Origin: Bacteroidales bacterium
GTDB taxonomy: Bacteria; Bacteroidota; Bacteroidia; Bacteroidales; UBA932
NCBI GenBank assembly: GCA_017626355.1
Contig: JAGAIY010000013.1
Span: forward strand, 1-64,000
DNA length: 64,000 bases
Direction of reading: 5' to 3'
The position numbers and the translations under genes are program-made. Position 1 is the first letter of the stretch. Each line of letters starts with the position of its first letter. Below, one piece after another: positions 1 to 64,000 of the stretch. Below the pieces are notes generated by a model. The model was not told the origin of the DNA. It worked only from the letters and a program-made list of their open reading frames with translations, and did no database searches.

Positions 1-179
1 CTCGTCGGCGACGCAGCCTTGGCGTCGCGGATTAAGGTAGTGTGCTTAGCAGACTACGCAGCGAGTGCATAAGAGTTGTTGCCAACTAAAAGTTCGAAGG
101 CCGAGATTAACGGGCAAACCTACAACGCCCGACGTGCTTACCATCCAATGTCTGATGCTGTCAAAACCAAAACATCCCC
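1..179 (-). ncRNA. ssrA: tmRNA (SsrA), 5' part; 3' part lies beyond the window
   Basis: Read on the minus strand, the 5' end at about 179 begins GGGGATG and continues into TTTTGACAGC, the conserved start of tmRNA, followed by the GGTAAGCA block. The resume codon GGC at 81-83 opens a short reading frame ending in TAG at 54-56. It encodes GNNSYALAA, close to the known Bacteroidales tags that end YALAA. The element TAGT sits just before the resume codon, as expected. After the tag come the pseudoknot-like segment and GACGCC repeats, and the sequence is cut at base 1, so the tRNA-like 3' half is not visible. The RNA rescues stalled ribosomes together with SmpB. Confidence 0.93.
54..83 (-). other. 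tmRNA proteolysis-tag reading frame (GNNSYALAA)
   Basis: Nine codons plus TAG inside the tmRNA. The tag starts with Gly and ends YALAA, the degradation signal read by ClpXP-type proteases in this group. The tag differs from the better known GETNYALAA and GENNYALAA versions (recalled family knowledge) at positions 2-4. Confidence 0.88.
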
Positions 180-189
180 ATTGTATGTC

Positions 190-281
190 GTCGCAAGTCC
201 CAGCGCACCGACGCAGTCCCTTCCCTGTCAGCTAGCATTGTCGTCAGTCTCAGTACTGACATCAATGCGCCCGCTTGCGAC
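190..281 (-). ncRNA. Structured RNA segment between promoter and tmRNA (6S-like hairpin or pre-tmRNA leader)
   Basis: On the minus strand the segment opens with GTCGCAAG (274-281) and closes with CTTGCGAC (190-197), an exact 8-bp pair. Inside it GCGCA pairs with TGCGC (266-270 with 203-207) and TGTCAG pairs with CTGACA (256-261 with 226-231), giving a long stem with internal loops. It begins about 5 bases after the -7 box at 286-293, so its first base matches the expected transcription start. No terminator separates it from the tmRNA, whose 5' end is only 10 bases further on. It could be a processed leader of pre-tmRNA or a small 6S-type RNA. I cannot decide between these, and the length is short for 6S. 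Confidence 0.5.
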
Positions 282-285
282 TTTG

Positions 286-293
286 CAAAGATA
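286..293 (-). promoter_or_regulatory. -7 promoter element for the tmRNA transcript
   Basis: TATCTTTG on the minus strand matches the Bacteroidota -7 consensus TAnnTTTG. The next bases, CAAA, lead straight into the structured segment. Confidence 0.65.
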
Positions 294-406
294 CAAATAT
301 TGAACCGATATGCGCAAAAATATACGATTATTATGTAAACTATTTCGGTACAAATGTAAACTTTTGTTCAAGATAAGTAAACAGGATGGTAAAAATTGAA
401 AAATAG

Positions 407-437
407 TTTGCATTTTCAAAAAATGTATCTATCTTTG
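407..437 (+). promoter_or_regulatory. Promoter of tRNA-Val (-33 TTTG, -7 TATCTTTG)
   Basis: TTTG at 407-410 and TATCTTTG at 430-437 are separated by 19 bases, the standard Bacteroidota sigma-ABfr arrangement. The tRNA starts 41 bases after the -7 box. Confidence 0.8.
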
Positions 438-478
438 CAATCCCAAACAAAAACAACGGGACAAGTTCTTTCAAAATC

Positions 479-553
479 GGGAGCATAGCTCAGTTGGTTT
501 AGAGCATCTGCCTTACAAGCAGAGGGTCGGGGGTTCGACTCCCTCTGCTCCCA
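479..553 (+). tRNA. trnV-UAC: tRNA-Val (anticodon TAC)
   Basis: A full cloverleaf can be drawn. The acceptor GGGAGCA pairs with TGCTCCC (546-552), the D-arm has GCTC/GAGC, the anticodon stem TCTGC/GCAGA encloses the loop CTTACAA with TAC at 514-516, and the T-arm contains GGTTCGACTCC. No CCA is encoded; the discriminator is A553. Confidence 0.95.
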
Positions 554-558
554 CTAGA

Positions 559-594
559 AACCGCCTCTCTACATTGTAGAAAGGCGGTTTTTTG
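559..594 (+). terminator. Intrinsic terminator after tRNA-Val
   Basis: AACCGCCT and AGGCGGTT form a stem, extended inside by CTAC/GTAG, followed by TTTTTTG. It ends the tRNA transcript. Confidence 0.85.
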
Positions 595-658
595 TTAGTC
601 AACATGATGCGGAACAGCATAATGTGACTCTATGTCGCGCATCTATTTAAGACCGGGC

Positions 659-1462
659 TTACATCCTGCCGGCAATCTGCTTGGCTTCCGGGATTCGTTT
701 CTGGAGTTCGGCTATGCGTTTGTTGTCGCTTGGATGGGTGCTCAGGAAGTCGCTGCCTCCTGAACCGCCTGCCGCCATCTTTGTCCAGAAACCGATGGCA
801 CTGGTGGAATCGTAACCTGCAAGTTCCATGAAGACTATTCCCATGTAGTCAGCTTCGTATTCGTGCTTGCGCGAGTACGGGAGCATCAGTCCGACCTGGG
901 CGCCGAGACCGAAGACCGACACTGCAGCTGACTGCACTGCCGCCGACTTCTGGGAAAGGGCCTGCGAAAGGATCGCCGAGCCATATTGGGCGAGAATCTG
1001 CTGACTCATTCGCTCGTTGCTGTGCTTTGCGACTGCATGAGCTATTTCATGTCCCAGCACTACCGCGAGTTCATCTGCATTCTGAGCTACTGTAAGAAGG
1101 CCTTCATAGACAACGATCTTTCCTCCCGGCATGCAGAAGGCATTGACCTGAGGATCCTTGACAAGGTTGAATTCCCATGCGAAGTTGGAAAGTTCCGATT
1201 CCAGACCGTTAGACTTGAGATACTGTTCTGTCGCTGCCGCGAGCTTTGTTCCGACAGTCTTCACCATGTCTGTTGCAGATGCATCGGAAGACAGTTGTGA
1301 CGATGCGATGTACTCCTTATACTGAGTCAGTCCGGCCTGATACACTTCCTGATCAGACACGAGAAGCAGCTGTTTCCTGCCTGTAAGAGCCACAGAGCCG
1401 CAACCCGACAGGATAAGAGATGCAGACAGCAACGATACCACAGTTAAAATTTTAATTTTCAT
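659..1462 (-). CDS. M48 family metalloprotease lipoprotein (LoiP/BepA-like)
   Basis: A 267-residue zinc protease. The N-terminus is a lipoprotein signal with lipobox LSGC at residues 18-21, so it is probably anchored in the envelope facing the periplasm. The zinc motif HEIAH lies in VVLGHEIAHAVAKH near residue 138, and a downstream glutamate in HEYEAD near residue 202 is the third zinc ligand typical of M48. Size and layout match the short periplasmic M48 proteins that handle misfolded outer-membrane proteins. It stands alone, transcribed toward tRNA-Val, with the bactofilin operon terminator immediately upstream. The exact substrate is unknown. Confidence 0.9.
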   Translation of the reverse strand: MKIKILTVVSLLSASLILSGCGSVALTGRKQLLLVSDQEVYQAGLTQYKEYIASSQLSSDASATDMVKTVGTKLAAATEQYLKSNGLESELSNFAWEFNLVKDPQVNAFCMPGGKIVVYEGLLTVAQNADELAVVLGHEIAHAVAKHSNERMSQQILAQYGSAILSQALSQKSAAVQSAAVSVFGLGAQVGLMLPYSRKHEYEADYMGIVFMELAGYDSTSAIGFWTKMAAGGSGGSDFLSTHPSDNKRIAELQKRIPEAKQIAGRM

Positions 1463-1490
1463 AGCTTCAGCGTTTTTATCGGATGATTGT

Positions 1491-1522
1491 AAAAAAAAGA
1501 CCGGAGTTCAAGACCCCGGTCA
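1491..1522 (-). terminator. Terminator of the pdxA-secA-bactofilin operon
   Basis: Read on the minus strand, GACCGG pairs with CCGGTC around an 11-base loop, followed by eight T residues. It lies 8 bases past the bactofilin stop codon. Confidence 0.85.
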
Positions 1523-1529
1523 TGTTCAT

Positions 1530-1961
1530 TTAGTTTGCAGGAGCTGCATGAGGCTGAGCCGGGGCCGCATGCACTCCAGGTGCAACAGCCGGCTTCCTTG
1601 CCGCATCATTTCCTGAGATCTTATCAAAGTCTCCCTCGTTCATCATCTTGCAGTTTCCGTTGAAGACAGAGCCGAGCTCGACTGAAATCCTTCTGATGTG
1701 AAGGTTTCCGTTCACTACACAACCATCCTTGAGACCAAGGGTGTCCTTTACATATACATTACCGTCGAGTTTTCCGCAGATGTCGCAGTTGTCACAGATG
1801 ATATCGCCCTTGATAGTGGCGGTATTGCCTACTACAACCTTTCCCTTCACCTTGAGGGTTCCCTCGAACACACAGTCGATACGGATGTCATTAGGAGATA
1901 TGATTTCACCTTTTATGACCGTACCGGCCGAAATCCTGCTGACTGAATTATTGTCTGACAT
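1530..1961 (-). CDS. Bactofilin (polymer-forming cytoskeletal protein)
   Basis: A 143-residue protein with the short hydrophobic repeat pattern of the bactofilin beta-helix, roughly residues 12-105 (for example KGEI, GDIICDN, GNVYVKD, NGNLHI). The tail after residue 110 is Ala/Pro/His-rich and probably disordered, as in other bactofilins. These proteins self-assemble without nucleotides and organise cell shape or envelope machinery. It is the last gene of the minus-strand operon, 29 bases after secA. Three Cys residues cluster in CDNCDICG near residue 57, which is unusual for the family. Confidence 0.9.
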   Translation of the reverse strand: MSDNNSVSRISAGTVIKGEIISPNDIRIDCVFEGTLKVKGKVVVGNTATIKGDIICDNCDICGKLDGNVYVKDTLGLKDGCVVNGNLHIRRISVELGSVFNGNCKMMNEGDFDKISGNDAARKPAVAPGVHAAPAQPHAAPAN

Positions 1962-1990
1962 TGTTTCTAACGTTGTTAAATTGTTTCTTA

Positions 1991-4900
1991 TTAAAGTCCC
2001 TTACCGTGACAGTTCTTGAACTTCTTGCCGCTTCCGCAAGGACAAGGATCGTTACGTCCCACCTGCTTCTCAACATGTACCGGCATGTTGCTCTTGGCCT
2101 CTCCGCCGTTTGTCACGAGATCGTTGCGCGATGTCTGCATCTGGCTCATGTCAGTCTTACGTGGCTGCTGCGCCTGACGCGGAGCTTCCGAAGCGTCCCT
2201 GAGCGGGATATGGGCTCTGAGGAGGAATGAAAGCACATCCTTGTTCAGATCCTCGAGCATCTGGCTGAAGAGGTTGAAGCTCTCGAACTTATAGATGAGG
2301 AGAGGATCCTTCTGCTCGTATGTCGCATTCTGCACAGACTGCTTGAGGTCGTCCATGTCGCGCAGGTGCTCCTTCCAATGCTCATCGATCTGCCAGAGGG
2401 TGATGGTCTTGCTGAGAGCACGCGCAATCTCCTTACCCTCAGACTCATAAGCCTTCTTCAGGTCAACTGAAAGAGTGAGCATCTTGCGTCCGTCCGAGAT
2501 TGGGATGGCTATATTCGTATATATCGCAGCCTGGTTCTCATATACCTGCTTCACGATAGGGAAAGCCCTCTGGACCATGGTATCCATCCTGCGCTGATAG
2601 GTCTCGAGGATGTGGGCATGAAGTTTCACTGTAAGATCCTTCGCCTTCGCTCCCGAGAAGTATTCCTCATCAAAGCCGAGATCGGTTGAAAGCGAGGTCA
2701 TGACCATCTCGGAGAATGACTCATAATCATAATTCTCAGCCCTGTCGGCAAAGATCTGAGCCATATCCTGCATCATGTTCATCACGTCGATCTCCACTCT
2801 TTCTCCGGAAAGCGCATTGCGTCTCTTTGTGTAGATGACCTCACGCTGAGAGTTCATGACGTCGTCATATTCAAGGAGTCTCTTACGGATACCGAAGTTA
2901 TTCTCCTCAACCTTCTTCTGGGCCCTTTCGATAGAGCTGTTGAGCATAGGAGCCTCAAGAGCCTCATTGTCCTGCATGCCTAGCTTGTCCACGACTCCCG
3001 CAATCCTTTCTGAACCGAAAAGACGCATGAGCTTGTCCTCGAGCGACACATAGAAGATCGATGAACCAGGGTCTCCCTGACGGCCTGAACGTCCACGGAG
3101 CTGACGGTCCACACGGCGGCTGTCATGACGTTCCGTTCCTATGATGGCAAGTCCTCCGGCTGCCTTCACCTCGTCTGTAAGCTTGATATCGGTACCACGA
3201 CCCGCCATGTTGGTTGCGATGGTCACTGTTCCCTTCTCACCGGCGTGCTTCACGACCTCCGCCTCACGAGCATGCTGCTTGGCATTGAGGACCTGATGCT
3301 GGATACCGCGAAGGCGGAGCATACGGCTGAGGAGCTCCGAAGTCTCCACATCGGTTGTACCCACGAGAACCGGACGGCCTTCATTGGTCAGATCGACGAT
3401 CTTGTTGATCACGGCATCGAACTTGGCCTTCTTTGTCTTATATATAAGGTCATTCTGGTCATTTCGTGCTATAGGCCTGTTGGTAGGGATCACCACCACA
3501 TCAAGCTTGTAGATAGACCAGAACTCGCCTGCCTCGGTCTCTGCGGTACCGGTCATACCGGCGAGCTTATGATACATACGGAAGTAGTTCTGGAGGGTGA
3601 TGGTAGCGAAGGTCTGGGTTGCAGCCTCAACCTTCACATTCTCCTTGGCCTCGACAGCCTGATGGAGACCGTCGCTCCAGCGGCGTCCCTCCATGATACG
3701 TCCTGTCTGCTCGTCAACGATCTTGATCTTGCCATCCTGAATGATGTAGTCAATCTCCTTGTCGAACATAGTATATGCCTTAAGAAGCTGGTTCACAGTG
3801 TGTACGCGCTCAGACTTGAGGGCGAAGTCGGCAAGGATCTCATCCTTCTTCACCTGCTTCTGTTCCGCAGTAAGGTCAGACTTCTGCACCTCAGCCACTG
3901 CCGCACCTACATCAGGAAGCACGAAGAAGTTGGAATCCTCAAGGTTTCCAGTGATGAGGTCACGACCCTTGTCCGTCATGTCCACAGAATGCTGCTTCTC
4001 GTTGATGACGAAATAGAGCTCGTCCGTGATGAAAGGCATCTCGCGCTCATTGTCCTGGATGTAGAAGTTCTCCACCTTCTGAAGGAGCTGCTTCATACCC
4101 GGCTCACTGAGGAACTTGATAAGCGGCTTGTACTTCGGATATCCCTTGTAAGCCCTGAACAGGAGGACACCTCCATCCTTCTCGTTTCCTTCTGCAATGA
4201 GTTTCTTGGCTTCATTCAAAAGGCTGGTGATCAGAGTCTTCTGAGTATTGTAGAGTCGCTCCACGAGAGGCTTGTACTCCATGAACTGCTGATCCTCGCC
4301 CTTAGGCACAGGTCCGGAAATGATCAGAGGGGTACGTGCGTCATCGATAAGCACGGAGTCCACCTCGTCGACGATTGCGAAATGGTGCTTGCGCTGGACA
4401 AGATCGTTCATCGAGCTTGCCATGTTGTCACGGAGGTAGTCGAAACCGAACTCGTTGTTGGTACCGAAGGTGATGTTGCATGCGTATGCCTTCTTTCTGG
4501 CCTCGCTGTTAGGCTGATGCTTGTCGATGCAGTCAACCGAAAGTCCGTGGAACATGTAGAGAGGGCCCATCCACTCCGAGTCACGCTTAGAGAGGTAGTC
4601 GTTGACGGTCACCACATGCACACCCTTGCCTGCAAGGGCATTGAGGAAGACCGGAAGGGTCGCCACGAGAGTCTTACCCTCACCGGTAGCCATCTCGGCG
4701 ATCTTACCCTGATGGAGCACGATACCTCCGATAAGCTGGACATCATAGTGGACCATATCCCATGTGACCTCGTTTCCGCCGGCCATCCAATGGTTCTGCC
4801 ACACTGCATAATCTCCGTCTATGGTCACGAAATCCTTGGTCGTGCTGAGGTTACGGTCGAAGTCAGTAGCCTTGACCCTTATCTCAGGATTCTCCTTGAA

Positions 4901-5263
4901 ACGGCGTGCTGTCGACTTCACGATAGCGAATGCCTCAGGAAGAATCTCATCAAGCACCTTCTCGATGATCTCGTCCACCTTCTTCACAAGCTTGTCGGAC
5001 TCTGTGGCCAGAGCCTCTTTCTGATTGAGAGGAATATCCTTCTCAAGTTCAGTCTTTATCTCCGCTATGCGGGCCTCATCAGCTGCGATAGCCGCCTGGA
5101 TCTTATCCTTAAGGCCCTGGCAATGCTCACGAAGCTGGTCGTCCGAAAGCTGGTCAATCATCTTGTAGGCATCCAGCACTTTGTTGAGCATCGGCTGGAG
5201 AGCCTTGAGATCACGGTCCGCCTTCGTACCGAAAATCTTTTTAAATACGTCTGTAAATGACAT
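1991..5263 (-). CDS. secA: Preprotein translocase ATPase SecA
   Basis: A 1090-residue motor that drives secretory proteins through SecYEG. The Walker A motif is in [11 protein letters not shown] near residue 195, the DEAD-like box is [10 protein letters not shown] near 300, and the second helicase half carries [10 protein letters not shown] and [13 protein letters not shown]. The C-terminus ends with the zinc-binding motif [18 protein letters not shown], which contacts SecB or ribosomes in other bacteria. The length is usual for Bacteroidota, which carry insertions relative to E. coli SecA. It starts 21 bases after the rfbD stop in the same transcription unit. The long open frame on the opposite strand is a shadow. 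Confidence 0.98.
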
Positions 5264-5284
5264 GGTTATAATTATTTAATATTT

Positions 5285-6148
5285 TTATTCAGTTTTACCG
5301 CAGAGTGCGTTCATGCACAATGTAAGCGAGTCCTTCCAGTGGGGTATTCCCACACCGAAAGTCTCCTTGACCCTTGTCTTATCCATCACGGAGAAATGCG
5401 GGCGTGCCGCCTTCCTCGGATATTCATCTGTACGACAAGGGATCACATCACACAGATGCCCTGCCTGCGCACAAATCTCATGCGCAAAATCATACCACGA
5501 ACATACTCCCTCGTTGCTGTAGTTGTATATTCCTTCTCTGTCGAGCATATCCTCCTCAACGATCATGCATATCAGCCCGGCCAGGTCATCGACGAAAGTA
5601 GGTGTTCCGATCTGGTCGCATATGACTTTCAGAACCGGATTCTCAGCCGACTTCTCCACTATCCTCTTCACGAAGTTGTTCCCTTCAGTCCCATAAAGCC
5701 ACGATGTACGCAGGATTATGTATCTGCATCCCGACTCGACCACCGCCTTTTCAGCTGCCGCCTTGGTATGTCCGTATACGTTGAGCGGGCGCACAGGTGC
5801 ATCATCAGCATATGCAAGTCCCGTCATGCCGTCAAACACGTAGTCTGTGGATATGTGTATGAGCACAGCCTCATGGGTCCTGGCGATCTGCGCCATGGAA
5901 GCTACAGCCCTATGGTTCACAAGGTCTGCACGCTCAGGCTCATCCTCAGCCTTGTCGACTGCGGTATATGACGCACAATTGACGATAACATCTATGCTCT
6001 TGTCCGTAACAAACGACTCAAGTGCATCAGCATCAGTTATGTCAAGCATATGAGCATCACAGAAGAAGTATCTGTTGCCACTGCCTTCTGCAGCCTTGGC
6101 CACAGCTCTTCCGAGCTGTCCTGCAGCACCTGTAACCAATATATTCAT
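5285..6148 (-). CDS. rfbD: dTDP-4-dehydrorhamnose reductase
   Basis: A 287-residue extended short-chain dehydrogenase. The NAD(P)-binding motif GAAGQLG is at residues 7-13, the Tyr-Lys catalytic pair lies in VYGHTKAAAEK near 130, and TSWLYG follows. It catalyses the last step of dTDP-L-rhamnose synthesis for cell-surface polysaccharide. The other rhamnose-pathway genes are not adjacent, so it is separated from rfbABC. It lies between rnhA (12-base gap) and secA in the minus operon. Confidence 0.93.
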   Translation of the reverse strand: MNILVTGAAGQLGRAVAKAAEGSGNRYFFCDAHMLDITDADALESFVTDKSIDVIVNCASYTAVDKAEDEPERADLVNHRAVASMAQIARTHEAVLIHISTDYVFDGMTGLAYADDAPVRPLNVYGHTKAAAEKAVVESGCRYIILRTSWLYGTEGNNFVKRIVEKSAENPVLKVICDQIGTPTFVDDLAGLICMIVEEDMLDREGIYNYSNEGVCSWYDFAHEICAQAGHLCDVIPCRTDEYPRKAARPHFSVMDKTRVKETFGVGIPHWKDSLTLCMNALCGKTE

Positions 6149-6160
6149 ATTCTGTCTGTT

Positions 6161-6661
6161 TCACTGTTCCGGCGAATATCCCGGATCGGGAAGGAGCTGC
6201 TGTCCCGCTGCCACCGCCCCTGCTCCGGAAGCCACCGCCAAAGCATCACATCTTTCATTTTCAGGATGTCCCGCATGTCCTTTGATCCAATGGAATGCCA
6301 CCCTGTGCCTCCTGAGAAGCGGCGACAGCCTCATCCATAGATCAGGATTCTTCACCTTCGCGAACCCTCTCCTCTGCCAGTTCTCGAGCCATCCCTTGTT
6401 TATGGCATTGACCACATAGGAAGAGTCACTCCAGACATGCACCTCGGCATTGTCCCAGTTTATGGCCTCAAGTCCCTTTATCACAGCAAGAAGCTCCATC
6501 CTGTTGTTGGTTGTAAGACTGAAGCCTCCGCTCATCTCCTTCACATAGCCTCCGCACTTGAGTACGACACCGTAGCCACCCGGGCCCGGGTTTCCGCTCG
6601 AAGCCCCATCGGTATAAAGCAGTATAGGAGGACGCTGCTGTCCTTTGGTATCCTGCTCCAT
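6161..6661 (-). CDS. rnhA: Ribonuclease HI
   Basis: A 166-residue enzyme that cuts the RNA strand of RNA-DNA hybrids. The four carboxylates are visible: Asp in LYTDGASSGNPG (near residue 18), Glu in NNRMELLAV (near 55), Asp in VWSDSSYV (near 78) and Asp in NERCDALA (near 142). The catalytic His is in KGHAGHPENE. The tail of about 15 residues after AVASG is low-complexity. Its start is 1 base after the pdxA stop, suggesting translational coupling. Confidence 0.95.
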   Translation of the reverse strand: MEQDTKGQQRPPILLYTDGASSGNPGPGGYGVVLKCGGYVKEMSGGFSLTTNNRMELLAVIKGLEAINWDNAEVHVWSDSSYVVNAINKGWLENWQRRGFAKVKNPDLWMRLSPLLRRHRVAFHWIKGHAGHPENERCDALAVASGAGAVAAGQQLLPDPGYSPEQ

Positions 6662-6662
6662 C

Positions 6663-7745
6663 CTACTCTATTATCTTTCCGCCACGCGGTTTGATTTCCG
6701 TATCAGGCAGCTTTATCGTCATCCTGTTCTCGAGCAGTTCCTTATAGTCCTGACGTCTGTGCCAGATGTCGATAGCCGTATATATGGCCGACTTCATCGA
6801 ACGTGGATCCGCCTTGTCGCGTCCTGCCATTTCGTAGGCCGTTCCATGGTCAGGAGATGTCCTTACGACCGGAAGACCTGCAGTGTAGTTCACGCCCTCC
6901 TCGAAGGCAATGGCCTTGAAAGGTGTAAGGCCCTGGTCATGATACATCGCGAGCACCGCATCGAACCTGCCGTGATTGCCCATGCCGAAGAAGCCGTCAG
7001 GAGAATAAGGGCCGAAAGCCATGATTCCCTCATCGTTGGCAGCCTGTACCGCCGGCAGTATGATCTGCTGCTCTTCGTCTCCGAGAAGTCCGCCGTCACC
7101 GCAGTGAGGATTAAGGCCAAGAACCGCGATCTTAGGGGCATCTATACCGAAATCCTGCTGAAGAGAAGTCTTCATGAGTCTCAGTTTCCTGAGGATCTTT
7201 TCCGTAGTTATGCTTGCACAGACTTCCTTGAGCGGAATATGGCCGGTCACCACACCGACCTTAAGCTGGTCGCAGACCATGATCATGGCGACCTCTTCCA
7301 CCCCGAACTGCTTCTCGAGATATTCGGTATGGCCGGTATATCCGAAACCTTCAGTGGACATTGCCCTCTTGTTGATAGGTGCCGTCACAAGCACATCGAT
7401 ATATCCTTCCTTCAAGTCCTGCACCGCCCTCTCAAGAGAAGTCATGGCAGATTTCGCAGATTCCGGAGTGGCCTGACCCGGCTCTACAAAGACGTTCTCA
7501 GGCAGGCAGTTGACGATGTTCACCCTCTTCTGATGCACATCCTTGGCAGAAGATATGACATTGGTGTTTATCTGTTCTATGTTGTGTATCTGCTTCTTGT
7601 AGAATCCGAAGATCTTGGAAGATCCATAGATCACCGGAGTGCAAAGATCGAGCATCCTTTCGTCTGCAAGAGCCTTGATAATGACCTCGTATCCGATGCC
7701 GTTACCGTCGCCCTGCGTGATGCCAACAACTAATTTCTTTCCCAT
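6663..7745 (-). CDS. pdxA: 4-hydroxythreonine-4-phosphate dehydrogenase
   Basis: Pyridoxal-phosphate synthesis enzyme that oxidises 4-phosphohydroxy-threonine. The N-terminus has GITQGDGNGIGYE, the metal ligands include His in GHTEYL, and MYHDQGLTPFK and RTSPDHGTAYE are the conserved C-terminal blocks. The ATG at 7745 is the better start; an in-frame TTG at 7757 would add four residues without family support. It is the first gene of the operon with rnhA, rfbD, secA and bactofilin, with a -7 box at 7775-7782. Confidence 0.95.
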   Translation of the reverse strand: MGKKLVVGITQGDGNGIGYEVIIKALADERMLDLCTPVIYGSSKIFGFYKKQIHNIEQINTNVISSAKDVHQKRVNIVNCLPENVFVEPGQATPESAKSAMTSLERAVQDLKEGYIDVLVTAPINKRAMSTEGFGYTGHTEYLEKQFGVEEVAMIMVCDQLKVGVVTGHIPLKEVCASITTEKILRKLRLMKTSLQQDFGIDAPKIAVLGLNPHCGDGGLLGDEEQQIILPAVQAANDEGIMAFGPYSPDGFFGMGNHGRFDAVLAMYHDQGLTPFKAIAFEEGVNYTAGLPVVRTSPDHGTAYEMAGRDKADPRSMKSAIYTAIDIWHRRQDYKELLENRMTIKLPDTEIKPRGGKIIE

Positions 7746-7774
7746 ATCTTGAGTCAATTATCTTAAATAACTTA

Positions 7775-7782
7775 CAAAAATA
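7775..7782 (-). promoter_or_regulatory. -7 element for the pdxA operon
   Basis: TATTTTTG on the minus strand fits TAnnTTTG and lies 29 bases before the pdxA start codon. Confidence 0.5.
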
Positions 7783-7813
7783 CAAAAAATTAACGAATTA
7801 CCAGATTTTTTAG

Positions 7814-7821
7814 TAGATTTG
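7814..7821 (+). promoter_or_regulatory. -7 element for recG
   Basis: TAGATTTG ends only 7 bases before the recG ATG at 7829, so the transcript would have almost no leader. Confidence 0.55.
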
Positions 7822-7828
7822 CCATGTT

Positions 7829-9943
7829 ATGGCACAAAACGGACTTGATACGGACATACAGTTTCTCCCTGGCGTGGGCCCCAAGAGAGCTTCCCTTCTG
7901 AAGAAGGAGCTGGCTGTGGAAACAGTCGGCCAGCTGCTGCGCCTATACCCTTTCAGATACATCGACAGGAGTTCGTTCATGCGCATCTGCGACCTGCGAC
8001 CTGACATGGCCTACATACAGATAAGAGCCGTGGTACTGAGGGCAGAAGTCATTGACAGGAAAAGGCTTAGCGTATGGGTGGGCGATGGCACAGGTGAGAT
8101 TGAAACTGTCTTCTTCAAGGGCATGAAATGGATGGCAGAGAAGCTGAAGCCGGGCTCTGAATTCATTTTCTTCGGCAAACCCACGGCATTCAACGGAAGG
8201 ATCAACATTGTGCATCCGGAGGTCGACACACCTTCTACCGAGGCGACAGGCAATTCTACAGGGGCCGGTTCCACGATGACGGGGGTATATACCAGCACCG
8301 AGAAGCTCAAGAACGGCGGAGTGACAGGAAAGGTAATGAACAAGCTGATGGATGCCGCTCTGTCAAAAGGACTTCCGTATGTCGAAGAATCGCTTCCGGA
8401 ATATATCATGAAGCAGCACGGTCTTGTTCCGCTGCATTTTGCCCTCAGGAACATCCATTTCCCGAAGGATATGGTTTCGCTTGAAAAGGCGAAATACAGG
8501 TTGAAATTCGAGGAGCTGTTCTACCTCCAGCTGTCTCTTCTCAAGCAGAAATATGTCCGCAGCAGGGCGGAGCAAGGCATAATGATGCCGCGCGTCGGTG
8601 AAGCCTTCAACCGCTGCTATGAAGCTCTCCCCTTCCCTCTGACAGGAGCTCAGAAAAGGGTGATAACCGAGATACGCAACGACATGAAAAGCGGCCATCA
8701 GATGAACCGCCTGCTTCAAGGAGATGTTGGAAGCGGAAAGACGATGGTGGCAGTCCTCACAGCCCTTATCGCCATAGGAAACGGCTTTCAGGCCTGCATC
8801 ATGGCACCAACGGAAGTACTTGCACAGCAGCACTATAAGAATATCCAGAAGTTCCTTGAACCGACAGGGGTGAAGTCAGCCCTGCTCACCGGAAGCAGCA
8901 AAGCATCAGAACGCCGTGAAGTGCATGCAGGACTTGAAGACGGCTCTGTCGGAATAATAGTCGGGACTCACGCCCTGATCGAGGACAATGTGATATTCAA
9001 GAACCTCGGCCTGGTAATCATCGACGAGCAGCACAGATTCGGAGTCGAGCAGAGATCGAAGCTATGGCGGAAGGCCTCCTGCGGAGCCCCGCCCCATGTT
9101 CTCGTGATGACAGCCACACCGATTCCGCGCACCCTTGCCATGACCCTTTACGGAGATCTTGACGTATCCGTGATCGACGAACTTCCACCGGGAAGAAAGC
9201 CGGTACAGACGATCCACGCCACAGACGGGAAAAGGCCGGCCCTGTATAAGTTCATGCGGGACCAGATTGCCCTCGGACGTCAGATCTTCATCGTATACCC
9301 GCTTATAAACGAAACGGAAAAACTTGATTACCAGAGCCTTGAAGCTGGAGCCGAGGAAATAATGCAGAAGTTCCCGTTCCCGGATTACAAGACGGCTGTC
9401 GTACACGGCAAGCAGCTTAACGACGTAAAGAAGTTCAACATGGACGCATTCGCAGCCGGAAGAGCGGACATTCTTGTCGCCACATCGGTGATCGAAGTAG
9501 GAGTGGATGTGCCCAACGCATCGGTCATGGTCATCGAGAGTGCGGAAAGATTCGGTCTGAGCCAGCTGCACCAGCTGCGCGGAAGAGTCGGCAGAGGAAG
9601 TGAGAAATCCTATTGCGTCCTGATGACAGGCCACAAGCTCAGCAAGGAATCCAGACACAGGATAGAACTGATGTGCGCGACTGAAAACGGTTTCGAACTG
9701 GCAGAAGAAGACATGAAGATGAGGGGGCCGGGCGATCTTGAAGGCACCCAGCAGAGCGGACTGCCAATAAGCCTGAACATCGCGTCTCTGGCAAAGGACG
9801 GCCTGATACTCAATGCGGCGAGAGAAGCTGCAGAATCGGTACTGGACAGCGACCCGACCTTGAGCGAGAACAGGAACAGCTTGCTGGTCAAGGAATTGAA
9901 AAAGGACAAGTATCAGATTAAGGATTACAGCAAGATAAGTTAG
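7829..9943 (+). CDS. recG: ATP-dependent DNA helicase RecG
   Basis: A 704-residue branch-migration helicase that remodels stalled forks and Holliday junctions. The N-terminal wedge/OB region spans about residues 1-240. Walker A is in QGDVGSGKTMVA near 300, the DExH box is IDEQHRFG near 395, motif III is TATPIPRT, and motif VI is QLRGRVGRG near 587. A Gly/Ser/Thr-rich loop near residues 135-165 is longer than in E. coli. It is transcribed divergently from pdxA and ends directly at the ATG of the next gene. Confidence 0.97.
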   Translation: MAQNGLDTDIQFLPGVGPKRASLLKKELAVETVGQLLRLYPFRYIDRSSFMRICDLRPDMAYIQIRAVVLRAEVIDRKRLSVWVGDGTGEIETVFFKGMKWMAEKLKPGSEFIFFGKPTAFNGRINIVHPEVDTPSTEATGNSTGAGSTMTGVYTSTEKLKNGGVTGKVMNKLMDAALSKGLPYVEESLPEYIMKQHGLVPLHFALRNIHFPKDMVSLEKAKYRLKFEELFYLQLSLLKQKYVRSRAEQGIMMPRVGEAFNRCYEALPFPLTGAQKRVITEIRNDMKSGHQMNRLLQGDVGSGKTMVAVLTALIAIGNGFQACIMAPTEVLAQQHYKNIQKFLEPTGVKSALLTGSSKASERREVHAGLEDGSVGIIVGTHALIEDNVIFKNLGLVIIDEQHRFGVEQRSKLWRKASCGAPPHVLVMTATPIPRTLAMTLYGDLDVSVIDELPPGRKPVQTIHATDGKRPALYKFMRDQIALGRQIFIVYPLINETEKLDYQSLEAGAEEIMQKFPFPDYKTAVVHGKQLNDVKKFNMDAFAAGRADILVATSVIEVGVDVPNASVMVIESAERFGLSQLHQLRGRVGRGSEKSYCVLMTGHKLSKESRHRIELMCATENGFELAEEDMKMRGPGDLEGTQQSGLPISLNIASLAKDGLILNAAREAAESVLDSDPTLSENRNSLLVKELKKDKYQIKDYSKIS

Positions 9944-10861
9944 ATGGTTACGGAATTATTGCAGAAATACATTTGGCTTGTGAACACATTCGTCCGTGCC
10001 GGATCGCATGGACTAAGCCTTGGAGAACTCTCCGAAAGATGGGAAAACCGCTTTGACAGCCCATATTCGCGAAGAACGTTCAACAACCACAGGGAAGCCG
10101 TGGAGGAAGTCTTCGGAATAAGGATCGGATGCAACAGGAGCACCAACCGCTACTTCATCGAATATTCAGACGACATCTCTGACGAAGGCGCGGAAACCGC
10201 ATGGCTCATCAACACGTTCACCGTCAACAACATGCTCTCGCTCGGCAAGGAAAGGCTCTCCGGTAGGATTTCGGTAGAGGACATTCCCTCGGGGCATATG
10301 CATCTTACCACTGTCATGGAGGCCATGACAGAAAACAGGGAGATCGTGATCGGATACCGCAAGTATACCAGTTCGGATTCATCCGTCTATACCCTTCGTC
10401 CCTATGCTGTCAAGGAATTTGCAAAGCGCTGGTACATAGTAGGCCACTGCATCGAAAGGGATGCTCTGAGAGTATATGGCCTGGACAGAATCATGAGTCT
10501 GGACATCACGGAAAAAAGGTTCAGGATGCCGAAAGGCTTTGATGTGGATGAACTTTTCTCCACCTCCTTCGGCATATACCTGCCGGAAGGGAAAGGCATG
10601 ACAATAAGATTCCGCACCCATGAGACAGAAGCTCGCTACCTGCGCGACCTGCCCATCCATTCGAGTCAGAGAGAGATTCCGACCGGAGAAAAAGACCATG
10701 TGACATTCGAGATATTCGTCTGCCCTAACAAGGCTCTGATCATGGAGTTCTGCAAGCACGGAAGCAGGATCGAGATTCTCTCCCCTGCCCATGTACGCGA
10801 TGCTGTCGCCTCCGAGTTCCTGCGGGCTGCAGAGGTGTACCGCGACGGCCGTGCAACCTAA
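9944..10861 (+). CDS. WYL-domain transcriptional regulator
   Basis: A 305-residue protein with a winged helix-turn-helix segment (about residues 1-70, with SRRTFNNHREAVEEVFG) followed by a WYL domain (about 130-200; the motif region is KRWYIVGHC) and a WCX-like C-terminus. WYL domains bind nucleic acid or nucleotides and often control DNA-damage or defence genes. Its ATG directly follows the recG TAG, so the two are cotranscribed. That fits a role in DNA repair control, but the ligand and targets are unknown. Confidence 0.87.
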   Translation: MVTELLQKYIWLVNTFVRAGSHGLSLGELSERWENRFDSPYSRRTFNNHREAVEEVFGIRIGCNRSTNRYFIEYSDDISDEGAETAWLINTFTVNNMLSLGKERLSGRISVEDIPSGHMHLTTVMEAMTENREIVIGYRKYTSSDSSVYTLRPYAVKEFAKRWYIVGHCIERDALRVYGLDRIMSLDITEKRFRMPKGFDVDELFSTSFGIYLPEGKGMTIRFRTHETEARYLRDLPIHSSQREIPTGEKDHVTFEIFVCPNKALIMEFCKHGSRIEILSPAHVRDAVASEFLRAAEVYRDGRAT

Positions 10862-10886
10862 ACCGCTGGCCTTCAGCAACTTACCC

Positions 10887-10920
10887 GATTAGCCTGCAAC
10901 CCCGGGGCGTCAGGCTGATC
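10887..10920 (+). terminator. Hairpin after the recG-WYL operon
   Basis: GATTAGCCTG and CAGGCTGATC form a 10-bp stem (one G-T pair) around a G+C-rich loop. No T-run follows, so termination is uncertain. Confidence 0.4.
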
Positions 10921-10958
10921 AGCTAAAAGATTATGAATCAGATAATTACATATCAGGT

Positions 10959-13313
10959 ATGAAAAAATTAATTTTTATTGTTGCAATTGCATTTGGAACG
11001 ATCATTTCTATGAAAGCGGAAAAGAACGGATTCCCTGCCGAGGGATATATCGGCAAAAGCGACATTGTCATTGAGAACGGAAAGATGACCCCGGAGGCTC
11101 TGCTGGCTTTCGGAAGGCTTTCCGACCCACAGGTGTCACCGGATGGAAAGCATATCCTGTACGGAGTGAGCTATACGTCTGTCAAAGATAACAGAAGTGT
11201 ACGCAATCTGTTTATCTGCAACATGGACGGATCCGACAATCAGCAGCTTACCTTTTCAGGAAAGAGCGTCGGCAATGCCCGTTGGAGCAATGACGGCAAG
11301 GCTGTGGTATTCACCATGGGAGGACAGATCCATGCGGCAAGGATCACTCACGGCAGCAAGGGATGGAAGCTGGACAAGGTACGCAGACTGAGCGACATCC
11401 CTGCCGGAATCAGCGAGTTCAAGCTGTCTCCGGACCAGACAAAGGTAATGTATGTCAGCACGGTGAAAAGCGATGTCAAGTCCCCTGCAGACTGTTACGA
11501 AGACCTCGACAAGGCTACTGCATACACCACTGACGACCTGATGTACCGCCATTGGGACCACACAGTGATGGAGATTCCGCACACTTTCGTTTCCGCCTTC
11601 AACCTCGACGGGATGGTAACCCCTGGAACGTCAAAGGATATCCTCGAAGGCGAGAAGGAGCTGTATGAGCTCCCTACCGAACCGTTCAGCGGCATCGAGC
11701 AGCTCGACTGGAGTCCTGACGGAAAGTTCATTGCATATTCATGCCGCAAGCTCACAGGAAAGAGATACGCTTTTTCGACAAATACGGAAATATACATTTA
11801 CAATGTGGCTGACGGAGCGACATCGGTGATAGACATGAAGGGAGGATATGATACCGACCCTGTATGGAGTCCTGACGGCAGCAAGCTCTGCTGGGTAAGC
11901 ATGGAAAGAGACGGATATGAGGCTGACAAGCAGAGGCTTATGGTTGCGTATGTTGACTGGAGCAGCCCTGACATGCCTAAGATATGGGGCATCACAGATG
12001 TTACAGGAAACTTCAAGTACAATGTTGCCGGACCGACATGGTCGGCAGATTCGAAGTCGGTCTATTTCGCATCTCTTGCCGAAGGAATCGAAGGAATATT
12101 CAGGGCTGACGCCCCTGAAATTGACATTCCTCAGGGTGCTGTCGCAAAGCCTGCCCCATGGAAGATAGAGCGTCTGACAGGCGAGGACCTCTGGTACGAC
12201 TTCGGTTCTCCTTTCCATATCGAGAAATGTGAGGACGGAAGCACAACCCTTTACACGACATGGTGCAGCATGGACTTCCCTACCGAACTTGTCGCTGTAA
12301 GGCTCTCTGACGGCCCTGAAACCGCACCATCAGGCAAGAAGGCCCTCAAGGCAGAATGTCCGGTAACAGACAAGACCGTGACATGCAAGCAGATAACAGA
12401 CGAGAACGGGCACATCCTGTCCCAGCTTTCAGGACACGACACAGAAGCAAGATACGTCAGGACCACTGACGGAAAGGACATGCTCACATGGGTCCTCTAT
12501 CCTCCTCAGTTCGACCCTGAAAAGGAATATCCGTCCATCCTCATCTGCCTTGGAGGCCCTCAGGGAACCCTTAGCCAGGGCTGGTCTTACAGGTGGAACT
12601 ATCGTCTCATGGCCTCTCAGGGCTATGTAGTCGTACTCCCTAACAGACGAGGAACCACAGCTTTCGGTCAGGAGTGGACCGAACAGATCTCAGGAGATTA
12701 TCCAGGACAGAACATGCAGGATTATCTCGCCGCCGCAAGGGAAATCAAGGCTGAGCCATATGTCGGAAAGATGGCTGCCTGCGGAGCAAGTTACGGAGGA
12801 TATTCAGTATATTATCTCTGCGGAACACATGAGAACACCTTCGATGCATTCATCGCCCATGCCGGAATCTTCAACGAGGAGCACATGTATATGACGACAG
12901 AAGAAATGTGGTTCCCTAACTTCGATAACGGAGGAAACCACCAGACAGTCATAGACCCTCGCGTAGGTACTCCGGAATGTCCTGTAGGCCCTGCCGGTGA
13001 CGGTGTGACCTTCGGTGGCATCAAGCAAGGAGGTTCACCGTGGAGCAGCGATCCTAAGGCCATACGCCATTACGCGCTTTCACCTCACAAGCTCGTCACC
13101 AGATGGCACACACCTCTCATGGTCATTCATGGAGCCATGGACTACAGGGTGCCGGTAGATGAAGGAATGGCCGCATACAATGCAGCCCAGATGATGGGAG
13201 TCCCATCAAGGCTTCTGATTTTCCCTGACGAAAACCATTGGATCCTCAAGCCTCAGAACGCCTTGATGTGGCATAGGGAGTATTTCCGCTGGCTTGACCA
13301 GTGGTGCAGATAG
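10959..13313 (+). CDS. S9 family peptidase (prolyl-oligopeptidase type)
   Basis: A 784-residue exported peptidase with a hydrophobic signal segment at residues 1-20. Residues about 45-500 form a WD40-like beta-propeller with repeats such as SPDGKHILY, SPDQTKVMY, SPDGKFIAY and SPDGSKLCW. The C-terminal alpha/beta hydrolase domain has the nucleophile in GASYGGYS (near residue 611), Asp in GAMDYRVP (near 726) and His in DENHWIL (near 759). Such enzymes release dipeptides or acyl-amino acids in the periplasm and support growth on peptides. A strong hairpin terminator follows. Confidence 0.93.
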   Translation: MKKLIFIVAIAFGTIISMKAEKNGFPAEGYIGKSDIVIENGKMTPEALLAFGRLSDPQVSPDGKHILYGVSYTSVKDNRSVRNLFICNMDGSDNQQLTFSGKSVGNARWSNDGKAVVFTMGGQIHAARITHGSKGWKLDKVRRLSDIPAGISEFKLSPDQTKVMYVSTVKSDVKSPADCYEDLDKATAYTTDDLMYRHWDHTVMEIPHTFVSAFNLDGMVTPGTSKDILEGEKELYELPTEPFSGIEQLDWSPDGKFIAYSCRKLTGKRYAFSTNTEIYIYNVADGATSVIDMKGGYDTDPVWSPDGSKLCWVSMERDGYEADKQRLMVAYVDWSSPDMPKIWGITDVTGNFKYNVAGPTWSADSKSVYFASLAEGIEGIFRADAPEIDIPQGAVAKPAPWKIERLTGEDLWYDFGSPFHIEKCEDGSTTLYTTWCSMDFPTELVAVRLSDGPETAPSGKKALKAECPVTDKTVTCKQITDENGHILSQLSGHDTEARYVRTTDGKDMLTWVLYPPQFDPEKEYPSILICLGGPQGTLSQGWSYRWNYRLMASQGYVVVLPNRRGTTAFGQEWTEQISGDYPGQNMQDYLAAAREIKAEPYVGKMAACGASYGGYSVYYLCGTHENTFDAFIAHAGIFNEEHMYMTTEEMWFPNFDNGGNHQTVIDPRVGTPECPVGPAGDGVTFGGIKQGGSPWSSDPKAIRHYALSPHKLVTRWHTPLMVIHGAMDYRVPVDEGMAAYNAAQMMGVPSRLLIFPDENHWILKPQNALMWHREYFRWLDQWCR

Positions 13314-13330
13314 ACCTGCCACATAAGATA

Positions 13331-13368
13331 AGCCGGCCACGGAGTTTCATCTGTGGCCGGCTTTCTTC
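13331..13368 (+). terminator. Terminator between convergent S9 peptidase and PHP genes
   Basis: AGCCGGCCAC pairs exactly with GTGGCCGGCT around a 12-base loop, followed by TTCTTC. The stem is symmetric and may serve both convergent genes. Confidence 0.75.
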
Positions 13369-13384
13369 AATATGTTGCAATGTG

Positions 13385-14464
13385 TTAGAGCTCTGACTGA
13401 GGAACAGTGTAATACCTTCCCTTTCCGAGAATACAGTTGACGAAGGTGACATTATGATCATCAGCAACTTCAAGATAAGTTTCCGACTGTGGATTCACAG
13501 TCACCTGATGAACGGTGTCACCTATCTGAAGCTGGAACTTGATATCGGAATTGTTAACGACATTGTAAACACGGTAATCGCCCTTGTCTTCCCTCATCTC
13601 GAAAGCAAGGCACTCCTTTACAAGAGGGGCGATGAATTCCTCCTTGCCCATGAGGAAGTTGTTGTACAGCGCAAGAACTCTTCCTGCAAACATGGCTTCC
13701 TTGACACTGTCATGAGTCCTTTCCTTCGCGAACACCAGAGTAATCGGGCGAAGACCCTCATATCTGTCATGAATGGTACCGTGAATATCCGAATTTGCAA
13801 ACGGATGCAGGCCGTATTCATCCACCCAGTCATATGACGCAGGATATGATTCGATATCATTCCACACCTCGAAGCCGTGGATCTTTCCTTCTGCAATGAG
13901 CTTCTCATGAACAGGATACATAGTGCACTTGTCATCCGGCCAGCCCGGATGGTTCCAGAGGATGTATGCTCCCTGATCGAGCATCGCCTCAAGGGCATCA
14001 AGTTCGTCCTTCACATCCGCCTTGTCCGCATCATCGATAAAGAGAGCGTTCATATGGCCGAAAGGCTTGCTTCTGCTGATTTCTATTCCATGGATCACTA
14101 TGATGTCATCATCGCCGTCAGTCGCTTCCTTTGCAAGTTCATAGGAAGTATCCAGAGTCACGTACTTTGAGAAATATTCCCTCGGACGGTATTCGATATG
14201 ATCTGTTATAGCGATGATATCCAGACCATTGTTGCGTGCTTCATCAACTCTGTAGCTTGGAGTGACTTCTCCGTCAGAAAACATTGTATGGATATGGAAG
14301 TCTCCCTTCAACGTCAGATAGCCTTCCACGTCAGGAATACGGATTTCATTGCGTCCCCTGTGATTTTCATTTTCAGAATGTACAAAGGTATCTACTCCTG
14401 CATTCTGGGCATAGGAAAAAGACGCAGTCAGAATGGCTGCGATTGAAAAAATAAACCTCTTCAT
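13385..14464 (-). CDS. Exported PHP-domain phosphoesterase (Sb-PDE family)
   Basis: The chosen start at 14464 gives a signal peptide (MKRFIFSIAAILTASFSYA). The upstream in-frame start would run into tRNA-Arg. The PHP metal-binding motifs are visible: DFHIHTMFSDG, TDHIEYRPR, WNHPGW and NSDIHG. Family members hydrolyse phosphodiesters or phosphate monoesters with a trinuclear metal centre. The C-terminal 75 residues look like a beta-sandwich. It begins 25 bases downstream of tRNA-Arg with no promoter or terminator visible between. Confidence 0.88.
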   Translation of the reverse strand: MKRFIFSIAAILTASFSYAQNAGVDTFVHSENENHRGRNEIRIPDVEGYLTLKGDFHIHTMFSDGEVTPSYRVDEARNNGLDIIAITDHIEYRPREYFSKYVTLDTSYELAKEATDGDDDIIVIHGIEISRSKPFGHMNALFIDDADKADVKDELDALEAMLDQGAYILWNHPGWPDDKCTMYPVHEKLIAEGKIHGFEVWNDIESYPASYDWVDEYGLHPFANSDIHGTIHDRYEGLRPITLVFAKERTHDSVKEAMFAGRVLALYNNFLMGKEEFIAPLVKECLAFEMREDKGDYRVYNVVNNSDIKFQLQIGDTVHQVTVNPQSETYLEVADDHNVTFVNCILGKGRYYTVPQSEL

Positions 14465-14488
14465 ATCAACATTTGTTTTAGTGTCTCG

Positions 14489-14560
14489 TACCCCCATGCG
14501 GAATCGAACCGCAACCGTCAGAACCGGAATCTGAAATTCTATCCATTAAACTATAGGGGC
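14489..14560 (-). tRNA. trnR-CCG: tRNA-Arg (anticodon CCG)
   Basis: On the minus strand the acceptor GCCCCTA pairs with TGGGGGT, the anticodon stem TCAGA/TCTGA encloses TTCCGGT with CCG (14525-14527), and the T-arm contains GGTTCGATTCC. CCA is not encoded. Confidence 0.93.
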
Positions 14561-14569
14561 ATATCATTG

Positions 14570-14577
14570 CAAATATA
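14570..14577 (-). promoter_or_regulatory. -7 element for tRNA-Arg
   Basis: TATATTTG on the minus strand, 9 bases upstream of the tRNA 5' end. Confidence 0.65.
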
Positions 14578-14634
14578 GGCATTTTTGAAGATTTCGCCAC
14601 ATATTTGCCGATTATTCCGCTTTGTGGCGAAAGT

Positions 14635-14666
14635 TTTGAGCGTTTTGATGCTTATTGCTAATTTTG
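14635..14666 (+). promoter_or_regulatory. Promoter of fabD
   Basis: TTTG at 14635-14638 and TAATTTTG at 14659-14666 are spaced by 20 bases. The fabD ATG is 6 bases after the -7 box, pointing to a leaderless or nearly leaderless mRNA. Confidence 0.75.
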
Positions 14667-14671
14667 CAGAC

Positions 14672-15553
14672 ATGAAACACGCATACATATTCCCAGGTCA
14701 GGGATCGCAGTATCCCGGCATGGCAAAAGACCTTTATGAAAGCAGCTCCACAGCACGCGAGATGCTTGAAAAGGCAAATGACATCCTTGGTTTCAGGATT
14801 ACAGATATAATGTTCGAAGGCACAGCCGAAGACCTCAAGCAGACTAAGGTCACCCAGCCGGCCATCTTCCTTCATTCCGTCGTCCTTGCTTCATGTCTGC
14901 CGGATTTCAGGCCGGACATGGTAGCGGGTCATTCACTCGGAGAGTTCTCTGCCCTTGTGGCTTCAGGAGCGATGGACTTTGAAGAAGGGCTCAGGCTTGT
15001 CGCTATACGCGCAGGTGCCATGCAGAAGGCATGCGAAACGGTTCCCGGCTCAATGGCAGCCGTACTCGCCCTTCCGTCTGAGAAGGTAGAGGAAATATGC
15101 GCATGCTGCGAAGGAACGGTCGTGCCGGCAAACTACAACTGCAACGGGCAGATCGTCATTTCCGGCGAGAAGGAGGCCGTCGATGCCGCCTGCATCAGAA
15201 TGAAGGAGGCAGGCGCAAAGAGAGCGCTGCAGCTGCCCGTAGGAGGAGCCTTCCACTCCCCGCTTATGGAACCTGCCCGCGCAGAACTTGCAGAAGGCAT
15301 AGAAAAGGCAGTGTTCAAGACACCTGTCTGCCCTATCTACCAGAATGTGACGGCACGCCCGACAACAGACCCCGCAGAGATAAAGGCAAACCTGCTGGCC
15401 CAGCTCACATCTCCGGTAAGATGGACACAGACAGTCATGAACATGCACGCTGACGGAGCCGGACATTTTATAGAGGTCGGCCCGGGAAAAGTGCTCCAGG
15501 GACTTGTGGCGAAGACCATAACCGAAGATGTGCAGATCGAAGGAATGCAATGA
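14672..15553 (+). CDS. fabD: Malonyl-CoA:ACP transacylase
   Basis: The family start MKHAYIFPGQGSQ falls at 14672, giving 293 residues. The longer frame from 14585 would include the promoter. The catalytic Ser is in GHSLGEFSAL near residue 91, Arg in AIRAGAMQ near 116, and His in GGAFHSPLM near 200. It loads malonyl groups on ACP for fatty-acid synthesis. It is alone, without other fab genes next to it, and is followed by a good terminator. Confidence 0.96.
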   Translation: MKHAYIFPGQGSQYPGMAKDLYESSSTAREMLEKANDILGFRITDIMFEGTAEDLKQTKVTQPAIFLHSVVLASCLPDFRPDMVAGHSLGEFSALVASGAMDFEEGLRLVAIRAGAMQKACETVPGSMAAVLALPSEKVEEICACCEGTVVPANYNCNGQIVISGEKEAVDAACIRMKEAGAKRALQLPVGGAFHSPLMEPARAELAEGIEKAVFKTPVCPIYQNVTARPTTDPAEIKANLLAQLTSPVRWTQTVMNMHADGAGHFIEVGPGKVLQGLVAKTITEDVQIEGMQ

Positions 15554-15594
15554 CATCCTATCCATAATCAACTGGAAACAAAGTAATTAGACCG

Positions 15595-15628
15595 AGGCCT
15601 CTGTTCCACGAAGGACAGAGGCTTTTTC
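15595..15628 (+). terminator. Terminator after fabD
   Basis: GCCTCTGT pairs with ACAGAGGC around a 10-base loop, followed by five T residues. Confidence 0.85.
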
Positions 15629-15687
15629 ATTTGAGACTTTTGATTAAATTTTACCATTTTTTCAAACGGTTTTCTAATAAAAATATG

Positions 15688-15695
15688 TAAATTTG
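15688..15695 (+). promoter_or_regulatory. -7 element for nifJ
   Basis: TAAATTTG, 52 bases before the start codon. No clear -33 TTTG was found. Confidence 0.45.
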
Positions 15696-15747
15696 TACGA
15701 TTTTGTATTGCACTCAAAACAATTAAAATAAAACTAATATAAAGATT

Positions 15748-18700
15748 ATGGCAAACGAGAAAAAATTCGTCACATGTGACGGTAACTGGGCAGCAGCGCA
15801 CATCGCTTACCTTTTCAGTGAGCATGCAGCGATCTACCCTATCACGCCTTCATCAACCATGGCTGAGTACGTGGACGAGTGGGCGGCTCAGGGCAAGAAG
15901 AACCTCTTCGGTGAGGTTGTAAAGGTAACAGAGATGCAGAGTGAGGGTGGTGCTGCCGGTGCAGTTCACGGTTCACTTCAGGCTGGAGCCCTCACAACCA
16001 CTTTCACCGCTTCGCAGGGTCTTCTTCTCATGATTCCTAACATGTACAAGATTGCCGGCGAAATGCTCCCTACAGTGTTCCACGTGTCTGCACGTGCACT
16101 TGCATCACACGCCCTCTCGATCTTCGGAGACTATCAGGACGTAATGGCATGCCGCCAGACAGGTTTCGCTATGCTCGCATCCGCTTCAGTTCAGGAAGCC
16201 CTCGACATGGCTGCTGTAGCTCACCTTTCTGCAATCAAGTCAAGCATTCCGTTCCTCCACTTCTTCGACGGATTCCGCACATCGCATGAAATCCAGAAGA
16301 TCGAGCTCATCGACGAGGCAGCTCTCAAGGAGATGGTAAGCACCAAGTCACTTGCCAAGTTCCGTGCAAAGGCTCTTTCACCTGATGCTCCTGTAACACG
16401 CGGTACAGCTCAGAACGGAGACGTATATTTCCAGGCACGTGAGGCATGCAACCAGTACTACGACATCGTTCCTGACACAGTTGCACGCTATATGGGCGAG
16501 ATCAGCGAGCTTACCGGCCGCGACTACCGTCCGTTCGACTACTACGGAGACGCTGATGCAGAGAATGTAATCGTGGCAATGGGTTCTGTAACAGAGACAA
16601 TCAAGGAGACCATCGACTACCTCGCGGCTCAGGGCAAGAAGGTCGGCGTGATGATCGTACGTCTCTACAGACCTTTCTCAGCTAAATATTTCATGAAAGC
16701 CCTTCCTAAGAACGTCAAGAGAATCGCCGTACTCGACAGGACAAAGGAGCCTGGTTCACTCGGTGAGCCTCTCTTCCTCGACATCAAGGCTCTCTTCCAG
16801 GGAACTGAGAACGCTCCTCTCGTTGTCGGCGGACGCTACGGACTTTCATCAAAGGACACAACTCCTGCACAGATCGTTTCAGTATACGAGAACCTCGAGA
16901 TGGCAGAGCCTAAGGACGGCTTCACCATCGGTATCGTCGATGACGTTACATTCAAGTCGCTTCCTCAGAAGGAGGAGTTCTCTATCGTTAAGCCGGGCAC
17001 AACAGAGTGCAAGTTCTTCGGTCTCGGTTCTGACGGTACTGTAGGTGCAAACAAGAACACCATCAAGATCATCGGTGACAACACTCCTAAGTACTGCCAG
17101 GCATACTTCGACTACGACTCGAAGAAGTCAGGCGGATATACATGTTCACACCTCCGTTTCGGTGACCTCCCTATCAAGGCTCCTTACCTTGTAGGTACTC
17201 CTGACTTCGTTGCATGCCACGTTCCTTCATACCTCACAAAGTATGACGTGCTCAAGGGCATCAAGGAGAACGGTACCCTCCTGCTCAACAGTCTCTGGGA
17301 TGAGGAAGAGACTCTCAAGAGAATCCCTGACCATGTAAAGGCTGTGATCGGCAAGAAGAACATCACCCTCTATATCATCAACGCCACTAAGATCGCTGCG
17401 GAGATCGGACTCGGCGGACGTACCAACACCATCCTCCAGTCTGCATTCTTCAAGATCACAGGCATCATCCCTTACGAGGAGGCTGTGGGCTACATGAAGA
17501 AGGCTATCGTGAAGAGCTACGGCAAGAAGGGTGAGCACATCGTGAACATGAACTATGCTGCAGTCGACAGAGGCGGCGAGTACACCAAGGTTGAGATTCC
17601 TGCTGACTGGAAGAACATCACAGCTAAATTCGAGAACCCTAACAAGGATCGTCTTGCTCCTGCATTCGTGAAGGAGATCGCTGACGTTGTGAACGCTCAG
17701 GCAGGCGATACCCTCCCTGTAAGCGCATTCAACGAATATGTAGACGGAACAATCCCTGCAGGCACCACCGCATTCGAGAAGAGAGGTGTGGCAGTAAAGG
17801 TTCCAGAGTGGCAGCCTGACAACTGTATCCAGTGTAACAGCTGTGCATTCGTATGTCCTCACGCTGCAATCCGTCCGTTCCTCCTCACTGAGGAAGAGGC
17901 TGCAAATGCTCCTGAGGGCGTAAAGCTCGCACAGGGCAAGGCTGTATTCAAGGAGTACAAGTACGGTATCAGCGTATCTGTCCTTGACTGTACAGGTTGC
18001 GGCAACTGCGCCGATGTATGTCCTTCAAAGGAGAAGGCTCTCGTGATGAAGCCTCTCGGCACTCAGGAAGAGGAGCAGAAGAACTTCGACTGGCTCCACG
18101 CTCATGTAAGATACAAGGACAATGTCCAGCCTAAGACAGCAAACATCAAGAACGCTCAGTTCGCTCAGCCTCTCTTCGAGTTCTCAGGAGCTTGCGCAGG
18201 CTGCGGTGAGACACCATATATCAAGACCATCACCCAGCTCTTCGGTGACCACATGATGGTAGCTAACGCAACAGGATGTTCATCTATCTACGGTGCTTCA
18301 TTCCCTGCTGCACCTTACTGCAAGGATGCAAACGGTCATGGTCCTGCATGGGCTAACTCACTCTTCGAGGACTTCTGCGAGTTCGGTCTCGGTATGAAGG
18401 TCGGTTCAGACAGGGCACGCGCTACTGTAGCACGCCTCATGGAGGAAGGTCTCGCATGCACATGCTGCACTGACGAGATGAAGGCTCTCTTCACCCAGTG
18501 GCTCGAGAACAGGAATGACGCTAAGGTTACCCGCGAGGTTGCTGACAAGCTCATCCCGCTTTGCGAGACTTGCGGATGCGACGTATGCAAGGGTCTGGTA
18601 GAGTACAAGACATTCATCCCTGCACGCAGCCAGTGGATCATCGGAGGTGACGGTGCATCATATGACATCGGATACGGCGGACTCGACCATGTGCTTGCTT

Positions 18701-19272
18701 CAGGCGAGAATGTGAACATCCTTGTACTTGACACCGAGGTTTATTCAAATACCGGCGGACAGTCATCGAAGGCTACTCCTGCAGGTGCTATCGCGAAGTT
18801 TGCCGCTTCAGGTAAGAGAGTCCGCAAGAAGGACCTCGGAATGATGGCAATGAGCTACGGATATGTTTATGTTGCACAGGTTGCAATGGGAGCATCTCCT
18901 GCACAGTACTTCAACGCGATCAAGGAGGCTGAGGCTTACGACGGACCATCTCTCGTGATCTGCTACGCTCCTTGTATCAACCATGGTCTCAAGGCCGGAA
19001 TGGGTCTTAGCCAGAAGGAGGAGAAGCTTGCAGTAGAGTGCGGTTACTGGCATCTCTACAGGTACAACCCTGCACTCGAGGGAACAGACAAGAATCCGTT
19101 CACTCTCGACAGCAAGGAGCCTGACTGGAGCAAGTTCCAGGACTTCCTCAAGGGAGAGGTACGTTTCGCTTCACTCTACAAGATGTATCCTGACAGCGCT
19201 GACGAGCTGCTTCAGAAGACTGAGGAGTTCGCTAAGCTTCGTCTCGAGACCTACAAGAAGCTCGCTAAATAA
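15748..19272 (+). CDS. nifJ: Pyruvate:ferredoxin (flavodoxin) oxidoreductase
   Basis: A 1174-residue homodimeric-type enzyme that converts pyruvate and CoA to acetyl-CoA, CO2 and reduced ferredoxin. Domain order is complete: pyrimidine-binding domain with AIYPITPSSTMAEY near residue 30, transketolase C-like domain, gamma domain, two 4Fe-4S clusters near 690-765 (CIQCNSCAFVCP and CTGCGNCADVCP), and the TPP domain with GACAGCGETPY near 813 and GGDGASYDIGYGG near 970. Codon use is strongly biased, as expected for a highly expressed fermentation enzyme. It ends overlapping the convergent LysR gene by 8 bases. Confidence 0.97.
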   Translation: MANEKKFVTCDGNWAAAHIAYLFSEHAAIYPITPSSTMAEYVDEWAAQGKKNLFGEVVKVTEMQSEGGAAGAVHGSLQAGALTTTFTASQGLLLMIPNMYKIAGEMLPTVFHVSARALASHALSIFGDYQDVMACRQTGFAMLASASVQEALDMAAVAHLSAIKSSIPFLHFFDGFRTSHEIQKIELIDEAALKEMVSTKSLAKFRAKALSPDAPVTRGTAQNGDVYFQAREACNQYYDIVPDTVARYMGEISELTGRDYRPFDYYGDADAENVIVAMGSVTETIKETIDYLAAQGKKVGVMIVRLYRPFSAKYFMKALPKNVKRIAVLDRTKEPGSLGEPLFLDIKALFQGTENAPLVVGGRYGLSSKDTTPAQIVSVYENLEMAEPKDGFTIGIVDDVTFKSLPQKEEFSIVKPGTTECKFFGLGSDGTVGANKNTIKIIGDNTPKYCQAYFDYDSKKSGGYTCSHLRFGDLPIKAPYLVGTPDFVACHVPSYLTKYDVLKGIKENGTLLLNSLWDEEETLKRIPDHVKAVIGKKNITLYIINATKIAAEIGLGGRTNTILQSAFFKITGIIPYEEAVGYMKKAIVKSYGKKGEHIVNMNYAAVDRGGEYTKVEIPADWKNITAKFENPNKDRLAPAFVKEIADVVNAQAGDTLPVSAFNEYVDGTIPAGTTAFEKRGVAVKVPEWQPDNCIQCNSCAFVCPHAAIRPFLLTEEEAANAPEGVKLAQGKAVFKEYKYGISVSVLDCTGCGNCADVCPSKEKALVMKPLGTQEEEQKNFDWLHAHVRYKDNVQPKTANIKNAQFAQPLFEFSGACAGCGETPYIKTITQLFGDHMMVANATGCSSIYGASFPAAPYCKDANGHGPAWANSLFEDFCEFGLGMKVGSDRARATVARLMEEGLACTCCTDEMKALFTQWLENRNDAKVTREVADKLIPLCETCGCDVCKGLVEYKTFIPARSQWIIGGDGASYDIGYGGLDHVLASGENVNILVLDTEVYSNTGGQSSKATPAGAIAKFAASGKRVRKKDLGMMAMSYGYVYVAQVAMGASPAQYFNAIKEAEAYDGPSLVICYAPCINHGLKAGMGLSQKEEKLAVECGYWHLYRYNPALEGTDKNPFTLDSKEPDWSKFQDFLKGEVRFASLYKMYPDSADELLQKTEEFAKLRLETYKKLAK

Positions 19273-19867
19273 TGATGAGTTCTCTGATGAGTCTGCAAAG
19301 TCTTGTACAGGCAAAGGCCTGAGAAGGCTGATACAGAACATCGAAATAAGAAGTTTTTTCATGGGTGGCCGAAAGGTCACCCATTTTTGGTGCAGGATAT
19401 AAAGACATCCTTATTCTGGCCACAGAATCGGCAGGTATATCATATGGAGAACCGGTGGAAGGCCTGAGCGCCAGGGTAAGGTCGGCATCTCCGAAAAGGA
19501 CTCTCTCGAAACTGATTTCAGGATGGATACGGGAGAAGGTTTCAAGAGCAGGACTTAATATATAGGTATAAAGTTCTTCTGATGCCGCCACCTTCACGGT
19601 CGCCGGAGACAGTTTCGCGAACATGTCAGCAGCTGCGGAACCTGTTTCAAGCAGTCTGGAAGCGTAAACGGAAAACACGTTTCCATGCTCTGTAAGCAAT
19701 GTTTCGCCTTTCTGGCGTTCGAAAAGCTTTACTCCAAGCGCCTTCTCTAGTTCCGCAATATTCTGACTCACAGCCGGCTGTGTAACCCCAAGGGAAGCTG
19801 CCGCCTTGGTAAAGCTTTTCTCCTGCGCGACAGCCATGAAAACCTTAAGTCTGAAATAGTCCAACAT
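19265..19867 (-). CDS. Short LysR-family transcriptional regulator
   Basis: The N-terminal winged helix is complete (residues 1-60, with SFTKAAASLGVTQPAVSQNI). The linker helix and the start of the effector domain follow (VKVAASEELYTYILSP). The protein stops at 200 residues instead of the usual 290-310, so the second effector subdomain is missing. The last 40 residues are read through the nifJ terminator hairpin and look unlike the family. It may be a naturally short DNA-binding regulator or a 3'-truncated gene. The position suggests control of nifJ or of the divergent M16 peptidase (inference). Confidence 0.78.
   Translation of the reverse strand: MLDYFRLKVFMAVAQEKSFTKAAASLGVTQPAVSQNIAELEKALGVKLFERQKGETLLTEHGNVFSVYASRLLETGSAAADMFAKLSPATVKVAASEELYTYILSPALETFSRIHPEISFERVLFGDADLTLALRPSTGSPYDIPADSVARIRMSLYPAPKMGDLSATHEKTSYFDVLYQPSQAFACTRLCRLIRELIII
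19359..19388 (+). terminator. Terminator of nifJ, inside the LysR reading frame
   Basis: ATGGGTGGCC-GAAA-GGTCACCCAT forms a strong stem with a GNRA loop, followed by TTTTT. It lies 87 bases past the nifJ stop and within the C-terminal codons of the convergent LysR gene. Confidence 0.75.
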
Positions 19868-19883
19868 ACCCTCACGTTTTCAG

Positions 19884-19891
19884 CAAAGATA
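19884..19891 (-). promoter_or_regulatory. -7 element for the LysR gene
   Basis: TATCTTTG on the minus strand, 16 bases from the start codon. Confidence 0.6.
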
Positions 19892-19913
19892 GAAACTTTA
19901 AAAGAAAAATCAC

Positions 19914-19921
19914 TACATTTG
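19914..19921 (+). promoter_or_regulatory. -7 element for the M16 peptidase gene
   Basis: TACATTTG, 75 bases upstream of the ATG. It is divergent from the LysR -7 box only 22 bases away, a layout that suits autoregulation. Confidence 0.4.
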
Positions 19922-19996
19922 TAGCTTATTGCATGATTGTGCGTCTAATACGATAATCGCAGAAAACTTACAAAACGAACATTTATAATTATCAAC

Positions 19997-22795
19997 ATGA
20001 AACGTTTATTCATTTTCATTGCTGCCATATTCGCAGCAGCGACGGTTTTCGGCCAGACACAGCTTCCTAACGACCCTGAGACAAGGGTGGGAAAGCTTGA
20101 GAACGGCATGACCTATTACATCCGTCACAACGACCAGCCGGCACAGAGGGCTGAGTTCTATCTCGCCACCAATGTAGGTGCATTCCAGGAAGAAGATGAC
20201 CAGGACGGTCTGGCACACTTCCTTGAGCACATGTGCTTCAACGGAACGAAGAATTTCCCTGGCAAGGGACTTCTCGACTGGCTCCAGAGCATCGGTGCGG
20301 AGTTCGGAAGAAACATCAACGCATCTACAGGCTTTGAGCAGACACAGTACATGCTCAACAACATCCCTATCGTAAGGGAAAGCATCATCGACTCATGTCT
20401 CCTCGTCATGCACGATTACTCTCATTTCGTTACCTGCGACCCTGCAGAGATCGACGCAGAGAGAGGTGTGATCCTTGAGGAAAGAAGAACAAGAAGAGAT
20501 GCTTCTTGGAGAATGTTCGAGAAGGCCCTCCCTTATTATTACGGAGACACTCCATATGCGAAGAGAACTCTCATCGGAGGTGAGGATCAGCTCAAGAACT
20601 TCAAGTACGAGAGCCTTACAAACTTCTACAAGACATGGTATCGTCCTGACATGCAGGCACTTGTTGTAATCGGAGACGTGGATGTGGATCAGATCGAAGC
20701 TAAGATCAAGACCATTTTCAGCGACATCCCAGCTCCTGAGGTTCCTACCCAGAAGGTCATCCACAAGATTCCGGACAATGCAGAGCCTATCGTAGCTGTT
20801 CTTACAGACCCTGAGGCTACAAACTCTACTATCGAGATCCTCTGGAAGAGCGAGCCTATGCCGCTTGAGTACAACGGCACAGATATAGGCTTCATGACCG
20901 ATATCCTCAAGTCATACATCAGCCTCATCATGAGGGAAAGATTCTCGGACATCACTGCCAAGCCGGATGCACCGTTCCTTGCAGCAAGCTTCGGAATCGG
21001 ACGTCTCTGCCTTGCAGCTGACGCAGCATTCGGTAACGTATCCTTCAAGGACGGAGAGGCTGTACCAGCGTTCCAGGCATATATGAACGAAATCGAGAAG
21101 ATGAAGAGATTCGGCTTCACCGAAGGTGAGGTTCAGCGTGCCAAGGACAACATCATAAGCCACTATGAGAAGGCGTCAGAGGCAGCTGCAACACGCAAGA
21201 ACGCTGACTTCGTACGCCCTATCCTCAACAACTTCTACTTCAAGGAGAGCTTCATGGATCCTGCGACAGAGCTCCAGCTCGCTCAGGCTGTATGCGCACA
21301 GATCTCAGCTCCTATCCTCGGACAGGTTGCCGCTTCCCTCATCACCGACCACAATGTAGTCATCATCTTCAATGGTCCTGAGAAGGAAGGTATCGTCAAC
21401 CCTACAGAAGAGCAGCTCGCCGGTACACTCGCAGCAGTCAAGACTGCCGAGATCGCTGCAAATGTAGAGGAAAACCTCAACGAGCCGCTCATCGACCCTG
21501 CTACCCTCAAGGGCGGAAAGGTGAAGAAGACTGCAGCCGGAGACTATGGTTCAACCGTATGGACTCTCAAGAACGGCGTTAAGGTAATCGTTCTCCCTAC
21601 TCAGCACAAGAAGGATCAGGTATTCTACAACCTCAACTTCGACGGAGGAAAGACTGCAATCGCGACAGCTGACATGCCTTCATTCGAAGACAACATCTGG
21701 GCACTTTACCTCAACAACACAGGTGTATCGAAGTTCTCAGGCACAGACATGTCCAAGATGCTTGCCGGAAAGAATGTGACAGTAACACCTTACCTCGGCG
21801 GTACACAGCACGGAATCAACGGCCAGTGCACTCCAAAGGATATCGAGACTGCACTCCAGCTCATTTACCTTACTTTCGCTCAGCCACGTTTCGATCCTGA
21901 CGAATATGCTACCGGTATCCAGCAGATCAAGGCCATCCTTCCTAACCTCCAGAACAACCCTATGTTCCAGTTCCAGAATGCAGTCAACGAGGCCATGTAT
22001 GGTGGAAACGAGCGCGTTGTGGAACTCAACGAAGAGACTCTTGAGGCAGCGAACCTCGAGACACTCGAGAGAGTCTACAGGAACAACCTCTTCAAGGATG
22101 CAGCAGGCGGAGTCCTCACCATCGTGGGTAATGTGGACCTCGAGACACTCAAGCCTATGGTAGAGAAATATATCGGCTCGCTTCCAAAGGGTAAGAAGGC
22201 TCCTGCAGTGAATGAGAGCAACATCATTCCTCTCGCAAAGGGCAATGTTGTCAATGATGTGAAGATTCCTATGCAGACACCTAAGAGCACTGTATTCCAG
22301 GTATATAGCGGATATATGCCTATCGATACAAAGACAGAGGTGGCTCTTGAGGTTGCCAACTATGTTCTCGACATGATCTATACAAAGACCATCCGTGAGC
22401 AGGAAGGCGGTACATATGGAGTAGGTACAAGACTCAGCGCAGACAGAGTATACTCAAGGATTACATTCATGGTACAGTTCGACACCAACCCTGAGCAGGG
22501 AGAAAGACTCTGCGGACTGACAGTGAAGTATCTCAAGGAGTTCGCTCAGAACGGACCTACAGAGGAAGAGTTCAACATGGCTATCGAGAACATCAGGAAG
22601 AACCTTCCTGAGTCAAGGATCAACAACAACTACTGGATGCAGTCGCTCAGCACCAACAGACGTTATGGCATCGACTATGACGCCGAGTATGAGGCAGCAC
22701 TCAACTCTGTCACTGCAGAGGATGTGAAGGCTCTTCTCCAGAAGGTTCTTGCTGAAGAGAATTTCATTCAGGTTGTCCTTTCTCCTGCTGAATAA
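19997..22795 (+). CDS. M16 family zinc peptidase (pitrilysin/insulinase type)
   Basis: A 932-residue exported protease with a signal peptide at residues 1-19. The inverted zinc motif is HFLEHMCFNGT near residue 74, with the third ligand Glu in ERGVILEERR near 155. The inactive C-terminal M16 half follows from about residue 500, with the family Arg-Tyr type motif region GGTYGVGTR near 810. Such fused-domain enzymes form a closed chamber that degrades peptides in the periplasm. A terminator follows 25 bases after the stop. Confidence 0.94.
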   Translation: MKRLFIFIAAIFAAATVFGQTQLPNDPETRVGKLENGMTYYIRHNDQPAQRAEFYLATNVGAFQEEDDQDGLAHFLEHMCFNGTKNFPGKGLLDWLQSIGAEFGRNINASTGFEQTQYMLNNIPIVRESIIDSCLLVMHDYSHFVTCDPAEIDAERGVILEERRTRRDASWRMFEKALPYYYGDTPYAKRTLIGGEDQLKNFKYESLTNFYKTWYRPDMQALVVIGDVDVDQIEAKIKTIFSDIPAPEVPTQKVIHKIPDNAEPIVAVLTDPEATNSTIEILWKSEPMPLEYNGTDIGFMTDILKSYISLIMRERFSDITAKPDAPFLAASFGIGRLCLAADAAFGNVSFKDGEAVPAFQAYMNEIEKMKRFGFTEGEVQRAKDNIISHYEKASEAAATRKNADFVRPILNNFYFKESFMDPATELQLAQAVCAQISAPILGQVAASLITDHNVVIIFNGPEKEGIVNPTEEQLAGTLAAVKTAEIAANVEENLNEPLIDPATLKGGKVKKTAAGDYGSTVWTLKNGVKVIVLPTQHKKDQVFYNLNFDGGKTAIATADMPSFEDNIWALYLNNTGVSKFSGTDMSKMLAGKNVTVTPYLGGTQHGINGQCTPKDIETALQLIYLTFAQPRFDPDEYATGIQQIKAILPNLQNNPMFQFQNAVNEAMYGGNERVVELNEETLEAANLETLERVYRNNLFKDAAGGVLTIVGNVDLETLKPMVEKYIGSLPKGKKAPAVNESNIIPLAKGNVVNDVKIPMQTPKSTVFQVYSGYMPIDTKTEVALEVANYVLDMIYTKTIREQEGGTYGVGTRLSADRVYSRITFMVQFDTNPEQGERLCGLTVKYLKEFAQNGPTEEEFNMAIENIRKNLPESRINNNYWMQSLSTNRRYGIDYDAEYEAALNSVTAEDVKALLQKVLAEENFIQVVLSPAE

Positions 22796-22820
22796 GCACT
22801 TACGACATTTAATCCATATG

Positions 22821-22850
22821 CAGCCGGCCCGGTATGGGTCGGCTGTCTTT
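22821..22850 (+). terminator. Terminator after the M16 peptidase
   Basis: CAGCCGGCCC pairs with GGGTCGGCTG (one G-T pair), followed by TCTTT. Confidence 0.7.
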
Positions 22851-22902
22851 ATAGGGAAAAATGCCTTATTTTGAATATTTCTAAATTATTTTCATAAAAA
22901 AG

Positions 22903-22933
22903 CTTGGATATAAGAAAATTTTCACTATCTTTG
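22903..22933 (+). promoter_or_regulatory. Promoter of the rubredoxin-rubrerythrin operon
   Basis: TATCTTTG at 22926-22933 with CTTG (one mismatch to TTTG) at 22903-22906, 19 bases apart. Confidence 0.65.
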
Positions 22934-22978
22934 CAATACGAAATAATTAGAATAATTCAAATTTAAATATTGAGCGTT

Positions 22979-23104
22979 ATGGAAAAGAAATTCAGATGTA
23001 TAGTTTGCGGATACGTCCACGAGGGACCGGAGCCGCCACAGGAGTGCCCACTTTGCTTTGTAGGTCCGGAGGATTTTGAAGAGATCACAGACGAGCAGGC
23101 ATAA
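22979..23104 (+). CDS. Minimal rubredoxin-like protein (41 residues)
   Basis: A small iron protein with two CxxC knuckles, CIVCGY near residue 7 and CPLC near 24. At 41 residues it is shorter than the usual 52-54 of rubredoxin and matches instead the small domain fused to rubrerythrins. It is nearly the same as the first 40 residues of the next gene (shared FRC.VCGY.HEG and PQECP), so it looks like a tandem duplication split off as a free electron carrier. The start is supported by the promoter and by an AT-rich leader. Confidence 0.85.
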   Translation: MEKKFRCIVCGYVHEGPEPPQECPLCFVGPEDFEEITDEQA

Positions 23105-23155
23105 GAAGATATAAGACCGATAAAACTGATATTAACCGATAAATAAAAAAGAATT

Positions 23156-23707
23156 ATGACCAAGAAGTTCAGATGCATGGTATGTGGATACATCCACGAA
23201 GGTAATGAGGCTCCGCAGGAGTGCCCTGTATGTCACGTAGGAGCGGAGAAGTTTGAAGAGATCGTTGAGACAGGTGAGGCTCTCACATGGGCTGACGAGC
23301 ATAAGCTGGGAGTTGCCCAGGGTGTTGATCCTGAGATTCTTAAAGGTCTTCGCGACCATTTCAACGGCGAGTGCGGTGAGGTCGGAATGTACCTTGCGAT
23401 GAGCCGTCAGGCAGACAGAGAGGGATATCCTGAGATTGCTGAGGCATTCAAGAGATATGCATGGGAAGAGGCTGAGCATGCAGCGAAGTTCGCAGAGCTC
23501 CTCGGTGAGTGTGTATGGGATACCAAGACTAATGTAGAGAAGAGAATGCTTGCAGAGCAGGGTGCATGTGAAGACAAGAAGAGGATAGCTACACTTGCAA
23601 AGCAGCAGAATCTTGATGCGATCCACGATACTGTACATGAAATGTGCAAGGATGAGGCTCGTCATGGAGCAGGCTTCCAGGGACTTTTCAATCGATATTT
23701 CAAATAG
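23156..23707 (+). CDS. Reverse rubrerythrin (rubredoxin domain then diiron ferritin-like domain)
   Basis: A 183-residue peroxide-scavenging protein. The rubredoxin domain is N-terminal (residues 1-36, CMVCGY and CPVC). The ferritin-like four-helix domain follows, with iron ligands in [19 protein letters not shown] and KDEARHG. This order is the reverse of classical rubrerythrin and is typical of oxygen-sensitive anaerobes. It reduces hydrogen peroxide with electrons from NADH via rubredoxin. It lies 51 bases after the small rubredoxin gene, which may be its direct donor (inference). Confidence 0.92.
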
Positions 23708-23728
23708 TAGTTATTGATATTTTAGCTG

Positions 23729-23828
23729 AAACAGAAGGTTACTGTGTTCCGGCGACCCCCGCCTCCCTCTGGGAGGCACCCCCTAGCCGGGGGTGGCATG
23801 TCGCTCTCCACACAGTAACCTTCTGTTT
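23729..23828. repeat. Long palindromic terminator enclosing a nested hairpin element
   Basis: An exact 19-base inverted repeat, AAACAGAAGGTTACTGTGT at 23729-23747 and its complement at 23810-23828, lies between two convergent genes and ends in a T-run on the plus side. Its 62-base loop is not random. GCGAC/GTCGC (23752-23756, 23800-23804) enclose two further hairpins, GCCTCCC-TCT-GGGAGGC (23761-23777) and ACCCCC-TAGCC-GGGGGT (23778-23794). The outer stem works as a bidirectional terminator. The inner part looks like a REP-type palindromic insertion. Confidence 0.75.
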
Positions 23829-23910
23829 TTGGGCAATTATACCGTTTTATTGAAAAGTGATTGTTCTTCCGTTGATTTACTAAGTTCTCGCAGGAGGGAG
23901 ACGGAGGGGA

Positions 23911-24369
23911 TCAATAATCGTAGTCGTCCGGAGTATCGTCGAGGCCGAAGTCAGAGGCGAAGCGCTCGGCTATGTCGTCGGGGACATCGAAGCTGAGATT
24001 GCTCCAGAGCGATTCCATCTGACGACGGTCCTTCTTGGTCGGACGACCTGCTCCCCTGTCACGTTTGAGGAAGAAGGTCTCCACCGGTGCACGAAGCTTT
24101 GCAAGCTCTTCGGCAGGAGTCAGATTCTCCGCATAATTCGGAACAAGCTTAGCTCCCTGACGTTTGTCAACCAGCTGCAGAACCTTGTAGGTATATGTCA
24201 CCGCCCCTTTCCTGGCTACTATAGTATCCCCTACCTTGACCGGCTTTGACGGTTTGGTATCTGCACCGTTTACACGGATCTTTCCACCTTTGCAGGCATC
24301 TGTAGCCTCACTTCTGGTCTTGAACACTCTGATAGACCAAAGATATTTATCGATTCTTACCTCTTCCAT
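23911..24369 (-). CDS. hslR: S4-domain RNA-binding heat-shock protein Hsp15 family
   Basis: A 152-residue protein with an S4 domain at residues 3-60 (RIDKYLWSIRVFKTRSEA and GKIRVNG are the conserved turns) and a basic linker (KRDRGAGRPTKKDRR near 102-116). In E. coli Hsp15 rescues stalled 50S subunits carrying peptidyl-tRNA. The acidic tail after residue 125 is typical of Bacteroidota members. It runs convergent to the reverse rubrerythrin gene. Confidence 0.9.
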   Translation of the reverse strand: MEEVRIDKYLWSIRVFKTRSEATDACKGGKIRVNGADTKPSKPVKVGDTIVARKGAVTYTYKVLQLVDKRQGAKLVPNYAENLTPAEELAKLRAPVETFFLKRDRGAGRPTKKDRRQMESLWSNLSFDVPDDIAERFASDFGLDDTPDDYDY

Positions 24370-24495
24370 ACAAAGAATTTTATAGAGCGCGTATCACACT
24401 GACTATCAAACCTTTACCCCATAAGCCTGACGTACATTTGCAGCAGGGTTATCAGATAAATCACTACAAATCAGGGAGTTACGCGGCTGTCATAT

Positions 24496-25929
24496 TTAGC
24501 GCCCTGCTCCGAAGAAGCCGAGGGGACTTGCACCCGAAGGCTCAGCTACGTCTTCATCGTCATCATCAAGAAGTCCGTCCTCAAGACCTTCATAATCCTC
24601 GTCATCAAGGTATGCTTCTGTCATAGGATCTATATAAGCATCCACATCATCGACAGGACGGGTCACAGCTTCAAGAAGCACGGTCTGGCGGTCACGGGGA
24701 ACAAGGTAGAAGTCGTCCATCTGGGCAGGGATGAGAATGGTCTCTCCAGCCTTGAGTACATGGTTTTCCATACCTTTATGTCCGTCCGGAGACTCGGTCG
24801 GAACCTGGATCGATGCTTCACCCTCCACGCACATGTAGATGATGAAAGTCGCGAACTGCTCGGTATATATATGGAGAGGATCCGTAAGATTGATCTTAGT
24901 CACATTGAACTGAGGGCTCTCAACCAAAGTTTCAGTTATCCTGTCACCATGGTGATGATGGTGCCCGGTATGCCCGCCGCTGTGACATTCATGGCCTTCC
25001 TCGCCGCAATGGCATTCGTGTCCCTCTTCGTGGCAGTGGCACTCGCCGCCCTCGTGACAGCCGCAGGTGCAATCGTCGCCGCATGTGCAATGCTCGTCAT
25101 CACAGCCGCATGAGCATGAATAGAAGCTTTCCGGCACCTTGCAAGGTTCGTCAGACGCCTCATCTCCCCAAAGCGGTCCTTTACGATAGAGGCCTTCATC
25201 GAAGCGGCCATAGTTGATCAGGTCGATGGCCTCTTCCAGATGCATCTGACGGGCTGTTGCCGGATCGAACTCGCGTCCCCAGTCATACAGACGGAATGTA
25301 AGGTCAGATGATTCCTGGATTTCTGCGATGAGGAGGCCTCCCTCCGCAGCATGGACGGTTCCCGGCGCCACATATATTGCATCTCCCTTCTTCGGATATA
25401 TGACATTCAATATTTCTTCCACCGTACCTTTATGGCAGCGGTCATAGAACTCCTGGGCTGAAACCTCACGATTGAAACCCATATAGACCTTCGCACCCGG
25501 CTCCGCATCCATGATGTACCATATCTCAGCCTTGCCGAGTGAGTCGTATCTTTCCGCAGCAATTTCATCGTCCGGATGCACCTGAACTGAAAGCTTTCCA
25601 TGGATGTCAAGGAACTTTACAAGAAGCGGGAACTGACGTCCATAGTAGTTATAGACATCCTCACCTACGACCTTCTCCAGATAGGTTTCCATGAGCTCGC
25701 TCAAAGTGTTTCCTGCAAGCCAGCCTTCCTTCACGACAGAGTCCTCGACCCCCATGTCTGCAATCTCCCAGCTCTCGCCGACAAGCTCGTCTGCCGATAT
25801 AGCCACCTCATTTCCCTCCTCATCACACTCGACAAACTCCTTACCGAGCTTCTTCATCAGGTCATGTCCGCCCCAAGGCCTCTTGGAAGCCACAGGAATG
25901 AACTTGAAAGGATATAATTTCTTTTCCAT
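24496..25929 (-). CDS. manA: Class I mannose-6-phosphate isomerase with a Cys/His-rich insertion
   Basis: The ATG at 25929 gives MEKKLYPFKF, the normal family start; upstream in-frame starts are unlikely. The zinc ligands Gln and His are in LSVQVHPDDE near residue 106 and the later His is in APGTVHAAEGG near 203. The enzyme interconverts mannose-6-P and fructose-6-P. Residues about 270-328 form a striking insertion with 13 Cys and 14 His, including CSCGC, CTCGC, CHC and a five-His run. It separates the catalytic domain from the C-terminal cupin. The extreme C-terminus is very acidic (DDDDEDV). The insert should bind metal, perhaps zinc, for storage or sensing (inference). Confidence 0.93.
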   Translation of the reverse strand: MEKKLYPFKFIPVASKRPWGGHDLMKKLGKEFVECDEEGNEVAISADELVGESWEIADMGVEDSVVKEGWLAGNTLSELMETYLEKVVGEDVYNYYGRQFPLLVKFLDIHGKLSVQVHPDDEIAAERYDSLGKAEIWYIMDAEPGAKVYMGFNREVSAQEFYDRCHKGTVEEILNVIYPKKGDAIYVAPGTVHAAEGGLLIAEIQESSDLTFRLYDWGREFDPATARQMHLEEAIDLINYGRFDEGLYRKGPLWGDEASDEPCKVPESFYSCSCGCDDEHCTCGDDCTCGCHEGGECHCHEEGHECHCGEEGHECHSGGHTGHHHHHGDRITETLVESPQFNVTKINLTDPLHIYTEQFATFIIYMCVEGEASIQVPTESPDGHKGMENHVLKAGETILIPAQMDDFYLVPRDRQTVLLEAVTRPVDDVDAYIDPMTEAYLDDEDYEGLEDGLLDDDDEDVAEPSGASPLGFFGAGR

Positions 25930-25981
25930 AAATTCCATTAAAAAATCATGCAAAGTTAACAATATAATGAATACGGCGGCC

Positions 25982-27262
25982 CTATTCCCCCCAAGCCTTT
26001 GCAATGTAGGCTTTGAATTCTGCAAGGGTGCCGTCATAGAGGTTTATGTCCGTATGACCGGATATGCCACGGGGACGACCGGTCTGGGTAAACTGCCAGA
26101 GAAGCCAGTCACCGGACTGCGGACCCTTCTTCGAGTAACGGGCCATCCAGAAATCGTAATCCTTAAATTCCGGAGTGTCGAGATATTTCTGACGGAAAAG
26201 GTCATTTGTGTATATGACCGGCTTTACACCATAATGCTTTTCTATGGCTTTCAGCCATTTGAGAGCCATCTGCCTGATATTGTCCTCACCAACTTCAGCG
26301 ACCCTGTTGTGTGGTGTCTCTATGTCAAGGACAGGAGGGAAGTCGCCTTTCTCGACGACTGCATTCTTTATGAAATTCTCTATCTGGGAATCTATGTTTG
26401 AAAGAGTGGTCATGAAATGGTATGCTCCTTTTATCATGCCTCCTTCACGGGCCTGAGCGACATTATCCGCATATTTCGGGTCGACCATGTCCGAGCCTTC
26501 CGTTGCCTTCATTATCACAAAGAACGAGGGTTGAAGTTCTGCTCCTGCCTGAGTAACGGAAGAGTACACCTGACCCTTCTTGTCGGCATAGAGAGCGATA
26601 TTCTCCCAGTTCCATGAGCCCTGATGGCGGGAAACATCTATGCCGTAGACCTTGCTTCCCGTGCGGAACTCCTTCTTCCCGGAACGCAGGAGCGAGCCCT
26701 GGTCCCAGAAACCGAACTCGACCTTGCCGTCCGGATGGTCAAAACGCCCGAGGCCCTGCTTGAAACCGCGGTACCAATAGCCGGAATAGACCTTACCGTC
26801 CTTATACACCGTCCTTCCCACTCCGGAAGGCGACATACCGTCAAGCTGTCCCTCATAAGTCCAGTCACTGGTGACCAGACGGCCCTCCCTAAGCTGACCG
26901 TACTGCCATTCGCCCTCATAAACATTGCCCTTGACAGAGGTATAACGGCCATTCCCATGATACAGGCCGTTCATCCAAAGCCCCTCATACTCAGCACCAT
27001 CCGCCCTCTTCACCTTACCTTCTCCCTCTCGACGTCCCTCAACGAAACCGCCTTCATAAACCTCACCATCCGCAAGAGTCAGCACTCCCCTTCCATGCAT
27101 CCTTCCGGCGAGCCACTCCCCCTTATAGGCACTGCCGTCCTCAAAAGTCTTCTCGACCTCCCTGACGACATTGTTGTGCACATACCACCAGATGCCTAGC
27201 CCCGCCGCTGCTGCCAGAAGGAGGGACTCGATGACAATGATTATATTCTTTTTATTTGACAT
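25982..27262 (-). CDS. MORN-repeat GH25 lysozyme, membrane anchored
   Basis: A 426-residue protein with an N-terminal transmembrane segment (about residues 8-28), then six to eight MORN repeats (about 35-205, for example YKGEWLAGRMHGRG, YEGGFVEGRREGEG, YEGLWMNGLYHGNG) and a GH25 muramidase domain from about 215. Catalytic-site features are visible: YGIDVSRHQG, KATEGSD, LDIETP, and GHTDINLYDG at the end. It should cleave peptidoglycan in the periplasm. MORN repeats bind lipids or form extended sheets and may place the enzyme on the membrane. Confidence 0.9.
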   Translation of the reverse strand: MSNKKNIIIVIESLLLAAAAGLGIWWYVHNNVVREVEKTFEDGSAYKGEWLAGRMHGRGVLTLADGEVYEGGFVEGRREGEGKVKRADGAEYEGLWMNGLYHGNGRYTSVKGNVYEGEWQYGQLREGRLVTSDWTYEGQLDGMSPSGVGRTVYKDGKVYSGYWYRGFKQGLGRFDHPDGKVEFGFWDQGSLLRSGKKEFRTGSKVYGIDVSRHQGSWNWENIALYADKKGQVYSSVTQAGAELQPSFFVIMKATEGSDMVDPKYADNVAQAREGGMIKGAYHFMTTLSNIDSQIENFIKNAVVEKGDFPPVLDIETPHNRVAEVGEDNIRQMALKWLKAIEKHYGVKPVIYTNDLFRQKYLDTPEFKDYDFWMARYSKKGPQSGDWLLWQFTQTGRPRGISGHTDINLYDGTLAEFKAYIAKAWGE

Positions 27263-27265
27263 ATT

Positions 27266-27301
27266 CCTATCTTCGGGTCAAAAATGGGACCTAAAGATAG
27301 G
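27266..27301 (-). promoter_or_regulatory. Imperfect inverted repeat in front of the lysozyme gene
   Basis: CCTATCTTCGGGTC at 27266-27279 and GACCTAAAGATAGG at 27288-27301 pair over 14 bases with two mismatches. On the minus strand TATCTTTA in the second arm resembles a -7 box, so the repeat may be an operator over the promoter. No T-run follows in either direction. Confidence 0.35.
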
Positions 27302-27315
27302 AAAAAAAACATTAC

Positions 27316-28431
27316 CTATTGTCGCAATACAATACCTGCTGTCGTAAATATGATGTTATTCTCCTCATTTCCATCAATCTCCGCCATAAGCAGATTCTGC
27401 GAAATCATATTGATATCTGAATAGATTGCCGGAATAATCATCTTTCCTGTTCTTGTATCCATAACTCCAAAGCAATCATAATCCACCATTATCTTTACAA
27501 GATACGGATGCATAGAGTTCACATTTTCACCGCCTTCTTCACAATCCGTCTGATATTCCAAAGGCCAGACTTCATCAATCACAAATGGGAAAATGACATC
27601 ACCATCAAAAGAAACCAATTGTTTTACTCCATTTTGCGTAAGATATGCATTATTATCTTGTCCATTAGATCTGATCTTGTCATAAACAGTTTCAAATATC
27701 ACATTCATGTCAGCATCTGCCAAACCATATTTATCATCTTTCTTCAAGTACCATGTGCCATCATTATATGACTTTATAATCATCGAATACTCCATTGGCA
27801 GCCTTACATTGCCTGCTACATCTATCGCTCCATATTTATTTGTCTGATCATCTGCGAGAACACATATGCCATCTTTGAAAATATAATCATAATCACTCAC
27901 ATAATCATAGATAGGAGGTATTATCATCTGATTATCATAATTAATGAAGCCAACCTTACCATTGTCAGCAACCACAGCAGCAATTCCTTCAGAAAAATGC
28001 CATGCGTGCTTATACTGTCCAGCAATAACGACCTTACCAGTATTTACATTCAAGAAACCACGCCTGCCTTCTTTATCGCAAAACACAGTCAGCGAATCTC
28101 TTTCGGGAACACACGAAATCCAACGAACTTTTGGTGACAGTCTTTCATCAGTTATCTTGTTGTATGCCGCCACCTGATTGTTGCTGAAATGACGAATCTC
28201 GATATTCTTTCCAAGATCCTCATCACCCCAGTAGTAGTAAGTAAGTCCAAGATGATCTTTGCAGGTATCAATCAAAGCCTGCCCCAGCTGAATCACGAAC
28301 ACAATTGCAAAAATTGCCAGACCTGCTTTCCAGCAGAAGTTGAACGGTTTCTTGAGCTTATCCCAGATCTGACTTAAACGAACAGCTCCAACCTTTGTGA
28401 GCAATCTCCCTAATTTTGATTTCTTTTCCAT
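27316..28431 (-). CDS. WG-repeat protein with N-terminal membrane anchor
   Basis: Starting at 28431 (MEKKSKLGRL) gives 371 residues. A transmembrane helix lies near residues 30-52, and the rest is made of WG-type beta repeats, recognisable as GFLNVNTGKVVI, VGFINYDNQMIIPPIYDYV and YGAIDVAGNV. The pattern 'G-x-I-x-x-x-G-x-x-x-I-P-P-x-Y-D' marks the family. Function of WG proteins is largely unknown; surface or periplasmic binding is usual. It is the first gene of the A+T-rich block and is followed upstream by a second WG gene. Confidence 0.82.
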   Translation of the reverse strand: MEKKSKLGRLLTKVGAVRLSQIWDKLKKPFNFCWKAGLAIFAIVFVIQLGQALIDTCKDHLGLTYYYWGDEDLGKNIEIRHFSNNQVAAYNKITDERLSPKVRWISCVPERDSLTVFCDKEGRRGFLNVNTGKVVIAGQYKHAWHFSEGIAAVVADNGKVGFINYDNQMIIPPIYDYVSDYDYIFKDGICVLADDQTNKYGAIDVAGNVRLPMEYSMIIKSYNDGTWYLKKDDKYGLADADMNVIFETVYDKIRSNGQDNNAYLTQNGVKQLVSFDGDVIFPFVIDEVWPLEYQTDCEEGGENVNSMHPYLVKIMVDYDCFGVMDTRTGKMIIPAIYSDINMISQNLLMAEIDGNEENNIIFTTAGIVLRQ

Positions 28432-28492
28432 ATTTATCTTAGTTTTATCAATAAAGAGCCTGTCATAGGCGAAATCTATCAATAGCAAACGA

Positions 28493-29719
28493 TTATTTAT
28501 CAGAACATTTCTCGCCTTTCGCATCAATATAAAATATCTCTCCATACAGTTGAACCTCAGTCTTACCGTCCTTAAAATTTCCAGCCTCATCATAAATCAT
28601 AGGTATTACAACATCTCCGTTGCAATCTAGATAGCCCCACTTACCATAAAGCTTCGCCCTAACCATATCTTCACAGAAGAAATACTCACAATCCTCATAG
28701 ACAATCGGAATTGCGACATCCCCATTACTCTTGACAAAGCCACGCCAGTCTCCAAGTTTTACTTGAGCCAAACCATTGTTTTCTGGAAAATGAAAACCGA
28801 CCCAATCATAGATTATCGGAATCATCTCCTCACCTTCCGTGTTGATCGTACCATGCCTGCCATCCTTCTCAACATATGCGATACCATTGATAAATTCGGC
28901 AGGTCTATCATAAATCAGAGGTATGATTATATTTCCGTGACGATCAATATATCCATATTTTCCATTGTCTTTCTCCCCTATTCCAACGCAAGCGAGCCCG
29001 TCATTGAAGCTCCATGCCAAATCAAACATATGCGGAACTACGACACGATGAAGACGATTGATATATCCCCATTTCCCACCAACACACTGTGATGCTCTTC
29101 CTTCATAAAAATCATATCTCCAATTATACCATCCATCGAACGCATATGCACCTAATGATATAAACACGATACCTGAAACAACCCAGTACCATACTTTGTT
29201 TTTTCTAACAAGCAGATCTGGAGATTCAGATTTATGAACAGCTTTCCTAGTTCTATGATTTCTGAGTATTATAAATAATGCCCATGGTGTATATACAAGA
29301 ACAGCTACTTCTAAAATCCTCATCAATCGGTCATAGCCGAACATCATATCATGCATATCTCCTCCTTTAATAAGAAGAAATAGTCCACAGATAATGAGTG
29401 AGATGTTAAAGACCGTAAAGAATACTTGAAAGAATCCATCCTTTACTGATAGAGTTTTCAACAGATATTGTTGTTTACCTAATGCGGCAAAATACTGAAT
29501 CCAAGGAATGACAAGAAGAAATAACCAAAGCGTGCACAATGCCCATCCCAACCAATCGGTACCGACTATCGTACTCCAGGAGAACACGCCTAAATCACAA
29601 GAGGGATCATAAATACCCATACCTGTCCTACCATAATTCCAGAGAATGATAGCACTCTGAATGCAAGCGAGTAGCAACATTGCAATGATGCCTACAAATC
29701 TAATAATCTTATATTTCAT
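28493..29719 (-). CDS. Polytopic membrane protein with C-terminal WG repeats
   Basis: A 408-residue protein. Five hydrophobic helices are visible in residues 1-200, then at least five WG repeats from about 215 (GKWGYINRLHRVVVPHMFD, GKYGYIDRHGNIIIPLIYD, GKWGYLDCNGDVVIPMIYD and others). It is a paralogue in its repeats of the neighbouring gene but has a larger membrane part. It probably forms an envelope sensor or scaffold (inference). Confidence 0.82.
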   Translation of the reverse strand: MKYKIIRFVGIIAMLLLACIQSAIILWNYGRTGMGIYDPSCDLGVFSWSTIVGTDWLGWALCTLWLFLLVIPWIQYFAALGKQQYLLKTLSVKDGFFQVFFTVFNISLIICGLFLLIKGGDMHDMMFGYDRLMRILEVAVLVYTPWALFIILRNHRTRKAVHKSESPDLLVRKNKVWYWVVSGIVFISLGAYAFDGWYNWRYDFYEGRASQCVGGKWGYINRLHRVVVPHMFDLAWSFNDGLACVGIGEKDNGKYGYIDRHGNIIIPLIYDRPAEFINGIAYVEKDGRHGTINTEGEEMIPIIYDWVGFHFPENNGLAQVKLGDWRGFVKSNGDVAIPIVYEDCEYFFCEDMVRAKLYGKWGYLDCNGDVVIPMIYDEAGNFKDGKTEVQLYGEIFYIDAKGEKCSDK

Positions 29720-29753
29720 ACACCGCTATTTTATTTTCCTATTCTACAAGACA

Positions 29754-30149
29754 TCAATCGATATTATCAACCAACTCATCAATCTTATCTAGACACTTCT
29801 GCAGCGACTCCGGATTTCTCAACCACTCAAATACTTTATCAGGAGTTTCACATGCTCCCATTACACAGGAACATGTATAGTCTGAATACTTTACATAAGC
29901 AGACAAATCAATCATAATCTTTGAGTCAGAGTCAATTCTGATCAGTTCCAACGCCGTTCCATAGAAACAATCATTCCTATTATCCCAAAGAGAGAACACC
30001 TTAAACTTTGTCATACCTTCTCCAACAGAAGTATTGAATTTCCACTCAATGTTATGAATAGCCCTGAACTCATATCGAGCCTGTGCAAATAGAATCCTTA
30101 CACACTGTTGCAGATTTTCTTTTTTGTACGATCTCATAATATTTAACAT
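29754..30149 (-). CDS. Hypothetical protein, 131 residues
   Basis: No family recognised. It is a soluble, mixed alpha/beta protein without signal peptide. The ATG at 30137 is an equally good start. A pair of Cys residues lies in YTCSCVMG near residue 93. It sits between the two WG-type membrane genes with gaps of about 35 bases, so it is probably cotranscribed and may work with them. Confidence 0.6.
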   Translation of the reverse strand: MLNIMRSYKKENLQQCVRILFAQARYEFRAIHNIEWKFNTSVGEGMTKFKVFSLWDNRNDCFYGTALELIRIDSDSKIMIDLSAYVKYSDYTCSCVMGACETPDKVFEWLRNPESLQKCLDKIDELVDNID

Positions 30150-30182
30150 TTATATTTACTTAAGGCAGCAGGAGCTGACTAC

Positions 30183-31598
30183 TTACCACCATCGTCCCAT
30201 AATCCTGCTGTCTTTGCGTTCTGACGGTATCTGATCGGCGATTTCCGCCACACAGCCGTCGTTGAATCTGCTGTAACGATATGGAATAAGAAGATATTTA
30301 TCACCTTTAACGGACTCCAGCCGATAGACGAGCTCTCCACACGGCACCACATCTGTGAACTGCTCCTCTGACAACAATTCCTGTCTCACTATGTCATAAA
30401 TCAACCAGTGGCCGTCCTTTTCGACCTTGCAGTAAGGTTTGGAAGATATAAGATGCTCAATCCAGTCATACTCGGCCGGAAGAATCAGTCCGTAACGGTC
30501 TCTGATGCCGTAACCTTCCTTTCCCTTGACCATCATCAGGCCGTTCGGAGAATATTCATAATCATCATAATGCATGACCTTGCCTGCTTCCGGAACAGAA
30601 TATGGATTATAGCCGATGCTGAGTATAGGAAGGATTACAGCCGTCATTACATAAACTGCTGCGGCCGTCCAGTATTTCCTCGTCGAAATAGCGAAACGCA
30701 TCATGACCACTGCCGTCAGTGCGAGAGACATCAGCAGAAGAACAATCCTATACATATTGATCTCATACTGGCCCATCAGGAACAGGACAGATGCCGATAT
30801 GAGCATCAGCACATCACTGTACAGGACATCCTTGCCGGCTAACTTGCAAGCTATGGCATAGAATGCTGTAGGGAATGCCATCGCCATGACAACTGATGCA
30901 GGGCTATAGTCTAAGGCACAGATGCAGGCTACTTCAAGCAGCAACAGGAAGATCAGAAAGGCCTTTTCACCTTGCGTAATCAGTCCTTCCAGTTTACCTC
31001 CGTTGAATATCACCGGGATAAACATCAATATAGCTATGTGGATATATCGAAAGTCTGTGACCACAAAGGTCTCGACAAGGAAGGTTCCGACAAGAAACGC
31101 ATAAAGACCTATCCTCTTCCTTACACTGAATGAACCTGGTACTATTTCTTTTCTGAAGCAACGATATATGTATAGTCCTAAAGGCAACAGGATAAGCCAT
31201 ACTGACACGATAATGCCTATTAGAACAGTATGTTCGAACATTGCAGACCGAACCTCATATATGTTATCCGCCGTAATTACGGATTCTCCGAAAAGCTGCG
31301 GTACGACTTGCAATATTAATAGCAGAGGCTGGACGAAAAGCACAAAACCGGTCCGCGCCCGTCCCAACAAGGCTCCTAGTGTCAGAAGCGACAGCATTAT
31401 AATGGGAGCCAGAGCCGTCCTGCTCCTTCGGTAGGTCATGAAACTCAGCCAGATGCGTAGCAGAGGGACTGCCCACACGACCGGACGGCACCAGAAATCG
31501 CCTATATTGTGCATTATACATATAAGCCAGACGCAGCAGATGAACAGGTCTGCTATCAACGTTGTTTTAGATACTCTTGAAGGTTCCATATATTTCAT
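30183..31598 (-). CDS. Multi-pass membrane protein with WG-like C-terminal domain
   Basis: A 471-residue protein. About ten hydrophobic helices fill residues 10-340. The C-terminal 120 residues are soluble and contain degenerate WG-like repeats (EGYGIRDRYGLILPAEYDWI, DGHWLIYD). It is the promoter-proximal gene of the WG set (31598 to 27316), all on the minus strand. The precise role is unknown. Confidence 0.7.
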   Translation of the reverse strand: MKYMEPSRVSKTTLIADLFICCVWLICIMHNIGDFWCRPVVWAVPLLRIWLSFMTYRRSRTALAPIIMLSLLTLGALLGRARTGFVLFVQPLLLILQVVPQLFGESVITADNIYEVRSAMFEHTVLIGIIVSVWLILLPLGLYIYRCFRKEIVPGSFSVRKRIGLYAFLVGTFLVETFVVTDFRYIHIAILMFIPVIFNGGKLEGLITQGEKAFLIFLLLLEVACICALDYSPASVVMAMAFPTAFYAIACKLAGKDVLYSDVLMLISASVLFLMGQYEINMYRIVLLLMSLALTAVVMMRFAISTRKYWTAAAVYVMTAVILPILSIGYNPYSVPEAGKVMHYDDYEYSPNGLMMVKGKEGYGIRDRYGLILPAEYDWIEHLISSKPYCKVEKDGHWLIYDIVRQELLSEEQFTDVVPCGELVYRLESVKGDKYLLIPYRYSRFNDGCVAEIADQIPSERKDSRIMGRWW

Positions 31599-31675
31599 AA
31601 TGAATATATAGAACAGAGTTCTGACAACAATCTATCAGCACAATTTAGATTTTTAAGTTTTGCATGTCACTTTTT

Positions 31676-31711
31676 AAAAAGCCCCAGACAACAAGTTGAG
31701 TTATCTGGGGC
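31676..31711 (-). terminator. Minus-strand terminator
   Basis: On the minus strand GCCCCAGA pairs with TCTGGGGC around a 15-base loop, followed by TTTTT. It would stop transcripts arriving from the ATPase gene. Confidence 0.75.
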
Positions 31712-31732
31712 CTTGGTGCGACGTTGTCATTC

Positions 31733-31850
31733 TGCGATTATCTTGAATCCCAGCATGGTAATGAGTTTCAATACTACATCTGGTGTCAAGACTGCCAAGA
31801 GAAGAAAAAGCATCCTCATAAGTACATCATTCTCAAGTATAACATGATGG
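31733..31850 (-). pseudogene. Remnant of an Xre/HigA-type antitoxin-like gene (C-terminus)
   Basis: The minus strand reads TPDVVLKLITMLGFKIIAE then stop. This resembles the C-terminal helix and strand of Xre-family antitoxin-like regulators (pattern 'xxTLLKLLxALGxxL'). Upstream the frame soon runs into stops, and no helix-turn-helix or start is intact. The assignment is tentative. Confidence 0.35.
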
Positions 31851-32094
31851 CAATCAGATTTACGATGCTCGTAATCCGTCCTGAACTTCCTTTATCAAGT
31901 CACCTGACTGAATATCTTCTGTCGGAACAAAGGGCGCCGGATTTTCAGAGTTTTTCCCCCACTTTTACTGCATAATACTGCGCATCCTATAATACTCGAA
32001 CTCACGCCAAAACCGCTTTATCCATCGGATATTCTAGGAGTTATCGCTTATGAATGCGAATTTTATTACGCCCTATTAATATAGTTCTTACACC

Positions 32095-33234
32095 TCAATA
32101 TTTCCTAGCAATCCACATCTGCAGAAAGCGGTCTGAAATGGAATAAACTTTTGTTCTTCCATTCTGGCGATAAGTTATCATCTGAAGATTCAGCAGTGTC
32201 CTCACGGCATTCTGTACTGCACTCGGAGACTGCAATGAATGACGTCTTACAAACGCCGCTGAAGTGACTTCCGTTGCATTGACATCCTTAGCAATTGCTA
32301 TCAATGTTTCCTTCTGAGTGTAGTTCAATAAAGATAATTGAGTGAGAAAAGAATGTTCCTTATCCTGAAGAATCTCACTGACAACATCATTTATCAAAGT
32401 CTCTGTAACTGTTGTCCATGAATCATAATATGCAAACACATTATGCAAGGTCTGATGTACATAATATGTATGTCCCTCAAACAAATCATATATATATTCA
32501 AATACAGTAAGATCTTGAACAGGCCTACCCGTTTCTTCAAAACACTGTTGCATGAATCCGATATAGACAGATTTATCAATCCGATCCAGATACATCTGCT
32601 CCACACTATTATAGAACGGCTTTGCTGGAGAATTGAACATATTCTCCAAAGTATGCCTGTCACTACCGGCAAATATGAACCGGCAATTATTCATTTTCTG
32701 TACAAGTGTTCGAAGCTGAGCCTCAACATTATTTTCGGGATATTTCCCGATCTGCTGAAATTCGTCTATCGTACAGACACATGGTTTATCTGCATTCTCC
32801 AGATAATCAAAGATCTCGGAAAGAGTGAGTTCCGGCATACGTATATCACCCAGCTTCACATCAAATGAAGGTAAACCAGTCAAGGCATCATAACCGAAAC
32901 TACCGGAAAGTGACTTGATCACATTCAGGAACGAATCCAAGACCTTCTTACCTTTAGGAACAAGTGTATTATAAATTTCCTTCCCTAACAGCAGAATAAA
33001 CTCCTGAAGGCTTGTGGTCGAATATATATCTACATAAAAAGTATAATAACTCTGGCAAATATCTTCCTGCTGATACAGATGCCTTATCAACTGCGTTTTG
33101 CCCATTCTTCTCGGCGAAGTCAGCAGAACGTTGGACTGATTGCGGACGCATCTCAAGAGTTTTTCTGTTTCTTTTTCCCTGTCACAGAAATACTTGTCGG
33201 GAATAATGCCGTTGATTACGAAAGGGTTAAACAT
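32095..33234 (-). CDS. AAA/STAND-type ATPase with C-terminal winged helix
   Basis: The start at 33234 (MFNPFVINGIIP) is the usual beginning of this family and gives 379 residues. Walker A is TSPRRMGKTQLIRH near residue 40, Walker B is VCTIDEFQQIG near 162, and a sensor-like IFAGSDRHTLE follows near 197. The last 100 residues resemble a winged helix (SAAFVRRHSLQSPSAVQNAVRTLL). These ATPases are abundant in Bacteroidales, often next to mobile or defence genes; the function is unknown. It has its own promoter, so it may be separate from the TIR/RyR cluster. Confidence 0.8.
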   Translation of the reverse strand: MFNPFVINGIIPDKYFCDREKETEKLLRCVRNQSNVLLTSPRRMGKTQLIRHLYQQEDICQSYYTFYVDIYSTTSLQEFILLLGKEIYNTLVPKGKKVLDSFLNVIKSLSGSFGYDALTGLPSFDVKLGDIRMPELTLSEIFDYLENADKPCVCTIDEFQQIGKYPENNVEAQLRTLVQKMNNCRFIFAGSDRHTLENMFNSPAKPFYNSVEQMYLDRIDKSVYIGFMQQCFEETGRPVQDLTVFEYIYDLFEGHTYYVHQTLHNVFAYYDSWTTVTETLINDVVSEILQDKEHSFLTQLSLLNYTQKETLIAIAKDVNATEVTSAAFVRRHSLQSPSAVQNAVRTLLNLQMITYRQNGRTKVYSISDRFLQMWIARKY

Positions 33235-33249
33235 AGTATTAGCTTTTCG

Positions 33250-33281
33250 CAAAGCTAATTATAAGATTTTGATTATACAAA
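33250..33281 (-). promoter_or_regulatory. Promoter of the ATPase gene
   Basis: On the minus strand TTTG (33278-33281) and TAGCTTTG (33250-33257) are 20 bases apart. The start codon follows 15 bases later. Confidence 0.7.
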
Positions 33282-33294
33282 TTTTATAACACAA

Positions 33295-33342
33295 TTGTAA
33301 GCTTTCTCTTTTGCGCCCTTCCCTGCTAGAGAAACTTTACAA
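33295..33342. repeat. Inverted repeat between the ATPase and RyR genes
   Basis: TTGTAAGCTTTCTC (33295-33308) and GAGAAACTTTACAA (33329-33342) pair with two mismatches around 20 bases. The T-run expected of a terminator is weak. It lies upstream of the ATPase promoter. Confidence 0.4.
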
Positions 33343-33432
33343 AAGGGGGAGTTTACAATACTTCGCCTAACTTATCTCCTCTAGAACAATATTACAATAT
33401 GGCGATGTAATTATAGTTTTGCTTCATCCGTT

Positions 33433-33723
33433 TTATTCTTTTTCAATCTTAAAGCCTAACTTGCTGATGAGTTTTAAAGTTCCAAGAGCAGTATCACGGT
33501 CATAAGCCTTTTCTACTTCGGGAAGTTCTGCATAGGGAACTAAACAAGGGTGCTGCTTCAAAACATCGCTACGCTCTTCGCCATAAGTCCATCCTTGCTC
33601 CATACGGCTTTGCGCCCACACCTCGTGAACGTTTTTCGCCATTTGTTCTATCAAAACATTCAATTCTTCTGGCAACTGGATATCACTTGTATCCATTGGT
33701 TGCGGGATGTAATTCTTTTTCAT
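33433..33723 (-). CDS. Stand-alone RyR-domain protein
   Basis: A 96-residue protein that is essentially one RyR domain, the repeat first known from ryanodine receptors. Diagnostic parts are IPQPMDTSDIQLPEEL, HEVWAQSRMEQGWTYG, CLVPYAELPEVEKAYDR and LISKLGFKI. It is closely related to the RyR domain in the protein encoded at 46995-48119. Bacterial RyR domains are found in conflict and signalling operons and are thought to recognise a ligand, possibly a nucleotide. It is the last gene of the cluster and lies 93 bases after the CHAT gene. Confidence 0.88.
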   Translation of the reverse strand: MKKNYIPQPMDTSDIQLPEELNVLIEQMAKNVHEVWAQSRMEQGWTYGEERSDVLKQHPCLVPYAELPEVEKAYDRDTALGTLKLISKLGFKIEKE

Positions 33724-33816
33724 TGTTCTTAGCTTTTAAGTTTATCATATAGAACAATTTTATTGATTGAATCTATCAAATGACGCATTAATATTTCCAC
33801 GCATTGAGTTTCTCTT

Positions 33817-36576
33817 TTATTTCAACCCATCCAACAAAATAAACGGAGCCCAATATTTTCCTTCTTTATATTCCATCGATTTTATTTCATTTTGGGCATC
33901 AAGAAGAGATTGTCGTTTTGATTTCCCCTTTGCTAAACCCTGATAGAAAGCAATCATAAGCTTGGCTGTACTTTCATCATAGACTGGCTTTAGACTCATT
34001 AAAAGAGAATGGACTCCTGCATTTTTGAAACCTCGCTGCAGACCAAATATGCCGTCAGTTCCTTTTCCTCCAATACCTGTATTGCAGGCAGAAAGAACAG
34101 CCAAATCACATTGACGGAGATTCATCTGGGCTACATCAGCAGCTGTAATGATGCCATCATTAAGAATGTCATCCGAGCCGACATTTGCACCACTCAAAGC
34201 AAGCAGACTATTATCCATCGCGTCAGTTTCTGCAATTTTATCATCCCCATCATACTCTCCATGCGAAGAAATATGTAAGATCATCGGATTCTTATCCGAT
34301 AGTTTGCGAAACTGCTTCTCTGTTGCTTTTCTACCATCATAAATATTGGTTTTAAAGACCTTCTTAACATAGGATTTTATGCCGTCAATCTCCTCCTTGC
34401 CATACTTTAACTGCCCAAAAGATATTCCTCCTCTTTTTTCTGCAACCAGTTCTGTATTGTAGTCAATATCACCAAATATGGTAATGGATTTTGAATCCAT
34501 TGTTTCGGAGTAGTTACGACAAAGTTCCTTTGTCGAGGATAAGCGATAAACTTCATATTTTTCAAAGAATGTCTGCTGGCCATCATTCAAATATTCGATA
34601 GCGATGTCGCTTAGGTTGTTATCAGGAGCAAAATATACTCGTTTCTTGCCAATAAGATGTTCCTGCATAACCCCCCATATAAGGTTATAGTATTGGCTGT
34701 TGTCATAAAGGTCTTCTTTATTTTTCAGATTCTTCAAAATAGCCTTTGTGCTTATAACAGACATTGCAGGTACTCCTTTTGATGTGAGTATCAGTGCCAA
34801 AATATAATTATCCTTATCCAGTGGTGATAATGGAACGGTAGTAAATTCGATAGCGACATCATGTTCCCCCAATTGTGATTGTATATCACGCCATGTATAT
34901 GAAAGATATTCGGTATAATCTCCATATGCAGCACATCCCGACATAAGCTTTTGCTGAAGAGATGAATTTTCCTGCTTCAGTGTCAGCACTTTCTGTAAGT
35001 TATCATCTGAAGGAGTTGTTTGTAATTCATCGATCTGCTGTTGATTTTCTTTGATCGTTTTATACGTTTTCGTCAGATCCTTGTCTCCATTCTGTTCCAG
35101 AATTTTTTCAAATTCAATAACTGAATTGAGCATAATACCTTTTGAAATCAGTTCCATATCGTATAAAACAGGGATATATAATGCCATTACATCAGTTTTA
35201 TCGTCTGGTATCGCGGCAATATTAAAACGGTAGTCATCGATATGTTGCTGCTGCTCATTCCATACTCGCCACCTGTCAACATCGGTCAGTAAAAGGAATT
35301 TTTCTTGGAGCATATTTCTGAGGTTCTCTGTGTAAAGGGTGAAATAATGAGCAGCCACGTCAAACTGATCAAGCTCATAATAACAACTCGCAATGGTATT
35401 CAGAGAGTTTGTATAAACCATCGTGCTAAGATATTTTTCTGTAACAGGAAGAGTCTTCAGTTCGCTATCCAGCAGACGACGCCACACATCTTTACGTTTG
35501 TTTTCTGCTTCTTGTTCCATCAGGTCTGCCGCATCATTATCACCAGCTCTACGTAAGCAGATGAGGAGTTCACTGTAGGTATTAGAGTATTTACTGTCTA
35601 GATCATGTGACTTATAAATATCACATGCTTTCTGTAAGTTTGATCTGGCTTCATCAAATTGTTTCAGACGGGCTTGCACTTTACCGACATCTTCCAATGC
35701 ATCTGCATGTTTCTCAGTATCTGGCATAAGCTCTTCGCACTTCTCAAGTTCTATTTGATATACATCTAAGGCTTCAGCATATTTCTGCTGACAGAACAGA
35801 GCATCTCCCAAACTGATTAAATGCAGTATATACTTCATTTTTCCGTCTTGAGTCGAACTGTCCTTAAATACATCCACAGCGACACGTGAATATTGTTCAG
35901 CTACCGCAAATTTTGATGAGAGCAGATAATTCTGTGCCGACCAATACATAGCATCACCATACTTCTCAATGTTACCAAGATTCTTCCACCTTTTTGCAGC
36001 AGAATGAAAATATTGGGCAGCTCCCACAAAATCACGAATGTCAAATAGAATTCTTGCGTATGCCTCTTCTACTTCCACACGCTGCTCTTCTGTTTCGCAC
36101 AACTCAAGTGATTCTTTGATATGAATTTTAGCCTGCACTTCATCACCTTGCATTATGTAATATTGCGCCCGTTCAAGCTTACATTTATAATCATTGCAGT
36201 CTTTCAAGAGTTCTTGTTGATTATGTTCTTCAATCACTCCCAACAGCCATTGTAACTTTTGTGGATCCGTATTTTCCGTATATACGGCAGAAAGACAATT
36301 GATAATCTGTTCATATGCTTTCCCGTGTTTCTTAACCTTGCCCAAAGCAACTTCCCAACAAGTGCCTGCCGAAATATAATCGTGAGCCATATAAAATAAT
36401 ACTGCCAGATCATGCATGGAAGTAGAGTCTACTTGAGCAAAATCCTGACTTAAGTATTGTTTAGTAGTCACTTTACCGCTTGTGGCCTCTGCATACATAG
36501 CTTTAGCCTGCTCTGTTTGTGCGAATGATACACATGTTAACGACATGAATATCAAAAACATCATAGATCTTTTCAT
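33817..36576 (-). CDS. Secreted TPR-CHAT protease
   Basis: A 919-residue protein with a cleavable signal peptide (MKRSMMFLIFMSLTCVSFAQ). Residues about 30-480 are TPR-like helix pairs, followed by a coiled-coil stretch. The C-terminal CHAT caspase-like domain (about 600-919) has the catalytic His in ILHISSHGEYD near 771 and Cys in VLSACNTGIGG near 829. CHAT proteases are activated by partner signals and cut host or gasdermin-like substrates in defence systems. Export to the periplasm is unusual among the defence CHATs I know and points to an envelope target (inference). Confidence 0.9.
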   Translation of the reverse strand: MKRSMMFLIFMSLTCVSFAQTEQAKAMYAEATSGKVTTKQYLSQDFAQVDSTSMHDLAVLFYMAHDYISAGTCWEVALGKVKKHGKAYEQIINCLSAVYTENTDPQKLQWLLGVIEEHNQQELLKDCNDYKCKLERAQYYIMQGDEVQAKIHIKESLELCETEEQRVEVEEAYARILFDIRDFVGAAQYFHSAAKRWKNLGNIEKYGDAMYWSAQNYLLSSKFAVAEQYSRVAVDVFKDSSTQDGKMKYILHLISLGDALFCQQKYAEALDVYQIELEKCEELMPDTEKHADALEDVGKVQARLKQFDEARSNLQKACDIYKSHDLDSKYSNTYSELLICLRRAGDNDAADLMEQEAENKRKDVWRRLLDSELKTLPVTEKYLSTMVYTNSLNTIASCYYELDQFDVAAHYFTLYTENLRNMLQEKFLLLTDVDRWRVWNEQQQHIDDYRFNIAAIPDDKTDVMALYIPVLYDMELISKGIMLNSVIEFEKILEQNGDKDLTKTYKTIKENQQQIDELQTTPSDDNLQKVLTLKQENSSLQQKLMSGCAAYGDYTEYLSYTWRDIQSQLGEHDVAIEFTTVPLSPLDKDNYILALILTSKGVPAMSVISTKAILKNLKNKEDLYDNSQYYNLIWGVMQEHLIGKKRVYFAPDNNLSDIAIEYLNDGQQTFFEKYEVYRLSSTKELCRNYSETMDSKSITIFGDIDYNTELVAEKRGGISFGQLKYGKEEIDGIKSYVKKVFKTNIYDGRKATEKQFRKLSDKNPMILHISSHGEYDGDDKIAETDAMDNSLLALSGANVGSDDILNDGIITAADVAQMNLRQCDLAVLSACNTGIGGKGTDGIFGLQRGFKNAGVHSLLMSLKPVYDESTAKLMIAFYQGLAKGKSKRQSLLDAQNEIKSMEYKEGKYWAPFILLDGLK

Positions 36577-36591
36577 TTTCCGGGTCGGTTT

Positions 36592-37239
36592 TTATTCTAC
36601 AATTATTGCTACACTTTTATCCTCTTGGGATTTATTGTCAATGGATATGTAAACCTTAGAATTCCCTTTCGGTACAGGGATGTTTTCAAGTTTACGATAA
36701 TTTGCTCCTTTAAATTCCTCTGAACTTATTTTATAAGGTCTGGATTCATTCCCATTTGCGTCTTTGACTATTACACTTAAGTTGATCAGACCATTCACTT
36801 CCGCGACTGTTGCGACATTGAAACTTCCTCCTCTATGACGCATGGCATATACAACTTTCCTTTCTCCTTTTATGCATTTTGTACATAGCTTTACATCGCC
36901 TCCTCGTTGTGCAGAAACTTGTTCTTCCGCATATTTCTTAGCTCGTTTATACACACTGCGTTCTTTCGCGACATCGCTCAAAAATTCTGGAGAGAACACC
37001 AAATGATCCTTAATAGATGCTTCATGTTTGACGTCAACCTCTTGTAAAATAAGTGGAGCCCATCTTAAGGATGTCAACAAACTTGCAGCTTCTTCGATTT
37101 CGTTTTGACTGCCCTCTCCAAAACTCATTGATGACTGGGCTAACTTGCAAGCCTCATACACATTATGAAAGTCTTCACTTTGTGCATAAGAGATGATACT
37201 GAATAAGGAACAAAACGAAATTAGTACTATTCGTCTCAT
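36592..37239 (-). CDS. Secreted protein of unknown function, 215 residues
   Basis: A signal peptide is clear (MRRIVLISFCSLFSIISYAQ). No domain was recognised. The first 100 residues are helical, with a lone pair of cysteines in LCTKCIKGE near 133. The rest is beta-rich. It starts 4 bases after the TIR-SUMF stop and ends 15 bases before the CHAT start, so it is certainly cotranscribed and may be a periplasmic partner of the CHAT protease. Confidence 0.7.
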   Translation of the reverse strand: MRRIVLISFCSLFSIISYAQSEDFHNVYEACKLAQSSMSFGEGSQNEIEEAASLLTSLRWAPLILQEVDVKHEASIKDHLVFSPEFLSDVAKERSVYKRAKKYAEEQVSAQRGGDVKLCTKCIKGERKVVYAMRHRGGSFNVATVAEVNGLINLSVIVKDANGNESRPYKISSEEFKGANYRKLENIPVPKGNSKVYISIDNKSQEDKSVAIIVE

Positions 37240-37243
37240 ATTG

Positions 37244-38704
37244 TTACTGATTTAAGGCCAATCGAAGACCAATTGTTTTACTTCTGTTATCTACGGATGC
37301 CACATCAGAATATGACACTGTTATTTCTTCACAAGAACTCATAAACGAACCTCCCTTGATACGTTTCCTGTTTTCATTCCCATCGTTGCACCATTCTGAC
37401 ACGTTTCCTGACATATCGTATAGTTCCAATCCATTCGGCTTTCTTGAGCCCACCTCATCAATGCTGCCGGTTTGTGATGATTCCTTAAAGTTGGCCACAT
37501 CTTCCGGACGGTTGCTGCCTGCATAGATCCAATCTGCATTTCCATTCTTTTTTGCAGCATATTCCCATTGAATTTCAGTCGGTAATATAAATAACAGACC
37601 TGTCAATACCTGAAGTCTTCTAATAAATTGCTGGCAATCGTTCCAAGAAACATCCGCAACAGGTAATTGCTCACTTCCTGATGTGGCATCCGACATAATA
37701 ATGTTCCATTCAAGTTCCGTGACCTCAAACTTGCCGATATAATAGTCTTTTTCAATCGTCACCTGACTCTCAGGATTTTCCAGACCGACAGGATTTTTAC
37801 TGCCCATGATAAATGTTCCTTTTTCAACGAACATCATATTATTAATCATTTTTTTGAGGATGCGTAACTGTTTTAATGAACAGTCATCGCTCCAATTGAT
37901 CCGAATGGAATCTTTTTTTCCTGTATTCAGAGCGTCATTTATTGGAGTCTTGTTCTGAAGCAATGTTTCAAAACAAGATAAACTGTCTACACACTCTGAA
38001 CGGAAGAAATATGTCTTTTGAACAAATTTTTCAAATTCAGATTGTGTGTAGCAATTTTGGAAAACATCCTTTTCCTTGCTCCATTTTATCAACCCAGCCA
38101 AGCCAATCATAAAAATAACAGATAATACCATAATTATGGCAGATTTTACCCGGCTGTGTTTTTGGGGACGACTTTTCAGACGTTTCACTATTTTTGGAAG
38201 AATGTCTTTAAACAAAAAGTCTTTAGTATCCTGATACCTTTCAGCATGCTGCTTTGTCAATAAGCATATATCATCAGTCAACTCTAAATTATCGAAATTA
38301 TAAGTTAAGGAATTGATTGGTACTATGGGAATGACATGTTTACCTTTAGCTAATGCTCTAGCTATTTCCAATCGAACAAAGTCTAAATTCCTTCCGGCGT
38401 TTTTCATCTCCATTTCTATGTGAGAAAACTCATCGATAGAACAATAGGCCAATCTATGATACCATCCTGTATCTTCCTCTCTAAGAGTAGACAAAGTTTC
38501 AGGGCTCAGAATAACAATAAAATCTTTACAGTTATCTAATCGCCTAAGAATTTCAATATCAAATCTGCCATCAAGATTTTCTCTATCGAAACTAACACGT
38601 CCTTTATATCCCTCATGTTCAAAAAGAGTAAAAAGGTGCTCTGCTTTATCTGCAGTTTCCTTCCTGCGATAGCTTATAAATATATCGTATATCAAATTCA
38701 TCAT
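37244..38704 (-). CDS. TIR - transmembrane - SUMF (formylglycine-enzyme-like) protein
   Basis: A 486-residue protein. The TIR domain is residues 5-175, with YDIFISYRRKE, VSFDREN and the Glu expected for NAD cleavage at position 113 in LDFVRLEIARAL. A transmembrane helix lies near 188-208. The C-terminal half (about 292-486) has the SUMF/FGE fold: FIMGSKNP, IGKFEVTELEW, LPTEIQWEYAAK, ELYDMSGNVSEWC, IKGGSFMSS. The Cys pair required by true formylglycine-generating enzymes is not seen, so this domain more likely binds a ligand outside the membrane. I infer an envelope sensor with a cytoplasmic TIR output. Confidence 0.88.
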   Translation of the reverse strand: MMNLIYDIFISYRRKETADKAEHLFTLFEHEGYKGRVSFDRENLDGRFDIEILRRLDNCKDFIVILSPETLSTLREEDTGWYHRLAYCSIDEFSHIEMEMKNAGRNLDFVRLEIARALAKGKHVIPIVPINSLTYNFDNLELTDDICLLTKQHAERYQDTKDFLFKDILPKIVKRLKSRPQKHSRVKSAIIMVLSVIFMIGLAGLIKWSKEKDVFQNCYTQSEFEKFVQKTYFFRSECVDSLSCFETLLQNKTPINDALNTGKKDSIRINWSDDCSLKQLRILKKMINNMMFVEKGTFIMGSKNPVGLENPESQVTIEKDYYIGKFEVTELEWNIIMSDATSGSEQLPVADVSWNDCQQFIRRLQVLTGLLFILPTEIQWEYAAKKNGNADWIYAGSNRPEDVANFKESSQTGSIDEVGSRKPNGLELYDMSGNVSEWCNDGNENRKRIKGGSFMSSCEEITVSYSDVASVDNRSKTIGLRLALNQ

Positions 38705-38722
38705 GCAACTTACATAAATAAT

Positions 38723-39424
38723 TTAAACATCTCTACTCAAATGCTCTTGTATACTTTTACTTCCATATTTCCACATCTTATGGCAGAACACCAAGAAAAC
38801 AATAAATAGGACACTACTAATCGCTGGAGTCACATTGATTATGAATAATATGGAATCGTAAAGTCCGTGAACGATGATAGGTGCAACTAATATAAGAGCT
38901 TTATTCTTTTTAGGTGTCTTGGGATAGAATTTTGCCAATGAATAATAATATCCCATCAGAATGCCGAAACAGAAATGTCCAGGCACTGCGAAGATTGCAC
39001 GAGCAATGCCTACTGACAAGTATGCCTCTTCATTGGAGAAGAGATACATTATGTTCTCTAATGCCGCAAAGCCAAGGGACACACAGACTGCATAGACAAT
39101 ACCATCCATTTTCTCATCAAAGTATGGATTCTTCCGCAACAATAGCCATAACATAAAGAACTTTGCGATTTCTTCAGGTATTGCAGCTCCAAAGAACGCA
39201 GTACTAATGCTTCCTAATATACTTGTCGCCTCAATAGGATATAGTCCAATTATTCCAAATGGTATTGACAGACAAAATGATACCGGTACCGATAAAATGC
39301 CAAATAGGAATGCTTTCACCAATTGTCCTGTCGGCTCCGGAGATTTTTTATCCTTATGGTATATGTAATACACTAGGATGACTACTGGAAGTAGTGCGAT
39401 TAGTAGGATTATATAGTTATTCAT
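38723..39424 (-). CDS. prsW: PrsW-type intramembrane metalloprotease
   Basis: A 233-residue protein with about seven hydrophobic helices. The motifs fit the family: EEIAKF near residue 81 (EExxx), HFCFGILMG near 150 and HGLYDS near 186. In Bacillus PrsW cuts an anti-sigma factor and releases its sigma factor. Because this operon also encodes a sigma factor and an anti-sigma-like protein, a comparable control step is plausible (inference). It lies 18 bases before the TIR-SUMF gene. Confidence 0.87.
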   Translation of the reverse strand: MNNYIILLIALLPVVILVYYIYHKDKKSPEPTGQLVKAFLFGILSVPVSFCLSIPFGIIGLYPIEATSILGSISTAFFGAAIPEEIAKFFMLWLLLRKNPYFDEKMDGIVYAVCVSLGFAALENIMYLFSNEEAYLSVGIARAIFAVPGHFCFGILMGYYYSLAKFYPKTPKKNKALILVAPIIVHGLYDSILFIINVTPAISSVLFIVFLVFCHKMWKYGSKSIQEHLSRDV

Positions 39425-39579
39425 TGATTTAAGTTTACAATTACATGAGTATTCTTTGAGGTTTTATACGAATTATCTTTATCAAATTATGAACAAAGCA
39501 TTACAAACTCTGACATGCTGTAATCACTTGGTCTCCATCTATTATCTTGCATGTTGCTATCACATTATTCTCTTCCATA

Positions 39580-41334
39580 TTACTCCAAAATATAAACTGG
39601 CATTTCATATAAACTATTATTTGTTGGTGAAGGATCTATCTCATTAGGCAATAGGGGCATATAAATATAACGGGATGGCTTTTTCACCACTTTTTTACCA
39701 TTGACAATATCTCCCTCTTTTATGTCGAAAATATTAGAAACTACCTTGTGCCCAGGAAAATCCATGGATAAATGTTTCATTATGCGATCTTCTGTCAGTA
39801 TTCTGTGTAAATTGCTGATATGTCCGTTACCATCCAAACTATCATTGTAGACAACCTGTTCCCAAAACTCCTCTGATAAAAACTTATCAGACAGCATCTC
39901 TACATAGCGTTCCATAAAGTCTGGCATGTCAATCACTTCACCAAGTTTTTCTATGGTTTCTTGCATCAGGTTGACTGCTTTCAAAAAAGGCTCTATCTGT
40001 TCCTCTGTCAATTTATTATTGTGGAAGTTATTCCGGAAGTCCACAAACTTATTGTTTAAATCACTCCAAAACTCTTCTGATTCATATAATTGATTTATTC
40101 TTTCCTGCACTTCTTCCTGGCTCATTCCTGCTTTATATAACTCTCTTACCATTATTTTGAGTACGAATTTCCCTTGTTCGAGAAGACCATTTTGGAATTG
40201 TCGTTCATTTCCAAAGACAATCTGACGCATTGCAATGAGAGAAAGTTTTGAATAAAGGTTTAAATCCTGTGGATGGCAATCTGCTAATATTGTACGGATA
40301 CTCTTAGCAATAGAATCATTAATAGGGACAGGCTTAATCTCTTCGACTCGGTCTTCTTTTGGGTAATACACCATAAGTTTCTTAAGAGCACATGGCGATG
40401 GTCGTTTATCTATCTTTTGATACACCAAATACGAGAAGAGTATTTGCTCACCCATTGTCCACCATGAATTTAAATAATCGTCGCTTGCATATATCCACAT
40501 TTCATCGCAATAGGAAATGTATTCTTTATCTATTATGCATAGCAATTGCCAGGCTTTCCATTGAGTCAGCAGTTCCGTGTTAAACACAAGGCTACCATTA
40601 TCTAAATATTTTACAGTGCGAGGTTCCCCATAGCAACCTATTTCAATTCTTCTGGCAAGTTCGGAAACGGAATACTTGTATTCGCTGTTTTCCTCAAGTT
40701 GTGCATATTTTGTTCGGAAACTGATAAACACAGAAGTTTCAGTAGCACGAATGGAATCATGCTCTGCTTTACTTGCTTTTAGGTAGTTGACTACATTCTT
40801 TATTCCTTTTGTACTGCGATCTCTTAATATATGAAAGTCTATTCTTGATAATTCGCTTTCTAACCATTTCAGAATTGATTCGTTGGACAAAGATTGTTGT
40901 TTATATGATGGGAATCCGCCTGTTTTATAGGTATAGATATTTAGTGGGAGATATGTTCTACTCACAACCAGCACATGCTCGAGAGGTGATTGCAGGGCAT
41001 TAGCAAGTCTATAGTTATTTATTTCATGATTATCGCCCTCTATAGAAGCATCAAATATGACCAAATCATCTTTATAGCACGATAAAATGCAATCGTTTAC
41101 TGTAACAGCGTATTTTGACTGATCGTAAACTTTAATCTTTATAGACTTTTTTATGTCGACATAACATACGCAATGCTCTTCCTCGTACGAATGTCCTAAA
41201 GCATCGTGAAAAAAGGTATCAAGGATGCCTTTCAATAATCCTATACCTTTTTCTGTAGGTAATGGGAAAATCGAAATAGTGTACAATGAAAAGGCATCCT
41301 TGATTTTGTTTAATACCGATTGAATACTACTCAT
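39580..41334 (-). CDS. TIR-like domain protein with unknown flanking domains
   Basis: A 584-residue protein without signal peptide or membrane helix. A divergent TIR-like segment spans about residues 200-305, with VFISFRTKYA, CDEMWIYASDDYLNSWW and a Glu at 296 in the expected catalytic place. The first 190 residues are alpha/beta and unassigned, and 380-500 is helical. The C-terminal part is unassigned. It starts 16 bases after the vWA-TIR gene ends, so both TIR proteins should be made together. Confidence 0.6.
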   Translation of the reverse strand: MSSIQSVLNKIKDAFSLYTISIFPLPTEKGIGLLKGILDTFFHDALGHSYEEEHCVCYVDIKKSIKIKVYDQSKYAVTVNDCILSCYKDDLVIFDASIEGDNHEINNYRLANALQSPLEHVLVVSRTYLPLNIYTYKTGGFPSYKQQSLSNESILKWLESELSRIDFHILRDRSTKGIKNVVNYLKASKAEHDSIRATETSVFISFRTKYAQLEENSEYKYSVSELARRIEIGCYGEPRTVKYLDNGSLVFNTELLTQWKAWQLLCIIDKEYISYCDEMWIYASDDYLNSWWTMGEQILFSYLVYQKIDKRPSPCALKKLMVYYPKEDRVEEIKPVPINDSIAKSIRTILADCHPQDLNLYSKLSLIAMRQIVFGNERQFQNGLLEQGKFVLKIMVRELYKAGMSQEEVQERINQLYESEEFWSDLNNKFVDFRNNFHNNKLTEEQIEPFLKAVNLMQETIEKLGEVIDMPDFMERYVEMLSDKFLSEEFWEQVVYNDSLDGNGHISNLHRILTEDRIMKHLSMDFPGHKVVSNIFDIKEGDIVNGKKVVKKPSRYIYMPLLPNEIDPSPTNNSLYEMPVYILE

Positions 41335-41350
41335 ATGCTATACACTGGCT

Positions 41351-43258
41351 TTAGATCTCTCCAAAATGATAATAATTTTTCATATCACTTGGCAGTTCTG
41401 CACGTGGTTCAATGTTCATGGGATATATCCTGAGCTTAGCTGCGTTTTCTGGCTGTACCTGCGGGAAAGCACGTTCAAGAGCCTGCAATCGTTCTTTTTG
41501 GACATATTCACTTTTCGATGCATTCTCTGACCAACAGAGGATAAATAAATCTGCTGAGTTGATGTAATCCTGTATCACTTGTGGAAAGACATCACCTGCT
41601 TTTAAATATTTGCGGTCAAAGAAATGAGGTACAGAACCAAGCTCCAGACCTTCATGCAGGAACTTCACCTTCGATTCATCCTGATGTGAGTATGATATAA
41701 ATACCTTACTATATTTGTGAGCGATAATCTCAGGATTCAGTTGCCTTGGCGTTTCGATTACCCTTGTTATAAAACGCATCTCACCAATTGGTACACCATT
41801 CACAGAGAGCAACGCTACACAACTTAGTTCCTCCACATCAATGTCTTTTGGAACAAAGTAATCAAATGAACATTTTGTAAAAGCCCCTTGCCATACAATT
41901 GATTTACGATTGGAAGTCAAGCGAGTCTCTCCATAAACATTGAACTCTACATCAACCTTATCACCTTTCTTTAACTTAAGTGATAGCGGTATATAGTCTC
42001 TTCTTTCTGCATTTTTGTCAGATTCTTGAGCGAGCGATTTAACTATTTCCGACTCCTCATACAAATGCAGATACACCTGTACCTGTAAATGAGATTTTCG
42101 TTTCACTTCTGCTGGTGCAAATATAGAAGAATAGACTTCATTATATTTGTTTTGCTCCTTTAAAACTGCAAGTTCTTTTTCAAGATTATTTTTCTGTTGT
42201 ATAAAATCTTCAATCTGTTTTTTGCACATTAGTGCTTGAGCCATCTTTGCTTCTAATTCTTTTTCACATTCTAAAACGATTTCTCGATCTCTTTCACTTG
42301 CATCATTAGATGACTTGATTGTTGAACCGGCAAAAATACCAGTTATTCCTCCAATTATCGCACCTAAGGGTCCTCCTAGAATTGCTCCAGCAACTCCAGC
42401 AATAGGGTTTCTAGGCTCTGATGTGGCATCCTTTTGAGATTCTATTTTATTTTTCTTCTTTTTCAGGGCTTCGATTTGAGAATAAACAGATTTTAATTGT
42501 TCTTGTTGTTGGGTCAAACACGTAATAATCTTTTCGTATGCTGTATTTAGCTCCTTTATATTCGCTTCATCTGATGAAGTTGTATAAGGATAAACAGACT
42601 CATAGGTAAAAATTTGTCCGGAATAATTTGAATCGATATCAATATAAATAGAATTAGGAGGCGGTGGTAATTCAAGGTCGGAGTTGTATGGATTTACTCT
42701 TTCGCATGTATTTATAGATTCAGATATCCAATAAAACTGGGAGTTGATTATATGTTTGTCAAGAGACTCTATAGGCAATATTACTTCAGTGATTTTCTTA
42801 TACTTACCAAGATTCACAGAATCTGTTCTAGTACATATTATGATTCTGCCACATTTGTGACAGATTAATTCTTCTACTTCTTCTGTAATATCAATTACAG
42901 AATCATTGGCAGTGAAGATAAATATCAACGGTTTCCAATCACCTTTTTGTTCATAAGTATTTTTAATGAGTTCATTATCAATAATTGTTGTTAATTGTAA
43001 TAATGTATGACCAAGAGACGATTCTTGTTTACCGATCTTAATAGATGGCATCTTAAATGATGTCAATGGAGATAATGAACATAAACAAGTAATAGTACTA
43101 TCAAAAGTTATTATACTTACATACACCGTTTTCAAGGCATATGGATCATCTTTTAAGGTTTCAATTAATAAGTTTATGCTGTCCTTGAAATTTTGCAAGG
43201 TTCCATTACAGAGCGAAGAGGATGTGTTTATTAGGATGTATATTGGTAATCTTCTCAT
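41351..43258 (-). CDS. vWA - coiled coil - glycine zipper - beta - TIR protein
   Basis: A 635-residue protein with an unusual order of parts. Residues 1-215 resemble TerY-type vWA domains (MRRLPIYILINTSSS, VYVSIITFD), but the MIDAS begins with Asn in place of Asp, so metal binding may be weakened. A coiled coil (about 240-280) leads to a glycine-zipper hydrophobic hairpin (GVAGAILGGPLGAIIGG, near 292-318), a second coiled coil, and a beta domain (about 400-510). The TIR domain spans 518-635 (KVFISYSHQDES, SADLFILCWS, Glu 589). The hydrophobic hairpin suggests membrane insertion or oligomer formation. Confidence 0.82.
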   Translation of the reverse strand: MRRLPIYILINTSSSLCNGTLQNFKDSINLLIETLKDDPYALKTVYVSIITFDSTITCLCSLSPLTSFKMPSIKIGKQESSLGHTLLQLTTIIDNELIKNTYEQKGDWKPLIFIFTANDSVIDITEEVEELICHKCGRIIICTRTDSVNLGKYKKITEVILPIESLDKHIINSQFYWISESINTCERVNPYNSDLELPPPPNSIYIDIDSNYSGQIFTYESVYPYTTSSDEANIKELNTAYEKIITCLTQQQEQLKSVYSQIEALKKKKNKIESQKDATSEPRNPIAGVAGAILGGPLGAIIGGITGIFAGSTIKSSNDASERDREIVLECEKELEAKMAQALMCKKQIEDFIQQKNNLEKELAVLKEQNKYNEVYSSIFAPAEVKRKSHLQVQVYLHLYEESEIVKSLAQESDKNAERRDYIPLSLKLKKGDKVDVEFNVYGETRLTSNRKSIVWQGAFTKCSFDYFVPKDIDVEELSCVALLSVNGVPIGEMRFITRVIETPRQLNPEIIAHKYSKVFISYSHQDESKVKFLHEGLELGSVPHFFDRKYLKAGDVFPQVIQDYINSADLFILCWSENASKSEYVQKERLQALERAFPQVQPENAAKLRIYPMNIEPRAELPSDMKNYYHFGEI

Positions 43259-43288
43259 ATTTTCGATACTCGATGGAGATTGTAAGAC

Positions 43289-43908
43289 CTAAAACGCTCT
43301 TGCTTTTAAGCAAGATTTATTATACTCAGCTATTTGATGGCGATAAATATATGATATCATAGAACGAAGTTTAATAGCACATTCCTTTTCTAAATCATCG
43401 AGATCTTTATAACTAATCCAATATCTATAATTATTAAAATAACGATTAAATGACATTTCAATATATTCAACATCCTTATTATGTATGTAATATTCATATT
43501 TTTTATTGAATAGTATAATATCATGTTTCCCATTATCATTAATATTTTGTTTAGCCTCATTGCAAGCTAAATCAAATTCTAAAGGAGTAATACCTGCTCC
43601 TTCCTTTTCACGATCCAATATAAAAATAATAAAACGTGTATTTTTTTCAGAAATCAATTGATTATAATCTCTCTGATCACAGAACACACTATCGTCATAG
43701 TTATAGTCATCTATATGAATATTGTATTGTATATAATGTCTCCTTAACTGTTTTATGACCATCCCCATTCGCGCGTGTTCGTTTCTTAATTTTGTTGAGC
43801 CAGCAATAAAAATGTTACAATCTATCCTTTGATCATAATTATTAATATTCCTATCACTCTGTGAATGCTTTTGAAGTATCAGTTTTTCAGATATTCGGTT
43901 CTATTCAT
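43289..43908 (-). pseudogene. DUF4062/TIR-like domain gene with a frameshift near its start
   Basis: The simple frame starts at 43768, but the same frame stays open upstream and encodes CNIFIAGSTKLRNEHARMG, the first strand and loop of the domain, with no ATG, GTG or TTG. An ATG at 43908 opens a short frame, MNRTEYLKN, that stops at 43879. One extra A in the run of five at 43883-43887 would join the two into one protein of about 206 residues starting 13 bases after the preceding stop. Either the gene is broken, the base is missing by error, or the run is slippery. The rest of the domain is intact (RFIIFILDREKEGAG). Confidence 0.7.
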
Positions 43909-43921
43909 AGGTCTTTATTAC

Positions 43922-44428
43922 TTACAACTTCACGCCACAATACGGACAGAACTTCATTCCTGCATCGTGTTTTCCACCACAATGAGGACAGAATGAAGAT
44001 ATCTCAGTCGGATTTATAACCTTAGGAGCAGGTATCTCGGCCTTAACAACGCTCTCTGCTAATAACAGAGCCGTGTCATCCAGATTGGCTTGCCGAACCA
44101 TTCCCCACAGCTGAGTAAGCAATACAGGCCAAGCTACAAAATACATTATCAAAGTTGGTATAAGTTGCTGACCGAAAATACCGATACCAGCATCGAAGGA
44201 CACTCTGTCTGACTCTGGCTTAAGAGTTACTTTAAGGGCTGTCTTAAGCCCTAAAACAGCCTTGAACATTCCTCCTTTTGTAAGTGAAATATCATAGGTT
44301 CCCAAATCAGACACCTGTACTTCCACTTCATATCCCTGTAGCTTAAAATGTTCGGTAATCTTATTAGCCATCGCAGGAATCAAAGATGGCTCAGCATTAA
44401 TTATCTTGCTTGTATTAAAAGTTCCCAT
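43922..44428 (-). CDS. Membrane protein with C-terminal zinc ribbon
   Basis: A 168-residue protein. The first 95 residues form a small alpha/beta domain (VEVQVSDLGTYDISLTKGG), followed by a hydrophobic stretch near 93-108 and a zinc ribbon with CPHCGG and CPYCG at the end. The ribbon closely resembles those at the ends of two neighbours. Function unknown; the set suggests a shared docking part. Confidence 0.7.
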   Translation of the reverse strand: MGTFNTSKIINAEPSLIPAMANKITEHFKLQGYEVEVQVSDLGTYDISLTKGGMFKAVLGLKTALKVTLKPESDRVSFDAGIGIFGQQLIPTLIMYFVAWPVLLTQLWGMVRQANLDDTALLLAESVVKAEIPAPKVINPTEISSFCPHCGGKHDAGMKFCPYCGVKL

Positions 44429-44430
44429 GG

Positions 44431-44679
44431 CTATCTTATTGATAGAAGTTCATTATAATTATAAGCGACATACAGAGCGTTCATCTCCGCAATAAGAGCC
44501 TGGATCATTTTCAGCTGCTCCTCTGTACAGATCTGTTGCAGGTTCTCTGCAATTGCAGTTACCTTTTCAGACTGTTCACGAACCTCTTCTTCAGTGACAA
44601 CACCATCCTCAAGTATCTTTTTCAAAGAGACATTATTCATCATAACGGATTCAAGGTCCAGGATATCTATCTTATTCAT
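44431..44679 (-). CDS. Small helical protein, 82 residues
   Basis: Starting with MNKIDILDL at 44679, directly after the M48 stop, it gives 82 residues. The longer frame would overlap the M48 gene. It is acidic and predicted helical, with EDGVVTEEEVREQSEKV resembling a short EF-like or TerB-like helix pair (weak). Function unknown. It ends 2 bases before the next gene. Confidence 0.6.
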   Translation of the reverse strand: MNKIDILDLESVMMNNVSLKKILEDGVVTEEEVREQSEKVTAIAENLQQICTEEQLKMIQALIAEMNALYVAYNYNELLSIR

Positions 44680-44683
44680 ATCT

Positions 44684-45559
44684 TTATAATTTATGTCCAC
44701 AATATTTACAGAATTTCCAACCAGAATCAACTGGACGTCGGCATGATGGGCATACTGACTCTGGAGCAGAAAGTAGATAGTTCTTTATTCTCCGATATTG
44801 CTCTGTATCTCCCCATTTCATTATCTCTCTGACTCGCACAGCAGAGAAAGGATGTGAGCGAGCCATCGTCACATATATCTGAAGAGTTTTGTTCCATGCG
44901 CCATCATTATATATATGATCATAAATGTCGGCCTGCTGCATCCATTCGTTCAAGTCAATCTTTGAAGTTATTTCCTTCGGGCCTCCTGATAATCTTGCCA
45001 TTGCAGAGGCAACAACTTGAGGAGATGTAACTATTGCTCCTGCCCTATCGCACGACAACTCACTCTTTCTATACCAATAGTACAATGCTAATTGGAATGG
45101 AAGAGCAAGTTTTCCTAGAAGTCCTAGACTATCAACGCCTCTCAAAACATACTCTGCCAAGCTATGATATAAAACATGACGACAGAGAATATGGCCACAT
45201 TCATGTGCAATGACTGCGTCAAGCTCCTCATCATTCAGAAGTTCTACAAGACCTGAGGTAATAGTTATATATATCTTGGTATCTCCGAAAGTCCATGCAT
45301 TAGGCATTGGATCCATTTCAAGATAGAATTCAGGTTCAGCAATTCCCAGACGCTTGCAGATTGGAGGAAGGTGATTATATAAATGAGGTAGCTGTGTAGG
45401 CGAAAGCCTTATGGTGGAGGCCATATTCACGCCATACTGCATCTGCTCCAAACCAATCTGGAGGAACTTCTTCACCAAGGCCGGGAAGCCTGGAATGCTC
45501 TCAAGCGTTCTTAACGCAGCCGCATCTTCTGGATGGATAAAATCTGAAGGGTTAATCAT
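44684..45559 (-). CDS. M48-type metallopeptidase with C-terminal zinc ribbon
   Basis: A 291-residue protein. The zinc motif is VIAHECGHILCRH near residue 122 and the third ligand is in SELSCDRAG near 178. Two hydrophobic stretches near 140-165 suggest membrane association. Unlike the M48 lipoprotein at 659-1462, it lacks a signal peptide and ends with a CPSC/CKYCG zinc ribbon, so it is probably cytoplasmic-facing. It could process operon partners such as the anti-sigma-like protein (inference). Confidence 0.85.
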   Translation of the reverse strand: MINPSDFIHPEDAAALRTLESIPGFPALVKKFLQIGLEQMQYGVNMASTIRLSPTQLPHLYNHLPPICKRLGIAEPEFYLEMDPMPNAWTFGDTKIYITITSGLVELLNDEELDAVIAHECGHILCRHVLYHSLAEYVLRGVDSLGLLGKLALPFQLALYYWYRKSELSCDRAGAIVTSPQVVASAMARLSGGPKEITSKIDLNEWMQQADIYDHIYNDGAWNKTLQIYVTMARSHPFSAVRVREIMKWGDTEQYRRIKNYLLSAPESVCPSCRRPVDSGWKFCKYCGHKL

Positions 45560-45622
45560 ATAAATGTAAAAAAGAGCTTATTTAATCATATTTATCACAT
45601 TCTGTAGTATGAATCTTAATAT

Positions 45623-46984
45623 TCAATCAATAATAATTATCGTATCATCTGTAGAACCCTCATAATTTTTGCCATTCCACTTTAATATTATATCATCACC
45701 TAAAACTATATCATGGTAGCCGTTGGATACAGAATGAGAAATACCAACACGATAATCACCATAATGACATGAGTATTCAATATCATTAATAATTAAATCA
45801 AACAACACCGAATTCCATCTAGCCCAATACTTTACAAGAAATTTTTCATTAATCCCATCATTATTTAAGTCATGTTCCATTACAATGACTTTATTTACAT
45901 CATCTTCTTCATTAAAATCTGTGTTTCTTACCTCTTTAACAACAGTAACTCCTTGTTTGTTTAATGTTTCAACCTTTTCAGCCTCACCTTGCTTCAATAT
46001 ATATCTTTCTTTTATCATGACATGTTCCTCCCTATTCATCCCGACATTACTTTCGATAATCAATACTGATAACACTCCATTCCAAATTTCTATTGTAGGT
46101 CTCTCCCATACACTTAAACCAAATTCATTAGAAACCTTAAAAAATCCGTCTCCACTATACTTAACAAAGAAATAAGAATTACCGATACCATTTCCCCCAA
46201 AAGCTTGTACATTTTCAACGAGAACATCATTAACTCCATCCATATCGAAATCTCTTTGTTCTATGACATTTAAGCATATATCTTTGGGTAAATCTATTTT
46301 ATATTCAACGTCATCAACTTTTGCAAACAAATCATCATAGATATCATCATAAACGTTATCTCTACTATAAAATTCAATATTAACAACGTCTTCTCGACTA
46401 GTGGTTTTATCAGCATGAATTAAATTTTGTTCATTATTCGACGGTGTGGCAATATCTAATAAATCCAGGTGACTTAATATTCCAACAATCAGATATATTA
46501 GCAATAATATAGTCAGAATTAGAACGAAAGGCCTGAGATGATTCCTTCTTTTATGTAAAAATCTCTTCTTTAACGTTTCATAGAAATCGTTGAAGTAATA
46601 TCTGTTATATTCTGGACCATTCTTTTTTGTCACATTAACGATGTCATCTGGAAGTCCATCAGGAAATCCTGTGACACCTGACAAAAAAACGGGAATTATA
46701 TTTTTTTTGTGTTTTAGCGCATGTGCTAGTTCACAACGCATCCAATCCTTTGTTGAGTCAAAACTATGATCTAAAGTTCTGTCAAAGGCATGTTTGTCGA
46801 CAATCAATATAAAGTCTTTACATTCTTCTATTCGAGACAATAGCTGAATATCGAAATCTCCGTTTCTTAATGTATCAATATCAAAACTGACTCTATAACC
46901 ATCACGAACAAGAAGATCATTAAGATGCTTTGCAGTATCATACCCCCCTTCTCGCCTATAACTTATAAAAATATCATATTTCAT
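45623..46984 (-). CDS. TIR - transmembrane - FG-GAP/VCBS-like protein
   Basis: A 453-residue protein. The TIR domain spans residues 1-145 (YDIFISYRREGG, VSFDIDTLRNGD, WMRCELAHAL with Glu 85). It is followed by a transmembrane helix near 155-175. The C-terminal part contains calcium-type repeats (DFDMDGVNDVLVEN, DLNNDGINEKF) typical of FG-GAP/VCBS beta-propellers. The layout matches the TIR-TM-SUMF protein at 37244-38704: cytoplasmic TIR with an external sensing domain. Confidence 0.85.
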   Translation of the reverse strand: MKYDIFISYRREGGYDTAKHLNDLLVRDGYRVSFDIDTLRNGDFDIQLLSRIEECKDFILIVDKHAFDRTLDHSFDSTKDWMRCELAHALKHKKNIIPVFLSGVTGFPDGLPDDIVNVTKKNGPEYNRYYFNDFYETLKKRFLHKRRNHLRPFVLILTILLLIYLIVGILSHLDLLDIATPSNNEQNLIHADKTTSREDVVNIEFYSRDNVYDDIYDDLFAKVDDVEYKIDLPKDICLNVIEQRDFDMDGVNDVLVENVQAFGGNGIGNSYFFVKYSGDGFFKVSNEFGLSVWERPTIEIWNGVLSVLIIESNVGMNREEHVMIKERYILKQGEAEKVETLNKQGVTVVKEVRNTDFNEEDDVNKVIVMEHDLNNDGINEKFLVKYWARWNSVLFDLIINDIEYSCHYGDYRVGISHSVSNGYHDIVLGDDIILKWNGKNYEGSTDDTIIIID

Positions 46985-46994
46985 ACAACTCCGA

Positions 46995-48119
46995 CTATTT
47001 CCAATCCATTTTCAGCTCCAATCCACATCTGTCACAGAAAACCTGATGCTTGTAAATAGGATTTCCGCACTGACGACAGAAGAATGATTCTTCTGAATCC
47101 TGGATGCGTTTCTTCAACACCTGATATAATTCAGTCTCTTCCCGCTTGATCAAGTCATATCCTAACTTTATCAATAGCTTGATGGTCTTGATCGCCATCT
47201 GACGATCATACTCCTTTTCGCTTTCGGGAAGCATGGAGTAAGGTATCAAGTCCGGGTTCTGCTTCAGTTCGTCATTGCGTACAGGGCCATATGTCCATCC
47301 TTCGGCCATACGGTTCTCAGCCCAAATTTCATGAGCATTTTCTGCGATTGCCTCCCGGAGTTCATTAAGGTCTTCTGACAGTTCGACATCAGAAATATCT
47401 ATTGGATTCGGAATATATTCATTCATATCTTTTGTACTGATGGTTACAAGGTAATTCTTTGAATCCGCCCATGCATCTGCAAAACGGCTGATAGGATAAA
47501 CATCCTCAATGTGCGGAGAATCAGGATCAAATAAAGTAATTCTGTCATTTTCTGCATCACAAGTCAGCACGACGACAGTATGATCTGGAATCTGTCCGAA
47601 CAACACATCCTCTTTCAGTTCTTCTACCGGATCTCCTATCAACTCTCCCCCATCGACCGCTACAATTAATTGACATCCTTCTCCAAGAGCCTTGACGATA
47701 TCTTCTGTTGTACATTTAAATCTTCTGTTAACAACGAGTCCGCACTTTTCCAGATGCCGTCCGATATTATGCAAAGCTGTACCCTCTTTCTTCTGCCATC
47801 CGTTCTTAATGGCATCCTGCAAAAGTTGTTTCTCATCAAAACCAAATCCCAATCTCGTAAGGATATATTTCTCACATTCCAAACAGCAATAATTCTCCTT
47901 TTCACAGTTTGCAGCAAGCGCAGTCATAGGCAAGTACTCGACATCTGATGTCAAGCTCAATTCCATATCTACAGCTTGGGAAATACGCATTATTTCCCTT
48001 AATTCATAATCATCGACGAGTGAGCGTATTATATCATTACTTTCCTGAGGTGTAGCATTGCCATCCAGATAAGCAGCCAAAACCTCTGGCGAAAACGTTT
48101 TATCCCCTGGCTTTTTCAT
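46995..48119 (-). CDS. Anti-sigma-like / C39-like / RyR / zinc-ribbon protein
   Basis: About 374 residues; an ATG at 48134 is an alternative start. Residues 1-60 resemble the short helical start of anti-sigma factors (SPEVLAAYLDGNATPQE). A papain-like C39-type fold follows (Cys in NYCCLECEKY, His in IPDHTVVVLT, Asp in LFDPDSP). Then comes an RyR domain (about 235-325, HEIWAENRMAEGWTYG, LPESEKEYDR) and a terminal zinc ribbon (CRQCG, CDRCG). It overlaps the sigma-factor gene, which supports a sigma/anti-sigma pair. The combination is new to me. Confidence 0.78.
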   Translation of the reverse strand: MKKPGDKTFSPEVLAAYLDGNATPQESNDIIRSLVDDYELREIMRISQAVDMELSLTSDVEYLPMTALAANCEKENYCCLECEKYILTRLGFGFDEKQLLQDAIKNGWQKKEGTALHNIGRHLEKCGLVVNRRFKCTTEDIVKALGEGCQLIVAVDGGELIGDPVEELKEDVLFGQIPDHTVVVLTCDAENDRITLFDPDSPHIEDVYPISRFADAWADSKNYLVTISTKDMNEYIPNPIDISDVELSEDLNELREAIAENAHEIWAENRMAEGWTYGPVRNDELKQNPDLIPYSMLPESEKEYDRQMAIKTIKLLIKLGYDLIKREETELYQVLKKRIQDSEESFFCRQCGNPIYKHQVFCDRCGLELKMDWK

Positions 48120-48672
48120 ATTTCTCCACTTCATTGAGCGCTACTTCGGTCAATGCCGCCACAGCACGCTTCTTAATGTTATACAAATTATCCACATTTA
48201 TTCTGAGCTCATCAGCAACAATCTTTGGCTCGGCATCATCCAGCAACAAACGTTTTATCACATATGCATACCTTCTGTTTGTCATATGTGTCAAAAGACT
48301 GCGAATATCCATTATTGCAGATGTCCTTCTTTCAGAATCAACCGTTTCCGTCCGCGCCGCACAATCTAAGAGAGCATCTTTTGAAACATTCTCTATCATT
48401 TTGTCACGCTTTGCAATGAAATAACGTATCGCAACAACCTTCATCCACTGATAGATTGAGCTTCTTCCTTCAAACTGTCTCAAACGATAAGCATCATTTT
48501 CCATCAGATACAGATAAAATTCATTGACAAACTCATCAAAATCAACCGGATATGAAAATATCTGACGAATAATGCTGATAAACAACGGACGGCAACGAGT
48601 GAAAAAGAACTCATCCGTCACCACATTGTCACGCTCAATCAATTTATCGACTATTTCCTGATCCGTCATCAT
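48100..48672 (-). CDS. ECF-type RNA polymerase sigma factor
   Basis: A 190-residue sigma-70 family protein. Region 2 is at about residues 22-95 (FDEFVNEFYLYLMEND, RSSIYQWMKVVAIRYF) and region 4 at about 125-180 (IVADELRINVDNLYNIKKRA). The linker between them contains no extra domain. It overlaps the channel gene upstream by 4 bases and the anti-sigma-like gene downstream. It is likely to transcribe this operon itself or a small regulon; a promoter with a different consensus should be sought near 52.09 kb. Confidence 0.87.
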   Translation of the reverse strand: MMTDQEIVDKLIERDNVVTDEFFFTRCRPLFISIIRQIFSYPVDFDEFVNEFYLYLMENDAYRLRQFEGRSSIYQWMKVVAIRYFIAKRDKMIENVSKDALLDCAARTETVDSERRTSAIMDIRSLLTHMTNRRYAYVIKRLLLDDAEPKIVADELRINVDNLYNIKKRAVAALTEVALNEVEKYEKARG

Positions 48673-50726
48673 ACATTCCTCATTACATCCAGAATATTTG
48701 TCACAATAGCTCTATCGTACTGAGCCGAGGAGTCCAGAAGTTCATCGTTCGGCGCAATATCCTTATGGTAGAAATTATCTTTCAAATGTTGACTGACTGT
48801 CTTAGCGTTATTGACAACATCTTCGTCGCGACTCTCCAACATCTTCTTTATTTCAGCTCTCCTGGACTTGAATAAAGGCTGTATGCCCAAAAGCAAACGC
48901 TCCATATTCCATCTGTTATGCTCTATCCGTACAAGGATATCAATATCAGCCTCAGATAGTTCTGTAGAGCTGTCCACGTTCTCCGGATCAATTCCGACAC
49001 AACGTAATTTAATTGGGATTGAATTGGCTGCATAAAGGTTTGACAGCTTATATACATATTCCAATCTGGTATTCCATTTCTCTTCCAGAACGTCTGCAGA
49101 TGCCATACCCGCATATGGGATACCGCTATTCTGCAACTGATACAGATAATTGATTCTCTTAGCTTTAACTATTCTTTTGCGGAAAAGCGGATCATAACAT
49201 TCATCCTTCATTCCGAATGGATACACATTGTCATATCGCTTTGTATTATGTGCGTACTTAAGAACTTCACCACTTAATGGCTGGTAAACAAAGACAGGTA
49301 TCGGATCAGGATTTGAATAAATGATTTCCGGCAGGTATAATGATGCAGCCACATTCCCGTCAGTATCATTCTCACATAATGCAATTGACAGATATTCTTT
49401 CTCGTTGCTTGCCCATTCATAGAGCAATGAACGGACATTATCAGATTCTATAGACCCATCAACAAATTCCCATTCTATATCCAGGAAGTCTCCATATTCA
49501 CTATGAGGTGATCGGATCTTATTCTTTTTGGCATCACCATAAATATCCCAGAAACGATAATATGCATGTGACAACCTGAAGATATTATCATAATGTCCAA
49601 GGAAGAAGTCCATTTCCTCCTTTATATCCGGAGCTATGAAACAAATCTTTGTTCTATTCCTGCCATTCTTGAAATTAGGGAAATGAGCAATATGGGCAAC
49701 CGTCGAAGCCATTGCATAGCTCATCTGTGTCATTCCATAAATGACAAATCGGACGGTCTTGTCTGATTCTTCAGTAATTCCGTCACGATCTATAGCCGGG
49801 AAGTGACATGGTGAATTGACATCAGCATGTGTACAATCAGTATTATATTCTCGAGACACCAGAACTCGTTGCGCCCAATTCTCCAGAGAGTTGATTATAT
49901 TAAGATATAGCCAGGTATCTTTCTCTTTCTTGCCGAACTGAAGCACATGATATGTCGAAACCCGATCGACAACCATATAGCATTGAACAGGTCGCTTTAT
50001 ATTCCCACATAATGATTTAACCAATCTCCAACACTCAAGATTAATGGAATCATGGTCATCTTCATTATCTTCTCCTAAAATGTATATGCTGTATGCCTCA
50101 TTAATCTGAACATTCCTGAGAGTCTGATCAATAATCCTGGAACCATTCAACCATGTCACATCCAGGAGATCCTCCAGATCAGGTATATCTGATAATATCT
50201 TGTCATGAAGCGTCTCTGTATCTTGTGTAGTCAGTACTACTATCTTTCTGCCCTCATGAACTTTAGTCTGGATAAACTCACGAAGCATATTCATAAGCAT
50301 AGAATTAGCTCCAAGGACAAGTACATGATCGTCAAAATTATAACGAACCCGGCCTTTCTTATAATTTTCTATTCGGTTACTTACAATATTTCCCAACACT
50401 GTAATAAGCATTGCAGTAAAGATTACCGCTCCCGTTAAAGTCACAAAGAACTGCAATGCAACCGGGAAGTCCTCTTTATCACTATCTCCGAATGAACCAG
50501 GATCCAACATCAGTTCCAATGTCCTTACAAAGGCCTCTTTGGAAGCGTCTGCCATGGTAACGTCATCAATAGTAGTATGTGAGAACACCATTACTGATGT
50601 CCAAATGAGCAGAAAAACAAGCGATAAGCCGCCAAGGAACAACACCTGACGACCCCACCCACTTGAAAATGAGCGATCAAACCATCGTACAAACCGATTC
50701 CAATATTTATTAGTACGGCTAATCAT
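48669..50726 (-). CDS. CASTOR/POLLUX-like ion channel with RCK domain and RyR-like tail
   Basis: A 685-residue protein. Two membrane helices (about residues 27-49 and 90-115) flank a loop that may form the pore. They are followed by the family signature VLGNIVSNRIENYKKGR and an RCK/TrkA-N Rossmann domain (DDHVLVLGANSMLMNML near 128). A second RCK-like unit lies near 320-480. The C-terminal 100 residues (IEHNRWNMERLLLG, DSSAQYDRAIV) match the edges of an RyR domain but lack its centre. CASTOR and POLLUX are cation channels. I infer ligand gating by the tail. Confidence 0.82.
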   Translation of the reverse strand: MISRTNKYWNRFVRWFDRSFSSGWGRQVLFLGGLSLVFLLIWTSVMVFSHTTIDDVTMADASKEAFVRTLELMLDPGSFGDSDKEDFPVALQFFVTLTGAVIFTAMLITVLGNIVSNRIENYKKGRVRYNFDDHVLVLGANSMLMNMLREFIQTKVHEGRKIVVLTTQDTETLHDKILSDIPDLEDLLDVTWLNGSRIIDQTLRNVQINEAYSIYILGEDNEDDHDSINLECWRLVKSLCGNIKRPVQCYMVVDRVSTYHVLQFGKKEKDTWLYLNIINSLENWAQRVLVSREYNTDCTHADVNSPCHFPAIDRDGITEESDKTVRFVIYGMTQMSYAMASTVAHIAHFPNFKNGRNRTKICFIAPDIKEEMDFFLGHYDNIFRLSHAYYRFWDIYGDAKKNKIRSPHSEYGDFLDIEWEFVDGSIESDNVRSLLYEWASNEKEYLSIALCENDTDGNVAASLYLPEIIYSNPDPIPVFVYQPLSGEVLKYAHNTKRYDNVYPFGMKDECYDPLFRKRIVKAKRINYLYQLQNSGIPYAGMASADVLEEKWNTRLEYVYKLSNLYAANSIPIKLRCVGIDPENVDSSTELSEADIDILVRIEHNRWNMERLLLGIQPLFKSRRAEIKKMLESRDEDVVNNAKTVSQHLKDNFYHKDIAPNDELLDSSAQYDRAIVTNILDVMRNV

Positions 50727-51211
50727 TTCTTTTTGAGAGAGTTGAGAGTATCTTGTATGACATATTGTAACATATTGTTCTTCAAGTCATCAACAGCCTT
50801 CTCAGCCAACATGTTTCTTTCATTGGTATCACACTTCCCCCTAGCAATCTCCTGATTTCGACCTTCATTGTGCAACACACTTATTTTCAAGAAAAAAACT
50901 CCTGCAAGAACAAGTATAAGAGTCGTAAGAACCAACACTACAATTAAAACAAGAGCTATATTGTTACACATACGTGGTGTACTATCGTTGACCGGTTCAA
51001 ACATAAAAGCATATTTCAATACTTCCCAAATGACAAAACCATATAAGCCCAACAATATACCCATGCCAACATATGTCCATCCATGCCAGCAACACTTAGC
51101 TTTACGAATGCATCCTTCCTTCTGAGGGATTTCACATTTTATATCTTTTAGAGCTCGAGATACAAGCAGTCCGTTTATCTCATCAAGTTCTTTATTAAAA
51201 TCTTCTGTCAT
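50723..51211 (-). CDS. Two-helix membrane protein, 162 residues
   Basis: Hydrophobic helices at about residues 47-68 and 85-110, an N-terminal cytoplasmic part with Cys-rich CIRKAKCCW near 34, and a helical C-terminus. No family recognised. It overlaps the channel gene by 4 bases, so it may be an accessory subunit. Confidence 0.65.
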   Translation of the reverse strand: MTEDFNKELDEINGLLVSRALKDIKCEIPQKEGCIRKAKCCWHGWTYVGMGILLGLYGFVIWEVLKYAFMFEPVNDSTPRMCNNIALVLIVVLVLTTLILVLAGVFFLKISVLHNEGRNQEIARGKCDTNERNMLAEKAVDDLKNNMLQYVIQDTLNSLKKK

Positions 51212-51223
51212 ATGGCTTTGATT

Positions 51224-52063
51224 CTAAGAATTAGTTTTCAATATTTCTGTCAATTTGACACATGCTTTTTTAATGATTTCTTCCGAAGTCGTATTATCCA
51301 AAGTTGTAAATACTGGCTCATATACTCTAATTTCTTCTGGAATTTCAACATTAGAGACTATCGCATATACCCCAATTGTATCATATAGGTATGACAGTAC
51401 GGAAGATATACGTGACTGCACATCCATAATGACACTTGAACAAGAAAGGATCGAAAAGAATCTTTCAAAAAAAGCATACATTTTATTAGCACAGGTTTGC
51501 TCCAAATATTCAATCATGTACATTCGATACATCAGGATATCATCCTTATTGCTATTTGCCAATCGCTCAGCAAAAGTTCGTTTTTCAGCATTTTTAAAAG
51601 ATTTCGAGATAGTCTCAGTATCCATAATGTCCTGCATATTTCTATATTGCTCAGCGCACAGACTTATATTTGTTAAGGCACAATTAATACTCTCGGGAAG
51701 GTTCACTAAACCATGATTCCAGGCATAAACCTCAACTCTTTCAAGAAACACTTGCTCTGAAAGCTGTATATAACTATTCAAATCAATTGCATCAATGAAT
51801 TTCTGATATTCTGATTCAATAACATCAACAATATCCGGACTCATCCAAGCTGGAAGGATATCAACAAAGTCACCCTGATCATCCTTAAATGCATCAAGAG
51901 GAAGGTACTTATAAATTATTTCACGAATCTTACGCTTACAATCATTATATAAAGTTAGTGCCTTATCTGTCGGACCGACACCGCATATATCATACAAAAT
52001 TGCAGCTATTTCCGACACATCATGTACAGGCCTCCGAAGAAAAAATTGATATAGTTTGTCCAT
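51224..52063 (-). CDS. Helical protein of unknown function, first gene of the cluster
   Basis: The ATG at 52063 gives 279 residues; a TTG nine bases upstream is also in frame. It is soluble and mostly helical with no recognised domain. It lies 12 bases before the two-helix membrane gene. As the promoter-proximal gene it may be a regulator or an adaptor. Confidence 0.65.
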   Translation of the reverse strand: MDKLYQFFLRRPVHDVSEIAAILYDICGVGPTDKALTLYNDCKRKIREIIYKYLPLDAFKDDQGDFVDILPAWMSPDIVDVIESEYQKFIDAIDLNSYIQLSEQVFLERVEVYAWNHGLVNLPESINCALTNISLCAEQYRNMQDIMDTETISKSFKNAEKRTFAERLANSNKDDILMYRMYMIEYLEQTCANKMYAFFERFFSILSCSSVIMDVQSRISSVLSYLYDTIGVYAIVSNVEIPEEIRVYEPVFTTLDNTTSEEIIKKACVKLTEILKTNS

Positions 52064-52083
52064 GTCAATCAAGGTTATCCCTA

Positions 52084-52091
52084 CAAATATA
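52084..52091 (-). promoter_or_regulatory. -7 element at the head of the TIR/RyR operon
   Basis: TATATTTG on the minus strand, 20 bases upstream of the first gene. It lies 15 bases from the divergent -7 box at 52107-52114, so the two promoters overlap and could be controlled together. Confidence 0.55.
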
Positions 52092-52106
52092 GGTATTTTT
52101 AATGTA

Positions 52107-52114
52107 TATATTTG
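52107..52114 (+). promoter_or_regulatory. -7 element for the broken TIR gene
   Basis: TATATTTG on the plus strand, 51 bases upstream of the ATG at 52166. Confidence 0.45.
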
Positions 52115-52165
52115 AGGATAGACATTTTTTTCATATCTTGCAAGAGCATAATAATCTTATTGATC

Positions 52166-52729
52166 ATGACACATGACGTATTCATCAGCTATTCATCCAC
52201 AAATAAAAATGCTGCTCAAGCAGTCTGCCATATTCTGGAGCAAAACAAAGTCAAATGTTGGATAGCTCCAAGAGACATTACCGGCGGCTTCTCGTATGAG
52301 GACCTTACATGTAATGCAATAAGCCACGCAAAGGTATTTATTGTCATTTTCTCAGAATCATCATCTGCTTCCAAGTGGTGCCAGGCAGAACTGAGTATCG
52401 CATTCACAGAGCAAAAACATATCATTCTTTTTCAAATAGATAATGCACCGTTAGAAGGACCGAAAAGGCTCATACTCAATCAGGCTCATCGGATAGATGC
52501 ATATCCGGATTATGAGGAGAAGATCAAAGAACTTGTAGAGTCTACTATACTTGTTTTGAGGCGAAAAAGCAAAGTCGCAGATGTCGGATCTGTTGGATGC
52601 AAGCCTATTACCATGATTAGGGGTAAAGGAAACACGTTTACCAGATGAGCGACAAAGCAACAGGGCAAATATGTTTCCGATAATGGGCCTCCTGTTCACA
52701 CGGTGAGATTATCTGATTTTTGGATATCC
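52166..52729 (+). pseudogene. TIR-SUMF gene interrupted by a stop and truncated
   Basis: The ATG at 52166 gives a complete TIR domain (HDVFISYSSTNK, CWIAPRDITGG, ASKWCQAELSIAF with Glu 75) and stops at 52648. In the same frame beyond the stop the sequence reads QQGKYVSDNGPPVHTVRLS then DFWIS, the start of a SUMF/FGE domain, and then homology ends at about 52729. The intact relative is the TIR-SUMF protein at 37244-38704. A 160-residue TIR protein could still be made and be active. The rest is decayed. Confidence 0.75.
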
Positions 52730-52902
52730 GAATCTCCTGCCTCCTTGACTGTCAGAACAAATAGAACGAAAGCTAGCGCATCCGCCTCATAATCGTAATG
52801 AACCTGAATTCCCATTTCGTCAAGCGCAAAGACGGCAGCTACCGGCTATAGCTCTTCGACAGAATAATACTTCGAGACATTGAAGCTAATATTGGTGGAG
52901 GA
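52730..52902. other. Short spacer with decayed coding sequence
   Basis: On the plus strand a segment reads NLNSHFVKRKDGSYRL then stop and LFDRIILRDIEANIGG in the same frame. It looks like an old gene end, but I cannot assign it. Confidence 0.35.
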
Positions 52903-55527
52903 TTATAACTTAGCTAATTCACTAAGCGCAGCATCTACACAATAGCGGATTTCCACATGCTCTATCAAAAGTAACTGAAGATCCCCATTCTTTTCTTTCT
53001 CAGCTATATAAAGTTTATTCTCATCATCAGAGCCAAGATAATCTGCGACTGTAGCAACTTCAAAAACTTGTGGATGATTACATACAGAAAGAATGCCTCT
53101 AACCATATCACGTTTTATCTGAATGAACTGGTCGCCATTATACGAATATAAATCTTCTACAGAATCTGGAAGAACAGGGATCTGCACTTCATATTCCAAT
53201 TCCAAATCAACAAAAATTGCCTTATATGAAGTCCAGAAATTTGTCATTGCCAGACACAAATCTTTCAGATTCTGCTTAATTTCGTTCTGCGCTCTATTTT
53301 CTTCACCAGAGAGTCTATCAGACAGCGACTTACCGGATTGCGGAACCACCTCATACTCAGAAAATTCTCGGATGTTGTAATAGAGATTGAACCATTCTTC
53401 TTCCAATGACGGCTGGGATAGATTAAAGTCTGGAAATAACACATCAAAAATGGCTCGATATTCTTTGATTCGCATCGGATCATTAAAAGCTAAAGCCCTC
53501 GCCTCATCCAATAAATCATTGCGAACGCTTTCTGGCAACTCCCAGCCGCTCTTATATGATTCTATCAGTAGTTTTGCCTTTGCTTTATTCTTATTTTGCC
53601 TCGAAAATTCATTACCACTATCAATTATTGTGACTAAGAAATCCTTGAAGCTATCAATATTTTCCGCATCGACATCAGTAGGATATAACAATTCAAAGAA
53701 ATCGTCATTAAGATGATACGCCTTCTTTGCAAGAACAAGGTTACGTTTCTCATTAAGGAAATAAGGATTATCTGCTTCCCTCCAATATTCCAATAAGAAT
53801 TTAGATGCTTCTGCACTGCCTTTCTGAATAGCATTAGTCAAATAAGTCTCACCTTTGATAGGGTCAAAGTCTTCTGAGTCCATATCCATCAATGACTTTC
53901 CATAATCAACAGCATCTTCGACTTCTCCGCTATCTGCTGCCAGCTTTTTATACTTCTTTGTCAATACAGGATCATTTATAGCGAACTCGTCCTCAGAATA
54001 TAGCCTTACCAAATAATTGCAACATTGGTGACTAGAAATTGAACAAATCTCTAGTATTCTGACCAACTCATATATTGAGAAATCTTCTGGACGGTATCCC
54101 TTGTCAAGATACAGTTCTCCCAACAGATCACCCCCGGTACCATATAAGTTCCATCGTTCTAAAGCCGCATCCCATGCTGCTGCATAATTATTATCTTGGA
54201 TCTCAATATAGTACATCATAGTACTACTAAAGCTGTCAAACTTTTTTACGCCTTCTTCGGCATATAATCTCGACTTTGCATAATCTCCTTGATTATAATA
54301 ATACAATGCCAGACTACCGCATGCCCTATACTCTTGTGATTTAAGTGCAATTTCCAGATATTTGATGGCCTTATCTTTATATACTTCTATATTTTTTTCA
54401 TTCCATCGTCCAAGATAATAATCTCCGTAATAATAATATGCACTTCTATAGTTCTCCTTCAGCATAGACTTTAGCAAGTCTTCATACGCCTTATAATCTC
54501 CACATTCATAATAACAAGAACATAATTGGCCATATGATCTTTCATCATGGCTATCGACTCCTTTTTTTGCATATGTAATCGCCAAGTCATTATCCTGTTT
54601 TACGAATCTACAGTGCTGAGCCATATAACTATAAGCATAAATGCATTCATGCTCGAGCGCCTTCATATAGCATTTCTCAGCATGCTCAACGTTTGCTTTG
54701 ACGCTTAATCCCCATTCATAGGTAATTCCCAATCTCAAATATGCCAGACCTATTTCGGTATCTTGAAAAGACTTCAACAAATATTTTAAAGATTCTTCGT
54801 GATTCTTGTTATAATTATAGCAGTGCATTACAAAATTGGCCCACGCCTTACCCTCTGTTGCTATGGCAGATACAGTATTATATATAGAAGTATCCAACTT
54901 TCTCAATTGGACTCTATTAGCCTCATCAGATGACAACTTATACATTATTTCACAGATATTCTCCTGTGATTCCACATTGCCACCAATAGCGAAACGAAGG
55001 AAAATATCAAGCGCCTCTGAATAATCGCGCTCCTGCATGTAATTACAAGCCGATTCATAATCCAAATTCTGAATAAAAGAAAGTGTCTTAGTGCTATCAG
55101 ATGACCTAGTACTCAATTCTTCAGCAGAGCGATTAAGTAGGATCCTTATGCTTGATACAAGTTCATTTATTTTATTAAGCTGATTCTTGCGCGCATCAAT
55201 TATCTGGGTATCATTGAGTTTTACGCGCATTTTACCTTTTATTTCAGTGTCATCTATTTTAAACGGAATGATGTGCTTATACTCACTGAAAGCAATTGAT
55301 ATCTCACTATTTACCCATCTTGAAACAGAAGCAGGTTCAGAAAACACAAGAACAACAATCTTACAGTTTTCGATAACATTGACTATCATATCCTCATATT
55401 CTGAGCCTCCCGGTATATCAGTCGGAGCCATCCAACATGAAACATCTTCCGCTTTAACTGACTCATAAATTCTGGTCGCTATCTCTGTATTCTTACTTGA
55501 ATAGCTTATAAAAACATCGTATGCCAT
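52903..55527 (-). CDS. TIR - Sel1/TPR-repeat protein, 874 residues
   Basis: The TIR domain covers residues 1-135 (YDVFISYSSKNTE, CWMAPTDIPGG, SRWVNSEISIAF with Glu 75). Its sequence is closer to the broken TIR gene at 52166 than to the transmembrane TIR proteins. Residues about 165-640 are helical Sel1/TPR-type repeats (for example AYLRLGITYEWGLSVKANVEHAEKCYMKA). The C-terminal 200 residues are unassigned. No membrane segment is visible. It converges on the broken gene and lies outside the main operon. Confidence 0.87.
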   Translation of the reverse strand: MAYDVFISYSSKNTEIATRIYESVKAEDVSCWMAPTDIPGGSEYEDMIVNVIENCKIVVLVFSEPASVSRWVNSEISIAFSEYKHIIPFKIDDTEIKGKMRVKLNDTQIIDARKNQLNKINELVSSIRILLNRSAEELSTRSSDSTKTLSFIQNLDYESACNYMQERDYSEALDIFLRFAIGGNVESQENICEIMYKLSSDEANRVQLRKLDTSIYNTVSAIATEGKAWANFVMHCYNYNKNHEESLKYLLKSFQDTEIGLAYLRLGITYEWGLSVKANVEHAEKCYMKALEHECIYAYSYMAQHCRFVKQDNDLAITYAKKGVDSHDERSYGQLCSCYYECGDYKAYEDLLKSMLKENYRSAYYYYGDYYLGRWNEKNIEVYKDKAIKYLEIALKSQEYRACGSLALYYYNQGDYAKSRLYAEEGVKKFDSFSSTMMYYIEIQDNNYAAAWDAALERWNLYGTGGDLLGELYLDKGYRPEDFSIYELVRILEICSISSHQCCNYLVRLYSEDEFAINDPVLTKKYKKLAADSGEVEDAVDYGKSLMDMDSEDFDPIKGETYLTNAIQKGSAEASKFLLEYWREADNPYFLNEKRNLVLAKKAYHLNDDFFELLYPTDVDAENIDSFKDFLVTIIDSGNEFSRQNKNKAKAKLLIESYKSGWELPESVRNDLLDEARALAFNDPMRIKEYRAIFDVLFPDFNLSQPSLEEEWFNLYYNIREFSEYEVVPQSGKSLSDRLSGEENRAQNEIKQNLKDLCLAMTNFWTSYKAIFVDLELEYEVQIPVLPDSVEDLYSYNGDQFIQIKRDMVRGILSVCNHPQVFEVATVADYLGSDDENKLYIAEKEKNGDLQLLLIEHVEIRYCVDAALSELAKL

Positions 55528-55552
55528 AAATACCGTTTAGTTTATAGGTTAT

Positions 55553-55663
55553 TTATCGTTGTAAAATTAGACAAATTAATCTACAAATGGAAACTTTGGC
55601 CAAAGCTGCACCGACAATTAACAACATAGCAACCAAATATTTTGGAGCCTTCTTAGCTTTCAT
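55553..55663 (-). CDS. Possible 36-residue single-helix membrane peptide
   Basis: ATG at 55661-55663 opens MKAKKAPKYLVAMLLIVGAA, a basic start followed by a hydrophobic stretch, then stop at 55553. The frame also continues upstream without a stop for about 20 codons, so it may be the tail of a lost larger gene. Expression is unproven. Confidence 0.3.
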   Translation of the reverse strand: MKAKKAPKYLVAMLLIVGAALAKVSICRLICLILQR

Positions 55664-55905
55664 ATCCTTGCCCTTTGTCTCCTTGACTGACCCAACAGAC
55701 AAAGAACTGATTTGATCGGTTCTGATCTCTGAGAAGTTCCCCCGTATGAATTTTCGGCAGCATACGGATTTACCATTCTCCGAGCACCGTGAATAACTTT
55801 CTCAAACTGCTCCTGATAATCGTACGCCGCTTTGTCATATTCGAACAACACTCGGTCATACAGAAGTTTTCTTATGTAGCTGCAATCGGTGCGAAATCCA
55901 CCGGC
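55660..55905 (-). pseudogene. Remnant of an unidentified gene
   Basis: The minus frame reads FRTDCSYIRKLLYDRVLFEY and continues DKAAYDYQEQFEKVIHGARR before the stop at 55660. It has coding character but no start in the expected place and no recognised family. The C-terminal segment shifts into the frame of the small membrane peptide, which suggests a frameshifted relic. Confidence 0.35.
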
Positions 55906-56123
55906 ATTGACGGAGGGGGTAGGTAATCATCAAACCTTTGTTTATTGCAAATTCAAGTTTTTTCTAGCCCAGTTGGACTGAATCGAGTATTCACGATGAA
56001 TGATACAACACATATCTTGAATTCGAAATCGTTTCCGTAATAGCGGAGGCAAAATCGACATCAATAGAATAACAAATGTTTCATGAAAGACAGTTATATT
56101 TTACCGATCTTTCATAAAAATAT

Positions 56124-57092
56124 TCATTTAACCTTTCGATAGACATAAAGCTCATGCACCTCGCGATCATACCCTTCCTCCTTAATAGGTCCCTGCGACA
56201 TACCAAGAACAATTCTGGTGCCTCTGTTGTTGAGCACCACGAGATCATCGTTGACCGGGTCGATAGAAAGACCTTCGATTTCTCCAGCTCGCCTGAAATC
56301 GGACATTTCACGCAGGAGTTCGAGACGACCGGCTTTGGCTCCACCAGCCACTTTTCCCTGCCTCATTACCGGCTTGCCATCTTCATCCAGCTTGACGCTG
56401 AACGGAGTTTCCTTTACGACTTCCTCACCTTCGACGAGGCCTGTATATGGAACTTCCGATACATCAGCCACATAGATATTGTCCGGAATACCATACATCG
56501 CTTCTCCGTCATCGGCTGCAAAGAGCATCTTGCCGTCTGCTATGAAGATTCCCTGAGTCCAGTACGGCATCGGACGGCACTGCATCTTGGTATGATACCG
56601 GCCGGTCTTGAGATCATAGGCATAGACATATCTGCCGTCCACCCAGTCGCACATCCAGACCAGTTCCTTATCACGGTCAATGCATATGCCTGAGACCTCC
56701 ACCTGGCCTGACTCAGGCGACCAAGGAAGATCGCGTTTCCACTGCAGAGTCTCGGCGTCATATACAGAGATAGCTATATTGAAACCTCGTCCGTACTCGA
56801 ATTTCTCAAGGCCGCAGAAAATCTCGCCTTTATATATGTCTATGTCACCGAAATGATTCGCAAGACCTGGATTCTGAAAAGGGTACGTATTCTCGGCCAC
56901 CAGATTGCCTTCCTTGTCATATTTATATAAGGCCGTAGTCGAGGATACATAGTAATAGTCTTCATCTATGGCTATCCCCTGACGTCCTTTGACCTCAATG
57001 ACCTTATCCAATACATACTTCTTTCCCAGATGCTGTGCATCAGCTGAATATGCCGCAAAAACAAGGGCAATAAAAAATACAAGTTTCTTCAT
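56124..57092 (-). CDS. Secreted six-bladed beta-propeller protein
   Basis: The start at 57092 gives a signal peptide (MKKLVFFIALVFAAYSADA) and 322 residues. Repeats of beta-propeller type run through the sequence (DEDYYYVSSTTALYKYD, GDIDIYKGEIFCG, VSGICIDRDKELVWMCD, EGLSIDPVNDDLVVLN), similar to SdiA-regulated or NHL-like proteins. No catalytic residues are evident. It probably binds or processes an extracellular ligand. The longer frame is rejected because it would cover the promoter. Confidence 0.75.
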   Translation of the reverse strand: MKKLVFFIALVFAAYSADAQHLGKKYVLDKVIEVKGRQGIAIDEDYYYVSSTTALYKYDKEGNLVAENTYPFQNPGLANHFGDIDIYKGEIFCGLEKFEYGRGFNIAISVYDAETLQWKRDLPWSPESGQVEVSGICIDRDKELVWMCDWVDGRYVYAYDLKTGRYHTKMQCRPMPYWTQGIFIADGKMLFAADDGEAMYGIPDNIYVADVSEVPYTGLVEGEEVVKETPFSVKLDEDGKPVMRQGKVAGGAKAGRLELLREMSDFRRAGEIEGLSIDPVNDDLVVLNNRGTRIVLGMSQGPIKEEGYDREVHELYVYRKVK

Positions 57093-57096
57093 ATCG

Positions 57097-57104
57097 CAAA
57101 TATA
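57097..57104 (-). promoter_or_regulatory. -7 element for the beta-propeller gene
   Basis: TATATTTG on the minus strand ends 4 bases before the ATG, so the mRNA would be leaderless. Confidence 0.6.
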
Positions 57105-57143
57105 ACAACTATGGAAGGCATATCCAAGTACCGGAGGAGATAT

Positions 57144-57183
57144 AAAAAAACCTCCCCGACAGAAAGAACTTCCGCCGGGGAGG
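57144..57183 (-). terminator. Terminator of the YtxH-holin-like operon
   Basis: On the minus strand CCTCCCCG pairs with CGGGGAGG, followed by seven T residues. It stops the envelope operon before the beta-propeller gene. Confidence 0.82.
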
Positions 57184-57249
57184 AGAACCATAACCCTATT
57201 AACAACTAAACTAACCGTGACTTAGGTTTTTGCAAAGGGTGTGCCATAA

Positions 57250-57444
57250 TCATTTTGTCTGAAGATTTTCTCGGATTTTTCTCACCATCGGCAGAAGAAA
57301 TGTGCGCAGACTGAAAAACGACTTCATCTTCCGAAGGTCGTCTTCGATCCGGGTTTCGCATGCTGCCAGTTCCATTTCCACATCTCTCATGCATTCACGC
57401 AGCTGTCTGGATGTCGTTATCCTGCTGTAATCATTCTTTTCCAT
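57250..57444 (-). CDS. Small hypothetical protein of the YtxH operon
   Basis: Starting at 57444 (MEKNDYSRITT) gives 64 residues, helical and mixed charge. No family was recognised. It overlaps the end of the holin-like gene by 14 bases, and this three-gene order is common in Bacteroidales envelope-stress loci. Confidence 0.65.
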   Translation of the reverse strand: MEKNDYSRITTSRQLRECMRDVEMELAACETRIEDDLRKMKSFFSLRTFLLPMVRKIRENLQTK

Positions 57445-57766
57445 AGAATATACCTGTAAAGAGTTGGACAAACATATCAAGAAAGAGTTTTTTCCTGAAT
57501 ATGTAAAGCAGGATCAGGATGACAAGGAAGACTCCTCCTATTATGAAGGCAGCTCCAGCCCAGCTCCCGATCAGTTCACCCAAGAGAATGACCAGTCCGA
57601 AAGATATGGCAGCCAGAGCTATGGCACCGGCCATAAGGATGGCCATCATGGCAAGCAGGCTGCTCACTCCTACTGAAAGACCGTCGATAGTCTTAAGCTT
57701 GAGGGCATCGATCTGAAGATCAATGTACCTGCGGGTCTGCGAGGTGAGCTTTTCCATATCAGTCAT
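57431..57766 (-). CDS. Phage holin-family-like membrane protein (Holin-X type)
   Basis: Start at 57766 (MTDMEKLTSQ) or 57757; the first overlaps the ytxH stop by 8 bases. 111 residues: an amphipathic helix, then two hydrophobic helices (about 34-60 and 64-90) and a basic loop (FRKKL). Despite the name, these proteins are chromosomal envelope proteins that accompany YtxH; there is no phage gene nearby. Confidence 0.78.
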   Translation of the reverse strand: MTDMEKLTSQTRRYIDLQIDALKLKTIDGLSVGVSSLLAMMAILMAGAIALAAISFGLVILLGELIGSWAGAAFIIGGVFLVILILLYIFRKKLFLDMFVQLFTGIFYGKE

Positions 57767-57959
57767 TCTCCTCCAGAACAGATTCCACGGCATCCAGACC
57801 TTCAAGAATCTTCTCTCTGGCCTTGTCGGCAGCGCCGACAGCCTTCTGTCTGATCTTTTCACGTGTGTTCTCTCCCGAATCGGGAGCCATAAGCAATACT
57901 GCAGCGACTCCGGCTACAGCGCCGGCAATGAATGCCAGCAGTGTGTGTCCTTTATTCAT
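57759..57959 (-). CDS. YtxH-domain protein
   Basis: 66 residues with an N-terminal glycine-rich membrane helix (LLAFIAGAVAGVAAVLLMAP) and a charged amphipathic helix (REKIRQKAVGAADKAREKI). It fits the YtxH family, linked to general stress in other bacteria. It is the first gene of a three-gene operon. Its ATG directly follows a hairpin with a T-run. Confidence 0.82.
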   Translation of the reverse strand: MNKGHTLLAFIAGAVAGVAAVLLMAPDSGENTREKIRQKAVGAADKAREKILEGLDAVESVLEEND

Positions 57960-57961
57960 AA

Positions 57962-58000
57962 AAAAGAGGTCTAAATGTTAAATTCACTTAGACCTCTTTT
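57962..58000 (-). terminator. Terminator of pgi abutting the ytxH start codon
   Basis: AAAGAGGTCTAA (57963-57974) and TTAGACCTCTTT (57988-57999) form a 12-bp stem. On the minus strand it ends in TTTTTT immediately before the ytxH ATG. Confidence 0.75.
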
Positions 58001-58022
58001 CAGAAATTATACCACAAAGGGC

Positions 58023-59363
58023 TTAGAGTCTTGCCTTGAGAGCTTCTGCCTGAGCCTCATAACCTGGCTTGCCGAGAAGAGCGAACATGTTCTTCTTGTA
58101 TGCCTCCACACCAGGCTGGTCGAACGGATTCACGCCGAGCATGTAGCCGCTGATTCCGCAGGCCTTCTCGAAGAAATAGAAGAGAGCTCCGAGGTTATAT
58201 TCGTTGATGCACTCAATCGAGAGTGAAAGCTGAGGTACACCGCCATCGATGTGAGCAAGCTTCGTTCCAAGTTCCGCCATTGCGTTGCACTCCTCCACAT
58301 GCTTGCCTGTGAGGAAGTTAAGGCCGTCAAGGTTCTGAGGATCGTTCTCGATGAGCATCGAGCGGTTGCTCTTCTCTACGCTTACAACTGTCTCCATGAG
58401 GGTGCGCTCACCATCCTGGATGTACTGGCCCATTGAGTGGAGATCTGTAGTGAAGTTCACTGATGCCGGGAAGATTCCGAGTCCGTCCTTGCCCTCAGAC
58501 TCTCCGTAGAGCTGCTTCCACCACTCTCCGAGATATGTAAGCTTAGGGTTGTAAGCTACGAGGATCTCGATTTTCTTGCCCTGTGCATAAAGAGCGTTAC
58601 GCATAGCGGCATACTGGATTGCAGGGTTGCACTCGCACTTCTCTGCGCAAGCCTTCTCCATCTCGAGAGCGCCCTGAAGCATTGCGTTCATGTCAAAGCC
58701 TGCGAGAACGATAGGAAGGATACCTACCGGAGTGAGAACCGAGAAACGACCTCCGACATTGTCCTCGATGACGAAAGTCCTGTAGCCTTCCTGAGTAGCG
58801 AGACCCTTGAGAGCTCCACGAGCCTTGTCAGTGACAGCCACGATACGCTCTGCTGCCTCTGCCTTTCCGTATGTATCCTCAAGATACTTCTTGATGAGAC
58901 GGAACGCCACTGCAGGCTCGGTAGTGGTACCTGATTTTGAAATGACTACGCATGCAGCATTTCTTTCCTGAACGAGATCCATGAGTTCGCACATATACTC
59001 CTCAGAAAGGTTCTGTCCCGCAAACACGATTTCAGGAGCTGCGCCCTTGTTCTTGAGCTGCTTTGCAAACTGGTGTGAAAGAGCCTCGAGAGCACATTTT
59101 GCGCCGAGGTATGAGCCGCCGATTCCGATGACAACAACCAGATCGACATTCTTTGCCTTCCATGAATCCCTTACAGCCTCGCAATCTGCTACGAGAGTGC
59201 TGTTGAGAGTCTCGGAAGGAAGGTGCTTCCATCCAAGGAAGTCGTTACCTGCACCTGTCTCATTTTCAAGGACTTCAAGGGCCGCAAGAGCCTTTTCCAC
59301 ATTTGCCTTGTAATCTGCATCTTTAACAAAGGAGCTGCAGCCTCCCAAATTTACCTTTACCAT
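58023..59363 (-). CDS. pgi: Glucose-6-phosphate isomerase
   Basis: 446 residues from the ATG at 59363 (MVKVNLGGCSS); the in-frame TTG 12 bases upstream is not needed. Substrate-binding parts are present: VVIGIGGSYLGAKC near 80, SKSGTTTEPAVAF near 146, GRFSVLTPVGILP near 206, and the catalytic Glu in LYGESEGKDG near 286. It interconverts glucose-6-P and fructose-6-P in glycolysis. The length matches the short bacterial type. Confidence 0.96.
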   Translation of the reverse strand: MVKVNLGGCSSFVKDADYKANVEKALAALEVLENETGAGNDFLGWKHLPSETLNSTLVADCEAVRDSWKAKNVDLVVVIGIGGSYLGAKCALEALSHQFAKQLKNKGAAPEIVFAGQNLSEEYMCELMDLVQERNAACVVISKSGTTTEPAVAFRLIKKYLEDTYGKAEAAERIVAVTDKARGALKGLATQEGYRTFVIEDNVGGRFSVLTPVGILPIVLAGFDMNAMLQGALEMEKACAEKCECNPAIQYAAMRNALYAQGKKIEILVAYNPKLTYLGEWWKQLYGESEGKDGLGIFPASVNFTTDLHSMGQYIQDGERTLMETVVSVEKSNRSMLIENDPQNLDGLNFLTGKHVEECNAMAELGTKLAHIDGGVPQLSLSIECINEYNLGALFYFFEKACGISGYMLGVNPFDQPGVEAYKKNMFALLGKPGYEAQAEALKARL

Positions 59364-59402
59364 ATCTTTATTCAATTAATCTATCATTTGTTCAAAGCCC
59401 GA

Positions 59403-59410
59403 CAAAGATA
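59403..59410 (-). promoter_or_regulatory. -7 element for pgi
   Basis: TATCTTTG on the minus strand, 39 bases before the ATG. Confidence 0.6.
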
Positions 59411-59443
59411 GTGATAAAATATATGCTTGTGCGAAATTTTGAT

Positions 59444-59451
59444 TATTTTTG
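59444..59451 (+). promoter_or_regulatory. -7 element for the glycerophosphodiesterase gene
   Basis: TATTTTTG on the plus strand, 33 bases before the ATG at 59485 and divergent from pgi. Confidence 0.5.
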
Positions 59452-59484
59452 TCAAAAATTAATACACTTAAAGGCTATAACACA

Positions 59485-60318
59485 ATGAGATTTCTGACAA
59501 AGATCGTCGCAGCGGCATTTGCATCGCTCATCCTCCTCCCATGCGGAGCCCAGGCTCAGAAAAAAGAAAAGATCGGCATAGTAGCTCATCGCGGATTCTG
59601 GAACTGCGATGAAGCCGGATATGCAAAGAATTCCATCGCCTCTCTCAGATGCGCGCAGGAAGCCGGATGCTGGGGCAGTGAGTTCGATGTCAACATGACA
59701 GCAGACGGAGTTCTCCTTGTATACCACGACGGTAATGTGGAAGGCATATCCATCGAGAAGAATCCGTATTCGAAATTCAAGGACTTCAGACTGAAGAACG
59801 GCGAACCGATCCCTACGATCGACGCATATCTGGAACAGGCAAAGAAAAGCCCCAAGACTGTTCTTGTCTACGAGCTCAAGCCGCATTCATGTCCTGAAGT
59901 GGAGGACAAGTTCGTAGACCTGACGATAAGCAAGCTCAAGGAGCACAGGCTCCTCAACCCTAAGAAGGTCATCTTCATCTCGTTCAGTTTCCATATATGT
60001 GAGGTGCTCGCGCAGAAGCTCCCTAAGTATACGGTACAGTATCTCAGCGGCGACAAGAGCCCTGCAGAAGTAGAGGCAAAGGGAATCAACGGCATTGACT
60101 ATCACTTCAACGCATTCCGTCAGAACCCTGGCTGGAGCAGCGATGCAGCAGACAGGAAGATGAGTCGCAACGTATGGACGGTGAACGACAAGGCTGTGAT
60201 GGGTGAGATGTTCGATATGGGAATCGACTACATCACCACAGACAACCCTCTTGATGCAAGACAGGTTCTGAACGAAAAGGGAATCAAAGAAGACATGTCC
60301 TTAAGAACCAGACACTGA
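59485..60318 (+). CDS. Exported glycerophosphodiester phosphodiesterase
   Basis: The start at 59485 gives the signal peptide MRFLTKIVAAAFASLILLP and 277 residues. The GDPD motifs are visible: VAHRGFWN, the metal-binding Glu and Asp in GSEFDVNMTADG, YHDGNVEG, and the late WTVNDKAVMGEM and GIDYITTDNP. It releases glycerol-3-phosphate from deacylated phospholipids in the periplasm. It is followed 26 bases later by a small secreted protein gene. Confidence 0.93.
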   Translation: MRFLTKIVAAAFASLILLPCGAQAQKKEKIGIVAHRGFWNCDEAGYAKNSIASLRCAQEAGCWGSEFDVNMTADGVLLVYHDGNVEGISIEKNPYSKFKDFRLKNGEPIPTIDAYLEQAKKSPKTVLVYELKPHSCPEVEDKFVDLTISKLKEHRLLNPKKVIFISFSFHICEVLAQKLPKYTVQYLSGDKSPAEVEAKGINGIDYHFNAFRQNPGWSSDAADRKMSRNVWTVNDKAVMGEMFDMGIDYITTDNPLDARQVLNEKGIKEDMSLRTRH

Positions 60319-60344
60319 TATTAATCAAACGATCCATAGAAATC

Positions 60345-60896
60345 ATGAGAAAGCTATTTTTATTCGCGGCATTCTGCCTTGCGACCGCTGCTGCAGCCTT
60401 TGCTCAGCCAACCAAGTATTATTTCATGCACCCCCTAGGACAAGAAGATGTCCTTATGGGCAGCTGGTTCATCCTTGACACCGAGGCCATGACATACACA
60501 GCCGATTCAGACAGCGAAGAAGTCGGAATCGTAAAGAACTACAAGAATGTGGATGGCAAAGAGACCTTTGATGTCTACTTCGGCGCCAATCTTCTTTATA
60601 GCGTAGAACTCGTCACCGAGGAAAACGGAAGGAAGATTTTCACATTCATATACCCGAGCATGGAATTCGGCCCTCAGCGTGACAATCCTAGAATCATCGG
60701 TACTCAGGAAGAATATGAGGCCGCACGTGCGCGCATCTACGGAGAATCTGCGTCATCGGCAAATACCTCAACCGATGCTGAGGCAGCGCCTGAGAATGTC
60801 AAGGAAAAGATACAGGGAAAGGTTACAGACAAAGTTAAAAGCGGAGTCAACAATGTTCTGAATAAAGGCAAGGACTTGTTGAAAAAGAAGAAATGA
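60345..60896 (+). CDS. Secreted hypothetical protein with basic C-terminal tail
   Basis: 183 residues: signal peptide (MRKLFLFAAFCLATAAAAFA), a beta-rich core of about 110 residues, and a Lys-rich amphipathic tail (VKEKIQGKVTDKVKSGVN, LLKKKK). No family recognised. It probably shares a transcript with the glycerophosphodiesterase. Confidence 0.65.
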   Translation: MRKLFLFAAFCLATAAAAFAQPTKYYFMHPLGQEDVLMGSWFILDTEAMTYTADSDSEEVGIVKNYKNVDGKETFDVYFGANLLYSVELVTEENGRKIFTFIYPSMEFGPQRDNPRIIGTQEEYEAARARIYGESASSANTSTDAEAAPENVKEKIQGKVTDKVKSGVNNVLNKGKDLLKKKK

Positions 60897-60922
60897 CGCA
60901 CGACCTGACCAAGTAAGACAAG

Positions 60923-62182
60923 TCAGCGGACCTCGATGATATCATCGAGGTCCGTCGTGTATAGAGGCGAACGGAAGTCACTGCGTATGCCGTCCGCATA
61001 ATGACCGGGGCGCTGTGTTCCGAGACGCAGGAGGGAGCCGGACGAGTTGAAGGAATCCATTACTTTCGAAATGCGGTCATGCTTCCGGCGTTTTTCTTCT
61101 TCAAAGTCAAACATCGATGTCTGGATGGCATCAGCTGAGGTTATCTCGCTGACTATCACTCCGGCTTTCTTATATTTATACCCTTCCCGGAATATGGTCC
61201 GGAACCCTTTGAGAGCTGCACTTACGATTTCCTGAGTGTTGTTTGCGGCAACTTCGAGACATACGGTTGCGGACGGATAGTACTGATCCAGATCCTCCCT
61301 GAACCTGTTAGTATACATGAAGGTCGTGACTTGTGACGCGGCAGAACCCTCCTCGCGCAGCTTGGAAGCACACATGGCGGCAAAATCGCTTATCCTCAAC
61401 TGGAGTTCATGCGGATCCTCGATCATATCGGCAAACGAACGCGATGTGCAGATGCTCTGCCTTCTTTCAAGCATCTCCTCTTCTACACATCTGACCCCGT
61501 TGAGTTCTTCCCATGTACGCAGGACATTGACATTCATATTGGCCGCCACCCATTCCCGTGGCCTCTGAGCGAAGTCAGATGCTGTACGTATCCCCCTGTC
61601 CATAAGTTTCGGGGCAAGCCTTCTTCCTATACCCCAGACTTCATCTATCGGGGTCAGAGACAGGGCCTTGCATCGTTTTTCAGGAGTATCCATAATGCAT
61701 ACTCCCTTATAGCCTTTATAGGTCTTGGCAAAATGGCTGGCAATCTTTGCAAGGGTCTTTGTCGGAGCCACGCCTATGCTCACAGGCACTCCTACCCACG
61801 TCCGGACCTTATCCACAAGCTTGCGGCACAGTGCCGGTATTCCGGAAGGATCCATTCCTTCCAGATGGAGGAAGGCCTCGTCTATCGAATATATCTCTAT
61901 CTCAGGAACCGCTTCAGCCAGAATCGACATGACCCTGCCGGAAAGATCCCCGTACAAGGCATAATTTGAAGAAAAGGCCGTAAGACGCCCCCCATCCACG
62001 AAATGCTTGACCTGATAGAAAGGAGTGCACATCTTTATGCCCATGGCCTTGCTTTCATTGCTTCGTGACACCACGCATCCGTCGTTGTTGGAAAGCACGA
62101 CAACCGGTTTTCCTTCCAGATCCGGACGGAAAACCCTCTCGCATGAAACGAAGAAATTATTGCAGTCAACCAATGCGTACAC
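60923..62182 (-). CDS. umuC: Y-family DNA polymerase V catalytic subunit
   Basis: 419 residues. The palm has ALVDCNNFFVSCERVF at the start and the catalytic pair in YSIDEAFLHLE near 104. Then come the helix-hairpin-helix of the thumb (IDEVWGIGRRLAPKLMDRG) and the little finger. It performs error-prone synthesis across lesions during SOS, with cleaved UmuD as partner. It overlaps the end of umuD by one base. Its last codons are formed from a perfect 28-base palindrome. Confidence 0.95.
   Translation of the reverse strand: MYALVDCNNFFVSCERVFRPDLEGKPVVVLSNNDGCVVSRSNESKAMGIKMCTPFYQVKHFVDGGRLTAFSSNYALYGDLSGRVMSILAEAVPEIEIYSIDEAFLHLEGMDPSGIPALCRKLVDKVRTWVGVPVSIGVAPTKTLAKIASHFAKTYKGYKGVCIMDTPEKRCKALSLTPIDEVWGIGRRLAPKLMDRGIRTASDFAQRPREWVAANMNVNVLRTWEELNGVRCVEEEMLERRQSICTSRSFADMIEDPHELQLRISDFAAMCASKLREEGSAASQVTTFMYTNRFREDLDQYYPSATVCLEVAANNTQEIVSAALKGFRTIFREGYKYKKAGVIVSEITSADAIQTSMFDFEEEKRRKHDRISKVMDSFNSSGSLLRLGTQRPGHYADGIRSDFRSPLYTTDLDDIIEVR
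60927..60954. repeat. Perfect 28-base palindrome at the 3' end of umuC
   Basis: CGGACCTCGATGAT and its exact complement are directly joined with no loop base. It encodes the C-terminal DLDDIIEV. It could act as a transcription end hairpin for both the secreted-protein gene and umuC, but no T-run follows. Confidence 0.7.
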
Positions 62183-62592
62183 TATCTTATCTTCTTTATT
62201 ACGTAAGTCACTACTCCCCAGACCTTGAAGTCTGTTCCTTCCTCCACTTCAATGCACGGATACCTGTCGTTTGCAGGAACCAGAGTAAGCCTTCTTCTGT
62301 CGGAACCCGGTTCCGTACCGAAACGCAGATGCTTCAAGGTGAATTCTCCATCCACGAAGCATACGGCCATATCACCGTCCTGAGGCTCCAAGGACTTGTC
62401 AATCACAAGGATATCACCTTCCTCCACACCGGCATCTATCATGGAATCGCCCACTACACGGCCATAAAAGGTGGCGGCAGGATGCCTCACCAGTTCCTTG
62501 TTCAGGTCGATGGCCTGAGTCATGTAGTCATTGGCCGGAGATGGAAAACCGGCGTGAATGAATGCCTGAATCTTATCGTCGTATTCTGCCAT
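62182..62592 (-). CDS. umuD: UmuD-type S24 peptidase
   Basis: 136 residues. The cleavage site AGFPSPA is at the N-terminus, the catalytic Ser is in VVGDSMIDAG near 50 and the Lys in FVDGEFTLKHL near 87. The lack of a DNA-binding domain separates it from LexA. After RecA-assisted self-cleavage it binds UmuC. It begins the umuDC operon and is divergent from the next gene. Confidence 0.93.
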   Translation of the reverse strand: MAEYDDKIQAFIHAGFPSPANDYMTQAIDLNKELVRHPAATFYGRVVGDSMIDAGVEEGDILVIDKSLEPQDGDMAVCFVDGEFTLKHLRFGTEPGSDRRRLTLVPANDRYPCIEVEEGTDFKVWGVVTYVIKKIR

Positions 62593-62652
62593 TTCAATCT
62601 ATCTTGCTTCGACAAAATTAGCAATAATCCGGCAAAAGCGGCCAAAAGTTGA

Positions 62653-62660
62653 TATCTTTG
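62653..62660 (+). promoter_or_regulatory. -7 element for the gene at 62667
   Basis: TATCTTTG ends 6 bases before the ATG, another nearly leaderless arrangement. Confidence 0.6.
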
Positions 62661-62666
62661 CAGGAT

Positions 62667-63578
62667 ATGAACGGATTCGGCAACAGCGTCAGAGATTTTC
62701 TTGAAGGCAAAGGGTTTCATTGTGAGGATGCGACCCCTGAGGGGATCGTTTCCTACCGGATGCTCGATGTAAGATCCGAAAACGGAAAGACCCACAGGAG
62801 AATCATGCTTCTGAACATCTGCGCAGACACGGCAGACGAGGCTCGGGAGCATTCTGAGGAAGCATGGAAGGCCATTTCCACAAGCCGGGCAGAGGGAGAC
62901 GGAATGCCGGTGATCATTGCGGAAGACCGCTGGTACAGTCAGGCTGAGATGATCCGGGACAGGCTTCTGGCCCATCTGGAAGTGTTTTTTCCCGTGTATG
63001 CCCGCAACTGTGAGGTCAGAAGAATCGACAAGAACACTGCCGCGGAATTCCTCTCAAGAACCCACAGTTATGCAGATGCGGCCTGCAGATACCGCTACGG
63101 ACTGTTCCTGAAAAGGCACACAGGACACATAGCCATAGAAAGCGGGACTTCGGATGCCGCTCCTGCCGCGGGCAGTCTGATAGCTGTAGCGACCTTCTCC
63201 AATGCACGCAAATGGGTGAAAGGTGACAAGACAATACGCTCATACGAATGGACCAGATACGCCTCACTCCCGGGAATCAGGGTGACAGGCGGCATGGGAA
63301 GGCTTATCAAGGCATTCATAAACGAGGTCTGTCCCGATGACATAATGAGTTATGCCGACCTGGAATGGTCGGAAGGCAAGGTCTACGAACAGCTCGGATT
63401 TGCACTGGAAGGGCACAAGAGTCCTGTAAGCTTTGAAATATACAAAGGCACATGGAAGCGTTCGGTTCCCAGCCGTCAGAAAAGCCGGCAGCCAGGAACA
63501 GACAAGGGAGAGGGCAGAAGGTGTTTCTTCATGAATTTCGGGAGCGCCAAATATCGCCTGAAACTGACAGAATACTGA
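62667..63578 (+). CDS. GNAT-like/phage-type 'SYADLEWS' domain protein
   Basis: 303 residues from the ATG at 62667 (the earlier frame would cover the -7 box). The C-terminal half has SYEWTRYASLPGIRVTGGMGR then SYADLEWSEGKVYEQLGF, a pattern known from uncharacterised GNAT-like proteins in phages and from proteins near DNA-modification genes. The N-terminal 130 residues resemble a nuclease-like alpha/beta fold (weak). It lies divergent from umuDC, so a DNA-related role is possible. It is not a well characterised family. Confidence 0.5.
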   Translation: MNGFGNSVRDFLEGKGFHCEDATPEGIVSYRMLDVRSENGKTHRRIMLLNICADTADEAREHSEEAWKAISTSRAEGDGMPVIIAEDRWYSQAEMIRDRLLAHLEVFFPVYARNCEVRRIDKNTAAEFLSRTHSYADAACRYRYGLFLKRHTGHIAIESGTSDAAPAAGSLIAVATFSNARKWVKGDKTIRSYEWTRYASLPGIRVTGGMGRLIKAFINEVCPDDIMSYADLEWSEGKVYEQLGFALEGHKSPVSFEIYKGTWKRSVPSRQKSRQPGTDKGEGRRCFFMNFGSAKYRLKLTEY

Positions 63579-63654
63579 AAACAGTCCATCCCGTATTGAT
63601 AAAAATTACTATATTCGCGCTGTCATATAAAGAAATGAACTAAAAACACATATA

Positions 63655-64000
63655 ATGGAAGCTATTGTAAAGACCGATTTCAACTTTCCAGGCCAGACAG
63701 GCCATTATGTAGGAAAGGTACGTGACGTGTACAGCATCGGAAACGACTACCTCGTAATGGTCGTTTCTGACCGCATCTCAGCCTTCGACGTGGTACTCCC
63801 TAAGGGTATTCCTTTCAAGGGTCAGGTACTCAACCAGATTGCAGCAAAGTTCCTTGACGCTACAACAGACATCCTCCCTAACTGGAAGATCGCAGTTCCG
63901 GATCCGATGGTTACAGTAGGACACAAATGCGAGCCTTTCAAGGTCGAGATGGTAATCAGAGGCTATCTTTCAGGCCATGCATGGAGAGAGTACAAGGCAG
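63655..64000 (+). CDS. purC: SAICAR synthase, 5' part only
   Basis: The frame opens [13 protein letters not shown] and continues [31 protein letters not shown] and [15 protein letters not shown], the conserved ATP- and CAIR-binding parts of PurC. It joins aspartate to CAIR in purine synthesis. The window ends within the gene after about 115 of an expected 310 residues. Confidence 0.94.

Follow-up and report, generated by a model that had tools for sequence, protein, structure and literature searches.

A Bacteroidales gene cassette joining TIR proteins, RyR domains, an RCK channel and a sigma/anti-sigma-like pair, with a possible role in alarm signalling

An uncultured Bacteroidales bacterium carries 17 consecutive minus-strand open reading frames for TIR, RyR, channel, sigma factor and protease proteins, which form part of a low-GC insertion. 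The way in which their order recurs in relatives points to a possible alarm system: a small molecule would open a channel and turn on genes. We interpret the block as a horizontally exchanged Bacteroidales signalling cassette, most likely an immune or alarm system based on a TIR-to-RyR signal, and give this interpretation about an even chance of being correct.

Seventeen genes within a low-GC insertion

In the 64,000 nucleotides analysed (the window), the run extends from 33,433 to 52,063 or 52,072, depending on the choice of start codon (Table 1). The open reading frame list agreed with the initial annotation, which had described a 17-gene one-strand array with most junctions overlapping or shorter than 70 bases; this applies to 13 of the 16 junctions, the other three measuring 93, 153 and 155 nt. 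GC content is 0.32–0.40 over 32 to 56 kb vs 0.46–0.53 outside 28–58 kb, and in one relative (G007, locus L092) the flanking GH25-MORN and PGI genes adjoin, representing an empty site. All five TIR_2 matches and both RyR matches of the whole, incomplete genome fall in the block, including the two TIR genes beside the run. A Pfam scan of all 17 proteins gave matches over cut-off for TIR, RyR, Slo-like RCK, M48, PrsW, FGE-sulfatase and CHAT. The gene adjoining the run (32095–33252) encodes an ATPase_2 protein according to Pfam. We considered and dropped the idea that plasmids or viruses carry the channel, as PLSDB returned no match and neither of the two stretches in viral contigs that matched the search pattern was confirmed.

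At the head of the run, where promoter-like sequence had been suggested, a TAnnTTTG box, the form of the Bacteroidota −7 element, begins 28 nt before the first ATG (52063). A sigma-70 promoter scan of positions 32500–52400 found no excess (70 vs 77.1 ± 8.3 in shuffled sequences). As candidates for a shared sigma-type promoter, four dyads were common to four of nine loci, compared with 0 to 2 such dyads per shuffle (20 block shuffles). Despite this slight excess we did not count them as a motif, because they are AT-rich and shuffled maxima reached 5, and a shared promoter is not convincing.

Table 1. Features of the inserted region
Feature	Position	Strand	Basis or remark
Inserted region	27263–58022	.	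Span between GH25-MORN gene (25982–27262) and PGI gene (58023–59375)
TIR protein, weak TPR/Sel1-like repeat matches, 874 aa	52903–55527	−	TIR_2 E 3.7e-19
TIR protein, 160 aa (178 aa from TTG at 52112)	52166–52648	+	TIR_2 E 4.2e-21; divergent from run
First gene of run, family unassigned	51224–52072	−	ATG 52063, TTG 52072; no Pfam match over cut-off; iterated-profile matches in 3 loci
Small protein, two hydrophobic segments, 162 aa	50723–51211	−	Hydropathy
RCK channel, two TM segments, divergent RyR tail (by profile), 685 aa	48669–50726	−	Slo-like RCK E 4.5e-9
ECF-type sigma factor, 190 aa	48100–48672	−	TIGR02937 E 2.8e-10, just below cut-off
Anti-sigma-like + C39-like + RyR + zinc ribbon, 379 aa	46995–48134	−	RyR E 3.2e-33
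TIR protein, one TM segment, 453 aa	45623–46984	−	TIR_2 E 8.8e-11; TM 153–171 by hydropathy
M48 metalloprotease + zinc ribbon, 291 aa	44684–45559	−	Peptidase_M48 E 1.7e-18; HECGH
Small conserved protein, 82–99 aa (start codon)	44431–44730	−	Matches in 5 loci
168-aa protein, C-terminal zinc ribbon	43922–44428	−	Matches in 5 loci
Protein without assigned family, 159 aa	43289–43768	−	Pfam scan; hhalign vs TIR profile
vWA (weak) + coiled region + TIR, 635 aa	41351–43258	−	TIR_2 E 4.8e-14; VWA E 3e-4, below cut-off
584-aa protein, family unassigned	39580–41334	−	99% identical in G373
PrsW-family membrane protease, 233 aa	38723–39424	−	PF13367 E 2.4e-38; 90% identical in G373
TIR–TM–FGE-like, 486 aa	37244–38704	−	TIR_2 29.0 vs 28 bits; FGE-sulfatase E 1.8e-26; TM 188–206
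215-aa protein, signal-peptide-like start	36592–37239	−	66% identical in G373
TPR + CHAT, signal-peptide-like start, 919 aa	33817–36576	−	CHAT E 1.1e-44; HISSHG and LSACNT motifs
Standalone RyR protein, 96 aa	33433–33723	−	RyR E 1e-36

Domain content of the encoded proteins

Pfam confirmed the three TIR proteins annotated in the run, and two further TIR genes that had been overlooked lie just upstream of it, one on the opposite strand and the other encoding a TIR-TPR protein. The fourth, TIR-like protein of the initial annotation was not confirmed: if the 159-aa protein was meant, it has no match to a profile built from the TIR domains of the window, hhalign giving a probability of 0.2%. One glutamate, which we take to be the catalytic residue, is invariant in all five TIR domains of the block. 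The vWA match of the 635-aa TIR protein scored 21.5 bits vs a cut-off of 23.8. PADLOC, applied to nine of the 17 run proteins and the TIR-TPR neighbour, matched none but the four TIR proteins among these; almost all matches fell in the TIR part, and three of the four matched ThsB weakly.

Three RyR or RyR-like domains had been proposed, and all three were recovered. Pfam RyR matches the anti-sigma-like and the standalone protein, and profile–profile comparison (E 1.9e-5) identifies the channel tail as a divergent RyR domain; nine of 25 homologous channel tails match Pfam RyR, while the window's own tail, taken alone, does not. A preprint from 2026 describes a phage RyR protein, RyDEP, that cleaves TIR-made 2'/3'cADPR, with six of eight phage homologues binding these molecules, and leaves the role of RyR domains elsewhere open (PMC13232231). 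The RyDEP ligand residues H75, W78, H100 and D117 have counterparts in 38, 40, 36 and 38, respectively, of the 42 channel-family rows. The standalone RyR protein keeps all four with identical spacing, whereas the C39-linked RyR domains lack the H100 counterpart in eight of nine cases, the window copy having Asn there. The locus is a candidate answer to the question of RyR function, since its bacterial RyR domains are neighbours of TIR enzymes and form part of a channel and of an anti-sigma-like protein.

The annotated sigma factor was also upheld, although its TIGR02937 score of 40 bits falls short of the 42.9-bit cut-off. Its gene overlaps the ends of both the channel and the anti-sigma-like gene. 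For the latter, the putative anti-sigma assignment draws its support from homologues: a gene of this family adjoins a sigma gene in 15 of 16 matches (three by N-terminus only), and two homologues, L081 and L077, have a weak zf-HC2 match below cut-off. Peptidase_C39_2 is also matched among the homologues. The window protein itself has no Pfam match in its anti-sigma part and no TM segment by hydropathy.

Both proteases that had been annotated as potentially regulatory, Peptidase_M48 and PrsW, scored over cut-off, as did the CHAT protease, for which the signal-peptide-like start is consistent with the secretion claimed. The CHAT and 215-aa proteins had no match in the first locus set and were found in G373 only; the 162-aa protein had no match in any other locus of the set.

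Gene order and TIR–RyR co-location in relatives

Ten genes are shared in identical order with G373, a genome of another family, and a smaller core keeps its order in six further loci (gene orders were entered by hand from the locus annotations). Of 42 RyR rows, 38 entered the co-location analysis and four were omitted as weak or partial, which gave 28 rather than 30 RyR-bearing genomes, all selected for carrying the channel or the sigma gene. TIR genes lay within 10 kb of RyR in 35 of 65 matches, where 0.72 were expected; the Poisson and Fisher values are only indicative, since hits were treated as independent and TIR genes cluster. In both G000 and G428, all five TIR_2 matches were within this distance, and none of 39 matches to the restriction gene hsdS, our negative control, was. 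Colinearity and co-location together reject a chance array, and the hsdS result makes defence-island clustering unlikely as the sole cause of the TIR–RyR link, within the limits of one control family. A phylum-wide survey found RyR in 27 of 395 genomes, our own included, and was kept out of the co-location test because a single genus accounts for 20 of these genomes and because no match outside our own genome had an E value better than 7e-13.

The initial annotation had further proposed one integrated immune or stress system. The conserved neighbourhood and the co-location agree with this, but the arrangement is modular and not one fixed system: among 38 channel loci (window included), the chained same-strand run contained RyR in 20, TIR in 12, both in nine and neither in 15. 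These figures are an undercount, as the anti-sigma-type gene of L032 had escaped the greedy gene caller; they omit L018, which overlaps L017, and L054 and L055, which have no RyR tail. L046 shares its contig with L028 and was excluded from the locus set, and L022 has no channel gene in the gene calls.

At 11 of these 38 loci the run has RyR without TIR, as might be expected if what RyR sensed were ATP, ADP or metabolic ADP-ribose, all of them ordinary adenine nucleotides. In that case the sigma/anti-sigma pair and the channel would make up a circuit for energy or envelope stress, with TIR genes as frequent but dispensable neighbours. Ten of 40 genomes have no TIR_2 match, including the 99%-complete G080 (the profile missed at least one TIR that a custom profile detected, in L023), and AMP-PCP and ADP are ligands of the animal R12 domain (PMC12627627). 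Against such a circuit stand TIR–RyR co-location so far beyond expectation with a control at zero, the arrangement in G000 and G428, and the action of phage RyR proteins on cADPR signals (PMC13232231). We consider this explanation unlikely.

The comparison with G373 raises a further alternative, that at least two independent modules without joint function share one insertion site, channel–sigma–anti-sigma–M48 upstream and vWA-TIR/584-aa/PrsW/TIR-FGE/CHAT downstream. The downstream block is 81% identical at the DNA level over 8.4 kb and the channel protein only 25%, so the blocks differ in history. Gaps of 153 and 155 nt also interrupt the run, the 584-aa protein occurs in two of 393 genomes of the order (the window's own and G373), and a different sigma/SIR2/TIR/STAND cassette adjoins PGI in G021. 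Nevertheless, both blocks are joined in identical order in two families, the channel, sigma and anti-sigma genes are tied by their overlapping ends, and L035 and L028 have PrsW, RyR and TIR genes, in L035 also TIR-FGE, in the channel's run with no sigma gene. We regard independent modules as quite improbable.

For the signalling cassette, the word immune is suggested by its partners and by the published RyR biochemistry: at other loci, cassette parts adjoin SIR2-TIR proteins and nSTAND1 proteins with LRR/WD40 matches. The anti-phage role is putative. Several of the results above weigh against the signalling reading: the 15 channel loci lacking both RyR and TIR, the ten genomes lacking a TIR_2 match, the H100 counterpart missing from most C39-linked RyR domains, the window's channel tail not matching Pfam RyR by itself, the unconvincing shared promoter, the anti-sigma part lacking both TM segment and Pfam match, and the selection of the co-location genomes for the channel or sigma gene.

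A possible circuit and its relation to known systems

In the signalling cassette as we interpret it, a trigger would cause the TIR proteins to convert NAD+ to an ADP-ribose-type messenger; of the five in the block, two combine a predicted TM segment with a large C-terminal portion that is probably outside. RyR domains might then read the messenger at three places. The RCK channel would open, upsetting ion gradients and stopping growth; the RyR domain of the anti-sigma-like protein would lead to release of the ECF sigma factor; and the standalone RyR protein may buffer or destroy the signal. Proteolytic control or execution could fall to M48, PrsW and the C39-like domain, as well as to the CHAT protein, which is presumably secreted. 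A bolder proposal, which we hold to be possible but not probable, is that bacteria have such a TIR-to-RyR circuit, in which TIR enzymes, some with the layout of transmembrane receptors, would make an ADP-ribose messenger that gates the RyR-tailed channel and switches an ECF sigma regulon via the RyR-bearing anti-sigma. If correct, this would be a bacterial immune circuit leading from TIR both to a channel and to transcription. Its effector type would be unlike ThsA, and it would let a nucleotide alarm reset transcription. It would also be a natural relative of the cADPR control of animal ryanodine receptors, and a tractable bacterial model for their gating.

The putative production by TIR proteins of an ADP-ribose-type messenger for a separate effector resembles Thoeris, and ThsB-like TIR proteins are present, three in the run and two beside it. 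In the cassette, however, RyR would serve as the reader, and there is a sigma/anti-sigma pair besides. We rejected membership in Thoeris because ThsA is lacking, the 17 proteins having no Pfam match to a SIR2-SLOG or macro domain effector with TM segments.

RyDEP shares the RyR fold and, with the standalone protein, the ligand residues, but is a phage gene (PMC13232231), whereas the cassette RyR belongs to a chromosomal insertion beside TIR genes and, judging from sequence, also occurs in fusions, one with a channel and one with an anti-sigma-like protein. The vWA-MoxR ternary conflict systems likewise combine vWA, TIR, FGE/FGS-like and peptidase parts, but our run has no MoxR AAA ATPase or VMAP part, and the main text describing them does not mention RyR, PrsW, RCK or a sigma factor (PMC7159879). 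As in ECF sigma/anti-sigma pairs, the sigma gene overlaps its partner, which in this case carries C39-like and RyR domains and lacks a hydropathy-detected TM segment. Finally, Pfam, profile comparison and hydropathy show two TM segments, a pore loop and an RCK domain in the channel, which matches DMI1, CASTOR, a TrkA-domain channel (GsuK-type) and BK by profile but differs from all of them in its C-terminal RyR domain. DPG(N/S) replaces the usual K+ filter sequence.

The gene run and its insertion site

The initial annotation had described a one-strand array of seventeen consecutive minus-strand genes with mostly tight junctions, and both points were confirmed. From 52,072 down to 33,433, 17 minus-strand ORFs follow one another in unbroken succession, and 13 of the 16 junctions are overlaps or gaps of <70 nt, the others measuring 93, 153 and 155 nt. 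The TIR, RyR, PrsW, CHAT and channel (RCK) parts proposed there were recovered with Pfam, as were M48 and FGE domains. The proposed sigma factor found support in NCBIfam, but its score was slightly below the cut-off. Two additional TIR genes adjoin the run, one of them on the plus strand and divergent from it. Together, 33.4-55.5 kb of the window holds all five TIR_2 and both RyR matches of its genome (1.70 Mb, 74% complete).

Features of the run and its surroundings in the window
Feature	Coordinates	Strand
GH25-MORN gene (flank)	25982-27262	
Two WG-repeat proteins	27316-29719	
ATPase_2 gene	32095-33252	
Standalone RyR	33433-33723	minus
TPR-CHAT	33817-36576	minus
215-aa protein	36592-37239	minus
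TIR-FGE	37244-38704	minus
PrsW	38723-39424	minus
584-aa protein	39580-41334	minus
vWA-TIR	41351-43258	minus
168-aa protein	43922-44428	minus
82-aa protein	44431-44730	minus
M48	44684-45559	minus
TIR-TM	45623-46984	minus
Anti-sigma-C39-RyR	46995-48134	minus
Sigma factor	48100-48672	minus
Channel	48669-50726	minus
Divergent TIR	52166-52648 (52112-52648 as longest)	plus
Additional TIR	52903-55527	
PGI gene (flank)	58023-59375	

The run region is an insertion. GC content is 0.32-0.40 at 32-56 kb versus 0.46-0.53 outside 28-58 kb, and the PGI and GH25-MORN genes, 30.8 kb apart in the window, adjoin in the related genome G007, where the GH25-MORN gene (73% identical) directly follows the PGI gene (95%). 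The site beside PGI looks variable, although genes of both flanks were seen in only two of the nine stretches compared. In G024, ~4 kb of other genes, including a dynamin-like one, separate PGI from the PMI gene. Genome G021 carries a different cassette beside PGI, on the side matching the window cassette (L093, G021:C11:60001-80000). It comprises TIR and nSTAND1 genes, a SIR2-like gene (below cut-off), a relative of the 584-aa protein (26%) and a sigma factor that shares 49% identity with that of the window. SIR2 and TIR lie there in overlapping frames.

The WG-repeat proteins near one insertion end have relatives in the G373 stretch as well as in L028 and L035. Relatives of the divergent TIR gene, which the initial annotation had not listed, adjoin channel genes (e.g. 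in L021, 50%). The ATPase_2 gene lies directly downstream of the run, within the insertion; no relatives were found in the loci first compared.

Gene order in relatives

Including the window's own genome, 13 of 101 genomes were positive with the channel as query, and 15 and two of 393 genomes of the order with the sigma factor and the 584-aa protein, respectively. In genome_contigs, the channel query gave 29 confirmed loci among 39 candidate stretches. The gene-order check proposed initially bore out a conserved neighbourhood, kept in G373, from another family of the same order, with the core present, whole or in part, in six more loci.

The genes of this G373 stretch all point in one direction, starting with channel (25% identical), sigma (70%) and anti-sigma-C39-RyR (60%), followed by a 571-aa protein without family and a transglutaminase-kinase protein (L072:12863-15550). 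The C-terminal part of the latter is 96% identical to the window vWA-TIR protein; transglutaminase and kinase domains replace the vWA, and the TIR is cut short (a 48-residue match, below cut-off). Then come the 584-aa (99%), PrsW (90%), TIR-FGE (72%), 215-aa (66%) and TPR-CHAT (72%) proteins, and after them a TIR gene and one encoding RyR alone. The two DNAs align over 8.4 kb at 81%. No counterparts of the M48, 82-aa, 168-aa and TIR-TM genes were found in the G373 stretch.

The core (channel, sigma, anti-sigma-C39-RyR, M48, 82-aa and 168-aa) occurs wholly or partly, and without inversion of its order, in L073, L040, L032, L042, L074 and L079. The RyR is absent from the L079 core, a complete channel gene was not found in L042, L074 and L079, and gene calls lacked the 82-aa gene in L073 and the 168-aa gene in L042. 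The gene after sigma belonged to the anti-sigma-like family in 15 of 16 sigma matches (three by N-terminus only), and six of these proteins carry RyR.

Channel, RyR and TIR proteins

In the channel, two TM segments are accompanied by an RCK match, and its profile matched DMI1, CASTOR, a TrkA-domain channel and BK; in the DPG loop, D and G are each kept in 21 of 24 rows. By profile-profile comparison (E 1.9e-5), the channel tail is a divergent RyR domain. Pfam RyR matched nine of 25 channel tails (best 8e-7) and did not match the window's own. Residues H75, W78, H100 and D117 of the phage protein RyDEP (PMC13232231) have counterparts in 38, 40, 36 and 38 of 42 channel-family rows; among these 42, three lack the tail, one is masked and one is a paralogue. 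The standalone RyR, which matches solved structures titled putative ryanodine receptor (including 3NRT), keeps all four at identical spacing, as do 18 of 19 RyR domains neither C39-linked nor on a channel. C39-linked RyR domains have Thr or Asn at the H100 position in eight of nine cases.

RyR-like matches also occurred in seven plasmid and 171 phage records, covering at least 80% of the query in two of the latter. Many genomes of genus g261 encode two weaker RyR matches in tandem within one frame of ~900 aa, putatively another bacterial RyR architecture.

We assign C39 to the anti-sigma-C39-RyR protein because two homologues exceed the Pfam cut-off, and, tentatively, the anti-sigma part because of two zf-HC2 matches, both below cut-off. 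A C-terminal zinc ribbon is present on all seven core M48 and all six 168-aa proteins, window included, and on anti-sigma-C39-RyR proteins in four cases by pattern and two more by eye, being absent in four. Similar ribbons terminate three neighbouring window proteins (43922-48134), perhaps as a shared docking tag. One Glu, presumably catalytic, is invariant across the five window TIR domains. In TIR-TM and TIR-FGE a single TM segment separates the TIR from the C-terminal part, a layout that appears receptor-like.

TIR-RyR co-location and a possible signalling route

Forty genomes had relatives of the channel or of sigma, and 28 of them gave strong RyR matches. In these 28, 35 of 65 TIR_2 matches, all from 14 genomes, lay no more than 10 kb from RyR, where uniform placement would give 0.72, compared with none of 39 for a control, the type I restriction S subunit; for nSTAND1 it was four of 10, in three genomes. 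Against a TIR-RyR link, chained same-strand runs at 38 channel loci (window included) held TIR in 12, RyR in 20, both in nine and neither in 15, and 10 of the 40 genomes had no TIR_2 match.

The most economical reading, of which we infer every functional step, is that TIR enzymes would make an ADP-ribose-type messenger received by RyR on three receptors: the channel, one that switches transcription, and one that buffers the signal or turns it off. In the strongest competing reading, RyR domains would instead sense ATP or ADP, since both AMP-PCP and ADP are bound by the R12 domain of animals (PMC12627627). The receptor-like TIR-TM and TIR-FGE and the secreted CHAT and 215-aa proteins suggest that the cassette may sense at the envelope. 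Thoeris has logic in common with the run, which however yielded no match to a ThsA effector.

In the mostly open-access literature searched, no listed paper dealt, judging by its title and the opening of its abstract, with RyR-bearing channels or anti-sigma proteins of bacteria. The novelty of single associations is uncertain, since Burroughs et al. 2015 may cover the contexts of RyR.

Finally, nSTAND1 proteins adjoin TIR in other loci. The L016:9968-18717 run comprises channel, TIR, nSTAND1 and RyR proteins, the nSTAND1 protein being 1465 aa long and matching LRR and WD40. In L074:9490-17595, a SIR2-TIR fusion and an nSTAND1 protein come after the sigma core.
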